From an uncultured bacterium (GTDB lineage Bacteria > Bacteroidota > Bacteroidia > Bacteroidales > Bacteroidaceae), in assembly GCA_905216095.1 (NCBI GenBank), contig CAJMSQ010000002.1:60425-124424 (forward strand): DNA of 64,000 bases. Reading direction: 5' to 3'. Both the position numbers and the translations under genes were made by a program. Positions 1 through 64,000 of the stretch are shown here, in pieces. Each line of letters begins with the position of its first letter. Position 1 is the stretch's first letter. Below the pieces are notes generated by a model that was given only the letters and a program-made list of their open reading frames with translations, did not search any database and was not told where the DNA came from.

Positions 1-2
1 TG

Positions 3-3000
3 TGCCTGCTACTGACATGGACGGTCGGACTGAACGCCCAGCGCTTTGTGGTAACAGGAACGGCCATTGACTCGAAGAGCAAGGCACCCGTGGAATACGC
101 GGCTGCTGCTTTGCTGAAACCGGACAGCACCGTGACAGGCGGAGCCATGACGGACGAAAAAGGAACTTTCAGCATCAATGCGCGGCAAGCCGGCAAGTTT
201 ATCCTGAAACTGTCCTACGTGGGCTACAAGACCACCTACCGGAACATTGAACTGACCGACGAACGCGATTCCGTCAATGTGGGGCAGATTCTCCTGTCGG
301 CCGACGGGACCCTGCTCGGGACGGCCGAAGTTTCCGTCACGGCAGCGCGCGTCGAGCAGAAGGAAGACACGACCATGTTCAACGCATCGGCCTATCGCGT
401 GCCCGAAGGCTCGACGCTCGAGGCGTTGGTCAAGCAGTTGCCCGGCGTGGAAGTGAGCGATGACGGGACCATCAAGTGGAACGGTAAGGAAGTGAAGGAA
501 TTCCTCGTGAACGGAAAGGACTTCTTCAAGGGCGACACAAAAATCGCCATGAAAAACCTGCCTACCGACATCGTAAGCAAAATCAAGGCCTACGAAAAGA
601 AAAGCGACTATACGGAACAGACCGGCATCGACGACGGCGAGGAGACCACCGTACTGGACATCGCCACCAAGCGGCAGCTTAACGAGTCGTGGGTATCGAA
701 CGTGGACATCGGGTACGGTACGCACGACCGCTATTCCGGCCGTCTGTTCGTCACCCGCTTCACGGACAACATGCGCATCACGGCCTACGGCTCGGCCAAC
801 AATACGGGAGACATGGGTTTCGGCGGTCCGCGCGGATTCAACCGGAACGGCGGCGGACTTACGGCCAACAAAAACGCCGGTATCGACTTCACCTGGGAGA
901 ACGGAAAGAAGAAACGCGAGGCGGGGCGCTTCGAGATAGGCGGTAACGTGCGCTACAACCACACCGGGACGGACGCCATCACGACCTCGGCCTCCGAGAC
1001 GTTCCTCTCGGCCGGGTCAAGCCGCTCCTTCAGCAACAGCAACAATTTCAGCCGCAGCAGTTCGACGAGCGTCAATGGCGCGTTGCGCGTCCAGTGGAGC
1101 CCGGATTCGATGACCACCGTCACCTTCCGCCCGTCTTTCTCGCACACGGACGGGGACAACTCGGGCAACAGCCGCACGGCCACCTTCAACGACGATCCTT
1201 ACAGCATCGAGGGCATGTACAGTCCGCTGGACAGCATCTTCAAGACACCGGTGAACGAGGCCCTCAGGGCCATTGCCGTGAACAGCAACCTGCGCAGCAG
1301 TCTCGGCGACAGCAAGAGCAACAGCGTGAACGGTACGTTGAACATCGTGCGCCGCCTCAACTCGAAAGGACGTAACGTGTCGTTGCGCGCGACGGGCGGA
1401 TACTCGAAGAGCGAAAGCCGTTCGTTCAGCATCTCCGACATCGAATATTTCAACGGCACCACGGCCCCGGCCTTCAAGAACCAATACAGCCACACGCCGG
1501 AGCGTAACCACAGCTACGGCATCCGTGTCGGCTATGCCGAGCCCATCGCCAAGAACTGGTTTGCCGAGTTCCGTTACGACTACAACTATAAGTATACCAA
1601 GGGAGACCGTTCCCGCTACAACTTGGATTCGCTGGCCTACGGCGACTATGCCTCCCGCTGGCCGCAATATGCCTCCTACGGCGACCGGCTGGGCTATCCC
1701 GTCATCGGTTCGCTGCCTACCGAAGACGAAGTCCTCAATGCCGTGCGCGATTTGAACAACAGTCAGTACGCTACCTATAAATATTATAACCACACGGCCG
1801 AGGTCGGCGTGCGCTACAATTCGGAAGCCATCCGCTTCAACGCGGGTGTGGACTTCAATCCCGAAAAGACGCGCATGGCCTACAAGCGTCCGGGGCAGAA
1901 CATCGACACCCTCATCACGCGGCACGTGTTCAAGGTTTCGCCCCAGGTACGTTTTCGCTACCGGTTCTCCAAGACCGAGTTCCTGGACTTCCGCTACAAC
2001 GGCTATTCCTCGCAGCCGTCCATGACCAACCTGCTGGCCGTCATCGACGACTCCAATCCGCTCAGCGTCTCCATGGGTAATCCGGGGCTGAAGCCTTCGT
2101 GGAACAACTCGTTCCGGCTGTTCTATCACGGCTACAACGCCGATCGGCAGCAGGGCATGGGCGGAGGTGTGAACTTCACGCAGACCAGCAATTCCATCAG
2201 CAACCGCAATGTCTATGACGAAACGACAGGTGCGCTCTATTCGCGGCCGGAAAACATCAACGGCAACTGGAACGCGCGCGGCCATTTCATGTTCAACACG
2301 GGATTAGGTGCCAAGAAACTGTTCACCGTCACGACATTCACTTCGCTCAACTACGACAACTCCGTGGGCTACATCAGCCGGATGAACAACACGTCGGGCG
2401 GAACGTCCGCCGGCGGGGCAGGCGCACGCACGGAAATGCCTCTTGCCGACGCGGCCGACGGCGCAACCGCGCAAAAGCACGATTACGACTATTACAACCG
2501 CATATTCGCGAACGCCGCTGCCAGCAAGAACACGACACGGGCCTTCAGTGTGGGAGAAAACCTCAACCTGGCCTACCGCGCTTCGTGGTTCGACGTCGGA
2601 CTGCTCGGTACGCTCAATTACCAGCACGCTCGCGCCACGCTGCAGGACAACGCCAACATGGACACCTGGGACTTCGCTTACGGCGCGAATGCCAATTTCA
2701 TGTTCGACTTCGGCCTGGCCATCTCGACCGACATACGCATGAACTCGCGGCGGGGATACTCCGACCGCTCCATGAACACGGACGAACTGCTGTGGAACGC
2801 GCAGATCTCGCAGTCGTTCCTCAAGAACAAGGCCGCCACCATCAGCATCCAGTTCTACGACATCCTGCACGAGCAGAGCAACGTGTCGCGTGTCATCAAC
2901 GCCACAAGGCGCAGCGACACCTGGAGCAACGCCATCAATTCCTACTGCATGGTGCACTTCATCTACAAGCTGAACATCTTCGGCGGGAAGAGCAACAGCA

Positions 3001-3119
3001 AGGACAGCAAAGACCGGGAACAGTTCCGCGGTCCCGGCGGCGAAGGCCGTCCGCGTCCCGCAGGAGCGCCCATGAGAGCCATGCCGATGATGCCGATGGG
3101 CGGGGGCCGGCATCCCTGA
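3..3119 (+). CDS. Outer-membrane beta-barrel (TonB-receptor-like) protein, 5' partial
   Basis: The reading frame is open from the window edge, so the true start lies upstream. The first visible residues (LLLTWTVGLNAQ) look like the end of a signal peptide cleaved after NAQ. Next comes a carboxypeptidase-regulatory-like fold (VTGTAIDSKSKAPVEYA, then KLSYVGYKTTYRNIEL), then a plug-like region (LVKQLPGVEVSDDGTIKWNG, then FLVNGKDFF). The rest, about 800 residues, alternates aromatic and polar residues as in beta strands. This order matches the Bacteroidota family annotated as outer membrane beta-barrel protein (OMP_b-brl_3), related to TonB-dependent receptors but without an obvious SusD partner here. 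The C-terminus is unusual: a Gly/Pro/Met-rich tail ending MPMMPMGGGRHP instead of a terminal aromatic. Substrate unknown. Confidence 0.85.
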   Translation, partial: CLLLTWTVGLNAQRFVVTGTAIDSKSKAPVEYAAAALLKPDSTVTGGAMTDEKGTFSINARQAGKFILKLSYVGYKTTYRNIELTDERDSVNVGQILLSADGTLLGTAEVSVTAARVEQKEDTTMFNASAYRVPEGSTLEALVKQLPGVEVSDDGTIKWNGKEVKEFLVNGKDFFKGDTKIAMKNLPTDIVSKIKAYEKKSDYTEQTGIDDGEETTVLDIATKRQLNESWVSNVDIGYGTHDRYSGRLFVTRFTDNMRITAYGSANNTGDMGFGGPRGFNRNGGGLTANKNAGIDFTWENGKKKREAGRFEIGGNVRYNHTGTDAITTSASETFLSAGSSRSFSNSNNFSRSSSTSVNGALRVQWSPDSMTTVTFRPSFSHTDGDNSGNSRTATFNDDPYSIEGMYSPLDSIFKTPVNEALRAIAVNSNLRSSLGDSKSNSVNGTLNIVRRLNSKGRNVSLRATGGYSKSESRSFSISDIEYFNGTTAPAFKNQYSHTPERNHSYGIRVGYAEPIAKNWFAEFRYDYNYKYTKGDRSRYNLDSLAYGDYASRWPQYASYGDRLGYPVIGSLPTEDEVLNAVRDLNNSQYATYKYYNHTAEVGVRYNSEAIRFNAGVDFNPEKTRMAYKRPGQNIDTLITRHVFKVSPQVRFRYRFSKTEFLDFRYNGYSSQPSMTNLLAVIDDSNPLSVSMGNPGLKPSWNNSFRLFYHGYNADRQQGMGGGVNFTQTSNSISNRNVYDETTGALYSRPENINGNWNARGHFMFNTGLGAKKLFTVTTFTSLNYDNSVGYISRMNNTSGGTSAGGAGARTEMPLADAADGATAQKHDYDYYNRIFANAAASKNTTRAFSVGENLNLAYRASWFDVGLLGTLNYQHARATLQDNANMDTWDFAYGANANFMFDFGLAISTDIRMNSRRGYSDRSMNTDELLWNAQISQSFLKNKAATISIQFYDILHEQSNVSRVINATRRSDTWSNAINSYCMVHFIYKLNIFGGKSNSKDSKDREQFRGPGGEGRPRPAGAPMRAMPMMPMGGGRHP

Positions 3120-3169
3120 ACCCTCGCACGGATGCCGGGCCGGCCGGTATATTTCAATTGCCTTCCGGC

Positions 3170-3425
3170 GATTTAACTTTTCTTGCTTTTGGGCAAAAAA
3201 AGTATTATCTTTGCATTACGGAAACATAAGGGCGGCTTCGGCTGCCCTTTTTTTCGTGTAAAAAAGCCCTTTCCCGGGAAAAACTGTCCCTATGACGGGA
3301 AAAACTACATGCCATGTAGGAGAACGCAGATGGCATGTAGTTTTTCCCGGCCCTACATGTAGTCGGAAACAGCAGGGAAATACGCCGTCCCGAATGTGAG
3401 CAAAGGTTAAATATGTTAATGTCGG
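3170..3425 (+). repeat. 255-bp intergenic promoter-hairpin-palindrome element, copy 1
   Basis: The left end resembles ATTTTAACACTTCTTGC and carries a promoter with -7 box TATCTTTG-like TATTATCTTTG at 3203-3213. About 16 nt further on is a terminator-like hairpin at 3229-3254 (arms AGGGCGGC and GCTGCCCT, UUCG loop, then seven T). A GC-rich linker follows, then a very large inverted repeat: 3296-3315 pairs perfectly with 3330-3349 (20 bp, 14-nt loop). It contains the palindrome CTACATG-C-CATGTAG at 3305-3319. A separate CTACATGTAG lies at 3353-3362. The tail is GTTAAATATGTTAATGTCGG. The unit lies between the receptor gene and the Fur-family gene and has no credible coding sequence. Confidence 0.85.
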
Positions 3426-3542
3426 ATGCGTCCGGCCCGTGTTCCCCGGCTTCGTGTCCCGGTCATACTGTTTCCCTCACCGCCCGTCCGGCCATGCGGC
3501 AAGGGACGGAGGAAAATTTTTCTCAAGAAAAATACCATTTTG

Positions 3543-3602
3543 TTTGGAGGAAAAAAATTCTTTCCTTATATTTGCACTGTAATTAAATATGTAACGATTA
3601 CA
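3543..3602 (+). promoter_or_regulatory. Promoter and candidate PerR/Fur operator of the regulator-rubrerythrin pair
   Basis: TTTG at 3543-3546, 20 bases, then TATATTTG at 3567-3574 fit the Bacteroidota housekeeping promoter. Downstream, at 3590-3602, is the perfect inverted repeat TGTAA-CGA-TTACA, ending 10 bases before the ATG of the Fur-family gene. Its position downstream of the start site suits autoregulation. That the encoded regulator binds it is inference. Confidence 0.6.
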
Positions 3603-3612
3603 AATAAGTAAG

Positions 3613-4044
3613 ATGAACAATCAAGAAACCATAGACTATCTCGTACAACACGGCATCAAGCCCTCCGTACAGCGCATGGCCGTAATGGAATATCTGTTGT
3701 CCCATCATACACATCCCACGGCGGACGAGATACATAGTGCGCTCACGGCACGTATCCCCACACTCTCGAAAACGACCGTCTACAACACGCTCCGCCTGCT
3801 CGTGGACAACGGCGCCGCAACGCAGCTGACCATCGACGAACGCAACGTCTGCTTCGACGCGGAAGCCCGGCCCCACGCCCACTTCCTGTGCAACTGTTGC
3901 GGAAAGGTGTACGACCTGCCGCTGCGTCAGGTCGATATCGACGCGGCCGCCGAGATACCCGAGTCGTTCCGTACGGAGAGCGCCGCCCTCTATTACCGTG
4001 GGAAATGCGCCGCCTGCACCCGGGCGGAATCACACCGGCAATAA
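3613..4044 (+). CDS. Fur/PerR-family transcriptional regulator
   Basis: A 143-residue protein of typical Fur-family length. The N-terminal half (about residues 1-80) is the winged-helix DNA-binding domain, with the recognition-helix signature LSKTTVYNTLRLL. The C-terminal half has the structural zinc pairs CNCCGKVYD and CAAC and a His-containing metal-sensing stretch (RPHAHFLC). The next gene, 37 bp downstream, is a rubrerythrin, and an NRAMP metal transporter follows, so a PerR-like peroxide sensor controlling oxidant defence is more likely than a classical iron Fur. I did not resolve the residues that separate PerR from Fur, so no symbol is given. It probably regulates itself through the palindrome just upstream of its start. 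Confidence 0.88.
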   Translation: MNNQETIDYLVQHGIKPSVQRMAVMEYLLSHHTHPTADEIHSALTARIPTLSKTTVYNTLRLLVDNGAATQLTIDERNVCFDAEARPHAHFLCNCCGKVYDLPLRQVDIDAAAEIPESFRTESAALYYRGKCAACTRAESHRQ

Positions 4045-4080
4045 CAAACACATATCATTAACAATCTAAATTCCATCATT

Positions 4081-4635
4081 ATGAAAAAGAAATTTATCTG
4101 TACTGTCTGCGGTTACATTCACGAAGGTAACGAAGCTCCCGAGAAGTGCCCGATGTGCGGTGTCCCCGCTTCCAAGTTCAAAGAACTGACCGGTGACGAG
4201 GGTCTCTCGTTCGTGGCCGAGCACGAGGTAGGCGTTGCCAAGGGATGCGACGACGAGATGATCAAAGACCTGAACAACCACTTCATGGGCGAATGTACCG
4301 AAGTCGGAATGTATCTTGCCATGAGCCGTCAGGCCGACCGCGAAGGCTATCCCGAAATTGCCGAAGCCTTCAAGCGTTATGCCTGGGAAGAGGCAGAACA
4401 CGCTTCCAAGTTCGCCGAACTCCTCGGCGACTGCGTATGGGACACGAAGACCAACCTCGAGAAGCGCATGAACGCAGAGAGCGGTGCCTGCGAGGACAAG
4501 GCACGTATCGCCAAGCGCGCCAAGGAACTGAACCTCGATGCCATACATGACACCGTTCACGAGATGGCCCGCGACGAAGCACGTCACGGCCGCGGTTTCG
4601 AAGGCCTCTACAAGCGTTACTTTGCCAAGAAGTAA
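4081..4635 (+). CDS. Rubrerythrin, reverse domain order (rubredoxin-like N-terminus)
   Basis: 184 residues. The N-terminus is a rubredoxin-type iron site with two CxxC knuckles ([20 protein letters not shown]). A ferritin-like di-iron helical bundle follows from about residue 40, with carboxylate/His motifs EEAEH and DEARH. Classical rubrerythrins carry the rubredoxin domain at the C-terminus; the swapped order is that of the so-called reverse rubrerythrins of anaerobes, which reduce hydrogen peroxide with electrons from NAD(P)H. It sits directly behind the Fur/PerR-type regulator with no terminator visible between them, so the two are probably co-transcribed and peroxide-induced. Likely cytoplasmic; no signal peptide. 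Confidence 0.93.
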
Positions 4636-4829
4636 AGCCTGAAGCATAGTCGTTGCCTGCGGGAAAGTACCGCCGGCGGCAGCCCGGAAGGGCATAAACT
4701 GAAAAAACCTGTCAGCCTTATCGTTTCCGACGCGTAGCCCGGTTGCGATGAGGCTGCTTTTCTTTCGTCCGCGGTGCCGCCTGCAGGGCGGCGGAACCCG
4801 TCCGGACCGAAAAATAAAAGTAGAACAAA

Positions 4830-6116
4830 ATGATGAAAGACATCTTCAACGGCCTGCGCCGCCGACGCGCACAGCGGAAAACCGCTTCCGGTGCAGCGGG
4901 CGGCATCTTCCGTCACCTGGGTCCGGGACTGCTCGTCACGGTCGGCTTCATCGACCCCGGAAACTGGGCCTCCAACTTCGCCGCCGGCTCGGAGTTCGGC
5001 TATGCCCTGCTCTGGGTGGTCACCCTCTCCACGATAATGCTCATCGTGCTGCAGCACAACGCCGCCCACATGGGCATCGTCACCGGCTTGTGCATGTCCG
5101 AGGCTGCCACGCGCTATCTGCCGCGCGCCGTCAGCCGCCCCGTGCTGCTCAGCGCGATGGCCGCGTCCGTTTCCACGTCGATGGCCGAAATCCTGGGCGG
5201 CGCCATCGCGCTTGAGATGCTTTTCGGCATCCCCGTCATCGTCGGCGCGGCCGCCACCACGGTCGTATGTGCGGCATTGCTGCTGACCAACTCGTACAGC
5301 AGGGTGGAGAAGGGCATCATAGCCTTTGTCTCGCTCATCGGGTTCTCCTTTCTCTACGAACTGACCCTCACGGACACCGTTTGGTCGCAGGCCCTCGCGG
5401 CGTCGGCCCGCCCCTCGTTTCCCCCGGGCAGCATCCTCGTCGTCATGAGTGTGCTGGGGGCGGTAGTGATGCCCCACAACCTGTTTCTCCACTCCGAGGT
5501 CATACAGAGCAGGCAAATCAACAAACGCGGTGACGCGGGCATACGCCGCGCCCTGAAGTACGAATTTCTCGACACGCTCCTGGCTATGAGCATCGGATGG
5601 GCGATAAATTCCGCCATGATTATCCTGGCCGCCGATACCTACCATGCGCGCGGCGCCGTCGTGGACTCGCTCGCCGATGCCGGCGACCTGCTCGCACCCA
5701 TGCTCGGGCCGGGCGCTTATACCGTGTTTGCCGTCGCGCTTCTCCTGGCAGGTATTTCGAGCACGGTCACCAGCGGGATGGCGGCAGGCACCATCTACGC
5801 CGGAATGAACGGCAAGTCGTACGATGCGGGCAAGTCCTGCTCGCGCAAAGGTATCCTCTGGTCGTTCATTCCCGCCTTCCTCATCATACTTTTCATAGGC
5901 GACCCGTTCCGCGGGCTCATCGTCTCGCAGGCCGTCCTCAGCCTGCAGCTGCCCGTCACCATATTCCTGCAGGTGGGGCTGACGTCCTCGCGGCGCGTCA
6001 TGGGCGGATACGCCAACCGGCGCGGCATGAACGTGCTGCTCTACGGCATGGCGGTGGTCGTCAGCGCGTTGAACATCTTCCTCTTGTGGAACCTTGCGGC
6101 AGGGACGGCAGGGTAG
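4830..6116 (+). CDS. mntH: NRAMP-family divalent metal (Mn2+/Fe2+) transporter
   Basis: 428 residues, all-membrane, about 11 predicted helices. The diagnostic metal-coordinating motifs of the family are present: DPGNWAS in the first transmembrane segment and MPHNLFLHS in the sixth. The start MMKD could be the first or second Met. A 194-base gap separates it from the rubrerythrin gene; no clear promoter or terminator is seen there, so read-through from the peroxide-response pair is possible. Import of manganese or iron would fit the neighbourhood, since manganese uptake protects anaerobes from peroxide. Proton-coupled symport at the inner membrane is the family mechanism; metal preference cannot be read from sequence. 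Confidence 0.93.
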   Translation: MMKDIFNGLRRRRAQRKTASGAAGGIFRHLGPGLLVTVGFIDPGNWASNFAAGSEFGYALLWVVTLSTIMLIVLQHNAAHMGIVTGLCMSEAATRYLPRAVSRPVLLSAMAASVSTSMAEILGGAIALEMLFGIPVIVGAAATTVVCAALLLTNSYSRVEKGIIAFVSLIGFSFLYELTLTDTVWSQALAASARPSFPPGSILVVMSVLGAVVMPHNLFLHSEVIQSRQINKRGDAGIRRALKYEFLDTLLAMSIGWAINSAMIILAADTYHARGAVVDSLADAGDLLAPMLGPGAYTVFAVALLLAGISSTVTSGMAAGTIYAGMNGKSYDAGKSCSRKGILWSFIPAFLIILFIGDPFRGLIVSQAVLSLQLPVTIFLQVGLTSSRRVMGGYANRRGMNVLLYGMAVVVSALNIFLLWNLAAGTAG

Positions 6117-6213
6117 GGCTTCGTGCAGGCCTGTCCGGCGCCCGCAACCTCCGTCCCGGCGGGGCATACCATAATATATATAGGCGTATCCGCCGCATAT
6201 CAGAAAAAAACAT

Positions 6214-6221
6214 TATCTTTG
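6214..6221 (+). promoter_or_regulatory. -7 box of the purA promoter
   Basis: TATCTTTG lies 85 bases before the purA ATG. No convincing -33 TTTG is seen at the expected distance. The leader between the box and the ATG shows no obvious riboswitch. Confidence 0.5.
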
Positions 6222-6306
6222 TCCGTCGGAACAGGCACATGTCCGGCAACAGGGCGGCGGTGCGCGTTCCGGGACAACATGTGGACATCCTTACATCATA
6301 AAAGAC

Positions 6307-7575
6307 ATGAGCAAAGGTAAAGTAGATGCGCTCTTAGGCATCGTCTTCGGCGACGAAGGCAAAGGTAAAGTAGTCGATTACTTCACCCCGAAGTACGACG
6401 TAGTGGCCCGCTTCGCCGGAGGTCCCAATGCGGGACACACCATCATCTTCGAAGGAAAGAAATTCGTACTCCGGTCGATTCCTTCGGGCATCTTCGACGA
6501 GAACAAGATAAACATCATCGGCAACGGATGCGTCATAGCGCCCGACCTCTTCATGGCCGAGGCGCGTGAGCTCGAGGCCGCCGGCTATTCCCTCACGGAA
6601 CGCCTGCACATCAGCCGTCGCGCGCACCTCATCCTGCCCACACACCGTGTGCTGGACCGCGCCTACGAGGCGGCGAAAGGCAAGTCGAAGGTGGGAACGA
6701 CGGGCAAGGGCATCGGGCCCACGTACAGCGACAAGGCGGCCCGCATCGGTCTGCGCGTGGGCGACATCCTGAACGATTTCGAGGCCAAGTACAACGCGCT
6801 GAAAGCCCGCCACGAACAGATTCTCCGCGACCTCGGCTTCACGGACTACGACATAGCCGAAGAGGAGAAGCGCTGGATGGAAGGCGTGGAGTACATGAAG
6901 AAGTTCCACCTGACCGATACCGAAATCGAAATCAACGGCTACCTGGCCGAAGGCAAGAGCGTGCTGGCCGAGGGTGCCCAGGGCTCGTTGCTCGACATAG
7001 ACCACGGCACTTATCCTTTCGTCTCGTCGTCGAGCACCACGAGCGGAGGCGTCTGTACCGGACTGGGTGTCGCACCCAACAGGATTGACCGCATCTTCGG
7101 CATATTCAAGGCATACAGCACCCGCGTGGGCAGCGGACCTTTCCCCGTGGAACTCTTTGACGAGACGGGCGAGGAAATCCGTCGCATAGGCCACGAGTAC
7201 GGTGCCGTGACGGGACGCAACCGCAGATGCGGCTGGGTGGACCTTGTCGCCCTGAAATACGCCATCATGATTAACGGTGTGACCGACCTGGTGATGATGA
7301 AGGGTGACGTACTCGACGGTTTCGACACCATAAAAGTATGCACCGCTTACGAAAAGGACGGACAGATTACCGAAACCATGCCTTACGACACCGAAGGCTG
7401 GACCGCCGTCTACGAAGAACTGCCCGGCTGGAAGACGCCCCTGAGCGGGTTGCGCGCGGAAGCCGACTTCCCGCAGGCGTTCAAGGACTACATCGCCTAT
7501 CTTGAGCAGAAACTCGCTACGCCGATAAGCATCGTGAGTGTCAGCCCCGACCGCGACGCGACCATCATACGGTAA
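6307..7575 (+). CDS. purA: Adenylosuccinate synthetase
   Basis: 422 residues, the usual length. It catalyses the GTP-dependent joining of IMP and aspartate to adenylosuccinate, the first committed step to AMP, in the cytoplasm. Visible signatures are the N-terminal phosphate-binding loop GDEGKGK (about residues 14-20), GPNAGHT, the IMP-binding GTTGKGIGPTYSDKAAR and the GTP/guanine region near the C-terminus. It stands alone: its own promoter lies upstream, and a strong intrinsic terminator follows 48 bases after the stop. Confidence 0.97.
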   Translation: MSKGKVDALLGIVFGDEGKGKVVDYFTPKYDVVARFAGGPNAGHTIIFEGKKFVLRSIPSGIFDENKINIIGNGCVIAPDLFMAEARELEAAGYSLTERLHISRRAHLILPTHRVLDRAYEAAKGKSKVGTTGKGIGPTYSDKAARIGLRVGDILNDFEAKYNALKARHEQILRDLGFTDYDIAEEEKRWMEGVEYMKKFHLTDTEIEINGYLAEGKSVLAEGAQGSLLDIDHGTYPFVSSSSTTSGGVCTGLGVAPNRIDRIFGIFKAYSTRVGSGPFPVELFDETGEEIRRIGHEYGAVTGRNRRCGWVDLVALKYAIMINGVTDLVMMKGDVLDGFDTIKVCTAYEKDGQITETMPYDTEGWTAVYEELPGWKTPLSGLRAEADFPQAFKDYIAYLEQKLATPISIVSVSPDRDATIIR

Positions 7576-7622
7576 GCGGAAACTGATTGTGGATTTTTTT
7601 CATAAAGTTGTGAATTATAGCC

Positions 7623-7660
7623 GGTGCGGATGCGCAGTGAGTGTGCGTCCGCACCTTTTT
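7623..7660 (+). terminator. Intrinsic terminator of purA
   Basis: A 14-bp stem (7623-7636 with 7642-7655, one T-G and one G-T pair), 5-nt loop GTGAG, then five T. It lies 48 bases past the purA stop and before repeat copy 2. Confidence 0.88.
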
Positions 7661-7701
7661 CGTCTGCCTTGGTCCGGCGCACGCGGTCGGAGCTGTTTGG
7701 G

Positions 7702-7957
7702 ATTTTAACACAATTTGCTTTTCGGCGGAAAATGTATTATCTTTGTACAGCAAAAGTGCGGGGGCGGCCTGAAACCGCCCCTTTTTCGTGTCCGGAGGCC
7801 CGTTTTCGGGCGGAACTGTCCCTATGATGGAAATTTTTTGCAGCCATGTAGTTTTTCCTACATGGCATGTAGTGTTTCCCGTCCCTGCATGTAAAGAAAA
7901 ATAAGCGGGGGATAGCGTCTCCCAAAAGTGTAGAAAGGTTAAAAATGTTAATGTCCG
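7702..7957 (+). repeat. 255-bp intergenic promoter-hairpin-palindrome element, copy 2
   Basis: The left end is ATTTTAACACAATTTGC with -7 box TATCTTTG at 7738-7745. The short hairpin follows at 7761-7786 (arms GGGGCGG/CCGCCCC, five T). After the linker comes CTACATG-G-CATGTAG at 7858-7872. An alternative 9-bp hairpin is GCCATGTAG (7843-7851) with CTACATGGC (7858-7866). The tail is GTTAAAAATGTTAATGTC. It sits between the purA terminator and the ABC-transporter promoter, in the same direction as both. Confidence 0.85.
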
Positions 7958-8043
7958 GTCGCGCGTTTTGCCCTTGTCGGTGTTCGTCGTACGGGCCTCC
8001 GGAAATTTTTTTTCAGGGAAATGGTGAAAAAAACGGAGAAAAA

Positions 8044-8075
8044 TTTGGCCGGAAGCATCTAAAGATATACTTTTG
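8044..8075 (+). promoter_or_regulatory. Promoter of the ABC transporter operon
   Basis: TTTG at 8044-8047, a 20-base spacer, then TACTTTTG at 8068-8075, a full match to the Bacteroidota consensus. The ATG follows 41 bases later. Confidence 0.75.
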
Positions 8076-8116
8076 CGGTGTACTATTAAGCTATAACACC
8101 ATTAAAACATAAGGAA

Positions 8117-8947
8117 ATGATAGAAATCAAGAACATCCGCTTTGCTTACGGCCGCCGCCAGGCGCCTGTATTCGAGGATTTCAGCCTTTCGCTTGCGCCG
8201 GGCCGCATCTACGGCCTGCTGGGCAAGAACGGCACGGGAAAATCCACGTTGCTTTATCTCGTATGCGGCCTGTTGCACCAGCAGGAAGGCTGTGTCACGC
8301 TCGACGGTGTCGATGTACGTCTGCGCCGCCCCGAGGTATTGCAGGAAATCTTCTTTGTTCCCGAAGAGTTCGAGCTGCCTGCGGTGAAGTTGGGCCGTTA
8401 TGTGGAACTCAATGCACCGTTCTACCCGCGCTTCAGCGAGGAGGTGTTGTCAGCCTGTCTCGAGGAATTCGAACTGTCGCCCGACCTGCATCTCGGCGAA
8501 CTCTCGATGGGACAGAAGAAAAAGGCCTTCATGAGTTTTGCCCTTGCGGCGGACACCCGTTACCTGCTGATGGACGAACCGACCAACGGGCTGGACATTC
8601 CGGCCAAGAGCCAGTTCCGCCGTGTTGTGTCGAAATACATGACGGACGACCGCACGCTGATTATTTCGACCCACCAGGTGCGTGATGTCGATATGCTCAT
8701 CGACCATGTGGCCGTGATAGACGGGACAAGGTTGCTGCTGGACCGTCCGGTGTCGGACATCTGCGCGGCGTTGTGCTTCGAGGAGCGTCCCGTCGGGGAG
8801 TCTGTGGACGACGCGCTCTATGTGCAGCCCTCGATTACGGGCAATTCGGTCATCTGCCGCAACGATAACGGCACCGACACGGTGTTGAACCTTGAGTTGC
8901 TCTTCAACGCGTTGCAGGAACATCCCGACCTGATGGCCGGAAAATAA
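8117..8947 (+). CDS. ABC transporter ATP-binding protein
   Basis: 276 residues, one nucleotide-binding domain (about 1-220) plus a C-terminal extension. Walker A is GLLGKNGTGKSTLL, the signature motif ELSMGQKKK, Walker B YLLMDEPTNGLD, and the switch His is in ISTHQVRD. The C-terminal 50 residues are not a standard second domain. Next, 33 bases downstream, is a six-helix membrane protein, then a YtrA-type GntR regulator, so this is the ATPase of a two-component ABC exporter like those of the YtrBCDEF or antibiotic-response type. Substrate unknown. Confidence 0.92.
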   Translation: MIEIKNIRFAYGRRQAPVFEDFSLSLAPGRIYGLLGKNGTGKSTLLYLVCGLLHQQEGCVTLDGVDVRLRRPEVLQEIFFVPEEFELPAVKLGRYVELNAPFYPRFSEEVLSACLEEFELSPDLHLGELSMGQKKKAFMSFALAADTRYLLMDEPTNGLDIPAKSQFRRVVSKYMTDDRTLIISTHQVRDVDMLIDHVAVIDGTRLLLDRPVSDICAALCFEERPVGESVDDALYVQPSITGNSVICRNDNGTDTVLNLELLFNALQEHPDLMAGK

Positions 8948-8980
8948 GGATTGGTGGAATTTTATGTAAAAAAAGAAAAT

Positions 8981-9814
8981 ATGAAACACTTTGAATTCAG
9001 ACGTTTCGGGCGCGTACTGGCGCACGACATACAGGAAAACCGGACGAAGAACCTGCGCGACTTCGCCTGGCTCTATGTGGCCAACTTTTTGGTGATAGCC
9101 TCTTTCTTCTATTCGCCCAGCCGCGACGGATTGGACGCCATGCCTGCGGGGCTGGCCGAGGACATTCTTTTCTCGAAAACCAATGCCGCCGTCCTGATAT
9201 GCTTCTCGTTGCTCTCTTACTATGCAGTGAGCCGCGTTTTCTCCAACTTCCGCACCAAACAGTTGCGCATAGCCAACCTGATGTTGCCGGGAACGAACCT
9301 GGAAAAATATCTTTCGCGGGTTTTGCAGTACACCGTTTTCTACGTGGTGGCTTTCTTCGCCGCCTTTGTGCTGGCCGACCTGACGCGGATGCTGGTCTTC
9401 CCGGTTTTCGGCCATAGTTTCCCCTCGCTGGTGCCGAACATGGTGGAGGGCATCGGCAGCATTGTTTCCGGTTGGCACAGCATAAACAACCAGGGAACCT
9501 TTCCCCGTGTGTCGGCCGGCGAGATAATGGTTCTCAGCGTGATGGCGAATGTGTGGTCATATAGTTGTATGTTGCTCGGAAGTGCCTTTTTCCGCAAACG
9601 GGCTTTCCTCTATACGCTGCTGACCGTCCTGGGCATTTTCATTGCTATGGGTGTGCTGTGCGATTTGTTCCTCGAACATGTTCATTTCTCTCTCGAGATT
9701 TCCCTCTCGTGGATAAGTGCCGTCTTCGGTGTGCTCGCCTGCGTGAATGTCTGGCTGAGCTACCTGCTCTTTACCCGTATGCAAGTCATTCCATATAAAT
9801 ACCTGCGCAAATGA
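8981..9814 (+). CDS. ABC transporter membrane subunit (six predicted helices)
   Basis: 277 residues from the ATG at 8981; an in-frame TTG at 8951 is less likely because ATG follows an A-rich stretch typical of Bacteroidota starts. Hydrophobic segments lie near FAWLYVANFLVIASFF, AAVLICFSLLSYYAVS, TVFYVVAFFAAFVLA, VLSVMANVWSYSCMLL, LLTVLGIFIAMGVL and AVFGVLACVNVWLSYLL. No enzymatic motif is seen. Position directly after an ABC ATPase and overlapping the following regulator by 4 bp (ATGA) supports a permease role. The protein was not assigned to a named transporter family. Confidence 0.75.
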   Translation: MKHFEFRRFGRVLAHDIQENRTKNLRDFAWLYVANFLVIASFFYSPSRDGLDAMPAGLAEDILFSKTNAAVLICFSLLSYYAVSRVFSNFRTKQLRIANLMLPGTNLEKYLSRVLQYTVFYVVAFFAAFVLADLTRMLVFPVFGHSFPSLVPNMVEGIGSIVSGWHSINNQGTFPRVSAGEIMVLSVMANVWSYSCMLLGSAFFRKRAFLYTLLTVLGIFIAMGVLCDLFLEHVHFSLEISLSWISAVFGVLACVNVWLSYLLFTRMQVIPYKYLRK

Positions 9815-10194
9815 ATTTCAAGGAAGGATTACCCATATATGTACAGATAGCCGAGCGGCTTTCGGACGAAATCCTTTCGGGCACGTATGAGGCCGATGCG
9901 CGAGTGCCTGCCGTCCGCGAGTACAGCAGTCTGCTGGAAGTGAATGTGAACACTGCGGTCAAGGCTTTCGACTTGTTGCGCCGCCGGGGTGTGCTCTACG
10001 ACAAGCGGGGACTGGGTTCGTTCGTCTCGCCCGAGGCCCGGCAGCTCATACTCGACACCCGCCGCCGCGAGTTCATGGAGACCGACCTGCCCGAGATGTT
10101 CCGGCGCATGGACATGCTCGGCATCAGTGTGGCCGAAGTGCGGGCCGCCTACGATGCCCGCAGGGCCGGGAATGAAAACAAAGCAAACGATTAA
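9811..10194 (+). CDS. GntR-family regulator, YtrA subfamily
   Basis: 127 residues. The winged helix-turn-helix occupies about residues 8-75 (LPIYVQIAERLSDEILSG, then VPAVREYSSLLEVNVNT, then LYDKRGLGSFVS). Only a short ~50-residue alpha-helical tail follows, the hallmark of the YtrA subfamily, which lacks a large effector domain and usually controls adjacent ABC transporters. Its ATG overlaps the permease stop by 4 bp, implying translational coupling. Here the regulator is third in the operon, whereas YtrA-type genes usually lead it. Confidence 0.9.
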   Translation: MNFKEGLPIYVQIAERLSDEILSGTYEADARVPAVREYSSLLEVNVNTAVKAFDLLRRRGVLYDKRGLGSFVSPEARQLILDTRRREFMETDLPEMFRRMDMLGISVAEVRAAYDARRAGNENKAND

Positions 10195-10196
10195 AC

Positions 10197-10889
10197 ATGA
10201 AAAGGTATATGAAAAAAATGAGACTTGCGATGGTGGCCGTGGCCATACTGTCGCTCACGGCCTGCAGGCTGGTTGTAGGCGGAAACGCGCTCAAGGGAGA
10301 GGGCATCCGCCTGACGAAAGACACCGTGACGGCATCTTTCGATGAAATCTCGGTATGTCAGGGCATCCGGGTGGTGTATGTGCAACGCGAAGGTCGGCCG
10401 CAGCTGCGGCTGGAAGCCTACGAGAACGTCATGCCGCGCATCAAGGTCCGCGTGGAAGACGGAGAACTGCATCTGAGTTATGATGACGTAGTCAGTTCCG
10501 TGAACGACGTGGAGACGGTCGTCACGGTATACGCGCCTTCCCTGCGCGGCATCGAGGTTTCGAGCGCGGCACGTGTGGAAACCGACAGTCTCGTCGTGGC
10601 GGACGAACTGGAAATAGACGCTTCGAGCGCGGCTGCGGTGACGCTGCGCGGTGTTTCGGCCCGGAAAGTTTCGGCCGATGCGTCGAGTTCCGCGAAGGTG
10701 ACGCTCGCAGGCAGCTGTCGGACGGTGGACTTCGACGCTTCGAGTGCCGCAAAGATAGACGCGGTCGGGCTGAAAGCCGAAACGGGCAGCGCGGAAGCCT
10801 CTTCGGCCGCCCATGTCGAGACGTGGGTCAGCGGGGAACTGCAGTCCGAGGCCTCTTCGGCCGGCAGCGTGTCGAACAAGTCGCGCTGA
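10197..10889 (+). CDS. DUF2807 (head-GIN domain) lipoprotein
   Basis: 230 residues. The N-terminus is a lipoprotein signal (LSLTAC lipobox), predicting a Cys-anchored envelope protein. The body matches the DUF2807 / putative auto-transporter adhesin family: a right-handed beta-solenoid in which short strands are separated by a recurring D/E-A-S-S-A-A motif. At least six such turns are visible (IDASSAAAV, ADASSSAKV, FDASSAAKI, AEASSAAHV, SEASSAGSV). It starts 2 bases after the GntR stop and is the last gene of the ABC cassette. The start could be the Met at codon 5. Function unknown; it may sense or buffer an envelope signal. Confidence 0.87.
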   Translation: MKRYMKKMRLAMVAVAILSLTACRLVVGGNALKGEGIRLTKDTVTASFDEISVCQGIRVVYVQREGRPQLRLEAYENVMPRIKVRVEDGELHLSYDDVVSSVNDVETVVTVYAPSLRGIEVSSAARVETDSLVVADELEIDASSAAAVTLRGVSARKVSADASSSAKVTLAGSCRTVDFDASSAAKIDAVGLKAETGSAEASSAAHVETWVSGELQSEASSAGSVSNKSR

Positions 10890-10976
10890 GCTGACCGCCT
10901 GCCGGGCCCGGCGGCCCGGAGGACGCGGGCATTATTTGCAAAAAGCCGTTGAATTGAACATAAAGTATGTAGAAAA

Positions 10977-11058
10977 GGGCACGGGGAATACGCCTCGTGC
11001 CCTGAATGGTTACTAAAGATTCCGCTTTCGCGGGGACAGCTTGTCCTGTCCCCTTTTT
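10977..11058 (+). terminator. Tandem hairpins ending the ABC operon
   Basis: Two hairpins lie between the convergent DUF2807 and tamL genes. The first (10977-11002) has a GGGCACG/CGTGCCC core but no T tract. The second (11032-11058) is a classic plus-strand terminator: GGGGACAG, 6-nt loop, CTGTCCCC, TTTTT. Confidence 0.8.
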
Positions 11059-11115
11059 CGTCGGTTCCGGAAGGCTTTCGGCCGATTCCGGCTGCGGTAC
11101 GGCCGTCACCGGCCC

Positions 11116-13632
11116 TTAGAAAGGATAGCCTATGGCGAAGTGATAGGCCAGTCCGTCCTTGATGCGCGGTATGTTGTACCAGCCCGCTTTTCCTGTCTCG
11201 TAAGGTGCGTGGAGCGCGAAGCCCACATCGAAGCGCAGGACGAGGAAGTCGAGGTCGTAGCGCAGGCCGAGTCCTGTGCCTACGGCGATGTGCTTCAGCG
11301 TCTCTGCCGAAAATTTGCCGCCGGGGCGGCCGGCATCCTCACGCAGCAGCCATACATTGCCCGCGTCAAGGAACACGGCTCCGTGCAGGCTGCCGAAAAG
11401 GCGCGCGCGAAGTTCGGCATTGGCTTCCAGCCGGACATCTCCCGTCTGGTCTATGTAGGCGTACTTCGAATTTCCGCTGCGGTAGCTGCCCGGACCTATG
11501 GTGCGCACGGTGAAGGCACGTATGCTGTTGGCGCCGCCTACGTAGAACTGGTCGGCGTATGGCGCACGGGTACTGTTCCCATAGCTGTAGATGACGCCGG
11601 CAAAGAGCCTCGTGGCGACATTGAAGCGCGAGTTGATGCGGAAGGTCTCATGTGCTTCGGCCGTGAACTTCAGAAATTGCGCGAAGGGGCTGCCGAACAA
11701 CGCTTTGTTCTGTTCCGAGAATTTGCGTCCCGTGGCCGCGTAAATTCCCGATACGGCATTTCCCGCCTCCTTGGCCGTCAGCTGCAGCCAGACGGGGTTG
11801 CGGTGTCCGGCGGCCGAGTTGTAGGTGAATGTATATGATATGGACGGCACGAACTGGTCGCGCATGGAGACGTATAGCGCGGGGTTGGCGTTCATTATCG
11901 AGTCGAAAGTGCCCGTTTTGTGGAACATCTTGTCGAATTCAAGGCTGAAAAGCGTCAGTTCGTGCTCGGCCGTGCGGCGTTTGTGCCATTTATATGTTGC
12001 GCTGAGGCCGAACGTGACCATGTTGAAGAAGCCTGCTCGGTTTCTCCAGTCGGCATTGAGCGCGAAAGTGGTGGATGCGGGGAAGCGGGTGTGGCGTCGG
12101 CTGATGCCGGGGAAGACAAAGCGCGGAAAGTCAAAGGCCAGCTCCGTACCAAGCTCGTAGGAGTTCAGCAAAGAATTGCCTCCGTGGCCCGCACCCGTCT
12201 GCCACTCGTGCGAACCGAATATCTTGAACGACACTTTCTCGCCGCCTCCGAACGCGTTGCGCTTGGCTACGCCGAAGGCAATGCCCGGTCCGACCTGCTG
12301 GTTGCTTTTCAGCGTGGCGTTCATCTCGAAGTAGCTGTCATAAAGCTTGTCCATCACGGCATTCACATATATATCCAGTGTGTCGCAGGAGGCGCTTGTG
12401 TCGCGCGGCACGTAGTTTACGTCCATCTGGCTGAAGACTCCGATGGTGTTCAACTTTTCTAAGGTCATGTTGCTGTGGCTCAGTCGGAAGAGTTCGCCCT
12501 TCCGGTGGCTGATGGCGTGCCGCCACATGCCCGCACGCAGGGGCAATTTCTCTCCGGAATACTCGTAGAAGTAATTGCGTCGGCGGATGGACTTGTCCGG
12601 AACGTCATCTTCCGTGCGCTTGATGCTGACGTGCGTGTTCCCGATATACCATTGGTGGCGCACACGTGCCGGCCGATCGGGCGCGGGGCGTACTTGTAGC
12701 TGGACCTTCCCGCGGCGCATGACGGTGTCGGCGCGGAATGTGGTGTACGGAGCCGCGTAGTAGTAATAACCGTTCTCGCGGAAAAGTTTTTCTATGCGCG
12801 TTTGTTCGCCGGCTAAGTTCACGACACTGAAGGCGTCGCCCGACTTGAGCAGCCGTTCATGGCTGGTCGCGCGCAGCAGGCTGTCGGCCCGTGCCGGAAA
12901 GTCAAGGTAGGCGATGGAGTCGAACCTATGTACGGGACCCGCATATACGTCATAGGCAATTTTAGCTTTGCGGGGATTTTTGCGCGGCAGTATCCTGTGC
13001 TCCACTTTCCCGCTGAAATATCCGTAGTTGTGCAGGGTGTTCGTGGCTACCCGTGCACGCATTTCGGGGCTGACCGTGGAAACGAGGACGGGGGTGGCTG
13101 CAAAGTTTTTGAAAATCCATTTCCCGAGCCCTTTCCGGTGATTTACCAGGCCGTTGTAGAGCCATAGGCCGACGGGGAAGGGGGAACGGATGGACGAAGA
13201 GCCGAACAACGCGTTGTTGGGTGCATAGGCCAGTACGGCTTCCACCTCTTCCTGTGCCGTCTCGAATGCTTCCCGGTCAGCCTCGTTCTGCGCTTTGAGT
13301 CGTTTACGTTCCTCTTTGGTGAGGTCTTCCGCCTTGTGTGACAGTTGTTCCTCTATGCCGGCGGTGCCTTTGCCGCTCAGCAGGTCGTCTACCGCGTTGA
13401 TGGCCTCTCCGATGGACGTGATGACGCCGGCGGAGTCCCTTTTCGTTGTTTTTTTCAGCTTCAGAGGCGTTCCTTCATAGCTGATTTTGTCGATACCCAC
13501 GTAGAGTTGTTCGTCTTCCGGCAGGTTGCTCGTTGTGGAGCAGGAGGCGGCCAGCGCGGCGAGGAGCAGAATTGCCGCTATCCCTATGGTCGTTCGCATC
13601 GGGTGGTTGGTATGTGGGGGGAGAAGTATCAT
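11116..13632 (-). CDS. tamL: TamL: lipidated TamA/BamA-type outer-membrane barrel
   Basis: 838 residues from the first ATG, which overlaps the tamB stop by 4 bp (ATGA); a second ATG at 13599 gives a more standard 20-residue signal. Either way the signal ends in LAALAASC, a lipobox, so the protein is a lipoprotein, unlike proteobacterial TamA. The N-terminal ~350 residues are POTRA-like, and the C-terminal ~350 form an Omp85-type barrel (for example the FYVGGANSIRAF segment and the C-terminal YHFAIGYPF). Linked downstream of tamB, it fits the Bacteroidota TamL protein, thought to work with TamB in outer-membrane biogenesis and lipid transport. Confidence 0.88.
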   Translation of the reverse strand: MILLPPHTNHPMRTTIGIAAILLLAALAASCSTTSNLPEDEQLYVGIDKISYEGTPLKLKKTTKRDSAGVITSIGEAINAVDDLLSGKGTAGIEEQLSHKAEDLTKEERKRLKAQNEADREAFETAQEEVEAVLAYAPNNALFGSSSIRSPFPVGLWLYNGLVNHRKGLGKWIFKNFAATPVLVSTVSPEMRARVATNTLHNYGYFSGKVEHRILPRKNPRKAKIAYDVYAGPVHRFDSIAYLDFPARADSLLRATSHERLLKSGDAFSVVNLAGEQTRIEKLFRENGYYYYAAPYTTFRADTVMRRGKVQLQVRPAPDRPARVRHQWYIGNTHVSIKRTEDDVPDKSIRRRNYFYEYSGEKLPLRAGMWRHAISHRKGELFRLSHSNMTLEKLNTIGVFSQMDVNYVPRDTSASCDTLDIYVNAVMDKLYDSYFEMNATLKSNQQVGPGIAFGVAKRNAFGGGEKVSFKIFGSHEWQTGAGHGGNSLLNSYELGTELAFDFPRFVFPGISRRHTRFPASTTFALNADWRNRAGFFNMVTFGLSATYKWHKRRTAEHELTLFSLEFDKMFHKTGTFDSIMNANPALYVSMRDQFVPSISYTFTYNSAAGHRNPVWLQLTAKEAGNAVSGIYAATGRKFSEQNKALFGSPFAQFLKFTAEAHETFRINSRFNVATRLFAGVIYSYGNSTRAPYADQFYVGGANSIRAFTVRTIGPGSYRSGNSKYAYIDQTGDVRLEANAELRARLFGSLHGAVFLDAGNVWLLREDAGRPGGKFSAETLKHIAVGTGLGLRYDLDFLVLRFDVGFALHAPYETGKAGWYNIPRIKDGLAYHFAIGYPF

Positions 13633-16600
13633 TGTTTCGTCTTCGCTTTGTCTTCTTTGTCTTTGTTCTTTTTATCTTTCGAGCGGAACAGGAACAGTTC
13701 GCCGAGCCGGTTGCTTTTTTTCCTCAGGATGAGGCCTGCGCCGGTTTTTGTCAGTTGTCCTTCGAGCGGGTCCTGCACTCCGCGGTCGTAGAATACCCTT
13801 ACGTATCGCGATGCGCTTTTGTCGAGCCGGTATTCCAGGGCTATGTTGTCGATAAAGCTTGCCGCCGAATTTTCAGCGTCTTCTCCCGTGCTGACCTTGC
13901 CGCCTATGATGACGCTGATGCGATTGTTCCAGAAGCGTTTGGCGAACTGGAACGAATAGTCAGTAGTCTCTGTGCCCGCGGCACTGGTTCCGCTTTCCAT
14001 ACCGATGCTTACGTCGATAGTTTTCAGGGCCGAGCCGGCAATACTCTGGATTTCGCTTTGCAGGAAAGCATTGAGCGCGTTGCTGGCCTTGAAGCCGCTG
14101 CCGCCGGATGCCATCATGTCGTCCGTCATGTACATTCCGGTGGCCAGCATCGCCACGGCCGTCTTTCCTCTCTGTGCGGCTGTCATTGTCGCCAACTGGT
14201 TCTGTACGCTCAGGTCCTCGGGTGCCTCGATGGTGAACTCCAGTCCCATGTCGTTCAGTGGCTTTGTGATGGCCACACCCACGTCGAAGGCCACCGTGCG
14301 CGGCTGGTCGTTTTCGGTGACGGTAGCTTTCATCCGTTCGGTGGCGGCTATGTTGAGCGTAGGATTGGTCACGTCGCCCGTGAAGTCCACGTAGCTGCCT
14401 TGTGTGATGCTGAAAGTCTTGAGGGGGATGACGGGCAGCGAGTACTTCATCTCTCCTTCGTTCACCGTCAGGCGTCCTGTCATGCGCAGGTCGCCTTGTT
14501 GTGTGATGCGCATGGTCATGTCGCCGCCGCCCTCCAGGTCCACGTAGTTCTGTCCGTCTTCACTGAGCAGGCAATGGAAGCGTGCGGCGTCGTTGATGGA
14601 GATGGCGAGCGTCATGTCGAAGCCTCCGACGGGTACGGGTGCCTCTTCGTCCACGGCGACGCTGTCCTCGAAGCTCACAAACTTCACCAAGTCGTGCAGA
14701 CGGTCGTCCACGGTCAGCGGAGAATCCTTCAGGATGTAAGTCATGTCGGTCTTGTCGAGCACGTCAAGCTTTCCGCGGATGAAAAGGTTGTCCATCGTGC
14801 CGCGCAGCGTACCGTTATAATTGGCAAAGACCTTTCCGTAGACGAGTGACTGCTTTTTCCGTTTGGCGGTGATGAGTTCAAAGTCGTTCGCCTTCATGTT
14901 GAAGTCGAGCGTGATGCGGCTGAAGTCGGCGAAATCCAGCTTTCCGTTCATCACGAGCGGGTTGTCCGCGTTGCGGGAATACAGGCCGAAGTTGTCGAAC
15001 AGCATCCTGTTGTCTTTTATCTCGATGGGCCGGCGGTCCATGGTGAAGTCAAAGCCGTAGACGTCCGAGTACAGGTGTGCCGAGTCGAAGTTCAGCGCGC
15101 CGTTGATGGCAGGCCGTTCGAGGTTCCCCTCTACAGTGAGGTGTCCTCCGGCTTTTCCTTGCAGCCCCATGTCTGTTCCGGCCATGAAGCCGTTCAGCAT
15201 GGCGAGCGGGAAGTCATGCAGGCTGATGTTGCCGGTGAAAAGTCCGCCCTCCGTGTCGCGGTACGTTCCCTCACATTCCATCACCTCCGTCCCGTTTGCC
15301 GAGATATAGGCGTTGGCATAGTGTTCGCCGCCCTCTTTCGGCAGGTAGATGGCCTCCATGCCTATGTTGCCCAGGTCCACGCCTTCGAATTTCAGTCCCG
15401 AAGCCTCGAACAATGCCGACGTGGACAGGTTCTTGTGGTCGTCCACCAGGTGGAAGTCGCCGTTCAGCATACCTTCGAGTTGCGGAAGATAGGGCAGGAC
15501 GTCCGAGAGTTCGCCCAGGTTCAGGTTACTTATGCTGGCAGTGATGTCGTTCACCGAGTCCGCGGGCTGGCTGAATACGCGCAGGCCCGTCCCGTCGTCG
15601 GCCAGTAGGTCGATGTTGGCTTTCAGCATCTTGTTCTTGTCCAGACTGATGAAGTTATCCTCGTTCACGGTGAAGTTGCGATAGGCAATGACAGGATGTT
15701 GCGGGTAGATGGAAAGCCGTATCTCCTCGTCAGTCAGCGCGGCCCGCGTTCCGATGTCGATGCCCCGCCTTCCCTGCGCGTCGATGAACTGCAGTTGTGC
15801 GCCTACACCGTCTTTTTGCAGGAATCCGTCCAGGTTTACCCGGAATTTATGCGGGTTCCGTTTCGTGTAGTTATGGATGTCGCCGTGCAGCCGGAAACCT
15901 GTCGAGTCCTGTGACAGGAATACGCCGATGGTGTCGAGCAGCAGGTTGCCGTTGCGCAGGGCCCCGACGCTCAGGTCGCCGTTCAGACCGTCCTCAGGTC
16001 CGGCGTAGAGGCGCAGGCGTGCCGAGTTGTAGGAAACGCCCATGTGTTCCAGGATGCGGCTCATGGGGTTGTCGCGTCCGGCGTCGAGGTGTAGCGTCAT
16101 GTCCGGCAGGGCCTGTCGCAGTTCCTTCTCGTCCAGTACCTTTTTCTCTATTTGCCGGGACAATTTGTCCGCCAGTTTCGTGAAGTTGCCGGCCAGCAGG
16201 TCCACCGTTCCCGCCGCCCCGAAGTTCAGGTACAGGTCTCCGGCCGACACGCGGGCGGTGGTGGTGTCGCGCGAGGTGGCAAAGGCAAACAGCAAGTCTT
16301 TTGCCGGGATGCTCTTCCGCGGTGTGAGGAAGCGCAAGTGTCTGAATCCGCCTTCCGCGCCGTATGCCGAGAAGTCCCGCTGCGCCCGTGCCGTGATGTC
16401 CACGTCCGCGCCCAGTTGCAAGGTATCTGCCATTCCCGCCGCCTTTTGTACGTTCACCATGGGCAGGCTGGCCGTGAGCCGGGCCTCGATTTCGCGGCCC
16501 AGGGTGGCTTCCAGATGTCCTTCGCCCTCTACCAGTTCGTTGAGTGCCGAGAAATCGGCCTTCGCCTTTCCGCCTGCGACGGTCGCGTCCAGTTTCAGTC

Positions 16601-18320
16601 CGCCCAGGTCCCACGTCCCGTAGGCGAATTTGCCGACCGAGGCTTTCGCTTGCAGCCGTGTGCGGGTCGCAAACGGGTCGAAGCCGCTGCCGGCGGCCGT
16701 CAGTTTTCCGCTGAAAGCCCCCAGGCCCGAGCCGGGCAGGAAGTCGCCCAGCGGGAACGCCGCCGAGCTGGCCGCCAGCCTGTAACTCTCGCGCCGGAGG
16801 TCGGCCTCGGCTTTCGCTTGCAGCCGTCCGCCCCGCGCGGCCACCTGCAGGTCGGTCTTGTAAGTATTGCCGTGAACCGTGGCCGTGCCTCGCGCCGTCA
16901 TGCCGCGGGGAATGTTGAACGAGTTACGCGCGTCGGCGGGGACAAATGCCTTGACGAATGTCATGTCCTGCGTCCGCAGGTCGAAACGCGCCGTTATTTT
17001 CCGGTTGTCGCGCAGGACATTTTCGGCCTTCACGCTTCCCGTCAGCCGCAGCGCGCCCGGAAGCGACACTTCCAGCCGGTCCAGTGTCAGCCGGTCCATG
17101 TTGCCCGAGGCCTCCGCGCGGATGGCCAGCGTTTTCTGCGGCCAGGCCTTCAGATATTCCGCGTCAATCATTCCGCGGCCCAGTGTCCGCACGTCTTCGG
17201 GCGCGATGGCCGCGTCGATGTATGCCGCCAGCCGTCCGTCGCGGCCTTCCTGCAACGCTTTCCGGTCCAGTTCGAGCGCGATGTCGGCGCGCGAGTGCTG
17301 TGTGCGCAGGCGGAATGCCGGCAGGGACAGTCTTACGGAGTCCATGTAGAGGCCTCCCGACAGCTCCCTCACGTCTATTCCGCTGCGTTCGTGCAGCGAG
17401 ACGTTGGCGATGCCTGCCCGCAGTGTGCCGTCGGCCGTGTAGCTGAGGGTGTCGAGGCGCAGGTTCAGTCCGGACAGCACGATGTGGTTCGGGTCGAAGC
17501 CTTCGGCCGTTGTCCTGAAGTCCTTCCACAGTATGTCGTTGTCTTTCCGGAAAGCGGGATTGCCCTTGTGCGGCGTGCCTGCGGCTTCCCGTCCGCTCCG
17601 TGCGGCATAGGTCACGTTGCCCCGGCGGATATCGAGCTGCCTGACGGCGTAGTTGCCGCGACCCGTGTCGAAGTGTCCGTCAAACAGCTTTGCGGACTCC
17701 ATGTCGGCCGCCACGCGCATGGTGTCACCGGGCATTGACAGCCGTATCGCGGTCTGCTCGATGCGCACGCGGTCTACGGTGATGTCCCACGGCGCGGAGG
17801 CGGTGGTGTCCTTGGCCGCCGTGTCGCTGAGCGCCACGTAGAGCTCGGCCTTGCGCAGCACGGCATTGTTGATGTGTATTTTCCCGTCGGCCCAGGCTAT
17901 GCCGTGCGACCGTGCCTCCAGCATACCGACGCGGCCGCGCAGGTAAGTGTCGGCTATCAGGTTTTTTGTGTTCAGCTTCATGTCGTACAGCGCGAAACCG
18001 TCTACGTCGAGGCGGCTGCTGAACAGGGGAATGAGCCGGACGTCAAGGCGCAGGGAGCGCAGGGCCGCTATGGTGTCGTTGCCTTCGACCGCCGTGACGC
18101 GGTGTACCCCGAGGTTCAGCGGAAACACCAGCCGTACCTGTCCCACCGAGATGTTCATGCCGGTGGTCTCGGACAGATGTTGCGTCACTTTCCGGACTAC
18201 AAAATTCTGTACGGGCGGGAGATAGATGAGTATGGCCGCCAGCAGGAACAGCACGATGGGCGTGAGAATCATCGCCATCAGCCATTTGCCGGCTCGTCTG
18301 AGTAGTTTTTTTCCTTTCAT
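13629..18320 (-). CDS. tamB: Translocation and assembly module TamB (AsmA-like, DUF490)
   Basis: 1563 residues from the ATG at 18320; an upstream in-frame TTG at 18341 is rejected because it overlaps the -7 box. The N-terminus has a single membrane anchor (about residues 18-45, TPIVLFLLAAILIYLPP). A very long stretch of amphipathic beta strands follows, typical of AsmA-like bridging proteins. The C-terminal ~400 residues match the TamB/DUF490 domain. Known relatives span the periplasm from inner to outer membrane and carry phospholipids along a hydrophobic groove. It is followed with ATGA overlap by tamL. The promoter puts the transcription start almost at the ATG. Confidence 0.9.
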   Translation of the reverse strand: MKGKKLLRRAGKWLMAMILTPIVLFLLAAILIYLPPVQNFVVRKVTQHLSETTGMNISVGQVRLVFPLNLGVHRVTAVEGNDTIAALRSLRLDVRLIPLFSSRLDVDGFALYDMKLNTKNLIADTYLRGRVGMLEARSHGIAWADGKIHINNAVLRKAELYVALSDTAAKDTTASAPWDITVDRVRIEQTAIRLSMPGDTMRVAADMESAKLFDGHFDTGRGNYAVRQLDIRRGNVTYAARSGREAAGTPHKGNPAFRKDNDILWKDFRTTAEGFDPNHIVLSGLNLRLDTLSYTADGTLRAGIANVSLHERSGIDVRELSGGLYMDSVRLSLPAFRLRTQHSRADIALELDRKALQEGRDGRLAAYIDAAIAPEDVRTLGRGMIDAEYLKAWPQKTLAIRAEASGNMDRLTLDRLEVSLPGALRLTGSVKAENVLRDNRKITARFDLRTQDMTFVKAFVPADARNSFNIPRGMTARGTATVHGNTYKTDLQVAARGGRLQAKAEADLRRESYRLAASSAAFPLGDFLPGSGLGAFSGKLTAAGSGFDPFATRTRLQAKASVGKFAYGTWDLGGLKLDATVAGGKAKADFSALNELVEGEGHLEATLGREIEARLTASLPMVNVQKAAGMADTLQLGADVDITARAQRDFSAYGAEGGFRHLRFLTPRKSIPAKDLLFAFATSRDTTTARVSAGDLYLNFGAAGTVDLLAGNFTKLADKLSRQIEKKVLDEKELRQALPDMTLHLDAGRDNPMSRILEHMGVSYNSARLRLYAGPEDGLNGDLSVGALRNGNLLLDTIGVFLSQDSTGFRLHGDIHNYTKRNPHKFRVNLDGFLQKDGVGAQLQFIDAQGRRGIDIGTRAALTDEEIRLSIYPQHPVIAYRNFTVNEDNFISLDKNKMLKANIDLLADDGTGLRVFSQPADSVNDITASISNLNLGELSDVLPYLPQLEGMLNGDFHLVDDHKNLSTSALFEASGLKFEGVDLGNIGMEAIYLPKEGGEHYANAYISANGTEVMECEGTYRDTEGGLFTGNISLHDFPLAMLNGFMAGTDMGLQGKAGGHLTVEGNLERPAINGALNFDSAHLYSDVYGFDFTMDRRPIEIKDNRMLFDNFGLYSRNADNPLVMNGKLDFADFSRITLDFNMKANDFELITAKRKKQSLVYGKVFANYNGTLRGTMDNLFIRGKLDVLDKTDMTYILKDSPLTVDDRLHDLVKFVSFEDSVAVDEEAPVPVGGFDMTLAISINDAARFHCLLSEDGQNYVDLEGGGDMTMRITQQGDLRMTGRLTVNEGEMKYSLPVIPLKTFSITQGSYVDFTGDVTNPTLNIAATERMKATVTENDQPRTVAFDVGVAITKPLNDMGLEFTIEAPEDLSVQNQLATMTAAQRGKTAVAMLATGMYMTDDMMASGGSGFKASNALNAFLQSEIQSIAGSALKTIDVSIGMESGTSAAGTETTDYSFQFAKRFWNNRISVIIGGKVSTGEDAENSAASFIDNIALEYRLDKSASRYVRVFYDRGVQDPLEGQLTKTGAGLILRKKSNRLGELFLFRSKDKKNKDKEDKAKTKQ

Positions 18321-18327
18321 TACGGTG

Positions 18328-18360
18328 CAAAGATAACGCAAGAACGGCGAAGTACAAAAA
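18328..18360 (-). promoter_or_regulatory. tamB promoter, predicted near-leaderless
   Basis: Reading the minus strand: TTTG (plus 18355-18358), 19 bases, TATCTTTG (18328-18335). The ATG of tamB begins at 18320, only 7 bases past the -7 box, so the mRNA would start at or within a base or two of the start codon. Confidence 0.6.
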
Positions 18361-18518
18361 CAATATCCGGCAAATGCCCCGTATGAGGTCTAAAAGTATG
18401 TTTACAGGCCTTTCGATGTGTTTTCCGGGCCTTCAGGAATTGCGCGGCGGGGCTTTTCCCTCTTTTGTCCGGAAGGAGTTTCGGGACACTTCGGGATTTT
18501 AACATTTACCCTGCGGTG

Positions 18519-18773
18519 ATTTTAACACTTCTTGCTTTCGGGCCGAAAATGTATTATCTTTGTACAGCGGAAGTGCGGAGGCGGGGTTTTCCCGCCTTTT
18601 TTCGTGCGATATGGCCGGCTTTCGCGGAAAAATACCCCGAAGGAAAGAGAAACTACATGGCTCGTGGTTTTTCCTACATGCCATGTAGTGTTTCCTGTCC
18701 CTGCATGTAGGGAAAAACAAAAGGGGCGTCGGTGTTCCGAAAAAGTGTAGAAAAGTTAAAAATGTTAATGTCG
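18519..18773 (+). repeat. 255-bp intergenic promoter-hairpin-palindrome element, copy 3
   Basis: The left end is ATTTTAACACTTCTTGC with TATCTTTG at 18555-18562. The short hairpin is at 18579-18602 (GGCGGG/CCCGCC, six T). CTACATG-C-CATGTAG is at 18674-18688, with further CATGTAG half-sites around it, and the tail GTTAAAAATGTTAATGTCG closes the unit. A short fragment resembling the left end (GGGATTTTAACATTTA) precedes it at about 18493-18508. The unit lies between the tamB promoter and the TlpA-like gene. Confidence 0.85.
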
Positions 18774-18872
18774 TTCCTCGGTATTTGCCGTTTTTCTTGT
18801 GACAAAGTGCCGTTTGCTGATGTCCGCCTGCGGTAAAACGGGAGGGGAATGCCGTGTATGAGTTTTTTTTAC

Positions 18873-18880
18873 TACCTTTG
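18873..18880 (+). promoter_or_regulatory. -7 box before the TlpA-like gene
   Basis: TACCTTTG, 33 bases upstream of the ATG at 18914. A -33 element is not clear. Confidence 0.5.
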
Positions 18881-18913
18881 CCGACATCGAAAAAGCAGAA
18901 AAACAACGCGACA

Positions 18914-19993
18914 ATGAAAAGAACAATCCTTATCCTCATGCTCGGTGCCACCGCCATGGCCGGCACAGCACAGAAGTACACCGTCAGCGGGAAATTGCCC
19001 GCATCGGCGACAGACGCCAAGGTGGTCTATCTCTATAATATGGAGAACCAGACACCCGACAGCGTGGCCGTAAGCAACGGAAAATTCACCTTCGAAGGCG
19101 AAGCCGCCGGAAAAATATTCGGCATAGTAAGACTTGATGCCGAATCCAAGTCAGTCCCCGTCATTCTGGACGGCAACGTAAGCGTGGACCTGGAGACAGA
19201 GACGGCGGCGGGAACATCCGAAAACGAGGGACTGACCCGCTACAACACGGTACACACCACAACAATCGATGCCTTGAAGAAGGTGTACGGGGAATACACC
19301 TCCTTACGCCAGAAAGGCGAAACGCCGGCCGACAGCGTGATGCAGCGCATTGAAAAAAGCTTTGACGAGCTGTCCGAGCGCATGATAGACAACGTCAAGA
19401 CCTGTTGCACCGAAAATAAACAGGCCAAATTTCCCGCCTACTTCCTGATACAGACGGCCTCACAGATGGACAAGTCGGACGTACTGGCACTCGTCGAGGG
19501 CGACCCTGCCTATATGCAGACCTCGCTGCTCGACAAACTGAAAGGTATGCTGGACGGATGGAGACGGCAGGCCGTGGGAGCGGATTTTACCGACCTTGTC
19601 ATGCCCGACACCACGGGCACGGAGCGCCGCTTGTCCGAGTTTGTGGGTAACGGCAAGTACGTGTTGGTGGACTTCTGGGCCTCGTGGTGCGGCCCCTGCC
19701 GGCAGGAAATGCCCCACGTAAAGGCGGCTTATGAGAAATACCACGACAAAGGTTTCGACATCGTGGGCGTTTCGTTCGACAACAACAAGGCTGCCTGGAC
19801 GGCAGCCATCGCCAAACTCGGTTTGCCCTGGCATCACATTTCCGACCTGAAGGGCTGGCAATGTGCGGCCGCATCCGTCTACGGCATCAACTCCATTCCC
19901 GCCACGCTCCTCATAGGTCCCGACGGAAAAATCATTGCGACGGGCCTGCGCGGCGAGCAACTTTCGGAGACCTTGGCCGGCATTTTCAAATAA
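18914..19993 (+). CDS. TlpA-like thiol-disulfide protein with DUF4369 domain
   Basis: 359 residues from the ATG at 18914. A signal peptide ending MAGTAQ exports it to the periplasm. Residues about 22-120 are a DUF4369-type beta domain (YTVSGKLP through VPVILDGNVSVDLE). The C-terminal ~140 residues are a thioredoxin fold with the active site FWASWCGPCRQEMP (CGPC, a reducing-type motif as in TlpA/ResA) and a cis-proline loop region SIPATLLIGPDG. This architecture is widespread in Bacteroidota. The role is probably periplasmic disulfide reduction or cytochrome maturation; the partner is unknown. Monocistronic by position. Confidence 0.92.
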   Translation: MKRTILILMLGATAMAGTAQKYTVSGKLPASATDAKVVYLYNMENQTPDSVAVSNGKFTFEGEAAGKIFGIVRLDAESKSVPVILDGNVSVDLETETAAGTSENEGLTRYNTVHTTTIDALKKVYGEYTSLRQKGETPADSVMQRIEKSFDELSERMIDNVKTCCTENKQAKFPAYFLIQTASQMDKSDVLALVEGDPAYMQTSLLDKLKGMLDGWRRQAVGADFTDLVMPDTTGTERRLSEFVGNGKYVLVDFWASWCGPCRQEMPHVKAAYEKYHDKGFDIVGVSFDNNKAAWTAAIAKLGLPWHHISDLKGWQCAAASVYGINSIPATLLIGPDGKIIATGLRGEQLSETLAGIFK

Positions 19994-20064
19994 CGGCATA
20001 CGGACAACGTGCCGCAGGCAGCACACGATTGCACGTGACTGCCGCGACACAAGACAGCAACGCG

Positions 20065-20099
20065 ACGGGGAGGACGGCCGAAAGGCATGTCCTCCCCGT
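20065..20099 (+). terminator. Hairpin downstream of the TlpA-like gene
   Basis: An 11-bp perfect stem (20065-20075 with 20089-20099, core GGGGAGGAC/GTCCTCCCC) lies 72 bases past the stop. Only a weak T run follows, so termination is likely but not certain. Confidence 0.5.
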
Positions 20100-20131
20100 T
20101 GCCTTTGGAACAGACTGACGGGTATATAGCC

Positions 20132-20412
20132 AAAAAAAGAGGCTGAACGCCTCTTTCCATCCTGACGGGCGGCAACATTGCCTTCACGGCCTTGTGCCCT
20201 CCCGCGCCCCGCATTTCGGGGCTTGCATCCGAGTGTTACCTATTACAATCCTTTACCCGGAACAGGATAATACCTGTTTTCCTATGTGACGGCTCCCTGC
20301 TTCCGGCCTTTTCCCAAAGACCTTGTCGCGACTTCCGCAGGGCCGTACTTTCGTTTTTGTGTTGGTGCGGCCTGTTTTATAAGTTCCATGTGTGCCGCAT
20401 GTCTCTCTTTTC
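20132..20412 (-). ncRNA. Candidate structured noncoding RNA, ~280 nt
   Basis: The minus strand has a promoter (20418-20448) and, 280 nt on, an intrinsic terminator (stem AAAGAGGC/GCCTCTTT followed by T7 at 20132-20156). No credible reading frame lies between. Several local hairpins are visible in the transcript: ACGGC-CCTGC pairing with GCAGG-GA-GCCGT, GGTCTTT-GGGA-AAAGGCC, ACAGG/CCTGT, CCCCG/CGGGG and GGCAA/TTGCC. A near-5' segment GCGGCACACAT can also pair with ATGTTGCCGC near the 3' end. It lacks the universal cores of RNase P RNA, tmRNA and SRP RNA as far as I can see. A Bacteroidales-specific regulatory RNA, perhaps 6S-like, is possible. Confidence 0.55.
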
Positions 20413-20417
20413 TGTTG

Positions 20418-20448
20418 CAAAGTTAAGCAGTGTATTCCATCCCTGCAA
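20418..20448 (-). promoter_or_regulatory. Promoter of the candidate structured RNA
   Basis: On the minus strand TTG (plus 20446-20448), 20 bases, TAACTTTG (20418-20425), matching the Bacteroidota consensus spacing. No gene lies downstream in this direction before the terminator at 20132. Confidence 0.6.
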
Positions 20449-20518
20449 GGGCGAGGCGCATTTCTTAATATTATTTCAGTTTGAAACGCCTTGTTTCTCA
20501 ACTACAGTTTACAAAATG

Positions 20519-20606
20519 CGCCAAAGCCGGCATCCCGTATGTACGAAATGCCGGCTTTGGCGTTCTAAAACAGAACTTCCGCGGCTGAAACAGCATACGG
20601 AAGTTC
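20519..20606 (-). terminator. Two tandem hairpins downstream of tRNA-His
   Basis: In minus-strand order: GAACTTCCG/CGGAAGTTC (20573-20606, 9 bp), followed by TGTTTT, then a 15-bp perfect stem (20519-20533 with 20548-20562, GC-rich core AAAGCCGGCAT) followed by CATTTT. Both would stop transcription from the tRNA. Confidence 0.7.
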
Positions 20607-20611
20607 TTTCG

Positions 20612-20686
20612 GGTGACTAGTGGGATTCGAACCCACGACATTCAGAACCACAATCTGACGCTCTAACCAACTGAACTATAGTCACC
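20612..20686 (-). tRNA. tRNA-His (anticodon GTG)
   Basis: A 75-nt cloverleaf on the minus strand. The acceptor stem has 8 pairs (GGTGACTA with TAGTCACC), including the extra G-1:C73 pair diagnostic of histidine tRNA. The anticodon arm is TCAGA-TTGTGGT-TCTGA with anticodon GTG. The T arm is GTGGG-TTCGAAT-CCCAC. The 3' CCA is not encoded (next bases CGA), so it must be added. Its own promoter lies upstream, so it is not simply read from folD. Confidence 0.97.
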
Positions 20687-20715
20687 ATCTGTAACCTTTG
20701 TTCCCAAAAGCGTTG

Positions 20716-20747
20716 CAAAGATAGGTATTTCTTGCTAAGCCGCCAAA
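20716..20747 (-). promoter_or_regulatory. Promoter of tRNA-His
   Basis: On the minus strand TTTG (plus 20744-20747), 20 bases, TATCTTTG (20716-20723), a full consensus match, 29 bases before the mature 5' end. Confidence 0.75.
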
Positions 20748-20823
20748 TTTTTGTTCTTTTTTTTACTTATTTCTTGCGGAAAGCCGTGTGGAAAAGTGCG
20801 GAAGGCTTTGCACCGGCCCCGGC

Positions 20824-21705
20824 TCAGTCGGGATAATACTCATGCTTGGCTGCGGCAAGCGTGTTGAGCATCAACATGCAAATGGTCATGGGGCCGACGC
20901 CGCCGGGCACGGGGCTGATGTAACTGCACCGCGGGGCAACCTCGTCGAACTTCACGTCGCCCGACAGCCGATAGCCGCTGGGACGTGTCGCATCAGGCAC
21001 ACGCGTGGTTCCCACGTCGATGACGACGGCGCCCTCCTTAATCATGTCGGCTGTCACGAATTCCGGTTTGCCGATGGCCGCGATGACGATGTCGGCACGC
21101 CGGCATTCTTCCTTCAGGTCGCGGCTGTGACTGTGGCAGACGGTGACGGTGGTGTCGCCGTGCTCCTTCTGCATCATGAGTTGCGCCATGGGTTTCCCTA
21201 CGATATTGGAACGCCCCAGCACGACGCACTTGCGGCCGCTCATCTCTATGCCGTAACGTTGCATAAGGGTAAGTATGCCTTTCGGGGTGGCCGACATGTA
21301 GCAAGGCAGCCCTATGGCCAGTCGTCCTACATTGACGGGATGGAAGCCGTCCACGTCTTTCCGGTAATCGATGGCCTCGATTACGCGCTGCTTGTCGATG
21401 TGACGGGGCAGCGGAAGCTGCACGATGAAACCGTCGATGTCGGCGTCACGGTTGAGGCGGTCCACGCAAGCGAGCAGTTCCTCCTCGGTCACATCGTCTT
21501 CATAACGCACCAGTGTGGAGCGGAAGCCACATGCCTCGCACGCCAACACTTTGTTGCGCACGTATGTCTCGCTTCCGCCGTCGTGCCCGATGAGTACGGC
21601 GGCCAGATGCGGGCGTTTGCCGCCGCCGGCCACCATGCGCTCTACTTCTGCGGCTATTTCCTTCTTTATTTCGGCCGCTGTTGCTTTTCCGTCTATAAGG
21701 GTCAT
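20824..21705 (-). CDS. folD: Bifunctional methylenetetrahydrofolate dehydrogenase/cyclohydrolase
   Basis: 293 residues, normal for the family, from the ATG at 21705; the frame is open further upstream but that part is antisense to dnaX. It interconverts 5,10-methylene-THF and 10-formyl-THF with NADP+, supplying one-carbon units for purines. Signatures: the catalytic YVRNK segment ([13 protein letters not shown]) near residue 50, QLPLPRHID, the conserved DVDGFHPVN, the Rossmann-type [17 protein letters not shown], and the C-terminal [10 protein letters not shown]. Divergent from dnaX, with about 275 bases between the two start codons. Cytoplasmic. Confidence 0.96.
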
Positions 21706-21953
21706 GTTCTTATTATATATATTAAAGGTGTACGACATGGCAGGAACGCGCGTGCACGGCAGGGTGTACGTTTCGTTTGCCGTGTCAAAGTTACGACTTC
21801 TTGCGTCACGCACCAAATTTCCATCTTCATTGTTTCGGCGGCATGATGATGTTTTTCTGCGGAGATGCGTCTTGCACCACCGGTCTGCGCGGGCCGGGGA
21901 ATCCTGATTGTACAGATTGGCGACACGATAGAGCCTAATCCTATTTTTTTTCT

Positions 21954-21961
21954 TACCTTTG
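21954..21961 (+). promoter_or_regulatory. -7 box of the dnaX promoter
   Basis: TACCTTTG, 20 bases before the dnaX ATG at 21982. It follows a T8 tract; no -33 element at the usual distance. Confidence 0.5.
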
Positions 21962-21981
21962 TCTGCACAAAACCGGAACCT

Positions 21982-23757
21982 ATGGACAATTACATCGTAT
22001 CGGCGAGAAAATACCGGCCTTCCACGTTCGACAGCGTGGTGGGACAGTCGTCGCTGACCACGACGCTCAAAAACGCAATCGCCGCGGGAAAGCTGGCACA
22101 TGCCTATCTCTTCTGCGGACCGCGCGGCGTGGGAAAGACGACCTGTGCACGTATTTTCGCCAAGACCATCAACTGCCTTTCGCCAAATGAGCGGGGAGAG
22201 GCATGCGGCACGTGCGAAAGCTGCACGGCCTTTAATGAAGGGCGCAGCTACAACATACATGAGCTGGACGCCGCCTCGAACAATTCGGTCGAAGACGTCC
22301 GTTCGCTCATCGAACAGGTACGCATTCCGCCTCAGGTGGGCCGGTACAAGGTATTTATCATAGACGAAGTGCACATGCTCTCGGCGGCGGCGTTCAACGC
22401 CTTCCTCAAAACGCTTGAGGAACCGCCTGCCCATGCCATCTTCATACTGGCCACGACCGAGAAACATAAGATTCTGCCCACGATTCTCAGTCGTTGTCAG
22501 ATTTATGACTTCAACCGCATGGAAGTGGCCGACATTGTGGGCCACCTGCGCCGCGTGGCCGAAGCGGAAGGCATCACTTATGAGGAAGAGGCCCTCGGGG
22601 TAATCGCGCAAAAAGCCGACGGCGGTATGCGCGACGCGCTTTCCATTTTCGACCAGGTGGCCAGTTTCGCCAACGGGAACATCACCTACGCCAAAGTAAT
22701 CGAGGACCTCAACGTCCTGGACTACGATTACTATTTCAAACTGACCGACTCGCTGCTCAAAACGGACATTCCCGCAGCACTGCTGACGCTCGACGAAATC
22801 CTGTCAAAGGGATTCGAGGCCAATCACTTCATTGGCGGACTCGCATCCCACTTCAGAGATTTGTTAGTGAGCCGCGACGCCGTCACCCTGCCCCTGCTCG
22901 AAGTGGCCGACAGCGTACGAAGTCGTTACGAGGAGCAGGCCCGACGCTGCCGGCCCGCATTCCTGTACCGCGCACTGAAGCTTTGTAACGATTGCGACAT
23001 CAATTATCGCACGAGTAACAATAAACGCTTGCTCGTGGAACTGACGCTCATCGAAGTGGCACAGGCGGCAGCGGACGATGCAGAGGCTTGTGGGCGTGGC
23101 CCTGCGAAGAAATTAAAATCCATATTCAACTTGGCGGCCGCACCCGTGGTGAAACCGGCCGCAACTGCAGCAAAAGAGCTACCGGAAGCCGAAAACAACG
23201 TCCGGACACAGACCCCGCAGCCGACTACCGTACAGGTACAGAAAAGTACAAACGCGACCGCAGCGCCCCGACAGCCGGAAAAGCTGCGCACAACGGCAAA
23301 GGCGCCGCACACCATATCCATCCGTCTCGACCGACAGCAGGAAACAAAGGAAACGCCCGTCGAAAAGCAAGAGCAGGACGTGATTACCGAAGAGAAAGAC
23401 TTCGACAAGAACGCGCTCTACTATCAATGGCATCGCTATGCCGCACTCCTGCCGCGCGAACAGAGTGCCGTGGCCGGCCGGATGAAGAACATGGAACCGA
23501 TTATAGGCGAGAACTGGCAGGTAGATGTACCGGTGGAAAACGCACAAGTCATCGGCTACATGGAAACCCTGAAAGACGATTTGCTACACCACTTGCGCAC
23601 GCAACTGCATAATGGAAAAATCACACTGAACTTCCGGCTCATGGAGCGCAAGGAGCAGAAACGCGCGTACGGCCGCAAAGAACAATTCGCCGCAATGCTC
23701 AAAAAGAGTGCGGAACTGCGTGAACTGACCGAAATCTTCGGTCTGGAGCTGGCGTAA
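21982..23757 (+). CDS. dnaX: DNA polymerase III subunit gamma/tau
   Basis: 591 residues from the ATG at 21982, chosen because the canonical N-terminus ([20 protein letters not shown]) begins there and the -7 box overlaps the earlier codons. AAA+ clamp-loader domain: Walker [10 protein letters not shown], a zinc module with four Cys (C, then CGTCESC), Walker [11 protein letters not shown] and sensor 1 [17 protein letters not shown]. After about residue 370 comes a low-complexity Pro/Thr/Gln/Lys linker, then a C-terminal tau-like domain. It loads the sliding clamp and couples the polymerase to the helicase. No obvious A-run for programmed frameshifting to gamma was noted. Confidence 0.95.
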
Positions 23758-23886
23758 GGGCCATGCCGGCAATGCCATCCGGGCGACATACACACGTTGC
23801 AGCCGGTCCGGAAACGGTTTCCGGCCGCCATTCAGCTCCATGAGGCACTTACTTGAACAATAAAAACTTAAAAATAGAACTAAGAC

Positions 23887-24591
23887 ATGGAACAGACGTC
23901 CCACAAGTATGTCACAGTGGCATACGAACTCTTTTCAGACAACGAAAAAGGCATCCACTCACTCATTGAAAAGGCTCCGGCCGAACACCCTTTCCAGTTC
24001 ATCACGGGAATGGGCGTGACGCTTGATGCTTTCGAAGAGAAAATCGCACCCCTCACGGCAGGAGAGAACTTCGACTTCACGCTCAGCGTGGACGAGGCCT
24101 ATGGTCCTTATGTGCAGGAGCATGTCATCGAGCTCGACAAGGAAGTCTTCTGCATCGACGGCCGTTTTGACAAAGACACCATCTATCCCGGAAATGTCAT
24201 TCCCCTTGTCAATGCCGACGGAAACCGTTTCCAAGGCCTCATTCTCGAGGTAAAGGAAGACAAGGTGGTCGTCGATCTGAACCATCCCCTGGCCGGCAAG
24301 GAACTTCACTTCCGCGGCAGCGTCGTGACCTCGCGTGAGGCTACGCAGGAAGAGATTCAGGGCCTCATCAACCGCATGAGCGGAGAAGGTTGCGGCTGCG
24401 GCTGCGACGAATGCGGCGGTAACCATGACGGAGGCTGCGGCTGCCACGGCGAAGAAGGCCATCACCACGACGGAGAATGCTGTGGCAAAGGCGGACACGG
24501 TCATCACCACGACGGGGAATGCTGTGGCAAAGGCGGACACGGCCACCATCACGACGGCGGATGCTGCGGTGGCGGGCACGGCCGGGAATAA
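23887..24591 (+). CDS. slyD: SlyD-like FKBP-type peptidyl-prolyl isomerase with metal-binding tail
   Basis: 234 residues. The first ~160 form an FKBP domain with the inserted chaperone flap typical of SlyD (opening MEQTSHKYVTVAYELF; FITGMGVTLDAFEEKI; SVDEAYGPYVQEHV). From about residue 165 the tail is Gly/His/Cys-rich: first CGCGCDECGG, then three tandem units of the pattern GHHHDGECCGKGGH. Such tails bind Ni2+, Zn2+ or Cu+ and, in E. coli SlyD, feed nickel to hydrogenase assembly; the client here is unknown. Cytoplasmic. It sits 129 bases after dnaX; a hairpin separates it from aroC. Confidence 0.92.
   Translation: MEQTSHKYVTVAYELFSDNEKGIHSLIEKAPAEHPFQFITGMGVTLDAFEEKIAPLTAGENFDFTLSVDEAYGPYVQEHVIELDKEVFCIDGRFDKDTIYPGNVIPLVNADGNRFQGLILEVKEDKVVVDLNHPLAGKELHFRGSVVTSREATQEEIQGLINRMSGEGCGCGCDECGGNHDGGCGCHGEEGHHHDGECCGKGGHGHHHDGECCGKGGHGHHHDGGCCGGGHGRE
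24457..24582 (+). repeat. Three tandem 42-bp repeats inside slyD
   Basis: Units at 24457-24498, 24499-24540 and 24541-24582 each encode a 14-residue GHHHDGxCCGxGGH-like block. Units 1 and 2 differ at only a few bases and unit 3 is more diverged. Such in-frame tandem DNA can expand or contract by slippage, changing the number of metal ligands. Confidence 0.85.
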
Positions 24592-24632
24592 AAAAGTCTC
24601 TCCCGGCGTTTCCGTGCGGACGGATACAGGCC

Positions 24633-24664
24633 TGTATTGTGCGGGCCGCCGGCCGCACAATACA
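24633..24664 (+). other. Perfect 12-bp inverted repeat between slyD and aroC
   Basis: TGTATTGTGCGG (24633-24644) pairs with CCGCACAATACA (24653-24664) across an 8-nt GC loop. No T tract follows, and the aroC ATG lies 20 bases downstream, so it may be a weak terminator, an mRNA processing structure or a control hairpin. Confidence 0.55.
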
Positions 24665-24684
24665 AACCCTAATCTCCTTGCATC

Positions 24685-25767
24685 ATGAATACTTTTGGTA
24701 ATATCTTCCGCCTCACCACTTTCGGCGAAAGCCACGGACCGGGTGTCGGAGGCGTCATCGACGGCTTCCCCGCAGGCGTGGAAATAGACATGGACTTCGT
24801 GCAGCACGAACTGGACCGCCGCAAACCGGGACAAAGCGCCCTGACGACGCCGCGCAAAGAGGGCGACCGCGTAGAAATCCTTTCGGGAGTTTTCGAGGGA
24901 CGCTCGACAGGCTGCCCCATCGGCTTTCTTGTCCGCAACGAGAACCAGCATTCGTCCGACTACGACAACCTTCGCGACACGTTCCGTCCCAGTCACGCCG
25001 ACTACACCTACCGGTGCAAATACGGCATACGAGACCACCGCGGCGGAGGCCGCTCTTCGGCACGCGAGACCATATCGCGCTGCGTCGGCGGCGCCTTTGC
25101 CAAAATGGCGTTACGGCAACTGGGCATCACGGTCACGGCATACACGTCGCAGGTAGGCGGCATCGCGCTCGACCGTGACTACCGCCTGTACGACCTTTCG
25201 CGCACGGAGAGCAACGCCGTACGCTGCCCCGATGCCGCGAAAGCCGAAGAAATGGCACGCCTCATCGAGCAAGTGAAATCCGACGGCGACACCATCGGCG
25301 GAGTCATCACGGGAGTCATCCGCGGATGCCCGGCGGGTCTGGGCGAACCGGTCTTCGGTAAACTTCACGCCGCGCTCGGAGGTGCCATGCTGGGCATCAA
25401 TGCGGTGAAAGGCTTCGAATACGGAGAAGGCTTTGCGGGAGTGACGGCGCGCGGCAGCGAACAGAACGACAGGTTCGTGCCCGACGGGCATGGCGGCGTC
25501 ACGACGGCCACCAACCGCAGCGGAGGCATACAGGGAGGCATAAGTAACGGCAACGACATCTGTTTCAGGGTGGCGTTCAAGCCCGTCGCCACCATCCTGC
25601 AGGAGCAGCAGACGGTCGATGTGCACGGCAATGCCGTCTCGCTGACGGCCCGCGGGCGGCACGACCCATGCGTGTTGCCGAGAGCCGTACCTGTGGTCGA
25701 AGCAATGGCGGCCATGACGGTGCTGGACTTCTATCTTTTGAACCTGAGTGCGCGGCTGAAATGTTAA
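24685..25767 (+). CDS. aroC: Chorismate synthase
   Basis: 360 residues, normal length. It converts 5-enolpyruvylshikimate 3-phosphate to chorismate with reduced FMN, the last common step to aromatic amino acids, folate and quinones. Visible signatures: the N-terminal [16 protein letters not shown], the [15 protein letters not shown] segment, the central conserved [16 protein letters not shown] and the C-terminal [17 protein letters not shown]. It stands alone among the shikimate genes here. Cytoplasmic. Confidence 0.97.
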
Positions 25768-25802
25768 ATATTAAGCCAAAACGAAAAAATAACACATATT
25801 CC

Positions 25803-25833
25803 TTGCAGACTTTAGCAGGAAAGTTTATATTTG
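25803..25833 (+). promoter_or_regulatory. Orphan promoter after aroC
   Basis: TTG at 25803-25805, 20 bases, TATATTTG at 25826-25833, an excellent consensus match. It reads toward repeat copy 4 and the 3' end of the his operon, where no plus-strand gene exists. Confidence 0.65.
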
Positions 25834-25838
25834 CGACA

Positions 25839-25935
25839 TACAGTTGTCGTGAAGATAACGTAATTAGTAGTTAAGTCTAGTTTAGTTTTTGTGTTGGTTA
25901 ATGGAGGCCCGTAGAGACGGACTTCCATTAATTTG
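25839..25935 (+). ncRNA. Candidate small RNA from the orphan promoter
   Basis: Predicted start about 6 bases after the -7 box. Within the next 100 bases is a stable hairpin, TTAATGGAGG (about 25899-25908) pairing with CTTCCATTAA, around the sequence CCCGTAGAGACGGA. No start codon with a meaningful frame is present, and no T-rich terminator is obvious after the hairpin, so the 3' end is a guess. Confidence 0.4.
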
Positions 25936-26010
25936 CATAAACGGCACAGAGCCGCTTCCCCCACCGGTGTTTTTTCCGGACAAGCCTGTACTGTCAGCCG
26001 GCCGCCGGCA

Positions 26011-26265
26011 ATTTTAACACTTCTTGCTTTTGGCCGAAAAATGTATTATCTTTGTATTGCGAAAGCAGGAAGGACGGCCAAAGCCGCCCTTTATTCGTAT
26101 CCATAGGCCCGTTCCGGGGAGAAACCGGCCCTATGAAAGGAAAAACTACATGGCATGTACGAACGACTACAAGCCATGTAGTTATTTTTGTCCCTACATG
26201 TCGGGGAAACTACAAGCCATGTACGCCGCCCCGAAAGTGAGTGAAAGTTAAAAATGTTAATGTCG
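26011..26265 (+). repeat. 255-bp intergenic promoter-hairpin-palindrome element, copy 4
   Basis: The left end is ATTTTAACACTTCTTGC with TATCTTTG at 26047-26054. The short hairpin is at 26071-26090 (AGG-CGGC/GCCG-CCT with one A/C mismatch) and its T run is weak. CTACATGGCATGTAC is at 26146-26160. An 11-bp hairpin is AACTACATGGC (26144-26154) with GCCATGTAGTT (26173-26183). The tail GTTAAAAATGTTAATGTCG ends 16 bases before the hisIE stop, in convergent orientation. Confidence 0.85.
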
Positions 26266-26281
26266 GGTGCCGGCGGAAGCC

Positions 26282-26881
26282 TCAGCGGTGGCGTTTGGCC
26301 AGTTCCCGCTCCACGTCTTCTATGCCCATGCCCATCTGTTCCAGCAGGACGAGCAGATGATATACCAGGTCGGAAGCTTCGTAAATAAACCTGTCTCGGT
26401 TTCCGTCTACGGCTTCGACGACGCTCTCCACGGCTTCCTCGCCCACCTTTTGGGCAATTTTCTTCACCCCCTTGATGAAGAGGCGCGTGGTGTAGGAGTT
26501 CTCGGGCATTTCTTCGTGCCGGCGACGGATGAGCGCGGCCAGCGTGCGCACGAATCCCTCGTCCTCGGGCGTGTCGAAGCAGGCCGTCGTCCCGCGGTGG
26601 CACGTGGGTCCGACGGGATGCGCCTTGACGAGCAGCGTGTCGGCATCGCAGTCGGCGTAGGTTTCTACCACTTCGAGGTAGTTGCCGCTGGTCTCGCCTT
26701 TGGTCCACAGGCAGTTGCGCGTGCGGCTGAAGAACGTGACGCGACCCTCGCGCATCGTCTTGTCGAAAGCCGCCTCGTTCATATATCCGAGCATGAGCAC
26801 CTTGAGTGTCACGGCATCTTGTACCACGACGGGCAGCAGTCCGTCGGCGCACTTGGAGAGGTTGAAATCAGAAAAAGTCAT
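26282..26881 (-). CDS. hisIE: Phosphoribosyl-AMP cyclohydrolase/phosphoribosyl-ATP pyrophosphatase
   Basis: 199 residues, the bifunctional fusion found in Bacteroidota and enterobacteria. HisI domain about residues 1-110 (VTFFSRTRNCLWTKGETSGN, zinc Cys in DCDADTLLVKAHPVGPTCH). HisE domain about 110-199 (ENSYTTRLFIKGVKKIAQKV, then EAVESVVEA). It carries out steps 2 and 3 of histidine synthesis. Start at the ATG 26881, 44 bases after the hisF stop; longer upstream readings are antisense to hisF. Last gene of the his operon, and the repeat element abuts its 3' end. Confidence 0.96.
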   Translation of the reverse strand: MTFSDFNLSKCADGLLPVVVQDAVTLKVLMLGYMNEAAFDKTMREGRVTFFSRTRNCLWTKGETSGNYLEVVETYADCDADTLLVKAHPVGPTCHRGTTACFDTPEDEGFVRTLAALIRRRHEEMPENSYTTRLFIKGVKKIAQKVGEEAVESVVEAVDGNRDRFIYEASDLVYHLLVLLEQMGMGIEDVERELAKRHR

Positions 26882-26925
26882 GTGGTTCGTTTTTTTCGGG
26901 AACGGTTGTGAAATGGATGCCGCGG

Positions 26926-27684
26926 TCAGAGCCGTACCTCGATGCCTTGTCCGCGCAGTCGGCGTTTGAGGTCCTCGATGGTGATTTCGCGGTAGTGGAA
27001 GATGCTGGCGGCCAGTGCGGCGTCGGCACGTCCTTCGGTGAGCACGGCGGCAATGTCGTCGGCCGAGCCGGCTCCGCCCGACGCGATGACGGGTATGTGC
27101 AGCGTGTCGGCCAGTCGTGCGAACGTGTCGCAGGGATAGCCCGAGCGGGTCCCGTCGTGGTTCATCGATGTGAAGAGTATCTCGCCCGCACCGCGGTCCT
27201 CGGCCTCTTTTGCCCACTCGAAGAGTTCGCGTCCCGCAGGCCGTGTGCCGCCGTGTGTCGTGGTGCGCCATACGCCGTCGTCACCTTGGCGTGCGTCGAT
27301 GGCCACTACGACAAACTGGCTGCCGTAGCGCGAGGCTATTTCGCCGATGAGTTGCGGGTTTCTGATGGCCGCGCTGTTGATGGACACCTTGTCGGCACCG
27401 GCATCGAGCAGGCGCGACGCGTCGTCTATCGAGGAAATGCCGCCGCCCACGGTGAAAGGGATGTTGATGCCGTCGGCGATGCGCTCCACCAGCCGCGTAA
27501 AGGTGTTCCGCCCTTCGCTCGTCGCGCTGATGTCCAGATATACCAATTCGTCGGCGCCGCTCCGAGCGTAGAATTGGCCTAATTCGACGGCATCGCCGAC
27601 ATCTGTGAGCGACTTGAAGTTCACTCCCTTCACCGTCCGGCCGTCTTTGACGTCGAGGCAGGGTATAATGCGTTTGGCTACCAT
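26926..27684 (-). CDS. hisF: Imidazole glycerol phosphate synthase, cyclase subunit
   Basis: 252 residues, a (beta/alpha)8 barrel. N-terminal signature [19 protein letters not shown] with the catalytic Asp of the CLDVKDGR loop; the second catalytic Asp lies in the AIDARQG region; the phosphate-binding GGAGS follows near the C-terminus. It pairs with HisH, whose ammonia it uses to form IGP and AICAR. It is separated from hisA by a 65-base spacer, the longest gap of this kind in the distal half of the operon. Confidence 0.97.
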
Positions 27685-27749
27685 ATATTCGGTTATCTTT
27701 AGTCTTTATAAAAACAGAAAATTACGGGGCCGTGTACAGTCGGCGGGCT

Positions 27750-28487
27750 TCAAAGTGAAAAAGTCCCCGCGTTCCACCGCTCGATGTCGGCGAGCAGGAC
27801 GCGATGCTCGTAGATGGCTTTTCCCACGATGACCTTGCGCAGGCCCAGCGTGTCGAGGCGGCGCACGTCGTCCATGGAAGAGATGCCCCCCGACACGGTA
27901 AAGTCTACGTTGTCGTATTTCGCTTGCAGGCGGGTGTAGAGGTCGAACGACGGACCTTGCAGCATACCGTCGCGCGAGATGTCGGTGCAGATGACCTGGC
28001 TGAGGCCTTGCGGCAGGAATGTCCCTATCAGGTCGTCGATGCTTAGTTCCAGGTCCTCCAGCCAGCCGCTTACGGACACTTTCCCCTCGCGGACATCCGC
28101 GCCGAGTACCATCCGGTCGCCGCCGAAGCGTTGCAGCCACTCCGAAAACCGTTCCGGCTGTTTGGCGGCCACGCTCCCGACGACGGCATGGGCGGCTCCG
28201 CTGTCGAAGACGGCTTTCAGCGCCGCGTCGTCCTTGATGCCGCCGCCCCATTCGATGGCTACGCCGTCGATGCCGGCCATCTGTTCGAGCACACGCAGGT
28301 TGCACGGCGCGGCGGCCTTGGCTCCGTCGAGGTCTACCGCGTGTACGCGCCGTACACCGCAGTCGGCGTAACGCCTTACCATATCCACGGGCGAGGCGTC
28401 ATAGGTCCTGCATTGCGCATAGTCGCCCTGCGAGAGACGGACGCAGCGGCCGTCGATGATATCTATGGCGGGAATGATTTCTATCAT
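27750..28487 (-). CDS. hisA: ProFAR isomerase
   Basis: 245 residues. Barrel enzyme catalysing step 4 (ProFAR to PRFAR). Signatures: [20 protein letters not shown] with the catalytic Asp of the AIDI strand, VHAVDLDGA, CTDISRDGML (second catalytic Asp) and SGGISSMDD. The start at 28487 overlaps the hisH stop by 4 bp (ATGA), so the two are translationally coupled. Confidence 0.97.
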   Translation of the reverse strand: MIEIIPAIDIIDGRCVRLSQGDYAQCRTYDASPVDMVRRYADCGVRRVHAVDLDGAKAAAPCNLRVLEQMAGIDGVAIEWGGGIKDDAALKAVFDSGAAHAVVGSVAAKQPERFSEWLQRFGGDRMVLGADVREGKVSVSGWLEDLELSIDDLIGTFLPQGLSQVICTDISRDGMLQGPSFDLYTRLQAKYDNVDFTVSGGISSMDDVRRLDTLGLRKVIVGKAIYEHRVLLADIERWNAGTFSL

Positions 28488-29068
28488 AGTTCCAGAAAAT
28501 TCTTTAATATCTGTTCGCCAACGTCTCCGCTCTTTTCGGGATGGAATTGCGTGCCGTAAAAGTTTTCGTACTTGAGGGCCGCGCTGAACAGCTGCCCGTG
28601 GCGCGCCGTGGCAATGGTGTCGGGACAGAGTCCCGCGTAGTAGGAATGGACAAAGTATACGTAATCGCCGCCCGTAAGGCCCTTGAAGAGTTTGGTCTCC
28701 ATGTTGGCGATGCGGTTCCAGCCCATGTGGGGCACTTTCTCCGTCTCCGTGGGACGGAAGCGGCGGACACACGCGTCGAAGAGGCCGATACATTCCGCGT
28801 CGCCCTCTTCCGAGTGGCGGCACATGACCTGCATGCCGACGCAGATGCCCAGTACGGGTCGGCGAAGGTCGCGGATGACCTGCACGAGGCCCGCGCCGCG
28901 GAGGTTTTCCATGGCCTCGGCGGCATTGCCCACGCCGGGCAGCAGCACGCGGTCGGCACGTCGTATCTCGTCGGTGTCGGCCGTGATGCGGAAGTCGGCG
29001 CCCAGCCGTTGCAAGGCGTTCTCCACGCTGCGGAGATTGCCCATTCGGTAGTCGATGATTGCTATCAT
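28484..29068 (-). CDS. hisH: Imidazole glycerol phosphate synthase, glutaminase subunit
   Basis: 194 residues, class-I glutamine amidotransferase. Nucleophile Cys in [12 protein letters not shown] (GxCxG motif, about residue 80) and catalytic His-x-Glu in [12 protein letters not shown]. It provides ammonia to HisF. Start at the ATG 29068, which overlaps the hisB stop by 4 bp; the downstream end overlaps hisA in the same way. Confidence 0.97.
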
Positions 29069-30189
29069 AATATTCCTTTGCTCGAAGGCAGTTCGTAGCT
29101 GAATACGTCCCGGCGCACGGCCATGCGCAGTGCGCGGGCAAAACCCTTGAATACGCCTTCGATAAGATGGTGGTTGTTTTCGCCGGATGCACACACATGG
29201 AGATTGCACCGCATGGCGGTACACAGTGAAAGGAAGAAATGCTTGTACATCTCGGTGGGCGTGTCGCCTACATACTCGCGGGTGAACGGTACGTCCCATT
29301 CCAGTTCGGCGCGCCCGCCGAAGTCGATGAGTACCATGGCGCGGCTTTCGTCCATCGGCAGCACAAATCCGTAACGGTCTATGCCGCGCTTGTCGCCCAG
29401 GGCGGTCCGGAGCGCTTCGCCCAGGGCTATGGCCACGTCTTCCATGGTGTGGTGTTCGTCCACCTCGAGGTCGCCGCGACAGACTGACGTGAGCGAGATG
29501 CCCGAGTGGTGGGGTATCTGCATCAGCATGTGGTCAAAGAACTTCAGTCCCGTATCCACGCGCGTCTCCCCGCCGCCGTCGAGGTCCGCTTCTATATATA
29601 TATCGGTCTCGGCCGTAGTGCGCGCGACGACGGCGCGGCGCTCCGTGCGGCGTATGTGTTCGGCCACTTCGTGCCAGTTGGGGGTGACGAGCGCGCAGGC
29701 GGCATCCAGTCCGGCGCGGCTGACGGCTTCGCGGCCCGGGGCGGCTTCCTGCAACAGGATTCCCCGCGCTCCGAGGTTGGCGGCCAGTTGTACGTCGGTC
29801 AGGCGGTCGCCTATGACGAAGCAGGCCCCGAGGTCGTAACTCCCGTCCATATACTTGTGCAGCATTCCCGTACCGGGCTTGCGCGTAGGTGCGTTGTCGG
29901 ACGGAAAAGTGCGGTCTATGAGCTGCTCGTCAAAGCATATACCTTCGCCGGCCAGCGTGGCCAGCATTTTTTCGTGCGCGGGCCGGAATGTTTCCTCCGG
30001 GAAACTCGGTGTTCCCAGCCCGTCCTGGTTACTGACCATGACAAGTTCGTATCCCTGTCCCGCCAGCAGGCGGAGCGCGGATATACATCCGGGTACGAAT
30101 TCCAGCTTTTCGAGTGAGTCTATCTGCTCGTCGGCCGGTTCTTTGATGATTGTGCCGTCGCGGTCGATGAAGATGGCTTTTTTCAACAT
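29065..30189 (-). CDS. hisB: Histidinol-phosphatase/imidazoleglycerol-phosphate dehydratase
   Basis: 374 residues. N-terminal HAD phosphatase about 1-165 (FIDRDGTI nucleophile motif, [22 protein letters not shown]); C-terminal IGP dehydratase about 180-374 with metal-binding [29 protein letters not shown] and the ENNHHLIEG motif. The loop that holds a structural zinc in E. coli HisB (one His and three Cys) is present at the same length but reads [15 protein letters not shown], with none of the four ligands. Steps 6 and 8 of the pathway. Confidence 0.96.
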
Positions 30190-30249
30190 GGGGATAAGTT
30201 TTCTTGGAACAAAGAAACGGTGTGCGGCAAGCCGTGTGGCGCGCCTTTC

Positions 30250-31281
30250 CTACTGCTTGCGCATCACTTCCAGCAGGCGGAGGTTTTCTTCCGGCGTCCC
30301 GACGGTCAGTCGCAGGCATCCTTCGCAACCTTTCACCCGGTTGCGGTTGCGTACAATGATGCCGTGTCTGACCAGCTCGTCATATAGCGCGTCGGGATTG
30401 TCCACGCGGACCAGCAGGAAATTGGCATCGGACGGAAAAACCCTTTGCACGCAGCCCGTAAGTTCCAGCTGCGCCTTCAGCCATTCCCGTTGCGCGACGA
30501 TTTCGGCTATCTGCGTCTGCACGCCAAGGGATATGCGGCGCATGACCTCGGCCTGCGTCGGCCCGTTCACGTTGTAAGGATATTTTACGCGGGCGAAAAG
30601 CGCGGCTATCTGCGGGGCTGCGAACGCCAGTCCCAGGCGCAGGCCCGCCATGCCCCAGGCTTTCGACATCGTTTGCAGCACAATGACGTTCGGATGTCGG
30701 TCCAGGACATCGAGCATCGTGCCTTTGGTGGAGAAATCCACGTAGGCTTCGTCCACTACCAGCATACCTCCGAACGCGTCGGCCAGGGCTTCGAGCTGCG
30801 CAGTGTCGAAGGCGTTGCCCGTAGGATTGTTGGGCGAACAAATCCAAAGGAGCTTGGTGTGCGCGTCACAGGCTTCGAGCAGCGCGTCTGTCCGGAGCGT
30901 GTAATCCGGCCCGAGGGCTACTTCGCGCAGGGCCACGTTGTTGGTGGCCGCGGCTACCTTGTAGACTCCGTAAGTAGGCGCGATGGAGACGACATTGTCG
31001 CATCCCGGTTCGCAGAAGATACGGAAAGTCAGGTCTATCGCCTCGTCGCTGCCCGCTCCGCCTATGAAGATGCTGTCCGGCCCTATACCTTTGAGCTGCG
31101 AGATGCAGGTTTTGAGTTTTTTCTGGTGCGGGTCGGGGTAGCGGTTCACGCCATTTTCGTACGGGCTCTCGTTTGCGTCGAGCCACACGGAGATGTCGCC
31201 GCCCTTAAACTCGTCGCGGGCTGTCGAATATGGCTCCAGGGCCAGAATGTTAGGGCGGACATATTTTAACGGGTTCGTCAT
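30250..31281 (-). CDS. hisC: Histidinol-phosphate aminotransferase
   Basis: 343 residues, fold-type I PLP enzyme. The Schiff-base Lys is in QTMSKAWGMAGLRLG; substrate and cofactor motifs include DANESPYENGVNRYPDP, SPNNPTGNA and VVDEAYVDF. Step 7 (imidazole-acetol phosphate with glutamate). Start at the ATG 31281, 19 bases after the hisD stop; 60 bases separate it from hisB. Confidence 0.96.
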   Translation of the reverse strand: MTNPLKYVRPNILALEPYSTARDEFKGGDISVWLDANESPYENGVNRYPDPHQKKLKTCISQLKGIGPDSIFIGGAGSDEAIDLTFRIFCEPGCDNVVSIAPTYGVYKVAAATNNVALREVALGPDYTLRTDALLEACDAHTKLLWICSPNNPTGNAFDTAQLEALADAFGGMLVVDEAYVDFSTKGTMLDVLDRHPNVIVLQTMSKAWGMAGLRLGLAFAAPQIAALFARVKYPYNVNGPTQAEVMRRISLGVQTQIAEIVAQREWLKAQLELTGCVQRVFPSDANFLLVRVDNPDALYDELVRHGIIVRNRNRVKGCEGCLRLTVGTPEENLRLLEVMRKQ

Positions 31282-31300
31282 ACGCTGTCTGGTTTGAGGT

Positions 31301-32599
31301 TCAGTCCTTCGCGAGCCGCACCTTCACGGCCGCGGCATGGGCATCGAGACCTTCGGCTTCGGCCATCGTCATGATGATGGGGGCTAAAGTCTGAAGCCCT
31401 TCGGGCGAAAGTTCCTGATAAGTAATCTTGCGCTGGAAACTGTCGAGGTTCACGCCGCTGAAAGCACGTGCCCAGCCTCCGGTAGGCAGGGTGTGGTTCG
31501 TACCCGAGGCATAGTCGCCCGCACTCTCGGGCGAGTAATTCCCGACAAAGACACTGCCGGCCGCAGTTATCTTTTCGGCCACCGTCCACGGTTCGTGTGT
31601 GGAAATGATAAGGTGTTCGGCGGCATAAGCGTTGGCAAAGGCGATTCTGTCCGCCTCGTCGTCGAACACGACCATGCGGCTGTGCGAGAGGGATGCCTCG
31701 ACGGAGGACGTACGTCTGAGTTTCGCCGCCTGAAGCGCCACTTCGGCGTTCACGGCTTCGGCGAAGTCGCGGCTATGACAGACCAGGACGGCCTGACTGT
31801 CGGCTCCGTGTTCCGCCTGCGAGAGCATGTCGGCCGCGACATAGGGTGCGCGTGCCGCATCATCGGCTAGGACGAGCACTTCACTGGGACCGGCGGGCAT
31901 ATCTATGGCCGTGACGTTCGTGACGAGCTGTTTGGCTTTCGTGACATAGCGGTTGCCCGGTCCGAATATCTTGTCCACGCGCGGGACACTGCATGTACCG
32001 TAAGCCATCGCCGCGACAGCCTGCGCGCCGCCTATGCGGAAGATGCGGTCGATGCCGCAAATTTCAGCTGCATAGATGATTTCGGGCGCTATGTGTCCGG
32101 TAGCGTTCTGCGGCGTGCAGAGAATCACCTCTTCGCAGCCGGCAATTTTTGCGGGCATACCGAGCATGAGTACTGTCGAGAAGAGAGGAGCCTGTCCGCC
32201 CGGGATATAAAGTCCCACGCGGCGGATGGGAACGGCGCGCTGCAGGCAACGGACACCGGGCTGCGTGGTGACATCGACCACATGCGGACGTTGTGCCGCA
32301 TGGAAGGCGGCTATATTCTTTGCCGCTGCTGCAATGGCGTCTTTCACCTCGGGGGCGACGGCCGCGGCCGCCTGCCGGCGTTCGTCATCGGTGAGTTCGA
32401 GCGCGTCGAGTGCCGCCCCGTCGAAACGGAGCGCATAGTCGCGCAGTGCCGTGTCGCCTTCGCGCCGCACGCGGTCCACGATGGCGGCCACGCTGGCGGC
32501 GATGGTGTCATCGTCGGGTATGTTGCGCTTGACGAGCGCGGGCCAGGTTTCCCTTGACGGGTTACAAATTATTTCCATCTGCGTTTCTGTTCTTTCCAT
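31301..32599 (-). CDS. hisD: Histidinol dehydrogenase
   Basis: 432 residues, Zn-dependent NAD+ enzyme for the last two steps, L-histidinol to histidine. Signatures: PGGQAPLFSTVLMLGMPAK, FGPGNRYVTKAK, DMPAGPSEVLVLAD, the zinc-ligand loop LSQAEHGADSQ and GTNHTLPTGGWAR. An alternative start at 32578 (seven codons later) is equally supported by context. Second gene of the operon, 22 bases after hisG. Confidence 0.97.
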   Translation of the reverse strand: MERTETQMEIICNPSRETWPALVKRNIPDDDTIAASVAAIVDRVRREGDTALRDYALRFDGAALDALELTDDERRQAAAAVAPEVKDAIAAAAKNIAAFHAAQRPHVVDVTTQPGVRCLQRAVPIRRVGLYIPGGQAPLFSTVLMLGMPAKIAGCEEVILCTPQNATGHIAPEIIYAAEICGIDRIFRIGGAQAVAAMAYGTCSVPRVDKIFGPGNRYVTKAKQLVTNVTAIDMPAGPSEVLVLADDAARAPYVAADMLSQAEHGADSQAVLVCHSRDFAEAVNAEVALQAAKLRRTSSVEASLSHSRMVVFDDEADRIAFANAYAAEHLIISTHEPWTVAEKITAAGSVFVGNYSPESAGDYASGTNHTLPTGGWARAFSGVNLDSFQRKITYQELSPEGLQTLAPIIMTMAEAEGLDAHAAAVKVRLAKD

Positions 32600-32621
32600 G
32601 ACGCACTTCGGACGAGGTGTG

Positions 32622-33473
32622 TCAGCGTATCATGTTTTCGAGCGCGAGGACAAGGATGCCTTCTGCGCCGAGAAGTTTCAACTGTTCTATTTTCTCCCAC
32701 AATTCGTCCTCACGAATGACCACGTGCAAGGAGCACCAGCCTTCGGCCGCCAGGGGCAGGACCGTCGGGCTGCGCATTCCGGGCATCAGGGCCACTGCCG
32801 CGTCGATGCTGTCGGCGGGCAGGTTCATCAGGACGTATTTCATGCCGCGGCTGTCTACTATCGAGCGGAAGCGGAACTTGAGTTTTTCGATTTCGGTCTG
32901 TTTTTCGGGCGAGAGACCGCGGCCTGCGATGAGCGCGGCTTCGGAATGGAACACGCGCTCCACTTCCCGCAGGCCGTTCTGCACCAGTGTGCCGCCCGAG
33001 GACACGATGTCGAAGATGCCGTCGGCCATCCCGACGGCGGGAGCTATCTCTACGGAGCCCGCAATCTCGTGAATCTCGGCATTGACGCCGTTGCGGGTGA
33101 AGAAGTCGCGCAGGATGTTGGGATAGGATGTCGCGACACGCCGGCCTTCAAACCATTCCGGACCGGTATATTCCGCGTCGCGGGGCACGGCCAGCGAGAT
33201 GCGGCACGCGCCGAAGCCGAGACGCATCACTTCCTCCACGTCATGTCCTTTTTCCGCGACCTCGTTCAGCCCCACGATACCGATGTCGGCCACTCCCATA
33301 TTGACAGCCTGCGGTATGTCGTCGTCACGCAGGTAAAGCACTTCCATCGGAAAGCCCGATGCCTGGGCTACGAGTTTCCGTTTGCTGGCTGCCACGCTGA
33401 TGCCGGCATCCGAGAGCAAGGCCATGGTATCTTCGTTCAGCCGGCCTTTGGCTTGTATCGCTATTCTCAGCAT
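32622..33473 (-). CDS. hisG: ATP phosphoribosyltransferase, long form
   Basis: 283 residues, the HisG(L) type that carries its own C-terminal regulatory domain for feedback inhibition by histidine and needs no HisZ. Catalytic domain about 1-210 (LRIAIQAKGRLNEDTM, IVSSGGTLVQNGL as the PRPP loop); ACT-like domain about 215-283 (SPTVLPLAAEGWCSLHVVI). Start at the ATG 33473 where the conserved N-terminus begins. First gene of the his operon, with the promoter about 65 bases upstream. Confidence 0.96.
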   Translation of the reverse strand: MLRIAIQAKGRLNEDTMALLSDAGISVAASKRKLVAQASGFPMEVLYLRDDDIPQAVNMGVADIGIVGLNEVAEKGHDVEEVMRLGFGACRISLAVPRDAEYTGPEWFEGRRVATSYPNILRDFFTRNGVNAEIHEIAGSVEIAPAVGMADGIFDIVSSGGTLVQNGLREVERVFHSEAALIAGRGLSPEKQTEIEKLKFRFRSIVDSRGMKYVLMNLPADSIDAAVALMPGMRSPTVLPLAAEGWCSLHVVIREDELWEKIEQLKLLGAEGILVLALENMIR

Positions 33474-33536
33474 ATTGTTCCGTTTTTTGCGGGCAGCGGG
33501 GATTGCTTGTCCGCGGATATTCATTCGTTTGTTGTG

Positions 33537-33544
33537 CAAAAATA
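33537..33544 (-). promoter_or_regulatory. -7 box of the his operon promoter
   Basis: TATTTTTG on the minus strand, about 64 bases before the hisG ATG. The leader contains no run of His codons, so classical attenuation is not apparent. Confidence 0.55.
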
Positions 33545-33710
33545 GTCAATTTTACAGGAAAATCCTACTTTTTATAAACAAAATAGCTTTTCGCTCGCAG
33601 GTAAAACAGCAAAACGTGAGTTTCGCAATGCCGGGCATGTGCGTAAGGCCACGTTTTGCGCGCCAACTTTTCCGTGTCCACCACTTGCGCCGGCGCCTGC
33701 GGCATCCGGA

Positions 33711-33756
33711 AAGCGTCATCCCCGTTCAGGTGGCGGCCGGAACGGGGATGACGTTT
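33711..33756 (-). terminator. Terminator of the S46 peptidase gene
   Basis: A very strong hairpin: 14 perfect pairs (33714-33727 with 33740-33753), extended to 17 by one G-T and two A-T pairs, 12-nt loop. It lies 28 bases past the peptidase stop and may stop transcription both ways; its flanking T runs are short. Confidence 0.75.
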
Positions 33757-33783
33757 CTTATATATATAATATGGTGTGCCGGA

Positions 33784-35916
33784 TCAGCGGATATCCATTT
33801 CGTCGAGCAGGTAAGTGGAACCGCCGAACGTGTCTATGATGAACATGACGAAGCGTATGTCCACGTTGATGCAGCGTTGCAGTTGCGGATTGAAGCGCAA
33901 GTCGCTGCTGAGCGATTCTATGTTGCCGTCGAAAGCCAGACCGATCAGCTCACCCTTGGCATTCATCACCGGACTGCCCGAGTTGCCGCCCGTGATGTCG
34001 TTGTTGGAGAGGAAACAGGTGGGCAGCTGGCCGTCGGGCAGGGCATAGCGGCCGAAATCGCCCTTCTCGTAGAAGCCGCGCAGCTTTTCGTTGATGACAT
34101 AGTCGGGGTCGGCGGGATTTTCCTTTTCGAACATGCCGCCGAGCACGGTCTGCCAGCCGTAACGCACGGCATCGCGCGGCGTATATCCGCCCACGTGGCC
34201 GTAAGTCATGCGCAACGTGAAGTTGGCATCGGGGGCCTTGGCCCAGTCATACATCTCGCAGAGTCCGCGCACGTAGATTTTGTCCAGTTCCGCGCGCTTG
34301 GCGTTGTGGTTCTGCGAGGCTTGCGAGAACTTCTTCATCCATTCGGAGTACTCCTTCCAGTGACGGTAGAGCGGGTCCGCCTTGAGCACGGCGGCGTCGG
34401 GGGCCTGCAGGAACGCTTCGAGCGTTTCGCGGCTGCGGAACAGCGACTTCTCGTACATTTCGTCGTAACGGGCCTTGACAGCCGCCGGGTCCGAAAGGAT
34501 GGCGCGGGAACTTTGCAGCCGGGCCTGCTTCTGCCAGTAGGGGAGCAGCAGCTCCATGACGGCACGGTCCATCTGCAGGTCCGTTGTGCCCACCGACATG
34601 TCGTAGAAGCGGAGCAAATCGGCGGCGGCCGCCTCGATGTCTTTCTTCTTGCCGCTTTCGAGCGCGGAGAGATAGGCTTCGACGGCGTTGGGACGTACAT
34701 AGAATTCCTGCGAGCCCACGGTGCTGTTCAGGAGCATGAGGTCGTGAATCGTATCGCGCATGGCGGCGCACAGGGAGTCTATGCGGTCGATGATATCCCT
34801 GTATTCGGGTTTCCCGCTGCGGGCGGCGAAGTCGCGGAAAGCCGCTTCCTCACGCTTCTTTATCTGTATGAGCCCCGTTTTCTTGACGCTCTCGTTCATT
34901 CCCCCGAAGTTCTTCACCACGTTGCCCAGGCTCATGTACGCATCGGCCAGTTTGAGCGACAGGACGCTGTCACTGTCCATCAGACGCTTCATGTAGTCGA
35001 GCCGGACCTCGCCCGCCATGTTCACGGGTGCGTTCTGGCTCTGCGTGCGCAGTTCCACCTCGGACGCAGTCAGGTAACGGCTCGTCCGGCCGGGGAATCC
35101 CATAATCATGGTATAGTCTCCGTCACCGATACCTTTGAGCGAGACGGGCAGGAAACGCTTGGTCTTGAGCGGCTGGTTCTTCTTGTCGTAGGGGGCAGGC
35201 TCTCCGTTTTTGTCGGCATAGACGCGGAAGACAGCAAAGTCGGCATTGTGGCGCGGCCATACCCAGTTGTCCTGGTTGAAACCGAACTGCGCGATGTTCT
35301 GCGGCGGGTTCACCACCAGACGCACGTCGGGAAAACTTTGTTCGTAGAACATGTAGAAGCGGTTGCCGCCGAAATACGGCACGATGCGCGTGCTCACGCC
35401 TTTTTTCTTGCGCAGGTCGCTCTTCTTGAAGAGTTTCGTGGCGAGCGGTTCGAGGAAAGCCTGGCTCTGGGCGCGGTATTCGCTCACGCCCTCGGCTTGT
35501 GCGGCGGCATTGACCTCGTCCGTGACGTCGGCAATGCGGAGTACGAACGTGAAGTCAAGGTCCGGCACGGAGAGTTCCTCGGCGCGGCTTTTCGCAAAAT
35601 AGCCATCCTGCAGGTAGTTGTGCTCCATGGTGCTCATGGCGTGCACGTAGCCGAAGCCGCAGTGGTTGTTGGTGAAGACCAGTCCTTCGGGCGAGACGAT
35701 TTCGCCCGTGCAGCCGTTGCCGAAGATGCCGACGCACTCGCGCAACGAGGGGGAAGTCTCGCTGTAGAGCGCCTCGGGCGGCAGTTGCAGGCCGGCCCGG
35801 CGCAGCGAGTCCTCAAGGTGTTGCTGTTTCATCAGTTTCAGGAGCCACATGCCCTCATCGGCGTGTGCGCCCATGCCCAGCACTATGGCGAGGCAAAGTC
35901 CTAAGATTCTTTTCAT
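33784..35916 (-). CDS. S46-family serine dipeptidyl-peptidase, DPP7-like
   Basis: 710 residues from the ATG at 35916, with a signal peptide ending MGAHA; a periplasmic enzyme that removes dipeptides from oligopeptide N-termini. The trypsin-like triad is visible: His85 in FTNNHCGFG, an Asp in the HNADFAVFRVYAD region, and Ser646 in GGNSGSPVMN. In P. gingivalis S46 enzymes the residue 18 after the Ser sets specificity: Arg in DPP11 (Asp/Glu), Gly in DPP7 (hydrophobic). Here it is Gly664 (LAFDGN), so DPP7-type preference is inferred. Monocistronic, with its own promoter and terminator. Confidence 0.93.
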   Translation of the reverse strand: MKRILGLCLAIVLGMGAHADEGMWLLKLMKQQHLEDSLRRAGLQLPPEALYSETSPSLRECVGIFGNGCTGEIVSPEGLVFTNNHCGFGYVHAMSTMEHNYLQDGYFAKSRAEELSVPDLDFTFVLRIADVTDEVNAAAQAEGVSEYRAQSQAFLEPLATKLFKKSDLRKKKGVSTRIVPYFGGNRFYMFYEQSFPDVRLVVNPPQNIAQFGFNQDNWVWPRHNADFAVFRVYADKNGEPAPYDKKNQPLKTKRFLPVSLKGIGDGDYTMIMGFPGRTSRYLTASEVELRTQSQNAPVNMAGEVRLDYMKRLMDSDSVLSLKLADAYMSLGNVVKNFGGMNESVKKTGLIQIKKREEAAFRDFAARSGKPEYRDIIDRIDSLCAAMRDTIHDLMLLNSTVGSQEFYVRPNAVEAYLSALESGKKKDIEAAAADLLRFYDMSVGTTDLQMDRAVMELLLPYWQKQARLQSSRAILSDPAAVKARYDEMYEKSLFRSRETLEAFLQAPDAAVLKADPLYRHWKEYSEWMKKFSQASQNHNAKRAELDKIYVRGLCEMYDWAKAPDANFTLRMTYGHVGGYTPRDAVRYGWQTVLGGMFEKENPADPDYVINEKLRGFYEKGDFGRYALPDGQLPTCFLSNNDITGGNSGSPVMNAKGELIGLAFDGNIESLSSDLRFNPQLQRCINVDIRFVMFIIDTFGGSTYLLDEMDIR

Positions 35917-35966
35917 TATGTTTGGATGTTGATGGATGACGTTTTTTGTCGGTTTCATATATTCTG

Positions 35967-35997
35967 CAAAAGTACGAAAAGCCGTCCGGCGTGCCAA
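35967..35997 (-). promoter_or_regulatory. Promoter of the S46 peptidase gene
   Basis: On the minus strand TTG (plus 35995-35997), 20 bases, TACTTTTG (35967-35974); the ATG is 51 bases downstream. Confidence 0.65.
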
Positions 35998-36070
35998 GTC
36001 TTGTGCGCGTTTATCTTGGCGCGGCGGGTAAAAAACGGCAAAACCGGATACGTCTCCGCGGGCCGGAGCT

Positions 36071-36325
36071 ATTTTAACACTTCTTGCATTTCGTCGGAAA
36101 ATGTATTATCTTTGCAACAGGAAACAGGGCAGACCGCACAGGTTTGCCCTGTTTTCGTGTATTCCGGCCGGTATCCGGTCCGTTTTTCCCCTCGAAAAAG
36201 GATTTCCTACATGCCTTGTAGGAGAATTTACAAGGCATGTAGGAAAAATTACAAAGCATGTACGAAAAACTACAAGCCATGTACGCGGCGCCGAAAGTGA
36301 GCGAAAGTTAAAAATGTTAATGTCG
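36071..36325 (+). repeat. 255-bp intergenic promoter-hairpin-palindrome element, copy 5
   Basis: The left end is ATTTTAACACTTCTTGC with TATCTTTG at 36107-36114. The short hairpin at 36124-36155 has a 12-bp stem (core ACAGGGCA/TGCCCTGT), four T. The large hairpin is 18 bp perfect: 36203-36220 with 36229-36246, 8-nt loop; two more TACAxxxCATGTA motifs follow. The tail is GTTAAAAATGTTAATGTCG. It lies between the nuclease gene (minus) and the S46 promoter, opposite in direction to both. Confidence 0.85.
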
Positions 36326-36344
36326 CGTCCGTCCGTTCGCCGGG

Positions 36345-37208
36345 TCATTGCCACAGTTTGAGCGAATAGGCGGACTCGAGTGCGGCTTCCTGTCTGTCGG
36401 GCAGGTTTACGAAGAAGTCTATGCCCGTGAGTTCCTCTATTTCGTCTACGGACCGCGCCGCCCGGTCCATGTCCTGGCGACCGGAACGGTTGGCGTAGTA
36501 GAAGCCGATGGCCTTCTCGCGGCCGCTGTTCAGGCAGAGCACAACCTTGAAGAAGCCGTCGGGTACGGTGATGCGCAGGGTGCGGCCGATTTTCTTCCGG
36601 CGTTTGTCCTTGTAGACCGGTCCGCAGACGATGTAGACCGCCCCTTCGCGGGCGGCCCAGCGGCGGCAGGCTTTCTCGAGCGTGGCCCACGCTCCGCTGT
36701 TCAGGGCATGGTTCTGCGGACATATGTTGCTCATGTAAAAACATTCGGACATGGCGCGCGAACTCCACTTCATGTCGGCGGCAGGCGCCATGTGGCCGCG
36801 GTCATATCCCGAACCGGTATACTCGGATGTCGTGACCCGGTGCGGTTCCGGCACATCCGGGTCGGGCAGGAAGTCGTTCGCTCGGGGCAGCGTGCCTTCC
36901 GTCTCGGCCTTGGTCAGTTCCCACGCCACCCAGTTGGGTGCGTTGTGCTCGCGGTTGTAGGACAGGGTGTATCCGGTGTGGCGGATGATGCGTTCGGGCG
37001 TGCCTTTCATGCGTCCCGGCAGCTCGATGGCGCGGCCGGAGCCGGGAGCGGCGGCGGTTACGTCCGTCCTGCCGGCTGCGCCGTCGGATTTTTCAGTCAT
37101 TTCCCCGCGGGCGGGCTTGTCCGTGCCGGCGTCGGGCAAAAAAGTAGCAGCCGACAATGCTGTGCCGGCTGCCGCTATCAGAGCGATTATCTTGTTCGTA
37201 AGTTTCAT
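36345..37208 (-). CDS. Secreted DNA/RNA non-specific endonuclease (NucA type)
   Basis: 287 residues. An N-terminal signal peptide (KIIALIAAAGTALSAA) and a ~40-residue low-complexity spacer precede the catalytic domain (about 75-287). The beta-beta-alpha-metal signature is YDRGHMAPAADMKWS, with the catalytic His after DRG, and NICPQNHALNSGAW supplies the metal-binding Asn. It cleaves DNA and RNA outside the cytoplasm, for nutrient scavenging or defence. It starts only 9 bases after the leucine-operon synthase gene, the place usually held by leuB in related genomes, and may be read with the leu operon. Confidence 0.93.
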   Translation of the reverse strand: MKLTNKIIALIAAAGTALSAATFLPDAGTDKPARGEMTEKSDGAAGRTDVTAAAPGSGRAIELPGRMKGTPERIIRHTGYTLSYNREHNAPNWVAWELTKAETEGTLPRANDFLPDPDVPEPHRVTTSEYTGSGYDRGHMAPAADMKWSSRAMSECFYMSNICPQNHALNSGAWATLEKACRRWAAREGAVYIVCGPVYKDKRRKKIGRTLRITVPDGFFKVVLCLNSGREKAIGFYYANRSGRQDMDRAARSVDEIEELTGIDFFVNLPDRQEAALESAYSLKLWQ

Positions 37209-37217
37209 TTCCGTTGC

Positions 37218-38756
37218 TTAATTGCTTTCTTCGATGAGGTTGAGCATCTTGATGGTGGCTTTTATGGCGGCGTCGGTCTGGTCTGCGTCGAGTCCCCGCG
37301 TGCGGAAAGTCTTCTCGCCATACTGCCACGTGATGACGGCCTGCACAAAGGCGTCGGTGCGCCCGCCGGGCGGAATCGTGACATAGTATCCCGTCAGTGC
37401 GGGGAAGGGTTTCCTGAGTTTTTCCTCATAGATGTGCCGCAGTCCCCGCATGAATGCGTCGTACTGTCCGTCGCCGCAGGCTTGCGTTTCATAGCTTTGG
37501 CCGTCGATTTCTATCTTCAGCGAGGCGGTAGGCTTCAGACCGTAGGCCGTGGTGGCCAGGTAGCTGACCAGACGTACCCGCGAGGCGGGCGTGTCGTGCT
37601 TGAGGACGTCGGCCACGATATAGGGCAGGTCGTCCTGGGTGACGACTTCTTTCTTGTCGCCCAGTTCTATGATGCGCTGCGTGATGCGCCGGGTCTGCTC
37701 GGCCGTGAGTTCCAGTCCGTAGGCCTCGAGGTTCTTCAGGATGTTGGCCTTTCCGCTGTTCTTGCCCAGGGCATACTCGCGCTGACGTCCGAAACGCTCG
37801 GGCAGCAATGCGTTGCAGTAAAGCCCGGACTTGTTGTCGCCGTCGGCATGTACGCCGGCCACCTGCGTGAACACGTTCTCGCCGACGATGGGCTTGTTGG
37901 CCGGGACGGCTATGCCGCTGTAACTTTCGACCAGGCGGCTGGTCTCGAAAAGTTTGCTCTCGTCAATGCCCGTTTCCAGCCCGAAATGGTCTTTCAGGAT
38001 GGCCTGGACGCTCGATAGCGGGGCGTTGCCCGCGCGTTCGCCCAGTCCGTTCACGGCGGTGTGTATGCCCTGGCATCCGCAAAGCAATGCCGACGAGACA
38101 TTCGCGATGGCAAGGTCGTAATCGTTGTGGGCATGGAAGTCGAAATGCAGGTCGGGATAGCGTTTGCGCATCTTGCGCAGGTATTGCACGGCGGCCAGCG
38201 GATTGAGCACGCCGAGGGTGTCGGGCAGCATGAAGCGGCGTACGGACGACCCGCGGAGCGCATCGACCAGTCCGAACACATAGTCCTCGTCTTCGGCCAT
38301 GCCGTTCGACCAGTCTTCGAGGTAGACGTTCACGGCTATGCCGCACGCGTCGGCATAAGCCACCTCGCGCAGGATGTCGGCGATGTGCTGTTCCGGGGTC
38401 TTCTTCAACTGCAACTCGCAATGGCGGCGCGAACCCTTGCAGAGCAGGTTGATGACACGTCCCCCGCAACCGCGAATCCAGTCCACGGACACGTGGTTGT
38501 CCACAAAGCCCAGCACTTCGACGCGGCCGGCCATGTCGTGGCGCGCGGCCCAGGCGCAGATGTCGGTGACCGCCTTTCGCTCGCCGTCGGATACGCGGGC
38601 CGACGCCACTTCGATGCGGCTGACACGCACGCCCTGCAGGAGTTGCTTGGCTATGTGCAGCTTTTCGTGTGGCAGAAAGGACACGCCGTTGGTTTGCTCG
38701 CCGTCGCGCAGCGTCGTGTCCATGATTTCGACCGTCAGGCGTTGGCTTTCTCCCAT
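37218..38756 (-). CDS. Second 2-isopropylmalate/citramalate synthase-like enzyme
   Basis: 512 residues of the DRE-TIM metallolyase family. Signature [16 protein letters not shown], metal-binding HAHNDYDLA, and NGLGERAGNAPL; a LeuA-type regulatory dimer domain fills the last ~130 residues (GYYVTIPPGGRTDAFVQAV). It is distinct from the true leuA at 41137 (the catalytic loop is TNGVSF, not VPGCQL). Homologues in Bacteroides leu operons are annotated LeuA2/CimA and may make citramalate from pyruvate for isoleucine. Substrate cannot be fixed from sequence. It overlaps leuD by 22 bp. Confidence 0.87.
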   Translation of the reverse strand: MGESQRLTVEIMDTTLRDGEQTNGVSFLPHEKLHIAKQLLQGVRVSRIEVASARVSDGERKAVTDICAWAARHDMAGRVEVLGFVDNHVSVDWIRGCGGRVINLLCKGSRRHCELQLKKTPEQHIADILREVAYADACGIAVNVYLEDWSNGMAEDEDYVFGLVDALRGSSVRRFMLPDTLGVLNPLAAVQYLRKMRKRYPDLHFDFHAHNDYDLAIANVSSALLCGCQGIHTAVNGLGERAGNAPLSSVQAILKDHFGLETGIDESKLFETSRLVESYSGIAVPANKPIVGENVFTQVAGVHADGDNKSGLYCNALLPERFGRQREYALGKNSGKANILKNLEAYGLELTAEQTRRITQRIIELGDKKEVVTQDDLPYIVADVLKHDTPASRVRLVSYLATTAYGLKPTASLKIEIDGQSYETQACGDGQYDAFMRGLRHIYEEKLRKPFPALTGYYVTIPPGGRTDAFVQAVITWQYGEKTFRTRGLDADQTDAAIKATIKMLNLIEESN

Positions 38757-39322
38757 TTTTCTATCTTGTCCTTGTTTTCAAGCAGGAAGTCGATGTCGTC
38801 GAGCGCGTTCATCAGACAATATTTCTTATAGGCATTGATTTCGAAGTGCTCGCTGCGTCCCGTCGCGCCGTTGGTGATGGTTTGTTCGGGCACGTTCACC
38901 GTCACTACGGTCGCGGGATTCTTGCTTATCTCGGCAAACAGCTCTGACAGGAAGTCCTCGCTGACCACCACAGGCAGCACAAAGTTGTTCAGTTCGTTCT
39001 GCTTGTGAATGTCTGCAAAGAAGCTGCTGACGACTACGCGGAACCCGTAGCCGGCTATCGCCCATGCCGCATGTTCGCGGCTCGAGCCGCAGCCGAAGTT
39101 CTTACCGGCAACGAGGATTTCGCCCGAGTAAGTAGGGTCGTTCAGCACGAAATCCTTTTTCGTGCCGTCGGGATTGTAGCGCCAGTCGCGGAAAAGATTT
39201 TCTCCGAAGCCCTCTTTGTCCGTCGCCTTGAGGAAACGGGCGGGAATAATCTGGTCTGTGTCCACGTTCTCGAGGGGCAGGGGGACGCAGGTGCTTTGTA
39301 TGATGTCGAATTTCTGTTTCAT
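38735..39322 (-). CDS. leuD: 3-isopropylmalate dehydratase small subunit
   Basis: 195 residues, aconitase swivel domain. Signatures: LENVDTDQIIPARFL and the substrate-loop GCGSSREHAAWAI. With LeuC it isomerises 2- to 3-isopropylmalate. Located 81 bases after leuC; its 3' end overlaps the downstream synthase gene. Confidence 0.97.
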   Translation of the reverse strand: MKQKFDIIQSTCVPLPLENVDTDQIIPARFLKATDKEGFGENLFRDWRYNPDGTKKDFVLNDPTYSGEILVAGKNFGCGSSREHAAWAIAGYGFRVVVSSFFADIHKQNELNNFVLPVVVSEDFLSELFAEISKNPATVVTVNVPEQTITNGATGRSEHFEINAYKKYCLMNALDDIDFLLENKDKIEKWEKANA

Positions 39323-39403
39323 GATGTTGGGGAACAGGATTTGTTTGTTTCGTCGTGTTTTCTGGAATGCGCGGATGCGGGTCTGTTGCGCGCGGAAGGC
39401 TTC

Positions 39404-40783
39404 TTACAGCAACTCGCGGGGGTCTGTGATGACGCCGGTCACGGCTGCGGCCGCGGCCATGAGGGGAGAGGCCAGGCAGGTGCGCGCTCCGGGGCCCTGG
39501 CGGCCTTCAAAGTTGCGGTTCGATGTGGAAACGCTCAACTTGCCCGCCGGTATCTTGTCGTCGTTCATGGCCAGACACGCGGAACAGCCGGGCTGTCGGA
39601 TTTCAAAGCCGGCTTCGTTCAGAATCCTGTCGAGTCCTTCCGCCTTGATTTGGGCCAGTACTTTCCAGGAGCCGGGTACGAGCCACGCCACCACGTCGTC
39701 GGCTTTCTTACGTCCCTTCGCAATCGAAGCGAAAGCGCGGAAGTCCTCGATACGTCCGTTGGTGCAGGCGCCGAGAAAGACATAGTCCACCTTTTTGCCC
39801 GTCATTTTCTCGCCGGCCTTGAATCCCATGTACGCAAGCGCCTTCTCGTCGGAAGCGTTTGCGGCCTGCGGAATCGTAGCGCCGATGCCGATGCCCATAC
39901 CGGGGTTGGTGCCGTAAGTAATCATGGGTTCGATGTCGGCAGCCTCGAAACGGACTTCCTTGTCAAAGACGGCGTCGTCGCCGCTGCGCAGGGTCTTCCA
40001 ATAGGCCAGGGCCTTGTCCCACGCTTCCCCCTTCGGGGCGTAAGGACGTCCCTTGATGTATTCGAAAGTCTTGTCGTCGGGAGCGATGAAGCCGCCGCGC
40101 GCGCCCATTTCGATGCTGAGATTGCAAAGTGTCAGGCGGCCTTCCATGGACAGGCCCTCGATGGTGTCGCCGGCATACTCGACAAAATAGCCTGTCGCGC
40201 CGCTGGTCGTGATTTTGCTCATGATATACAGGGCTACGTCCTTGGCCGTGACGCCTTTGCCCAGCTTGCCGCAGACGCTGATGCGCATACTCTTGGGCTT
40301 GGCCTGGAGTATGCACTGCGAAGCCATGACCATTTCGACTTCGGACGTACCTATTCCGAACGCTACGGCACCCATCGCACCGTGTGTGGACGTGTGGGAG
40401 TCACCGCATACGATGGTCATGCCCGGAAGTGAGAGACCCTGCTCCGGACCTACGACATGGATGATGCCGTTATCGGGATGCAGCATCCCGAAATGGGTCA
40501 GGCCGAAGTCGGAAGCGTTCTGCGCGAGCGTATCCACCTGTTTGCGAGACACGGGGTCTTCGATAGGTTTGTCCTGGTCGTGGGTAGGCGTGTTGTGGTC
40601 GGGCATACAGAAGATGCGCTCGGGGCGCAGGCATTTCAGACCGCGGGCCCGCATTCCCGCAAACGCCTGCGGGCTGGTCACCTCGTGCATGTAGAGGCGG
40701 TCGATGTAGAGCTGTTCGGGGCCGTCCTGCACTTGCTGCACGACATGTCGGTCCCAGATTTTGTCGAAAAGAGTATTTGCCAT
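39404..40783 (-). CDS. leuC: 3-isopropylmalate dehydratase large subunit
   Basis: 459 residues, aconitase family. It holds the three Cys ligands for the [4Fe-4S] cluster (one in [13 protein letters not shown], two in [10 protein letters not shown]). Other motifs: [18 protein letters not shown] and DHNTPT. Cytoplasmic leucine biosynthesis. 72 bases separate it from the small membrane protein gene upstream. Confidence 0.97.
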
Positions 40784-40855
40784 ATTATATATAGGTGTAT
40801 CGGTTCGGAAGAACCCGGTGTTTCGGTGTTTCGGAGTTTTTGGAAAAAGAGAACG

Positions 40856-41140
40856 TCAGACGAGCAAGGCGAAGGCCGTCACCGTGAGCGGCAGCCCCGC
40901 GATGGCCGCGACGATGCCTGTCTTGTGGAATCCCCGCCGGTAGTAATCGAGCGCCACAAAGAAGAGAATGACGGGCGAAAGCCATATCAGGTTGGCCAGG
41001 ACGAAGAGCAGAAAACGCAACACCGCGTAATCGCTTGTCCCGAGGGGCCTGACGGCGCCGAGCAGGTAGAAAGGTGCGGCCAGCAGCGGCAGGAGGCCGG
41101 TTCCCGCCAAGGCAATCAGCCATTTGGGCAGGTCTCTCAT
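40856..41140 (-). CDS. Small three-helix membrane protein in the leucine operon
   Basis: 94 residues starting [13 protein letters not shown]. Three hydrophobic segments: [40 protein letters not shown] and [20 protein letters not shown]. Its ATG overlaps the leuA stop by 4 bp (ATGA), so it is translationally coupled to leuA and lies in the leucine operon before leuC. No known domain recognised. The coupling and its retention between two biosynthetic genes suggest a real protein; a role in branched-chain amino-acid export or sensing would be guesswork. Confidence 0.75.
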
Positions 41141-42633
41141 TTGCGGAACTTGTTTATGCAGTCGATGTAGGCTTCCACGCTGGCGGCCACTATGTCTGTG
41201 TTCGCGCCGAAGCCGTAATAGCATTGTCCGGCGTGTTCTACCTGCATGTGGACCTTACCTACGTCGTCCGAACCGCGGTTGATGGCCTGTATGGTGAACT
41301 CCTTGAGCGTCATCTGCCGCTTGATGATTTGCTTGACGGCGTTGATGGCGGCATTGACCGGGCCGTTGCCTTCGGCCGCAGCCTGGAATTTTTCGCCGGC
41401 AATGTCGAGAATGACGGCTGCCACGGGCCTGATGCCGTGTCCGCTCGTGACTTGCAGGTAATCCAGCTTGATGCTGTGTGTGTTCGAGCGTTCCGCGCCG
41501 GCCAGGACCAGGATATCGTCGTCGGTGACTTCCTTTTTCTTGTCGGCCAGCTTGAGAAACTGTTCGTAGATGGCGTCAAGTTTTTCGTCGGCCGTCTCGA
41601 TGCCCAGTACCTCGAGCCTGTGTTTGAGCGCCGCCCTTCCCGAACGGGCTGTCAGTATGATGCTGTTGTCATCTATGCCGACATCTTTCGGGTTGATTAT
41701 TTCATAAGTCTCTACGTTCTTCAAGACGCCGTCCTGGTGTATTCCGCTGGAGTGGGCAAAGGCGTTGCGGCCGACGATGGCCTTGTTGGGCTGCACGGGC
41801 ATGTTCATGAGCGAGCTGATCATGCGGCTGGTGGCGGCAATCTTGTGCGTATTGATGTTGGTCTGTATGTCGAGGTCGTGGTGGCACTTGAGAATCATCG
41901 CTATCTCCTCTTCGCTGGTGTTTCCCGCGCGTTCCCCGATGCCGTTGATGGTGACTTCGACCTGGCGCGCGCCGTTGAGCACGCCTTCGAGGGTACATGC
42001 GGTGGCCATGCCGAGGTCATTGTGACAGTGGGTGGAGAGAATGGCGTTGTGGACGCCGTCCACGTGCTCCATGAGGTATTTTATTTTTTCGCCATACTCG
42101 CGCGGCAGGCAGTAGCCCGTGGTGTCGGGGATGTTCACGACGATCGCGCCGGCCTTGATGACGGCTTCGACCACGCGGGCCAGATATTCGTTGTCGGTGC
42201 GGCCGGCGTCTTCGGCGTAGAACTCCACGTCTTCGACGTAACGCTTGGCATATTTCACTGCCGCTACGGCCCGTTCGATGATTTCCTCACGTGTGGAGTT
42301 GAACTTGTAGCGTATGTGGCTGTCGCTCGTGCCTATACCCGTGTGTATGCGTTTGTGTTTGGCGTATTGCAGGGCTTCGGCGGCGCAGTCGATGTCTTTC
42401 TGCACCGCACGTGTCAGGGCGCAGATGGTGGGCCACGTCACCGCCTTCGAAATCTCTATGACGGAGTGGAAGTCGCCGGGGCTGGATATGGGGAAGCCGG
42501 CCTCGATGACGTCCACGCCAAGGACTTCGAGTTGCTTGGCCACTTGTATTTTTTCCACCGTGTTGAGTTGGCATCCCGGCACCTGCTCTCCGTCGCGCAG
42601 GGTTGTGTCGAAAATGAAAAGTCTGTCGCTCAT
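41137..42633 (-). CDS. leuA: 2-isopropylmalate synthase
   Basis: 498 residues from the ATG at 42633. It condenses 2-oxoisovalerate with acetyl-CoA, the committed step to leucine. Signatures: [30 protein letters not shown] (metal His-x-His), [14 protein letters not shown] and, at the C-terminus, the leucine feedback domain ([16 protein letters not shown]). First gene of the leu operon, behind a ~216-nt leader with attenuator-like structure. Confidence 0.97.
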
Positions 42634-42849
42634 AGGTCTTGTTTTAATACGAACGGTAACGTGAACAATACGAAGCCGGCCTTTCACACCCGGAAGTGAG
42701 AAAGGCCGTATCGGTTATCCGTCGTGCTGTCCGCCTTGTTGTCTCTGACGAACGCATCACTCACTTCCCTGCCCCTGTTACGGGTAGAGCCAAGCCACGC
42801 AGTCGTAGAATACAGCAAGATGTCGCCATTCGGTTTCATTGTTTGATTT
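42634..42849 (-). promoter_or_regulatory. leuA leader with candidate attenuator
   Basis: Between the predicted start (about 42849) and leuA. Two exclusive pairings are possible: GGAAGTGAG of the transcript (plus 42760-42768) with CTCACTTCC (plus 42692-42700), or a downstream hairpin (42677-42708) whose 9-bp core is GGCCTTTC/GAAAGGCC and which also contains that CTCACTTCC in its upper stem and loop. That is the layout of an antiterminator and terminator. No T tract follows the second hairpin, so control might be by Rho or translation. Confidence 0.5.
42684..42839 (-). CDS. Candidate 51-codon leader peptide upstream of leuA
   Basis: ATG at 42839, 16 bases after the -7 box, TGA at 42684-42686. 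The frame begins [20 protein letters not shown], with Ile-Leu-Leu at codons 7-9 and Leu at 16 and 46. It ends inside the second hairpin of the leader, so ribosome position could choose between the two RNA structures. It is not rich enough in Leu to be a textbook leader, hence the low confidence. Confidence 0.4.
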
Positions 42850-42854
42850 GCCGA

Positions 42855-42885
42855 CAAAGGTAATAAACAAATTGCAAAAAGACAA
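42855..42885 (-). promoter_or_regulatory. leu operon promoter
   Basis: On the minus strand TTG (plus 42883-42885), 20 bases, TACCTTTG (42855-42862). Confidence 0.65.
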
Positions 42886-42970
42886 CAAAATTCAAGAAAA
42901 ATCGTCTGAAAAGTAAAAATATGACATGTAATGCCGGGTGACCGTGCGGTGAGGAAGGGTGTGTGCCGGC

Positions 42971-43225
42971 CATTTTAACACTTCTTGCTTTTGGCGGAAA
43001 AATGTTGTATCTTTGTGTAGCAAAATGCGGAGGCTGGCCGAAACCGGCCTTTTTTAGTGTCCGGGAGGCCGTATTTCGGGAAAACCGGTCCTATGAAAGG
43101 CAAAACTACATGCCATCTGCTTTTTACTACATGGCTTGTAGTCGTTTCTATCCCTGTATGTAGGGAAAACTACCAGCCATGTACGCCGCTCCGAAAGTGA
43201 GTAAAAGTTAAAAATGTTAATGTCG
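42971..43225 (+). repeat. 255-bp intergenic promoter-hairpin-palindrome element, copy 6
   Basis: The left end is ATTTTAACACTTCTTGC with TATCTTTG at 43007-43014. The short hairpin is at 43030-43054 (GGCTGG/CCGGCC with one T-G pair, six T). The large hairpin ACTACATGCCAT/ATGGCTTGTAGT carries one mismatch. A CTGTATGTAGG motif follows, then the tail GTTAAAAATGTTAATGTCG. It lies between the leu promoter and the GH16 gene terminator. Confidence 0.85.
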
Positions 43226-43293
43226 GTCGGTGACGGCCGCCTTGATTTTCCATGTATGCCGGATGCCGGATGCGTTATCCGGCGGCGGGGTGC

Positions 43294-43330
43294 AAAAAAA
43301 GACCGCATGGACGGATTTCCGTGCGGTCTT
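43294..43330 (-). terminator. Intrinsic terminator of the GH16 gene
   Basis: On the minus strand AAGACCGCA (plus 43322-43330) pairs with TGCGGTCTT (plus 43299-43307), followed by a T run (plus 43294-43298). It lies 64 bases past the GH16 stop. Confidence 0.85.
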
Positions 43331-43393
43331 GTATTATTGTGCCGGGATGAGAGGCGGACGTTTCGCCCGATATTTATTCCCGGACGGGATTGG

Positions 43394-46300
43394 TCAGGGC
43401 ACAAGCAACTTCTTGCCGTTCACGACGTAGATGCCGGTTTGAACGGGGACGGTTTCGGTGCCTTTCAGCTGCTTGGAGAAGACAAGGCGGCCTGCGAGGT
43501 CGTAGATGCGGGCCTCGACTGCGTTCGGGGACGACAGGCGGATGCAGCCCTTGCCGGCGGATGCGTCGAGCGTGCCTGCGGCTTCGGCCGACGAGATGCC
43601 GGTGACGAACTGCTGGTCGCCCATGCAGTAGTTCTGGCCGTCCTTCTGGTAAACGCGAACCCAGTCGAAACGGGTCTCGTACGTATGGGTGATGTCGGCG
43701 GGACGGGCCCATGCGCCGTTTCCTACGGACTGGTTCAGAATGATATAGAAAGTCTTGTCGTAAGGCCAAGCCCGCGGGTCGCTGAACTCGCCGTTGCGAT
43801 AGCGTCCTACTTCTTTGCCGTCAAGATACCAAATCATTTTTTCGGCATCCCACTCGAAACCATACGTATGGTAGCGGTCCATGGGACAGGACTCCTGAAA
43901 GGCTTTCATGGATTGGCGGTAGCCGGTGTGGAGCGTGTGGTAGGCGGTGTTCTGGCCGTCTATCTGTTCCCAAATGTCGATTTCGCCGTCGTTAGGCCAG
44001 CCCAAGGACTGATCGTCGGGCATGAGCCAGAACGCAGGGAAGTTTCCGGTGTGCGGGTTCGTCAGGATGCGGGCTTCTATCTTGCCGTACTGCCAGCCGA
44101 ACTTGTATCTGGTCTGTATGGCGCCCGTTATCATGTCGCCTTCATAGCGCGTGGGGTCGGGGTTCGGTATAGCGCGCGTCACGAGCTGGCCGTCCTGGAG
44201 AAATGCCACGCGCGGATCGTCGGCAATCCAGCGGTTCCATGTAGCTCCGTGGCGTTCGCTGCATCCCCACTTGCTTGCATCGGGCAGCGAACCGTCGGGT
44301 TCGTCGAACTCGTCGCTGAAGATGAGCGTGTACTCGGCATCGTCGCCTTGCTCAAAAGCTACGGACAGCATCACGTCGCCGTCGATGCTGTCGGCAGGCA
44401 GCGTGCAGGCGGCGGCGTCCACCTCGTATTCGCTCCATTGGCGGTTGCCGTGGATGAATTGCGGACCGTCAAAGTTGTGTCCGTGGCGGACCGTCATTTT
44501 TTCAGCCGTGTAGCCGGCGGCTATCGGGGTGGGAACGACGTCAAGCGCCTGGAAAACGGGCAGTGTCAGGGGCAGAGCCGTGTTTCCCGTACCGTTGATG
44601 CTTCCGTTGGCGGTGATGAGCGTCAGTTTGTGTTGGGCGTTGTGGACGTTGAGCAGGAAGTCCACGACATAACCTCCGTTATCGTTGATTTTGTTTCCCT
44701 CGTTTTCGTTCCAATGACCGGCAGGGTCGATGTTGTCCCAGTCTACCTTGAGACGAGCCCTGTATGTGCCGGCAGGAAGTACGGAAGGGATGGAAAACTC
44801 GGGCATGGAATTGACAGCAACACTGCCCGGCGTGCCACTGATTTCGGCTCCCAGACTGTTACGTCCCTGATAATAGGTATAAGAAAGGAGTTCGCTGTTT
44901 ACCTGCGGCGCACCTGCGGCATCAAGAGCCGTTGAGAAGTGTCCGTCGTTGTTCAGGTCCACGTAGAGATAAAGGTGCATGGCACGTCCCGTATAGTCTA
45001 CCGTCGTGGCCACGGCGTCGCCCGGCACGACAGACACCTGCTTGTGCGTCATGTCGCGGTAGACGTAGTTTGTCCCCTCGGTGTCGAGCGTGACGGTAGA
45101 GCTGCCGCCTTGTGTCGCCGCGAAAGTGAAACTGTTGAGGCGACGGTCGGTGCGCGTAACGGTCAGGTCGGTGGCAAAGTTAAGGGCATAATCGTCCTCG
45201 GACGGCGCGACGCCGGCATCTATAAAGTACGGTTCGATGACTACATCGCCGTCCATGTATTCTGCGGGTATGGTGTATTTGTTGTCACGGAAGAGATAAG
45301 CGGGGATAATCTCGTCTACGTATTGCGGTGTGCCGTGTACGAGGCTGTCTCCCGTGAGGTTGTATCCGTGACGTACCCGGATGTAGGAGAGTTCAAAGTT
45401 GTCGGAAGCCGGTTGGACGGCGATGGTGAACGGTTGGCCGAAGGGAACGGTGCGCGTCACCAGCTCCGTGCCGTCTTCGTTCAGCAGGTCGCCGTTGAGA
45501 CCGCCGACACGCGAAACGGAAATCTCGTCCGAGTGGATGTTCATGCGCACATCGACAATCATACCGCCGTTCTGCACGATGCTGTTGGTCGAGGTGTTGC
45601 GTCCGGCAGGGTCTACATTTCCCCAGTCCACCTTGAAGCGCATACGGTAAAAGCCGTTGGCCAAGTCGGAAGGCAGCCGGAAGGCGGGAGGATTGATGAA
45701 GTTGCGCGCATTGCCGCTGATTTTCGTTCCGTCACTCTTGTAGCCTTCCGTATTCTCGACAGTCTCGACATAGGAATAGGTCATGATGTCGCTACCCTCG
45801 GGGATGGTGTAGTCTTCGTTAAGGTCTGCCGTGAATTTGCCGTCGTTGCCGCGGTCCAGATATACATAACCGTTCATCCAGTTGGACGTGAACGAGAACG
45901 AGGGTGTCAGCGTCTCGCCTGCTTTGGCCGTGAAAGTCTTGCCGAGCAGGTCGCGGTAAATGTATTGCGGGTCGTTGCTGCCGACTGCAATGGTCTGGCT
46001 TCCGTCTGTCGAGCCGTTCAGCGCGATGGAGTTCAGGTAGTTTCCGCTTTTTCCCGAAACCTGCGTCGCTTCATAGTTCAAAGGATAGTCTCCGTATATG
46101 ACACGCGGCGTGGGCACGCTGTTTATCTCGATTTCGTCGATGTAGGCGGCGAAATCCTCCGTGCGGTTGTGCGGTGACTCGCATTCGGGAACGACTACAA
46201 GGCTTCTGATTTCAATTCCGCCGGCACCTTTTATGGCAAACACGGCGTCGCTCCATTTCCCGGGAGTGACTTTGGCGGTGGAAAGAACGCTGAACTGTTC

Positions 46301-46723
46301 CGTTTCGGCCGACTGGTCGGCGCGTTCCGTGCGCTTGCCGAGACCGATGAGCATCACGCGGCCTTCGGTCGGCTTGTTGATGAATACGTGGACGTATTTG
46401 ACGGTTGTGTTCAGCTCGAAAGGATTGGCCAGGTCTATGCGGGCGCCGAATCTGTTGCTTCCAAAGCGCGAGCACTGCACGGCAAGCATTTTTTCCGTCG
46501 CGTTAGGCGCAATTCCCAGTATTTCGTCTTCCTGGGTCAGCTCGTTGGCGATTACTTTCACGTTGCCTTGCAAGTCTCCCGTGCGGAAAGGCGACTCTTC
46601 CCAGCTGTCATAAACTCCGAGGCCGGTGTAGGAATCGTTTGTCTCGAAGCCGATGTGCAGTTGTGCCGCGCCCGAAAGCGGTAGCAGCAGCGTAGCTAAA
46701 CCTAAAAGTGTACTTCTGTTCAT
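43394..46723 (-). CDS. Multidomain secreted GH16 glucanase-like glycoside hydrolase
   Basis: 1109 residues. Signal peptide ends SGAAQ. About 20-210 is a beta-sandwich of unknown type. Then come two homologous ~250-residue modules (about 240-490 and 515-760), each with YxYRDxxxK and an aspartate-rich loop (LDRGNDGKF; VDLNNDGHF) like GEVED-type Ca-binding folds. About 790-1035 is the GH16 domain with catalytic GEIDIWEQ (Glu914 nucleophile, Asp916, Glu919 acid/base), the ExDxxE form of laminarinases. The last ~70 residues resemble a type IX sorting domain (ARIYDLAGRLV, then TGIYVVNGKKLLV). A beta-1,3-glucan is the likeliest substrate, unproven. Confidence 0.88.
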   Translation of the reverse strand: MNRSTLLGLATLLLPLSGAAQLHIGFETNDSYTGLGVYDSWEESPFRTGDLQGNVKVIANELTQEDEILGIAPNATEKMLAVQCSRFGSNRFGARIDLANPFELNTTVKYVHVFINKPTEGRVMLIGLGKRTERADQSAETEQFSVLSTAKVTPGKWSDAVFAIKGAGGIEIRSLVVVPECESPHNRTEDFAAYIDEIEINSVPTPRVIYGDYPLNYEATQVSGKSGNYLNSIALNGSTDGSQTIAVGSNDPQYIYRDLLGKTFTAKAGETLTPSFSFTSNWMNGYVYLDRGNDGKFTADLNEDYTIPEGSDIMTYSYVETVENTEGYKSDGTKISGNARNFINPPAFRLPSDLANGFYRMRFKVDWGNVDPAGRNTSTNSIVQNGGMIVDVRMNIHSDEISVSRVGGLNGDLLNEDGTELVTRTVPFGQPFTIAVQPASDNFELSYIRVRHGYNLTGDSLVHGTPQYVDEIIPAYLFRDNKYTIPAEYMDGDVVIEPYFIDAGVAPSEDDYALNFATDLTVTRTDRRLNSFTFAATQGGSSTVTLDTEGTNYVYRDMTHKQVSVVPGDAVATTVDYTGRAMHLYLYVDLNNDGHFSTALDAAGAPQVNSELLSYTYYQGRNSLGAEISGTPGSVAVNSMPEFSIPSVLPAGTYRARLKVDWDNIDPAGHWNENEGNKINDNGGYVVDFLLNVHNAQHKLTLITANGSINGTGNTALPLTLPVFQALDVVPTPIAAGYTAEKMTVRHGHNFDGPQFIHGNRQWSEYEVDAAACTLPADSIDGDVMLSVAFEQGDDAEYTLIFSDEFDEPDGSLPDASKWGCSERHGATWNRWIADDPRVAFLQDGQLVTRAIPNPDPTRYEGDMITGAIQTRYKFGWQYGKIEARILTNPHTGNFPAFWLMPDDQSLGWPNDGEIDIWEQIDGQNTAYHTLHTGYRQSMKAFQESCPMDRYHTYGFEWDAEKMIWYLDGKEVGRYRNGEFSDPRAWPYDKTFYIILNQSVGNGAWARPADITHTYETRFDWVRVYQKDGQNYCMGDQQFVTGISSAEAAGTLDASAGKGCIRLSSPNAVEARIYDLAGRLVFSKQLKGTETVPVQTGIYVVNGKKLLVP

Positions 46724-46757
46724 TATATATGTGTTTTTTATTTCTATGACGGTTGAA

Positions 46758-48260
46758 TCAATAAATGGATACGGTGTGGAGCAGCGGACATGCCTTTGCG
46801 TCCTTGATGGTCAGGCGGAGATATTTTGCGCTCACGCCGTTGCCGTAACTTGACGAGGTGCTGCCGTTCAGAGGCAGTATGCGCTTGTATCCTATGGTCG
46901 TGGTCTGGATGTTTCCGCCCTGCTTGGTCCATGTCGTGCCGTCGTTGCTCGTTTCTATCTCGAAGGCTTTGACGCGCTGGCCCTTGCGGATGTACTCCAT
47001 CATGGAGACGTAACGGATGGTCTGTGCGGTCGGCCACTCGAAGGTGAGGCTTGCTTCGGTTGTCCCGTCGTTTGTGGCCCAGTAGGTGTCCTTGTCGCCG
47101 TCGGTTACATTGGTTGCGGAATAGGTACGTGCCGCTCCGGCGGTCCTTTCTTCGGAGGCCGTCACCGTAGCTGCGGGTGCCAGGTCATTTCCCAGGCGGT
47201 TCGTAAGCAAGTTGCCCAGTTCCGTCATGCGATTGACCGTTGCTTCGGGCAGTATGCCGGCCTTGTTGGGCGGCAGGTTAAGGATAAGCGTGGCGTTGCG
47301 GCCAACCGTTTCCAAGTACATCTGGAACAGTCGTTCGGCCGACTGCACTCCCTCGCCCTCATGCCAGAACCAGCCGCGGGTAGTTGCCTTTGCGTCGCTC
47401 TCGCCCGGATGCCAGACTACACCGTGCTCGTCGCCGGACGTTCCATCGCCCATGCTCCAGCACGTTTCACCGGCCCAGCCGGCTTCGTTGCCTATCCAGC
47501 GGGCTTCACGTCCCTCTCCCCACATCACACAATCGGGGCACACTTTGTGAACCGAGTCCCTGAGGTTGGGTATGTCGTAGTAAGTTTCTTTGTCAATGCT
47601 TCTGTTTTCGTTGGCACCGCCGTAATAGCCGGTTCCCCCGTTAGCTCCGTCGAACCACATCTCGAACTGGTCCGTTCCATATTGGGACAATTCGGCACAT
47701 TGTCTGAGGAACACGTCCTTGACATAGCGGTTCGTGCCGTCGCCATAGTAAGCCGAGTTGCGGTCCCAGGGAGAGACGTAAAAACCATACTTCATGCCGA
47801 GCTTGCGTGCGGCATCGGAGAAATCGCGCGGGATGTTGGTGCTCTGAGCGTTCACATTGCTGCTCGAAGTCACGTTGTGCGTGGTGCTGGATGTAGGCCA
47901 AAGGCAAAATCCGTCGTGGTGTTTGACGACGGCAATGCCGCCTTTCATGCCTGCAGCCTTGGCTGCGGTGAGCCATTGTTCGGGGTTAGGAACGGCTGTC
48001 GGGGCAAACAGGTTTTCGTCCTCGTCACCATTTCCCCACTCCCTGTCGGTATAGGTGTTCATACCATAATGGAAGAAGGCATAAAATTCCGTTTCGTTCC
48101 ATTTTACCTGTCTTTCGCTCGGAACGGGATGCACAGGTGCAGGTTCGTTGTCGGGGTTTGCCGGCTGCTGATTGACCAGCTGGAACTCACTTTGCGCCCA
48201 CCCTGTCACAGGCAAGGCCGCAATACCACAAACTAAAAGCAAGTGATGCAGATTTTTCAT
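46758..48260 (-). CDS. GH29 alpha-L-fucosidase with C-terminal discoidin (F5/8) domain
   Basis: 500 residues. Signal peptide ends TGWAQ. GH29 barrel about 45-360: FYAFFHYGMNTYTDREWG, VVKHHDGFCLW, YGFYVSPWDRNS and the nucleophile Asp204 in EMWFDGANGG. The C-terminal ~140 residues are an F5/8 type C (CBM32-like) galactose-binding fold (TYSATNVTDGDKDTYWAT). It releases terminal alpha-L-fucose from glycans. The GH16 gene follows 34 bases downstream in the same direction, so the two form a small saccharolytic unit, without SusC/SusD-type genes beside them. Confidence 0.93.
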   Translation of the reverse strand: MKNLHHLLLVCGIAALPVTGWAQSEFQLVNQQPANPDNEPAPVHPVPSERQVKWNETEFYAFFHYGMNTYTDREWGNGDEDENLFAPTAVPNPEQWLTAAKAAGMKGGIAVVKHHDGFCLWPTSSTTHNVTSSSNVNAQSTNIPRDFSDAARKLGMKYGFYVSPWDRNSAYYGDGTNRYVKDVFLRQCAELSQYGTDQFEMWFDGANGGTGYYGGANENRSIDKETYYDIPNLRDSVHKVCPDCVMWGEGREARWIGNEAGWAGETCWSMGDGTSGDEHGVVWHPGESDAKATTRGWFWHEGEGVQSAERLFQMYLETVGRNATLILNLPPNKAGILPEATVNRMTELGNLLTNRLGNDLAPAATVTASEERTAGAARTYSATNVTDGDKDTYWATNDGTTEASLTFEWPTAQTIRYVSMMEYIRKGQRVKAFEIETSNDGTTWTKQGGNIQTTTIGYKRILPLNGSTSSSYGNGVSAKYLRLTIKDAKACPLLHTVSIY

Positions 48261-48448
48261 AGTTTTAGAAATAATTTATCCTGTCCCGATGGGGACTATC
48301 CTTATTCGAGTGTGTAAATTTAATATTTTTCAGACAAACAGGCGCCATGTTTCCTCTTTTACCTCTGTTTTTAACTTCTTTTTTTCTTTAGAGAGGGAGA
48401 AACAGGTGCTTTTAGGGTGGCGGATACAGGCATTCCGTTCCGGCGGGA

Positions 48449-50428
48449 TTACTTCCGCTTGTTACAATATTTATATAACTGTCTGTAGAAAGCGTGGCGG
48501 CAAAGCGTAGATGCCGATCCGATGATGAAAAGCTTGAGCCGTGCCCGCGTGATGGCCACGTTCATCCGTCTGAGGTCGGACAGGAAACCGATTTGTCCCT
48601 CTTCGTTGGCACGGACAAGGGAGACGACCATCACATCCCGCTCCTGCCCCTGAAAAGCGTCGATGGTGTTCACCGTGATGGCTTTCCGGAGCGGACGGAG
48701 CGTATCATCGCGCCGCACGAGTCCGCGCAGAAACTGCACTTGTGCCTTGTAGGGGGAAATCACGCCGATGTCGATGCTCTCTTCCAGCAGCCTGTGTGTT
48801 CCGATGCGCGTCACGTAGTCGCGTAAGGTCTTCATCGTCAGCCGTGCCTCGTACTCGTTGATGCGGCCATAGGAGGCGGCGACGAATTGCTCCCTGCGGT
48901 TGTCTCCGGCCGCAGGCATGGTGTCGTTTTCCTCTGTCATGCTGTCGGCCTCGTCCGTGTCCACCCATACCAGCGGGCTGTCGAGTTCGCCGATCACTCC
49001 GCCACGCCGTGTTTCCTCGGCAGCCTGCAGCCGTCCGCCGTAGAACCAGTCGGACGAAAAGCGCATCAGTTCCTCTTTCATGCGGTACTGGACGGTGAGC
49101 AGGCTGACTGCTTCGGGCCGGGTGGCGGCCAGGCGTTCCATCAACGTGCGTCCCAAACCGCCACGCAGGGCTTCGGGACTTTTAACCGTCGGCGGCAGCT
49201 GGCAATGGTCGCCGGCCAGTATCACGCGGTCCGTTCTGGCCATCGCTATCCAGCAGGCCGCCTCGAGTGCCTGCGCGGCCTCGTCGATGAAGAGCGTGTG
49301 GAAGTGATGTCCGTCGAGCAAAGGGTTTGCCGTCCCCGCGAGTGTGGCGGCCACGACCCTTGTATTGTCGAACAGCGCGTGCCTGATGCGCAGTTCCAGT
49401 TCGTCCGCCTTTTCTTTCAGGCGTGCCGTCTTCTGGTGGAAGCTTTCGCCGCGTCCCTTGCGCGGCATGGCGTAAAGTTGCCGCAGGTCCCGGCGAATCT
49501 GCCACAGCAGGGCGTAGTCGGGATGGCTCTCGAAGCGCCGTTCATACGTGTTCTGCAACATTTTTTCGGTGACGCGCGTCGGATTGCCTATGCGCAAGAC
49601 GCTCACTCCGCGGCGGTCGAGCTGTTCGGCTATCCAGTCCACCGCCGTATTGCTCTGCGCACAGACGAGTACCTGCGGCTCGCGGCGCAAAACCTCGCAT
49701 ACCGCTTCCACCAGCGTGGTGGTCTTGCCCGTTCCCGGCGGCCCGTGTACGACCATCACGTCGTGTGCGGCCAGGATGTCGGCCACCGCCTTTTCCTGCG
49801 AGGCGTTCAGCCACGGCAACCGCAGGGGCACGCTTCCGCCGGCGGCACGTCGGAGCGGCCGGCCGCCGTAAACGATGTCGCGCAGTTCGGCCAGCCGGTT
49901 GTCCCGGGCTTTCCCGACGCGGTCGATGGCCTGGAACATCAGCCGGTAGGTGGTTTCGTCGAAATGAAGCTGCACACCCGTCAGTTCCATCCGCTGCAAG
50001 CGGGACAAAGCCGCTTCATCGGGCAGCACGACCACCATGCGGTCGCCATCGACATAGTTTACCGTTGCCGTGAAATCGGCATAGCGCAACATACCCGCCC
50101 CGTCCGTCTCAAAGAAACAGACCGAGCGGCCATATTCAAAGCCGTGTTCGATTCCGGAGTCCGCGGTACGAAAGATTTCCACCACGAAACGGTCCAGTGA
50201 ATTATAATAACTGCGTCCGATGCTTATGGGAAACCAGCATTCGCCGCGCTTCACTTTCCGTCCCACGCCCATTGTTTCGGCGTCTCGGCGGAAAGCGGCT
50301 TTTTCGTGTTCGTATTCGCATTGCAACAACCGGCGCTGCCGCGTCAAGGTCAGTTCCCGCCATTCCGTCCCGCCCGTTGCGTTTCCTTTCATGCCGTGCG
50401 GCGCATCGTCATGCCTGTCAATATCCAT
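48449..50428 (-). CDS. Superfamily 1 (Upf1/IGHMBP2-like) DNA/RNA helicase
   Basis: 659 residues. N-terminal ~190 residues form the 1B-type beta domain. Walker A is GPPGTGKTTTL (motif I), then QSNTAVD (Ia), FIDEAAQALE (motif II), AGDHCQLPPTV (III), QYRMKEEL (IV), DAFQGQERDVMVVSLVRAN (V) and RMNVAITRARLKLFIIG (VI). This fits the Upf1-like group of bacterial AAA helicases common in Bacteroidota; its cellular task is unclear. The ATG at 50428 overlaps the upstream gene by 11 bp; a Met 12 codons later is an alternative. Cytoplasmic. Confidence 0.92.
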   Translation of the reverse strand: MDIDRHDDAPHGMKGNATGGTEWRELTLTRQRRLLQCEYEHEKAAFRRDAETMGVGRKVKRGECWFPISIGRSYYNSLDRFVVEIFRTADSGIEHGFEYGRSVCFFETDGAGMLRYADFTATVNYVDGDRMVVVLPDEAALSRLQRMELTGVQLHFDETTYRLMFQAIDRVGKARDNRLAELRDIVYGGRPLRRAAGGSVPLRLPWLNASQEKAVADILAAHDVMVVHGPPGTGKTTTLVEAVCEVLRREPQVLVCAQSNTAVDWIAEQLDRRGVSVLRIGNPTRVTEKMLQNTYERRFESHPDYALLWQIRRDLRQLYAMPRKGRGESFHQKTARLKEKADELELRIRHALFDNTRVVAATLAGTANPLLDGHHFHTLFIDEAAQALEAACWIAMARTDRVILAGDHCQLPPTVKSPEALRGGLGRTLMERLAATRPEAVSLLTVQYRMKEELMRFSSDWFYGGRLQAAEETRRGGVIGELDSPLVWVDTDEADSMTEENDTMPAAGDNRREQFVAASYGRINEYEARLTMKTLRDYVTRIGTHRLLEESIDIGVISPYKAQVQFLRGLVRRDDTLRPLRKAITVNTIDAFQGQERDVMVVSLVRANEEGQIGFLSDLRRMNVAITRARLKLFIIGSASTLCRHAFYRQLYKYCNKRK

Positions 50429-51053
50429 CTTTCTCCACGCTGACCTGTATCATTGCGCTTTTTCCCAGTTTTATTTCGGCCATTGCGCCGATGCGTTCCT
50501 TCGGTTCGTAAAGGAAAACGGGGAACATCCCGCAGCGCCGTCCGTATTCGTCGGGCGTAAAACGCTTTGTCGCGTAAGCATAAAGGCTGACCGCATCGCT
50601 CAGCCGGTAGCCAATGATGCCCGCCACGCCGCCTTCGGTGCGCCGCAGGCCTCCCCAGTCCATGTTGGCCGCATATACGCCTGCGGCAAAGGACAGCCGC
50701 TTGCCTGCGGGCAGGGCATAGGCGAATGCCGCGTGCTGCCCGAAGCCCACGCCCCGCGGAGCCCCGTGCCCGAAAGCCGCGGAAAGGCTCATGCCGAACT
50801 GCGCGTTGAAGCCCTCATGCAGCCGCCAAGAAGGTCCGTATGCCCCGTAGAGTGATGGGGAAAGGGCATCGAAGCCTGCAGCCGGCATAAAGGGAACGTC
50901 GAGTGCCGGGGGCAGGGGCGCAAGCAGCGTGTCGGCTGTACCGGCCTTCAGCGTGTCGGCCTTCAGTGGCTGTCCGCCGTTGTCCTGCTGGGCACAAAGT
51001 TCCGTCGTGCAGCAGGCTGCGAAAGCGAAGATGAGGAGAAAGAGTCGTTTCAT
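50418..51053 (-). CDS. Small outer-membrane-type protein of unknown function
   Basis: 211 residues. N-terminal signal peptide (LFLLIFAFAACCTTELCAQ) with cleavage near CAQ. The mature part alternates small/aromatic and polar residues in short segments (GFNAQFGMSLSAAFGHG, GFGQHAAFAYALP, GVAGIIGYRLSDAVSLYAYA) as in a small beta-barrel. No family was recognised. It is the first gene of a two-gene unit with the helicase, overlapping it by 11 bp, which is an odd pairing of an envelope and a nucleic-acid protein. Confidence 0.72.
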   Translation of the reverse strand: MKRLFLLIFAFAACCTTELCAQQDNGGQPLKADTLKAGTADTLLAPLPPALDVPFMPAAGFDALSPSLYGAYGPSWRLHEGFNAQFGMSLSAAFGHGAPRGVGFGQHAAFAYALPAGKRLSFAAGVYAANMDWGGLRRTEGGVAGIIGYRLSDAVSLYAYATKRFTPDEYGRRCGMFPVFLYEPKERIGAMAEIKLGKSAMIQVSVEKDGY

Positions 51054-51081
51054 GCCATTCAGAAAAAATATCCTTTGTGTG

Positions 51082-51089
51082 CAAATTTA
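51082..51089 (-). promoter_or_regulatory. -7 box of the outer-membrane protein-helicase unit
   Basis: TAAATTTG on the minus strand, about 29 bases before the ATG at 51053. The divergent symporter promoter lies about 110 bases away. Confidence 0.5.
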
Positions 51090-51201
51090 GGGAAAATATG
51101 GAAAACCGCCGCGGGCAATACTTTAATAAACGCTTATGCCGTGCGAATAAAACCTAAAAAGGCAAGGAAGGCGTGGAGAGCGGCTTTTCCCGCGGAGAAA
51201 C

Positions 51202-51232
51202 TTTGCCGTAACCAACCGTTGCCGTAACTTTG
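51202..51232 (+). promoter_or_regulatory. Promoter of the sodium/solute symporter gene
   Basis: TTTG at 51202-51205, 19 bases, TAACTTTG at 51225-51232; ATG 27 bases downstream. Confidence 0.6.
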
Positions 51233-51258
51233 CAGCCGCATAAAAGCATTCCGCAACG

Positions 51259-52782
51259 ATGAACACCCCGATTCTCATGGCGGCCACGCTGGCCGCCTAC
51301 TTCATACTTCTGGTCCTGCTGTCGCGCCGCACGGCAGGACGTACCGACAACGAGACTTTTTTTCGCGGCCGGCGAACTTCACCCTGGTGGATGGTGGGGT
51401 TCGGCATGATAGGCGCCAGCTTGTCGGGCGTGTCGTTCATCTCGGTGCCCGGATGGGTGGCTTCGACGGGCCTGACCTACCTGCAAATGTGCGCGGGGTT
51501 CTTTTTCGGTTACGTCGTCGTGGCATTCGTGCTGTTACCGGTCTATTACAAGTTGCGACTGACGAGCATCTACGATTATCTGAGCCTGCGTTTCGGGCGG
51601 AATACCCACCGCACGGGCGCGCTTTTCTTCATCCTGAGCAAACTGACCGGCGCTGCCGCCCGGCTTTATCTGGTCTGCCTGGTCATCCGGCAGTTCCTGT
51701 TTCCCGCCACGGGCGGCCGGGATTCCGTTGCCCTGTTCTCGTCCGACGGGCCTGCCGGTCTGCTGGCCGTGGCCGTCGTGGTGCTTGTGCTGATTTGGGC
51801 CTATACGCGTCGGGGCGGTATTTTCACGATAGTGCGTACCGACATGTTGCAGACGCTGTGCCTGTTGCTCGCGCTGGCGGTCATGACGGGAATGGTCGCC
51901 CGGCAGCTGGGGACGGACGCTGCGGGTATCGTCGATACGGTGCGCGGCTCGGGCATGACGGAAATGTTCTGTTGGGATGCGGGCAGCCGGCAAAACTTCT
52001 GGCGGCAGTTCCTGAGCGGCATTTTCATCGTCATCGTCATGACGGGGCTCGACCAGGACATGATGCAGAAGAACCTGACGTGCCGCAGCCTGCGCGACGC
52101 GCAAAAGAACATGTGCGCTTACGGCGCGTGCTTCCTGCCCGTGAACCTGTTGCTGCTGGTCTTCGGCATCCTGCTCTATGCCCTGTGCAGCGCTAAAGGC
52201 ATTACTCCGCCGGCCGACAGCGACCGGCTGCTGCCCATGCTCGTGGAAAGCGGCGCCATGGGCACGCTGGTGGTCATTCCCTTCAGCATAGGCATTGTGG
52301 CGGCGGCATTCTCGAGCGCGGACTCGGCCATCACGGCCCTTACCACCACCACGTGCATCGACCTGCTGGGCATTGAGCGGCGCACGGCCTTGTCGCCCGA
52401 ACGCTGCATCGCCATCCGTCGCCGCGTACACGTCGCCGTGTCGGTCGCCTTCCTGGTCTGCATCCTGCTGTTCCGCGTCATCAACGACACCAACGTCATC
52501 GACGCCATCTATATCATGGCCTCCTACACGTACGGCCCGCTGCTGGGGCTTTACGGGTTCGGGCTCTTCACGCGCCGGCGTCCGGCCGACGCATGGGTGC
52601 CCGTCATAGCCGTGGCCGCCCCCGTGACGTGCGCGCTGCTCGACCATTTCGCGCCCCTCTGGTGGGGATATACGTTCGGCTATGAACTGCTGATGCTCAA
52701 CGGTCTGCTCACGTTCGCCGGACTATGGGCCGTATCCGGACGCGAGGCCGGAGCCAGGACGGATGTCCGTCGGTCGTGCTGA
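51259..52782 (+). CDS. Sodium:solute symporter (SSS family)
   Basis: 507 residues, about 13 hydrophobic segments. Family features: an early unwound helix region (GMIGASLSGVSFISVPGW) with Ser/Gly-rich Na+ site, the LRFGRNTHRTGALFFILSK sodium-symporter signature region, and DQDMMQKNLTCRSLRDA, typical of the SSS group. Moves a solute into the cell with Na+. Bacteroidota carry many of these; the substrate (sugar, sialic acid, vitamin or amino acid) cannot be told. It stands alone with its own promoter and is followed by the inverted repeat copy 7. Confidence 0.92.
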   Translation: MNTPILMAATLAAYFILLVLLSRRTAGRTDNETFFRGRRTSPWWMVGFGMIGASLSGVSFISVPGWVASTGLTYLQMCAGFFFGYVVVAFVLLPVYYKLRLTSIYDYLSLRFGRNTHRTGALFFILSKLTGAAARLYLVCLVIRQFLFPATGGRDSVALFSSDGPAGLLAVAVVVLVLIWAYTRRGGIFTIVRTDMLQTLCLLLALAVMTGMVARQLGTDAAGIVDTVRGSGMTEMFCWDAGSRQNFWRQFLSGIFIVIVMTGLDQDMMQKNLTCRSLRDAQKNMCAYGACFLPVNLLLLVFGILLYALCSAKGITPPADSDRLLPMLVESGAMGTLVVIPFSIGIVAAAFSSADSAITALTTTTCIDLLGIERRTALSPERCIAIRRRVHVAVSVAFLVCILLFRVINDTNVIDAIYIMASYTYGPLLGLYGFGLFTRRRPADAWVPVIAVAAPVTCALLDHFAPLWWGYTFGYELLMLNGLLTFAGLWAVSGREAGARTDVRRSC

Positions 52783-52870
52783 TACGGGTGTTCGGGTATC
52801 TGTGTCGCGACCGCCTTGCGACAATGCTTTTCTTGCATTTGCCGGGGGCGTAGAGGCGGTGTACGACGGA

Positions 52871-53045
52871 CGCAATATTAACATTTTTAACTTTCACTTA
52901 CATTCGGCGATGCGTACATGGCTGATAGTTTGTCCTACATGCAGACCCGGGAAACACTACATGCCATGTAGTTCGTCCTACATGGCATGTACGAAATCGC
53001 ATCATAGGGACAGTTTCTCCCCGAAACGGACTTGCGGATACAATG
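52871..53045 (-). repeat. 255-bp element, inverted copy 7 without promoter
   Basis: On the minus strand the linker (GTTTCGGGGAGAAACTGTCC), the palindromes and the tail (GAAAGTTAAAAATGTTAAT) match the other copies. The large hairpin is perfect over 14 bp (52958-52971 with 52978-52991, 6-nt loop). A hairpin sits at the usual place (53046-53086), but the promoter half is replaced by the 3' end of the lipoprotein gene. It is therefore a partial copy. Confidence 0.8.
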
Positions 53046-53086
53046 CGGCCGGACTTCCTTTCGCTGTCGCGGGAGAAGTCCGGCCG
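53046..53086. terminator. 12-bp perfect hairpin past the lipoprotein gene
   Basis: CGGCCGGACTTC (53046-53057) pairs with GAAGTCCGGCCG (53075-53086), 17-nt loop, no T tract on either strand. It lies between the convergent lipoprotein gene and repeat copy 7, replacing the element's own short hairpin. Confidence 0.55.
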
Positions 53087-53111
53087 TGAGTGTCTTTCGT
53101 GTGTCCGGAAG

Positions 53112-53993
53112 TTACTTGTTGATGTCTATGCCGCCCGAGCCTATCATCTGTCCGTCGGCGAAGATGTAGGCCGTGTAGCGTCCTACGCCGAGGAACTCGT
53201 TTACGGGGACGTATACCGTGACGCGCTGTTCCTCGCCCGAATATTCGATATTCTTGGCGGCGGAATATTCGATGTTTTTGTTCTCATAGGCAAACGTGCC
53301 CGCGCGTCCCACGACGGCCTGTCCCGGCTTGAGCAAGCGCACGTATACGGTGCGTGTGCCCGCTGCCGCGGTCACGTTGCGCGTGATGGTGAACGAAACC
53401 GTGAAACGCGTGATGTCCTTGCTCTTGCGTGCCTCTTTCCCGTTCTTCTTTGCGGCAAAGAGGGTCACGCCCGTGGCGTTGAGCTGTGCGGCCACGGCCA
53501 CTTTTTCGGACAGTTGCGTGTTGCGCTCGCTGATGCTGTTGTTCTCTTCGCGTGTGCGGGCAACCTCGGCGCGTGCCTCGTCACGTTCGCTGGCCAGGGT
53601 CTGGTTCAGACGTTGCAACGAGTCCACCTGGTGGATGTAGTCGCGCAGTACGGCGCGCACGGTGGCCAGTTCCTTTTTCAGACGCAGTATTTCGGCGGCG
53701 CTTGTCGTCTTCAGCTCGCGCAGTTCCTTGAGCAGGGATTCGGCACGCTTCTGTTCGGCTTCGATGCGTGCGACGAGGGAGTCGTTTTTTATCTCCTTCT
53801 TCATCTCACCGTACTGGGCGGCAAACTCGGCGTACTGGTTCTCCATCTCGCGACGGTCCATCTCGGCCAGTTGTCTCAGTTCGTTGAGTTCCTTGTCCTT
53901 GTCCGATTCGCCTTTCTGCCCGCATGAGGTCACGAAGGCGGCCGATGCGGCCGTCAGCGTGAGGGCGAGTAGTGCGTGTGCAAAGTCTTTCAT
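53112..53993 (-). CDS. Coiled-coil lipoprotein of unknown function
   Basis: 293 residues. Signal with lipobox (AAFVTSC), so a lipoprotein. Residues about 30-170 are strongly helical and charged, with heptad-like Leu spacing (LNELRQLAEMDRREMENQ, AESLLKELRELKTTSAAEI): a long coiled coil. The last ~110 residues are a beta-rich globular domain (DITRFTVSFTITRN through YTAYIFADG). Similar proteins in Bacteroidota are annotated hypothetical. It may be co-transcribed with ilvE (50-base spacer). A role in envelope organisation is inference. Confidence 0.8.
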   Translation of the reverse strand: MKDFAHALLALTLTAASAAFVTSCGQKGESDKDKELNELRQLAEMDRREMENQYAEFAAQYGEMKKEIKNDSLVARIEAEQKRAESLLKELRELKTTSAAEILRLKKELATVRAVLRDYIHQVDSLQRLNQTLASERDEARAEVARTREENNSISERNTQLSEKVAVAAQLNATGVTLFAAKKNGKEARKSKDITRFTVSFTITRNVTAAAGTRTVYVRLLKPGQAVVGRAGTFAYENKNIEYSAAKNIEYSGEEQRVTVYVPVNEFLGVGRYTAYIFADGQMIGSGGIDINK

Positions 53994-54043
53994 GTTGTGT
54001 CTTGGCGTTTAGGGTGTGTGAGGTGCGTGGTGTGTTTCATTTG

Positions 54044-55060
54044 TCAAAGGACAGTCACCCATCCGTGTACGTCCGGCTCGATGCCGTACTGGATGTTGCG
54101 CAATTTGTTGTAGAGTTGCGTCGAGACAGGTCCGGGCTTTCCGTCCTTGGATATGACGTAGCTCGTATTGTTCTCCATGTCGTCGATGCGTGCAATCGGG
54201 CTGATGACGGCTGCCGTGCCGCAGGCTCCCGCTTCCTCGAATGTGGCCAGTTCCTCCTCGGGAATCTGCCGGCACTCCACGGTCAGTCCGATGTCCTCGG
54301 CCAGTTGTTGCAGGCTCCGGTTGGTGATGGAGGGCAGGATGGAAGTGGACTTCGGCGTGATATATTTGCCGTCCTTGATGCCAAAAAAGTTGGCCGCTCC
54401 GCATTCGTCGATGTATTTCTTCTCTTTTGCGTCCAGATAGAACTCACATGAGTATCCGGCGTCGTGGGCCATCTTGTTGGCGCGCAGGCTGGCGGCATAG
54501 TTTCCGCCGACCTTGTAGATGCCTGTGCCAAGCGGGGCTGCGCGGTCGTACTCGCGGATGATGACGTAATTGTTTGTGCTGAAACCGCCCTTGAAGTACG
54601 GGCCGACGGGGGTTACGAATATCATGAACAGGTATTCGTCGGCGGGATGGACGCCTACCTGTGCTCCCGTTCCGATGAGCAGCGGACGTATGTAGAGCGC
54701 GGCGCCGCTCTCGTAGGGCGGGATGAAGCGGCTGTTGAGCGTGACCGCCTTTTCGACCATCTCGCAGAACTTCTCGGTGGGCAGTTCGGGCATGAGGATG
54801 CCGCGGCATGTGGACTGCAGCCGCTCGGCATTGTCCTTCATGCGGAATATGCGTACATGTCCGTCGGGGCAGCGGAAGGCCTTGAGGCCCTCGAAGGCTT
54901 CCTGTCCGTAGTGGAGGCAGGTTGCGGCCATGTGTATGTTGATGGTGTCGGACGAACTGACTTCTATTTCGCCCCAGTTGCCGTTACGGTAGTAGCAGCG
55001 TACGTTGTAGTCGGTGGGCATGTACCCGAAAGATAAGTTGCCCCAGTCAATATTTTCCAT
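54044..55060 (-). CDS. ilvE: Branched-chain amino-acid aminotransferase
   Basis: 338 residues from the ATG at 55060, class-IV PLP enzyme. The cofactor Lys is in GIYKVGGNYAASL; substrate motifs are ATCLHYGQEAFEGLKAFR and ECGAANFFGI. It makes Leu, Ile and Val from their 2-oxo acids with glutamate, the final step of the pathway whose leucine branch lies at 37-43 kb. It has its own -7 box (55102-55109). Confidence 0.96.
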   Translation of the reverse strand: MENIDWGNLSFGYMPTDYNVRCYYRNGNWGEIEVSSSDTINIHMAATCLHYGQEAFEGLKAFRCPDGHVRIFRMKDNAERLQSTCRGILMPELPTEKFCEMVEKAVTLNSRFIPPYESGAALYIRPLLIGTGAQVGVHPADEYLFMIFVTPVGPYFKGGFSTNNYVIIREYDRAAPLGTGIYKVGGNYAASLRANKMAHDAGYSCEFYLDAKEKKYIDECGAANFFGIKDGKYITPKSTSILPSITNRSLQQLAEDIGLTVECRQIPEEELATFEEAGACGTAAVISPIARIDDMENNTSYVISKDGKPGPVSTQLYNKLRNIQYGIEPDVHGWVTVL

Positions 55061-55101
55061 TGTTCCGAGAAAAATGATAACTAATACTTGAGAAAACTCC
55101 G

Positions 55102-55109
55102 CAAATATA
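55102..55109 (-). promoter_or_regulatory. -7 box of the ilvE promoter
   Basis: TATATTTG on the minus strand, 42 bases before the ATG. The leader has no visible riboswitch. Confidence 0.5.
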
Positions 55110-55271
55110 CTCATTTAATATGAGACGGATAGTTTTTCTTTCCAAATTGTCGCTTTTTGTCGTTCAAAAGAGTGATTTTCTGTTTCGCGGAAAGGGCGTG
55201 TGCGCTCCGGCCGGGCGGAACGGCGGCCCCGCCGGCGGGACAGGTCTCGGCCGATGGTAGCCGGCGTGCGA

Positions 55272-56639
55272 TTAATCCAGGTATTTCATAATGCCTCCGC
55301 TGAGCTGGCGCAACGAAATCTCGCATAGTTTCGTGTTGTACTCGGCCACAAGGATGCGCTCCTCGGCATCGAGCAGACTTTTCTGCGCCTCGCGCATTTC
55401 AATACCTGACAAATCGCCCAGCAGATAACGCTCGCGGGCGATAAAATGGTTTTCCTGTGCCGTAACGAGGTTTTGCCGCTCGAGAGCCAGCAGGCGAAGA
55501 TTGTTGCGATAGGCCTGCCACAGGTCGGAAAGGTCGGCGTGAAGCGCCAGTTCGACATCACGCTGTGCCAGTTCGGCATTCTCGATGGCGATGCGGGCGT
55601 TCCGTTGCTCGCGGCGGCGGTTCCCGTCGAAGAGTTTGAAGCCCACGGTCACGCCGAAGTCGGCCCCGTACGTCTGCCTGTGCGCAGTGGCCCCCGTTCC
55701 GTACATGTTGCGTGAATAACCATAGCCGGCATTCAGTCTGACATAGGGATAGTCGCGGCTCCGTATGCTGTTGAGGTCCAGTTCGGCCAGGGTTTTGTCT
55801 TGCGCCGCTCGGATGAGTTGCGCGTTGTTGCGCAGGGTGGATTGCCAAAGACTGTCGAAGGCGAGCGCGTCATCCACCTCGATGGCCGAATCACGCACCA
55901 TGATGCGGTGGTACGGGGTCTTTTCGGCCATCAGCTCATTGAGTCGTATGCGCGATGAGGCCAACAGTTCGCGCTGTTTGAGGCTTTGTGCGCTGTCTGC
56001 GTTGAAATCGACCTGCGCTTGTTGCAGATCGAGCCGCGAATTGCTGCCGATGATGTAGCGTTCCTGTACGATGCGCAGGCGTTCACGCGACAGGGCTACG
56101 GCGTAACGCAGGTTGCGCATACGTATGCGCTGTTGTACGAAATTGTAGTATTCGGAAACGAGGTCGGCCATGTAGTCCTCGATGGCGATACGGGTTTGTG
56201 TGGCGCTCTGTCTCTTCAGCTCCTGCAGGCGTTTGTAGTTGGTCTGAATCTTGAAACCGTCGAAGATGGTCCATTCCGCATTGATGCCGGCCGAAAGATT
56301 GTGGTCGATGACATTACGGTCGTGTGAGGTGACGGCAGGCGTACCCTGCGTTTTCGTATCGCGGTTTTCGATGCTTCCGCCATAGCCGGCCGACAGATTG
56401 ACCGTAGGCAGGTAGCCCGCATTCGCCCGTGTGGCGTTATTGGCCGCCATCTGCTCTTCATTGCGTACGATGCGCAGCGAATAATTGTTGCGCAGACCTT
56501 TCTCCAGACAGGCGCGCAGCGAAGTGGCCGGGCAGACGGTCGTGCTGTCATCTGATGTATGGACGTCCGGACGGGCTTGTGCGGCCGCGCAGGCCGGCAG
56601 TATCCAGGACAAGGCTATGAGGATGATGTTTCTTTTCAT
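55272..56639 (-). CDS. TolC-family outer-membrane efflux protein
   Basis: 455 residues. Signal peptide ends ACAAAQA. Two internally similar halves, each of coiled-coil helices and short barrel strands (for example LRACLEKGLRNNYSLRIVRN and LWQSTLRNNAQLIRAAQDK), the hallmark of TolC. Forms a trimeric channel for the RND pump encoded 12 bases upstream. Last gene of the efflux operon. Confidence 0.93.
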   Translation of the reverse strand: MKRNIILIALSWILPACAAAQARPDVHTSDDSTTVCPATSLRACLEKGLRNNYSLRIVRNEEQMAANNATRANAGYLPTVNLSAGYGGSIENRDTKTQGTPAVTSHDRNVIDHNLSAGINAEWTIFDGFKIQTNYKRLQELKRQSATQTRIAIEDYMADLVSEYYNFVQQRIRMRNLRYAVALSRERLRIVQERYIIGSNSRLDLQQAQVDFNADSAQSLKQRELLASSRIRLNELMAEKTPYHRIMVRDSAIEVDDALAFDSLWQSTLRNNAQLIRAAQDKTLAELDLNSIRSRDYPYVRLNAGYGYSRNMYGTGATAHRQTYGADFGVTVGFKLFDGNRRREQRNARIAIENAELAQRDVELALHADLSDLWQAYRNNLRLLALERQNLVTAQENHFIARERYLLGDLSGIEMREAQKSLLDAEERILVAEYNTKLCEISLRQLSGGIMKYLD

Positions 56640-56651
56640 GACAAGAATGGA

Positions 56652-59600
56652 CTAAACGTTGTGGTTCGACATGCCGTGTGCCTGTTCCCCGCCGTCAGGC
56701 TGCTTGCGCGATAGCGGGGTGGAAACATAGGCGTAGATGGCAGGGACGATGTACATGGTGAGCAGGGTGGAAAATAACATTCCGCCTACGACCGCGGTTC
56801 CCATCGCTATGCGTCCGTTACATCCCTCGCCGGTTGCGAACATGAGAGGCAGCAGACCGAGTATGGTGGAAGTACTGGTCATGAGGATAGGCCGCAGACG
56901 CTGTGCCGCGGCTGTACGGATGGCGGTTAGCTTGTCCTCGCCGGCCTGTTGCCGCTGGTTGGCAAATTCGACGATAAGTATGCCGTTCTTGGCTACAAGC
57001 CCGATGAGCATGATGATGCCTATCTGACTGAAGATGTTCATGGTCTGTCCGCCGACGAACATGAAGATAAGTGCGCCGGAGATGGCCAAAGGCACGGTCA
57101 GCATGATGATGAACGGGTCCTTGAAACTCTCAAACTGTGCGGCAAGTATCAGGTAGATGAGCAGAAGAGCCAGCCCGAAAGCGAAATACAGGCTTGACGA
57201 ACTCTCACGAAACTCTTTCGAGTCACCGGCAAGGGCTGTGCGGAAAGTGTCGTCGAGGGTCTCTTTCGCAATCCGGTCCATCTCGTCAAGTCCCTGCCCG
57301 ATGGTTTTGCCCGGAGCCAGGCCTGCCGACACCGTGGCCGACACAAAGCGGTTGTAACGATAGAGCTTGGGCGGCGCTATGTTCTCTTCAAGTGTCACCA
57401 GGTTCTCCATCTGTATCATCTTTCCGTCGCTTCCGCGCATGTAGATGGCTTTCAGATTGTTCGGGTCATTACGCTGCTGTCGGTTTATCTCGCCGACAAT
57501 TTCGTACTGTTTGCCGTTCATGTACAGGTAGCCCAGTCTTTGTCCGCTCAGACCGTACTGCAAGGTCTGCGCTATGTCGCGTGTGCTGACGCCCATGAGG
57601 TTGGCCTTTTCACGATTGACGCTGAGTCGCAGTTCCGGGGTGGAGAATTTCAGGTCCACATCCGCCATTTGGAATGTCGGATTGTCCTGTACCTTTGCCA
57701 TGAACTTGGGCAAGACTTCCTGCAGCTTGTCGATACTTGCGGCTTGCAGTACATATTGCACCGGCATTGCGCCGCGCCGGCCGCCGAAAGAGCTTTGCTG
57801 GCGGACGAATGCCCGTGCGTCGGTCTTGCTTTTCACGGCTTTCGACAACCGTTCGGCCACGTCCATCTGCGTATAATCGCGCTCGGCAATGTCCTTGAGC
57901 GTTATCTGGATGTTACCCGTATTGCTGCTGACGCGGGCTGTGATGAAGGAGGCATCGGGCAGGATGGAGTCGGCCATACGATTGATGTCTTCCGTATAGT
58001 CGCGCATGTATTCGTAAGTGACTCCCTCGGGGCCGGACGTGCGTATCGTGATGCTCGAACGGTCCTCCATGGGCGCCATTTCCGACGGTATGGAAGTCCA
58101 TATCAGCACGACAATAAGTACGGCTGCCGGCATGATGACGAGCGCCATCCACTTGCGGCGGAGAAATGCCGTGAGGCTACGCTCGTAGAAGCGGTTCAAA
58201 CCGATGAAGAAAGGTTCGGTCTTGCGGTAGAAGAAGCTTTGCCGCTCGCGCTTCACCAGGAGTTTGGTGGCCAGCATGGGCGTAAAGGTGAGCGCGGCCA
58301 GGGAAGAGATGATGACAGACCCGGCCACCACAAAACTGAATTCGCGGAACAGGCGTCCGGTCGTACCTTCCATAAACACTATCGGGAAGAAAACGGCGAC
58401 CAGCGTGATGGTGGTGGAGATTACCGCAAAGAAAATTTCCTTTGCCCCCTCGATGCCTGCCTCGAAAGGCTTCATTCCGCGCTCTATGCGTATGTAGATG
58501 TTTTCTGTCATGACGATGGCGTCGTCCACCACAAGCCCGACGGCAAGCACAACGGCCAACATCGAAAGTACGTTTATGGTAAAGCCGCATACATACATGA
58601 TGAAGAATGCGCCGATGAGCGAAACGGGAATGACGATGCAGGGAATGAGCGTTACGCGCCAGTCGCGCAGGAACAGGAATATGATGATGATGACCAACAG
58701 GAAGGCTTCGTAAACGGTGGTCTTCACTTCGTTGATGGAGGCGCGGATGAAGCGGGTGTTGTCAAAGCCGTAGTCGTACTTCACATCCTCGGGAAGGTCC
58801 TTCTTCATCTGTTCCATGCGTTCGCGGACGGCATCAGCGATGTTGATATGGTTGGCTCCGGGCTGCGGAACGACGGCCACGCCGACCATAGGCACGCCGT
58901 TCATTTTCATATAACTCTTCAAGTCGCGTGCGGACAGTTCGGCGCGGCCTATATCGCTGAAGCGGATGACACGGCCGCCGTTTTCCTTCACCACAAGATT
59001 GTTGAATTCTTCCGTAGTGTGCATCTGTCCCATCGTACGTATGGTCAGTTCGGTCGTATTGCCCTCGATCGAGCCTGAAGGCAGCTCCACGTTTTCCTTG
59101 TCCAGCGCGTTCTTGACGTCCATCGGGGTGATGCCGTAGCCTGCCATCTTGGTCGGGTCCAGCCACAAGCGCATGCAGTAACGCTTCTCTCCCCATATCA
59201 TGACGCTGCTCACCTCGGGAATGGTCTGCAACTGCTCCTTGACGGTGAGATCGGCTATTTCGCTCAGTTCCAGAAGCGACCTTTTGTCACTTTGCACCGC
59301 AACCATCATGATGGGCATGGCATCCGCGTCGGCCTTGGCCACGGTCGGAGGGTCGCAGTCGCGGGGCAGATTGCGTTGGGCGCGCGAGACTTTGTCGCGT
59401 ACATCGTTGGCCGCCGTTTCCAGGTCTACGGAAAGTTCGAATTCGACGGTAATCCGGCTTTGTCCCTGCTGGCTTACGCTGGTGAGCGAGCGTATGCCGG
59501 GGATGCCGTTGATGTTCTGCTCGAGCGGTTCGGTAATCTGGCTTTCGATGACATCGGCATTGGCGCCCGGATAAGAGCAGGTGACGGAAATTATAGGGTT

Positions 59601-59723
59601 ATCGACAGAAGGATATTCGCGCACACCGAGGCTCAGATAGCCGATGGCGCCGAACAACAGTATGACCAGTGTGAGGACTGTGGCCAAAACGGGACGGCGT
59701 ATGCTTAGTTCGGATATATTCAT
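56652..59723 (-). CDS. RND efflux transporter permease (HAE1/AcrB type)
   Basis: 1023 residues from the ATG at 59723. Twelve predicted helices in two repeats, with two large periplasmic loops. Signatures: RRPVLATVLTLVILLFGAIG (TM1), the proton-relay Asp pair in the TM4 segment VLAVGLVVDDAIVMTENIY, and the helix that carries the repeat-2 motif GIIMLIGLVAKNGILIVEF. It captures substrates from the periplasm or membrane and drives them out with the proton gradient. Middle gene of the MFP-RND-TolC operon. Confidence 0.95.
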   Translation of the reverse strand: MNISELSIRRPVLATVLTLVILLFGAIGYLSLGVREYPSVDNPIISVTCSYPGANADVIESQITEPLEQNINGIPGIRSLTSVSQQGQSRITVEFELSVDLETAANDVRDKVSRAQRNLPRDCDPPTVAKADADAMPIMMVAVQSDKRSLLELSEIADLTVKEQLQTIPEVSSVMIWGEKRYCMRLWLDPTKMAGYGITPMDVKNALDKENVELPSGSIEGNTTELTIRTMGQMHTTEEFNNLVVKENGGRVIRFSDIGRAELSARDLKSYMKMNGVPMVGVAVVPQPGANHINIADAVRERMEQMKKDLPEDVKYDYGFDNTRFIRASINEVKTTVYEAFLLVIIIIFLFLRDWRVTLIPCIVIPVSLIGAFFIMYVCGFTINVLSMLAVVLAVGLVVDDAIVMTENIYIRIERGMKPFEAGIEGAKEIFFAVISTTITLVAVFFPIVFMEGTTGRLFREFSFVVAGSVIISSLAALTFTPMLATKLLVKRERQSFFYRKTEPFFIGLNRFYERSLTAFLRRKWMALVIMPAAVLIVVLIWTSIPSEMAPMEDRSSITIRTSGPEGVTYEYMRDYTEDINRMADSILPDASFITARVSSNTGNIQITLKDIAERDYTQMDVAERLSKAVKSKTDARAFVRQQSSFGGRRGAMPVQYVLQAASIDKLQEVLPKFMAKVQDNPTFQMADVDLKFSTPELRLSVNREKANLMGVSTRDIAQTLQYGLSGQRLGYLYMNGKQYEIVGEINRQQRNDPNNLKAIYMRGSDGKMIQMENLVTLEENIAPPKLYRYNRFVSATVSAGLAPGKTIGQGLDEMDRIAKETLDDTFRTALAGDSKEFRESSSSLYFAFGLALLLIYLILAAQFESFKDPFIIMLTVPLAISGALIFMFVGGQTMNIFSQIGIIMLIGLVAKNGILIVEFANQRQQAGEDKLTAIRTAAAQRLRPILMTSTSTILGLLPLMFATGEGCNGRIAMGTAVVGGMLFSTLLTMYIVPAIYAYVSTPLSRKQPDGGEQAHGMSNHNV

Positions 59724-59859
59724 ACAGGCTGTTATTATATCGGTTGAGGAAAAGAAGAAGGGCACGGGCGGACGCTTCTCCGGAAAAGCATCGGGGGCAG
59801 ACGTGCCGGCCGGCTGCTTATGGCGGATGCCGCGGAATGTTCCGCCGGTCGGCTGCCCG

Positions 59860-60927
59860 TTACTTCTGTATGCTGACCTGCTGTCCCGTGCGCAGCTGCA
59901 TCGTGCCGCTTGTGATAACGGTATCGCCGGCCTGGATGCCTTTCAGCACCTGTACCAGTGCATCCGTGCGCAGGCCTTTCTTGATTTCGACTGGCCGGGC
60001 AGTGCCATTCTTATAAAGGAATACCTTGTCCACGCCCATTTCCGAGACGATGGCTTCGGTGGGTACGGCCAGGGCGTCGGCAAACTCGCGGGTGGTGAGG
60101 CTGACGCTGACGTAGCGTCCTGGGACGAGGCGTCCGTCGGCATTGTCATAACGGGCGCGCACCGTATAGGTACGTGTGTCGGCATCGACACCGGCATCGG
60201 AGGCATAGACACGTGCGGAGCGGGGCGTCAGGTCGCCCTCGGCGGTGAATGTCAGCGGCGTGCCTGCCGGCAGATGTCCGGCATAGCGTTCGGGAATGCT
60301 GAATTCGATTTTCAGGGGTGTCGTCTTGGCAAGCGTGGCAATGGGGGTGGCGGTGGTCACGTAGGCACCCAGGCTGACCTGCCGCAGACCTACGATGCCG
60401 CTGAACGGCGCCCGCAGTTCCGTCTGCGCTATCTGCGCCTTCACCATGTCCATTTCGGCGCGCAAAGCCGAGAGGTTGGCTTCGGCCTCCTGGAAGGCCT
60501 CCTTGCTGACCGCCTCCTTGTCGAGCAAAGCCTTGGCACGGAAAACGCGGTCCTGCGTCAGTTTGAGCTGTGCCGCCAGTTTGCGCAGTTGTGCCTGCAG
60601 GGGGGCGTCGTTGATTTTGGCCAACAGTTGTCCCTGTGCCACGTGCGCACCTTCCTTGAAGTGGATGGCGGTGATTTTTCCCGCGGTCTCGAAGGTCAGA
60701 TTGACCTCTTCGTCGGGAATCAGGCTGCCGCTGACGTGTATTCCGTCCGTCAAAGGCTGCTGTTTCACTACGACAACTCTCACATTGAGGGGCTTTTTCT
60801 TGTCTCCCTTCTTGTCGGCGGCCTCTTTCAGGTCGCTGTTTTCGCGGGGAACGAACGTACGGATGCCCAAAGCCGTGAGGCCGACGGCTATCGTACCGAT
60901 GATGCCCCATTTCGCATATTTGTTCAT
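59860..60927 (-). CDS. RND periplasmic adaptor (membrane fusion protein)
   Basis: 355 residues from the ATG at 60927. A single N-terminal anchor (WGIIGTIAVGLTALGI), then barrel, lipoyl and alpha-hairpin domains (FETAGKITAIHFKEGAHVAQ lipoyl half; helix about 105-155; TELRAPFSGIVG second lipoyl half) and a C-terminal membrane-proximal domain. It joins the RND pump to TolC. First gene of the operon; 136 bases separate it from the permease gene. No TetR-type regulator is adjacent. Confidence 0.94.
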   Translation of the reverse strand: MNKYAKWGIIGTIAVGLTALGIRTFVPRENSDLKEAADKKGDKKKPLNVRVVVVKQQPLTDGIHVSGSLIPDEEVNLTFETAGKITAIHFKEGAHVAQGQLLAKINDAPLQAQLRKLAAQLKLTQDRVFRAKALLDKEAVSKEAFQEAEANLSALRAEMDMVKAQIAQTELRAPFSGIVGLRQVSLGAYVTTATPIATLAKTTPLKIEFSIPERYAGHLPAGTPLTFTAEGDLTPRSARVYASDAGVDADTRTYTVRARYDNADGRLVPGRYVSVSLTTREFADALAVPTEAIVSEMGVDKVFLYKNGTARPVEIKKGLRTDALVQVLKGIQAGDTVITSGTMQLRTGQQVSIQK

Positions 60928-60981
60928 TGCTAAAAAATGGAAAACACGTTTTTCAAGTATGGTTCTTAATTGTAAGTGCCA

Positions 60982-60989
60982 CAAAAGTA
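60982..60989 (-). promoter_or_regulatory. -7 box of the efflux operon promoter
   Basis: TACTTTTG on the minus strand, 55 bases before the MFP ATG. It reads MFP, RND and TolC in sequence. Confidence 0.5.
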
Positions 60990-61083
60990 CGAATTATTTT
61001 TCATTCGGTCGTCCTCGGATGGCGGCCGGATGGTCTTTTCCGGCAGTTTACCGTCCGTGGGCGGGGGACGGGCAGAAACGCGG

Positions 61084-61111
61084 CCGGCCGCACGAAGACT
61101 CGTGCGGCCGG
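61084..61111 (-). terminator. Hairpin after the TPR gene
   Basis: A 12-bp perfect GC-rich stem (61084-61095 with 61100-61111) with a 4-nt loop AGAC. It is 41 bases past the stop of the TPR gene; the T run that follows on the minus strand is short. Confidence 0.65.
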
Positions 61112-61152
61112 TCGGTTATCTCATCCTTGGGTCGCGCATGGCGACCGGGGAG

Positions 61153-62619
61153 TTATTTGTTCTCGCTCTTCAGGTAGCTGTCAATTTGCTTGGCAAAGGC
61201 GTTCTCGGCGTCAATGGCCAGGATGCCGTCGCAGTAAACGCGCGCCTCGTCCAGCAGGTCCTTCTGCACGGCATAGAAAGCCAAGTAGCGGAGAGCCTGC
61301 AATTTTGCGCTGTCAATGCCTTCCTTGTCCTTCATGATTTTGTAGGCTTCGTCATAATAGGCCTTTACCTTGTCTTCCGGCTTCGTACCGTCGGTGATGT
61401 TGATGGCGGCACGCATCAGCAGGGCCTGATAGGCATCGGGCTTGCGTTCCAGGATTTGTGCGAACAGGGCATCGCCTTCGGAAACGTACTTGGCCTTCTC
61501 CTCGGCAGAGATTCCCGCCTGCTGACTGGCCGACAGATACTGCTGACCCAAGCCGAAGATGTCGGTAAGTTCCACTTTGTCGCCCAGTTTCTCGAGGTAC
61601 AGTTTGTAGGTGGAGAGGCCTTTGTCCGTCTCCTTGTTCTGACGGTAGAGCGTAGCCAGCTCCTTGTAGCCCGAGAGTTTGGTGGAGTCGGTCTTGAGTG
61701 CCTGCTCGAAATAGCCGATGGCGGCAGGCAGGTCGCCCAGTTCCTTCATGAGGTTGCCGGCATAGGCATAGTCCAGATAGAGGTAGAGGCTGTCGGCGTA
61801 CTGCTTCTCCGAAATGTATGTGACAGCCTGCTTGGCCACGTCAAGCTCGTAGTTCTCGACGGCGCAGAAGAGTTTCATGCGCTTGAACACCATGTCGTTC
61901 GGGTCGAGCTGCTCGAAATCGTTCACCAGCTGTCCGGCTTCCATGAACTTCTGCGTGGCATAGAGCGACTGCAGGTAGTTTTCGGCGGCGCGTACGTCGC
62001 GTTCCTCTTTCGGTACGTTGGCAAAGTATCCCTTGTAATGGTTCACGGCATCCTTGAACTCATTCATGTTGTAATAGATGTCGCCCAAGTCTTTCGAAGA
62101 AGCGTAGTCGTTGGGGTCGATGCGCTTGATTTTCTCCAGCATCTCGATGGCTACGTGCGGGTTGATGTTCTTGTAGACAAAAGCGTTGCGCTTCAGGGCG
62201 GGCACATTCATGGAGTCGAGCGCCAGTACCTCGTCGAATTTCTGGCCGGCTGCGCCATAGTCCTTGAAGAACATGCACACGGCGCCGTTGAACATCAGGC
62301 CGGGGATGTAGTCCGGGGCAATTTCGTACAGCTGCTTGGCGCACAACTTTGCGCCACCGGGGTTGTTGTTGTCCAGGAAAAGCTGTCCCACACCCAAAAG
62401 TTCCTCTTTCTTGTTCTTAATCTTTCTTACCAGCTTTGTGAATACCTTGTTGGCTTCGTCAGGGTCGGAAAACTGAAGGTCGATTACCTGCTGGGCCAAT
62501 GCGGAATACTCCTCGCCGATGGGAGGTACGTCATAACCGTTTTGTGCTTTCAGGCTGCCCTCGCCGATGAGCATACATGCCGCGAGAAACATCGTACGAA
62601 ATAAGTTTTTCTTCATCAT
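61153..62619 (-). CDS. Exported tetratricopeptide-repeat protein
   Basis: 488 residues. The N-terminal signal is MLIGEGSLKAQ-type, cleaved near KAQ. The rest is a run of about nine TPR-like helix pairs (for example VPALKRNAFVYKNINPH, AIGYFEQALKTDSTKLSGYK, DAYQALLMRAAINI). It has no enzymatic domain and probably acts as a periplasmic scaffold. The start could be the first or second Met. Own promoter at 62693-62700. Confidence 0.85.
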   Translation of the reverse strand: MMKKNLFRTMFLAACMLIGEGSLKAQNGYDVPPIGEEYSALAQQVIDLQFSDPDEANKVFTKLVRKIKNKKEELLGVGQLFLDNNNPGGAKLCAKQLYEIAPDYIPGLMFNGAVCMFFKDYGAAGQKFDEVLALDSMNVPALKRNAFVYKNINPHVAIEMLEKIKRIDPNDYASSKDLGDIYYNMNEFKDAVNHYKGYFANVPKEERDVRAAENYLQSLYATQKFMEAGQLVNDFEQLDPNDMVFKRMKLFCAVENYELDVAKQAVTYISEKQYADSLYLYLDYAYAGNLMKELGDLPAAIGYFEQALKTDSTKLSGYKELATLYRQNKETDKGLSTYKLYLEKLGDKVELTDIFGLGQQYLSASQQAGISAEEKAKYVSEGDALFAQILERKPDAYQALLMRAAINITDGTKPEDKVKAYYDEAYKIMKDKEGIDSAKLQALRYLAFYAVQKDLLDEARVYCDGILAIDAENAFAKQIDSYLKSENK

Positions 62620-62692
62620 TATTGTTGAATTGTTGTATTATTAGCGGATGGAATGTCTCCGGTTTTCTTATGACGCGGAAACGAAAACTCTG

Positions 62693-62700
62693 CAAAAATA
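62693..62700 (-). promoter_or_regulatory. -7 box of the TPR gene promoter
   Basis: TATTTTTG on the minus strand, 74 bases before the ATG; the -33 element is not clear. Confidence 0.5.
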
Positions 62701-62904
62701 GTCATAAATCCGCATATAACCATATATAAGTGTCACTTTTTGTCTTATTCACATTTATAATGGAAAGAAAAGGTCTGCTCTCCTGTGCGCCGCTTTTTAT
62801 TATATGTTCGTGCGTGTGCGCGTGAGGCCGTATGCGGCCGGCGGGCGCAGGGCCGATGCCGGGGAATCCGCGGAGGCGGGATGCGGGGTGGGGATGGCGG
62901 CGTT

Positions 62905-63243
62905 TTAGTGCCCGGGCATGTGGCATGACGCCCATCGGACCAGTTCTTCCAGTATGGGAACCAGGCTTTTGCCTTTCTCCGTGATGGTGTATTCCGTCCT
63001 GGGCGGCACTTCGGCGTACAGATGGCGGCATACAAGGCCGTCGGCGGTGAGCGTCTTCAGGGTGGAACTCAGCATCTTCGGGGAAATGTCCGGCAGGATG
63101 CGGGTCAGTTCGTTGAAGCGGACTTGTCCGCCCTCGTTCAACACGAGCAAAATCAGAATGCCCCATTTGCTGCTGAAGTGGGAAATGACGTTGCGGACGG
63201 GACACGCGGCGACATTCGAATATTTTTCTATGATTTTTTTCAT
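62905..63243 (-). CDS. HxlR-family (MarR-like winged helix) regulator
   Basis: 112 residues from the ATG at 63243. The HxlR signature is present: a conserved Cys near the N-terminus (AACPVRNVI), then the winged helix (SSKWGILILLVLNEGGQVRFN, ELTRILPDISPKMLSSTLK, PPRTEYTITEKGKSL). These proteins often sense electrophiles or oxidants through that Cys and regulate a divergent neighbour. Here the divergent gene is a cupin, and an ACTCCGGAGT palindrome sits between them. Confidence 0.93.
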   Translation of the reverse strand: MKKIIEKYSNVAACPVRNVISHFSSKWGILILLVLNEGGQVRFNELTRILPDISPKMLSSTLKTLTADGLVCRHLYAEVPPRTEYTITEKGKSLVPILEELVRWASCHMPGH

Positions 63244-63264
63244 TTTTCTTCTGTTGATTTTCAG

Positions 63265-63285
63265 CAAAAGTAACTCCGGAGTAAC
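63265..63285. promoter_or_regulatory. Candidate operator overlapping the HxlR promoter
   Basis: The palindrome GTAACTCCGGAGTAAC (63270-63285, perfect over the central 10 bp) abuts and partly overlaps the minus-strand -7 box TACTTTTG (63265-63272) of the HxlR gene. Autoregulation is inferred. Confidence 0.5.
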
Positions 63286-63307
63286 CTGGGCACTTTTCTG
63301 TAACCTC

Positions 63308-63338
63308 TTGTCTGTCAAACCGGAACTTCTTACCTTTG
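63308..63338 (+). promoter_or_regulatory. Promoter of the cupin gene
   Basis: TTG at 63308-63310, 20 bases, TACCTTTG at 63331-63338; the ATG is 69 bases downstream. The candidate operator lies about 25 bases upstream of the -33 element. Confidence 0.65.
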
Positions 63339-63406
63339 CCGCAGAAAGAGACAGGGGGTTGTCCCCGCAAAGGTAAATAATAATCATTCAAAACACCAAG
63401 AAAATC

Positions 63407-63814
63407 ATGAGCGAAATTAAAAAAATGGAATGTGGCGCGGCTTTTGCGCACGCCACCGTCGGAGAACTGAAGGATTTCTGCGGAAAAGTATTCACCCGTG
63501 ATGTCATCGGCTCCACTTCCTGCGAATTTTCTTTCGGTACTCTCGGGGCGGGACTGTCTGTGCCGTTTTTCCATTCGCACAAGGAGAACGAAGAGCATTA
63601 CATCGTGCTGTCCGGCAAGGGCTTGTTCCAGGTGGACGACACGGTATTTCCCATTCAGAGCGGCTCGGTTGTGCGTGTGGCCACCGGTGCAAGCCGTAAC
63701 CTGAAGAATACGGGCGAGGGAGACATGACCTACATTTGCATTCAGGCGCGCGAGGGCAGTCTGTCGCATTGTACGGCCGATGATGCGGAAATAACGGAGC
63801 AGAAGGGAATGTGA
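63407..63814 (+). CDS. Small single-domain cupin protein
   Basis: 135 residues, one beta-barrel cupin domain. Metal ligands of cupin motif 1 are in FFHSHKENEEHYIVLSGKG (His, His, Glu, His); motif 2 is less clear. Such stand-alone cupins bind small molecules or act as isomerases or dioxygenases; no activity can be assigned. It is divergent from the HxlR gene and probably controlled by it. Confidence 0.88.
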   Translation: MSEIKKMECGAAFAHATVGELKDFCGKVFTRDVIGSTSCEFSFGTLGAGLSVPFFHSHKENEEHYIVLSGKGLFQVDDTVFPIQSGSVVRVATGASRNLKNTGEGDMTYICIQAREGSLSHCTADDAEITEQKGM

Positions 63815-63904
63815 CCGGGCACGATGCTGCGGCGTGGCGGCATCGGGGTGCTACTGCGCAAAGGCTTTGTGCAGACCGTGACGTGCCGGCCCCGGGGGAT
63901 TTCG

Positions 63905-64000
63905 CCCGGCGGGCCGGGGGGGTGTGGGGGGGGGGGTGGGGGGGGGGGGGGGGGGCAACCAGCAAACGGGGGGGGAGAAAAAACCCCGGGGGGGGGTGTG
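63905..64000. other. G-homopolymer sequence at the window end, probably artefact
   Basis: From about 63905 to the end the sequence is almost entirely long G runs broken by a few A, C or T. It does not resemble the rest of the window in composition and is most simply a low-quality contig end, such as the poly-G of two-colour sequencing chemistry. No feature is called in it. Confidence 0.75.

What the first reader, a model, noticed from the sequence alone, without database searches (positions are those of the whole stretch)
3170..53045. A family of fixed-length, ~255-bp intergenic elements with one shared architecture
Six full copies (3170, 7702, 18519, 26011, 36071, 42971) span 255-256 bp each although their internal sequences have diverged. 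All have, in order, left end ATTTTAACACTTCTTGC, a TATCTTTG-type promoter, a short hairpin, a conserved linker, a CTACATG/CATGTAG palindrome array and the tail GTTAAAAATGTTAATGTC. The ends resemble an imperfect inverted pair (ATTTTAACACTTC versus ATTTTTAACTTTC). This is either a MITE/REP-like mobile unit or a multi-copy regulatory RNA gene. I do not recognise it as a named family; no transposase or RAYT gene is in the window.
Basis: partly seen in the sequence, partly recalled or inferred. Interest (0 to 1): 0.92.

Follow-up and report, generated by a model that had tools for sequence, protein, structure and literature searches.

The report
Intergenic repeat with swapped central code
A Prevotella-like bacterium carries many copies of a 254-letter non-coding cassette (a promoter, an immediate stop signal and a ladder of units spaced 21 letters apart); related species keep the frame but use a different ladder sequence, and I found no description of it.

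Summary
Six full copies (253-254 bp, + strand) and a 5'-truncated seventh (52868-53043, - strand) lie between genes. The window's genome is not held, but two named relatives in one GTDB genus carry the cassette: Prevotellamassilia timonensis An873 (34 tail matches) and Prevotella sp. MGM2 (97). Five more genomes of that genus gave 1-6 copies. Samples of the family and order gave otherwise about chance-level hits.

Order is constant: left box, Bacteroidetes-type promoter, terminator-like hairpin, tandem units, GTTAA tail. The units are species-specific, yet their best repeat offset is 21 bp in all eight genome sets. In MGM2, promoter, hairpin stem, units and tail are 73-84% identical between copies; linkers are 45-48% identical with unchanged length. 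The window's palindromes show 34 changed pairs, none compensated. One site shared by two close species differs by one 21-bp unit, and its array has changed about seven times faster than its frame.

No longer version, fixed target duplication, Y1/RAYT link, phage, plasmid or Rfam match was found. Best reading: a new interspersed-repeat family of phased DNA-protein cassettes, spread by unknown means and then kept. Binding, transcription and function are inferred. A minisatellite-like or selfish origin remains possible.

The parts
3171..3423 (+). Copy 1 (253 bp; left box degenerate ATTTAACTTTTC; TATCTTTG 3206-3213; tail 3406-3423)
7702..7955 (+). Copy 2 (254 bp; TATCTTTG 7738-7745; tail 7938-7955), between purA (6307-7575 +) and an ABC transporter ATPase gene (8117 +)
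18519..18772 (+). Copy 3 (254 bp; TATCTTTG 18555-18562; tail 18755-18772), between a tamB-like gene (13629-18272 -) and a redoxin gene (18914 +)
26011..26264 (+). Copy 4 (254 bp), reference copy, between convergent aroC (24685-25767 +) and hisIE (26282-26881 -)
26047..26054 (+). TATCTTTG, -7 element of the predicted Bacteroidetes-type promoter in copy 4 (the consensus is recalled)
26069..26092 (+). Terminator-like hairpin of copy 4, T-rich stretch follows
   Evidence: z -2.45; six of six copies fold here. The consensus terminator scan did not list it.
26146..26224 (+). Unit array of copy 4: CTACATG/CATGTAG half-sites at 26146, 26167 and 26210, with CCCTACATGT between
26247..26264 (+). Tail GTTAAAAATGTTAATGTC of copy 4
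36071..36324 (+). Copy 5 (254 bp; TATCTTTG 36107-36114; four units at 21-bp pitch; tail 36307-36324), next to an S46 peptidase gene (33784-35958 -) and an endonuclease gene (36345-37208 -)
42972..43224 (+). Copy 6 (253 bp; TATCTTTG 43008-43015; tail 43207-43224), between leuA (41137-42633 -) and a GH16 gene (43394-46723 -)
52868..53043 (-). Copy 7, 5'-truncated: linker, unit array and tail only; promoter and hairpin missing

Best explanation
These are members of an undescribed family of non-coding, intergenic interspersed repeats of one Prevotella-like genus. Each full copy works as a DNA-level cassette: a promoter fires and is stopped within about 40 nt by its own intrinsic terminator. Downstream, two to four binding units at a 21-bp pitch (two helical turns, so on one face of the DNA) and GTTAA-type boxes at both ends hold a protein complex of set geometry. 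Shown: the parts, their order, narrow spacing, 21-bp pitch, block-wise conservation, species-specific units, one-unit gain or loss at a shared site. Inferred: that proteins bind the units and boxes, that the promoter is active, that the complex controls this promoter or marks or insulates the site, that copies spread by an unknown copying process, and that they are kept in place by selection.
For: Same order of parts in window, G001 and G002 and in copies of G240, G276, G721, G723 and G718. Best direct-repeat offset is 21 among offsets 12-33 in all 8 sets, 74 copies. Left box to TATNTTTG is 35 bp in 37 of 39 G002 copies examined; the other two lack the motif. Left box to tail is 246-249 bp in 32 of these 39 and 268-269 in 3. 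In 26 same-length copies: promoter block 0.80, hairpin stem 0.73, units 0.80, tail 0.84 identical; linkers 0.48 and 0.45. Between window, G001 and G002 interiors score 0.5-4.6 above shuffles (within species 24-59), promoter blocks 17-23, tails 11-14. 34 changed pairs in 19 palindromic units, 0 compensated. A site shared by G718 and G723: frame 8 of 235 mismatches, array 14 of 61 plus a 21-bp gap. In P. timonensis 22-bp arrays lie outside the elements, but the pitch inside is 21.
Against: No binding protein found; no expression data. 4 of 39 G002 copies have off-pattern lengths (222, 232, 233, 243). The copies examined are 39 of roughly 100 in G002, and selection in place is argued from that genome; many long-lived source copies could mimic it. 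One G002 pair is 95% identical and inverted and P. timonensis copies look recent (mean 0.85). Units are palindromic, direct, or direct plus inverted, odd for one conserved protein. 21- and 22-bp tandem duplications also occur outside elements, so the pitch may partly reflect how duplications arise. In G002 the hairpin shows no covariation beyond shuffles (0.854 paired; shuffles mean 0.829, highest 0.860).
Confidence: 0.47

Rival explanations
1. Selfish MITE-like element: the conserved blocks are what an unidentified transposase or copying enzyme needs; host function is nil.
For: High copy number, in gene gaps; no copy in 30 aroC and 30 purA 3' flanks of relatives; flanking genes rarely shared. 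Patchy in the genus: 5 changes needed, at least 3 (aroC) or 4 (purA) forced. P. timonensis copies are 85% identical and carry extra conserved flank. In MGM2 a gap of 240 bp has no copy where G718 and G723 have one. Ends resemble an imperfect inverted pair.
Against: No fixed-boundary target duplication in 35 G002 flank pairs, although a looser any-position test gave 3.77 against 3.17, sd 0.15. No longer version seen. Only 1 of 214 same-length G002 pairs is above 82% identical, so little recent copying there among the copies in hand, yet blocks stay conserved.
Confidence: 0.3
2. Minisatellite process: the arrays are tandem repeats that expand, shrink and homogenise by slippage with a preferred 21-22 bp step; the code change between species is drift and the pitch has no binding role.
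For: At the G718/G723 shared site the array differs by one unit and by 14 of 61 positions while the frame differs by 8 of 235; the same two loci differ by a 21-bp tandem duplication just outside the element. P. timonensis has 22-bp arrays next to elements, several with a GGTGCGCTCC unit like one inside some elements.
Against: In MGM2 the units are as conserved between copies (0.80) as the promoter block. Inside P. timonensis elements the pitch is 21, not 22. Free slippage should give widely varying unit numbers; lengths are narrow. Sharing of one unit by the copies of a genome needs more than local slippage.
Confidence: 0.1
3. Multi-copy small-RNA gene: the roughly 40-nt predicted transcript from promoter to terminator is the product.
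For: Promoter and hairpin are conserved. Multi-copy sRNAs such as FopS exist in Bacteroides (PMC11697453, passages read).
Against: The predicted RNA is a short leader plus a hairpin whose letters differ between species and between window copies. The array and tail, over half of the element, stay unexplained, and the array does not behave as RNA structure. No Rfam match.
Confidence: 0.08
4. REP/BIME-type repeat spread by a RAYT (Y1) transposase.
For: Palindromes, intergenic position, species-specific sequence.
Against: PF01797 not found in G002, G240, G718, G721 or G723 (draft genomes): 2 of 7 carriers have a match against 26 of 51 others. The unit is a 250-bp cassette, not a short palindrome.
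Confidence: 0.02
5. Portable transcription terminator or insulator placed at gene ends.
For: An intrinsic terminator is detected in 11 of 15 upstream gene-to-element stretches (2 of these 11 have one of their own before the element) against 2 of 60 element-free gene ends in the window and G002 loci; the stretches differ in length.
Against: The low baseline means most genes do without one. Of 12 right-hand cases 2 have their own and none of the other 10 gains one. Promoter and array are not explained. Copies also lie between divergent genes.
Confidence: 0.03

Closest known systems
BrickBuilt MITE of Porphyromonas gingivalis (PMC4596501, passages read)
   Same: Bacteroidales; intergenic; leader and tail around a tandem array of units of about 20 bp; promoter activity reported.
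   Different: BrickBuilt: 23-nt unit, ends like GAGACCTTTGCA shared with IS5-family elements, 84-991 nt long. Here: 21-bp pitch, unit sequence changes between species, TTTTAACA and GTTAA ends, narrow length.
Pneumococcal BOX elements (PMC3049150, passages read)
   Same: End modules around a variable number of central modules at many sites; proposed as regulatory and as parasitic.
   Different: In Streptococcus suis different end modules surround the same boxB; here the same ends surround different units. BOX is predicted to fold as RNA; boxB is longer (length recalled).
Correia elements of Neisseria (PMC10969869, passages read)
   Same: Short multi-copy element with promoters; IHF-binding sites are reported for MITEs of this kind (for Correia recalled).
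   Different: Terminal inverted repeats, RNase III cleavage there; no phased array and no built-in promoter-terminator unit (the last two recalled).
REP/RAYT system (PMC2817692, passages read)
   Same: Species-specific palindromic repeats in high copy number.
   Different: No Y1 transposase found in most carriers; the element is a long ordered cassette.
FopS sRNA family of Bacteroides (PMC11697453, passages read)
   Same: Multi-copy transcription units in the same bacterial family.
   Different: 12-15 copies per genome, conserved across Bacteroidaceae; here up to about 100 copies in few species and no conserved RNA sequence.

Membership tests
MITE | Short non-coding multi-copy intergenic element | tested here: met
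   (gene calls by my own codon model)
MITE | Terminal inverted repeats | tested here: inconclusive
   ATTTTAACACTTC against rc tail ATTTTTAACTTTC; the tail runs on for GTTAATGTC beyond it
MITE | Target site duplication | tested here: not met
   No boundary pair with clear enrichment in 35 G002 copies; a loose any-position test was above control; only G002 tested
MITE | Related autonomous transposon with the same ends | tested here: not met
   G001: of 28 left ends 24 pair with a listed tail and 4 lie at contig ends. G002 has 111 left ends; 20 that I judged unpaired were fetched: 8 at contig ends, 9 with a tail-like motif 232-248 bp on, 3 decayed or truncated. Other unpaired G002 ends and other genomes were not fetched.
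BrickBuilt MITE | GAGACCTTTGCA-like ends and 23-nt unit | tested here: not met
   Ends are TTTTAACA and GTTAA; offset 21 is best and 23 is not among the top four
REP/RAYT | RAYT (PF01797) gene in the carrier genome | tested here: not met
   no match in 5 of 7 carriers, including G002; draft genomes
Rfam families | Match at gathering score | tested here: not met
   whole window: only tRNA-His; copy 4 at E up to 1: one hit far below its cut-off
FopS sRNA | Shared sRNA sequence (R1 seed) | not tested
   FopS sequences were not compared; only passages of the paper were read
BOX elements | boxA, boxB, boxC sequences | not tested
   compared by described architecture only

The most novel reading that the evidence does not exclude
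A chromosome-wide set of helically phased DNA-protein nodes, seen only in one genus, in which the frame (promoter, terminator, end boxes, 21-bp pitch) is fixed while the recognition code of the units is replaced from species to species across the copies of a genome, implying a fast-evolving cognate DNA-binding protein and genome-wide turnover of its sites, like the fast-changing recognition codes known from eukaryotes.
Probability: 0.23. Interest if true: 0.9.

Novelty: new variant of a known kind. Interest (0 to 1): 0.72.

Why it matters
Small interspersed repeats are usually read as decaying transposon relics. Here copies in one genome keep promoter, hairpin, units and tail while the linkers between them drift without changing length, which suggests function at each site. 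The same frame with exchanged central code in related species makes a natural experiment: one could identify a partner protein, ask how a whole set of sites changes its code, and learn what about a hundred such nodes do for a bacterium's chromosome.

Tried and rejected
Autonomous version: of 28 left ends in G001, 24 pair with a tail and 4 lie at contig ends; 20 G002 left ends that I judged unpaired were fetched, 8 lay at contig ends and the other 12 showed tails or decay. Target duplications: none at a fixed boundary. REP/RAYT: disfavoured. Phage or plasmid carriage: copy 4 has no similar DNA in the phage or plasmid collections; tail patterns in viral contigs gave 3 matches without an element; unit-array patterns of three species gave 0. 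Known RNA: none. RNA-hairpin role of the palindromes: rejected (5 of the 34 changed pairs remain as G-U). Orthologous positions: gene order around aroC and purA is not kept in the genus, so no base-exact empty site could be lined up. Terminator-only function: low baseline makes it weak. Hairpin covariation in G002: not above shuffles.

They showed a site shared by G718 and G723 with a one-unit difference, and tandem duplications of 21-22 bp outside elements. I therefore added the minisatellite rival and lowered the main reading from 0.50 to 0.47, the novel case from 0.25 to 0.23, and the MITE, small-RNA and terminator rivals from 0.33 to 0.30, 0.10 to 0.08 and 0.05 to 0.03.

In print: searches for a description of this element or its host listed none that I recognised as it; one search listed 8 of 47 papers and 10 of 18. 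Searches looked for analogues. Only open-licence papers are held; of six papers I read passages only, of the rest the listing.
Full report
OBSERVATION. Counts against dinucleotide shuffles: left end 5 against 0.13, tail 7 against 0.02, palindrome 28 against 0.62. A profile of the six adds one 5'-truncated copy on the - strand, 53043-52868, E 1.6e-39. Genes beside them include an outer-membrane barrel, fur, purA, an ABC transporter, tamB-like, redoxin, aroC, hisIE, S46 peptidase, endonuclease, leuA, GH16 and a symporter.

ANATOMY. From left: ATTTTAACAC box; TTGC and TATCTTTG (the -33/-7 pattern of Bacteroidetes promoters, recalled); a hairpin followed by a T-rich stretch in all six copies, with different stem letters in each; a linker; CTACATG/CATGTAG half-sites; a second linker; GTTAAAAATGTTAATGTC. 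TATCTTTG to tail is 200 bp in five copies and 199 in one.

RELATIVES. The window's own genome is not held. An exact 21-base tail pattern over the GTDB species genomes gave 19 stretches, all in two genomes: 12 in Prevotellamassilia timonensis An873 (G001) and 7 in Prevotella sp. MGM2 (G002). With two mismatches G001 has 34 tail matches and G002 97, reversed-pattern control 0 in both. Not every tail match is a copy: L020 and L060 (G002) and L055 (G240) have no promoter or array before the tail. The two genomes share a GTDB genus of which 58 genomes were searched. A tail-plus-promoter pattern matched 11 of 58: G002 107, G001 26, G240 6, G723 4, G718 2, G276 1, G721 1, and four others (G084, G157, G692, G715) 1 each that I take as chance, the control giving 1 in each of two genomes; it missed at least one further copy in G723 (L151). 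Of 301 family genomes 32 had a tail match, but only G001 (33) and G002 (115) had more than three. Of 393 order genomes 24 matched and only G002 (66) had more than two. The composite pattern in 399 family genomes matched 16: G002 70, G240 5 and fourteen with 1, of which G276 is the copy already known, beside 9 genomes with control hits; G001 scored 0 because this version demanded TATCTTTG and G001 has TATATTTG. Diverged versions elsewhere may be missed. Window proteins are at best 90% (purA), 80% (aroC) and 70% (GH16) identical to genomes of this genus, so the window is probably an unsampled species in it or next to it.

SAME FRAME, DIFFERENT CODE. In G001 the array is made of TTTGCCTTCC units, in G002 of CCGTATTG/CCAAGTATT units, in G240 of GTAGTCCCAGGATTTTC, in G723 of CAATCCCAGGACTTG, and so on. 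In G276, G721, G723 and G718 the left box reads TGTTAA instead of TTTTAACA, and in two G240 copies the box lies 46 instead of 35 bp before TATNTTTG. I scored interiors between species against shuffles (up to 6 copies per genome): window-G001 4.6, window-G002 0.5, G001-G002 2.3, while within species they score 28.6, 59.3 and 23.7; promoter blocks between these three score 17.0-22.8 and tails 11.3-13.5. Against the second group (G240, G718, G276, G721, G723) the promoter block as cut hardly matches (0.5-4.7) and the tail does (6.5-13.1); some interiors inside that group are related (G718-G723 18.3, G718-G721 10.5, G240-G721 8.9, G721-G723 7.5). Despite the different letters the best repeat offset between 12 and 33 is 21 in every one of eight sets (window 6, G001 23, G002 30, G240 6, G718 2, G276 1, G721 1, G723 5 copies).

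SPACING AND CONSERVATION. Of 39 distinct full G002 copies in hand (of roughly 100), left box to tail is 248 bp in 26, 247 in 4, 246 and 249 in one each, 268-269 in three, and off-pattern at 222, 232, 233 and 243 in four. In six G240 copies the promoter-tail distance is 208-209 or 229-231, in five G723 copies 229-230 or 250-251: steps of one unit. Left box to promoter is 35 bp in 37 of 39 G002 copies. Among the 26 copies of 248 bp, mean identity without gaps is 0.68, range 0.53-0.82: promoter block 0.80, leader 0.70, hairpin stem 0.73, loop 0.36, T-run 0.84, units 0.80, tail 0.84, stretch before the tail 0.59, linkers 0.48 and 0.45. Linkers are homologous (0.48 in register, 0.35 one base out) and have kept their length. 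In the 30-copy set one pair, inverted and about 5 kb apart, is 95% identical and the next pair 81%. So most of these copies look old, and blocks that stay alike while linkers drift point to selection at each site. Many long-lived source copies could give the same picture, so this is an inference.

A SHARED SITE. G718 and G723 hold one copy at the same place (flanks align). Frame: 8 mismatches of 235 compared positions; left flank 18 of 199; right flank 4 of 179; array 14 of 61 plus a gap of exactly 21 bp. So one site is kept in two species while its array gains or loses a unit and changes about seven times faster than its frame. About 100 bp downstream, outside the element, the same two sequences differ by another 21-bp tandem duplication. 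In MGM2 the two genes that flank this copy (86% identical to the G718 protein and 55% to the G723 protein) stand 240 bp apart with no copy between them, and a copy lies beyond one of them instead.

DNA OR RNA. In the window's copies 19 palindromic units have 34 changed base pairs; none is restored by a change on both sides, 5 remain as G-U, and one half-site usually stays intact. This speaks for DNA half-sites. The promoter-proximal hairpin differs: all six window copies keep pairing with changed letters, as a terminator would; in G002 the stem is conserved and covariation is not above shuffles. A detectable intrinsic terminator is rare at element-free gene ends here, 2 of 60, but present in 11 of 15 gene-to-element stretches.

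MOBILITY. Copies lie in tandem, divergent and convergent gaps (gene calls by a simple codon model of mine). Comparing two genes on each side of 66 copies plus copy 7 gave 18 gene pairs between species, some only paralogue-like; in the two neighbourhoods that I worked through (window copy 6 with G240 L138, G001 L100 with G002 L131) the copies sit in different gaps, and in one (G001 L097, G721 L146) before the same gene. No copy lies in the 3' flank of aroC in 30 relatives or of purA in 30, a few of these flanks being short. Carriers are scattered on aroC and purA trees: 5 changes needed in each, at least 3 and 4 forced; 37 of 500 shuffles were as low for aroC and all 500 for purA. G001 copies look recent (mean identity 0.85), carry about 35 bp left and 37 bp right of extra conserved flank, and several have 22-bp minisatellite arrays nearby. 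No fixed target duplication, though an any-position test was above control. No longer version, phage or plasmid seen. No Y1 transposase in five of seven carriers.

MECHANISM. Shown: order, spacing, pitch, block-wise conservation, species-specific code, one-unit change at a shared site. Inferred: units at two-turn pitch put bound proteins on one face of the helix; end boxes and units together form a complex of set length; the promoter, predicted to stop after about 40 nt, is either what the complex controls or what keeps the site open. Because copies seem conserved one by one, the effect should be local. A partner should evolve quickly, since the unit letters are replaced between species; slippage within the array, as at the shared site, could supply the raw change. 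I give the family itself near certainty, function in place about one half, and this detailed mechanism less.

KNOWN RELATIVES. In kind it stands beside BOX, Correia and BrickBuilt elements (passages read) but does not match BrickBuilt by ends or pitch, was not compared by sequence with the other two, and fails the RAYT test. I therefore call it a new variant of a known kind.

Noticed in passing
L010 (Prevotella sp. MGM2): Two 20-bp-longer copies about 5 kb apart in inverted orientation are 95% identical, the one clear sign of recent copying among the MGM2 copies compared.
   Followed up: partly
L099, L100, L101, L102, L105, L116, L153 (P. timonensis): 22-bp minisatellite arrays with a GGTGCGCTCC-type unit lie in the non-coding flanks of elements; a similar unit also occurs inside some elements.
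   Followed up: partly
L097-L116, L152-L156 (P. timonensis): Copies carry a further conserved 35 bp on the left (TTTTCCACACCCAA) and 37 bp on the right (CAAAATTGTTGG), not seen in MGM2 or the window.
   Followed up: partly
L143 and L149, about 100 bp downstream of the tail: A 21-bp tandem duplication in G718 against a single copy in G723, outside the element, in what looks like the next gene's leader.
   Followed up: no
L187-L189, L192-L195, L206 (MGM2 contig ends): 8 of 20 fetched left ends lie at contig ends, so the repeats break the draft assembly and copy counts may be low.
   Followed up: no
window 11030-11132: Weak profile hit (E 0.015), a GC-rich hairpin with TTTTTCGT, probably an ordinary terminator.
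   Followed up: no
window about 18497, upstream of copy 3: A second TTTTAACAT box lies 23 bp before the left box of copy 3.
   Followed up: no
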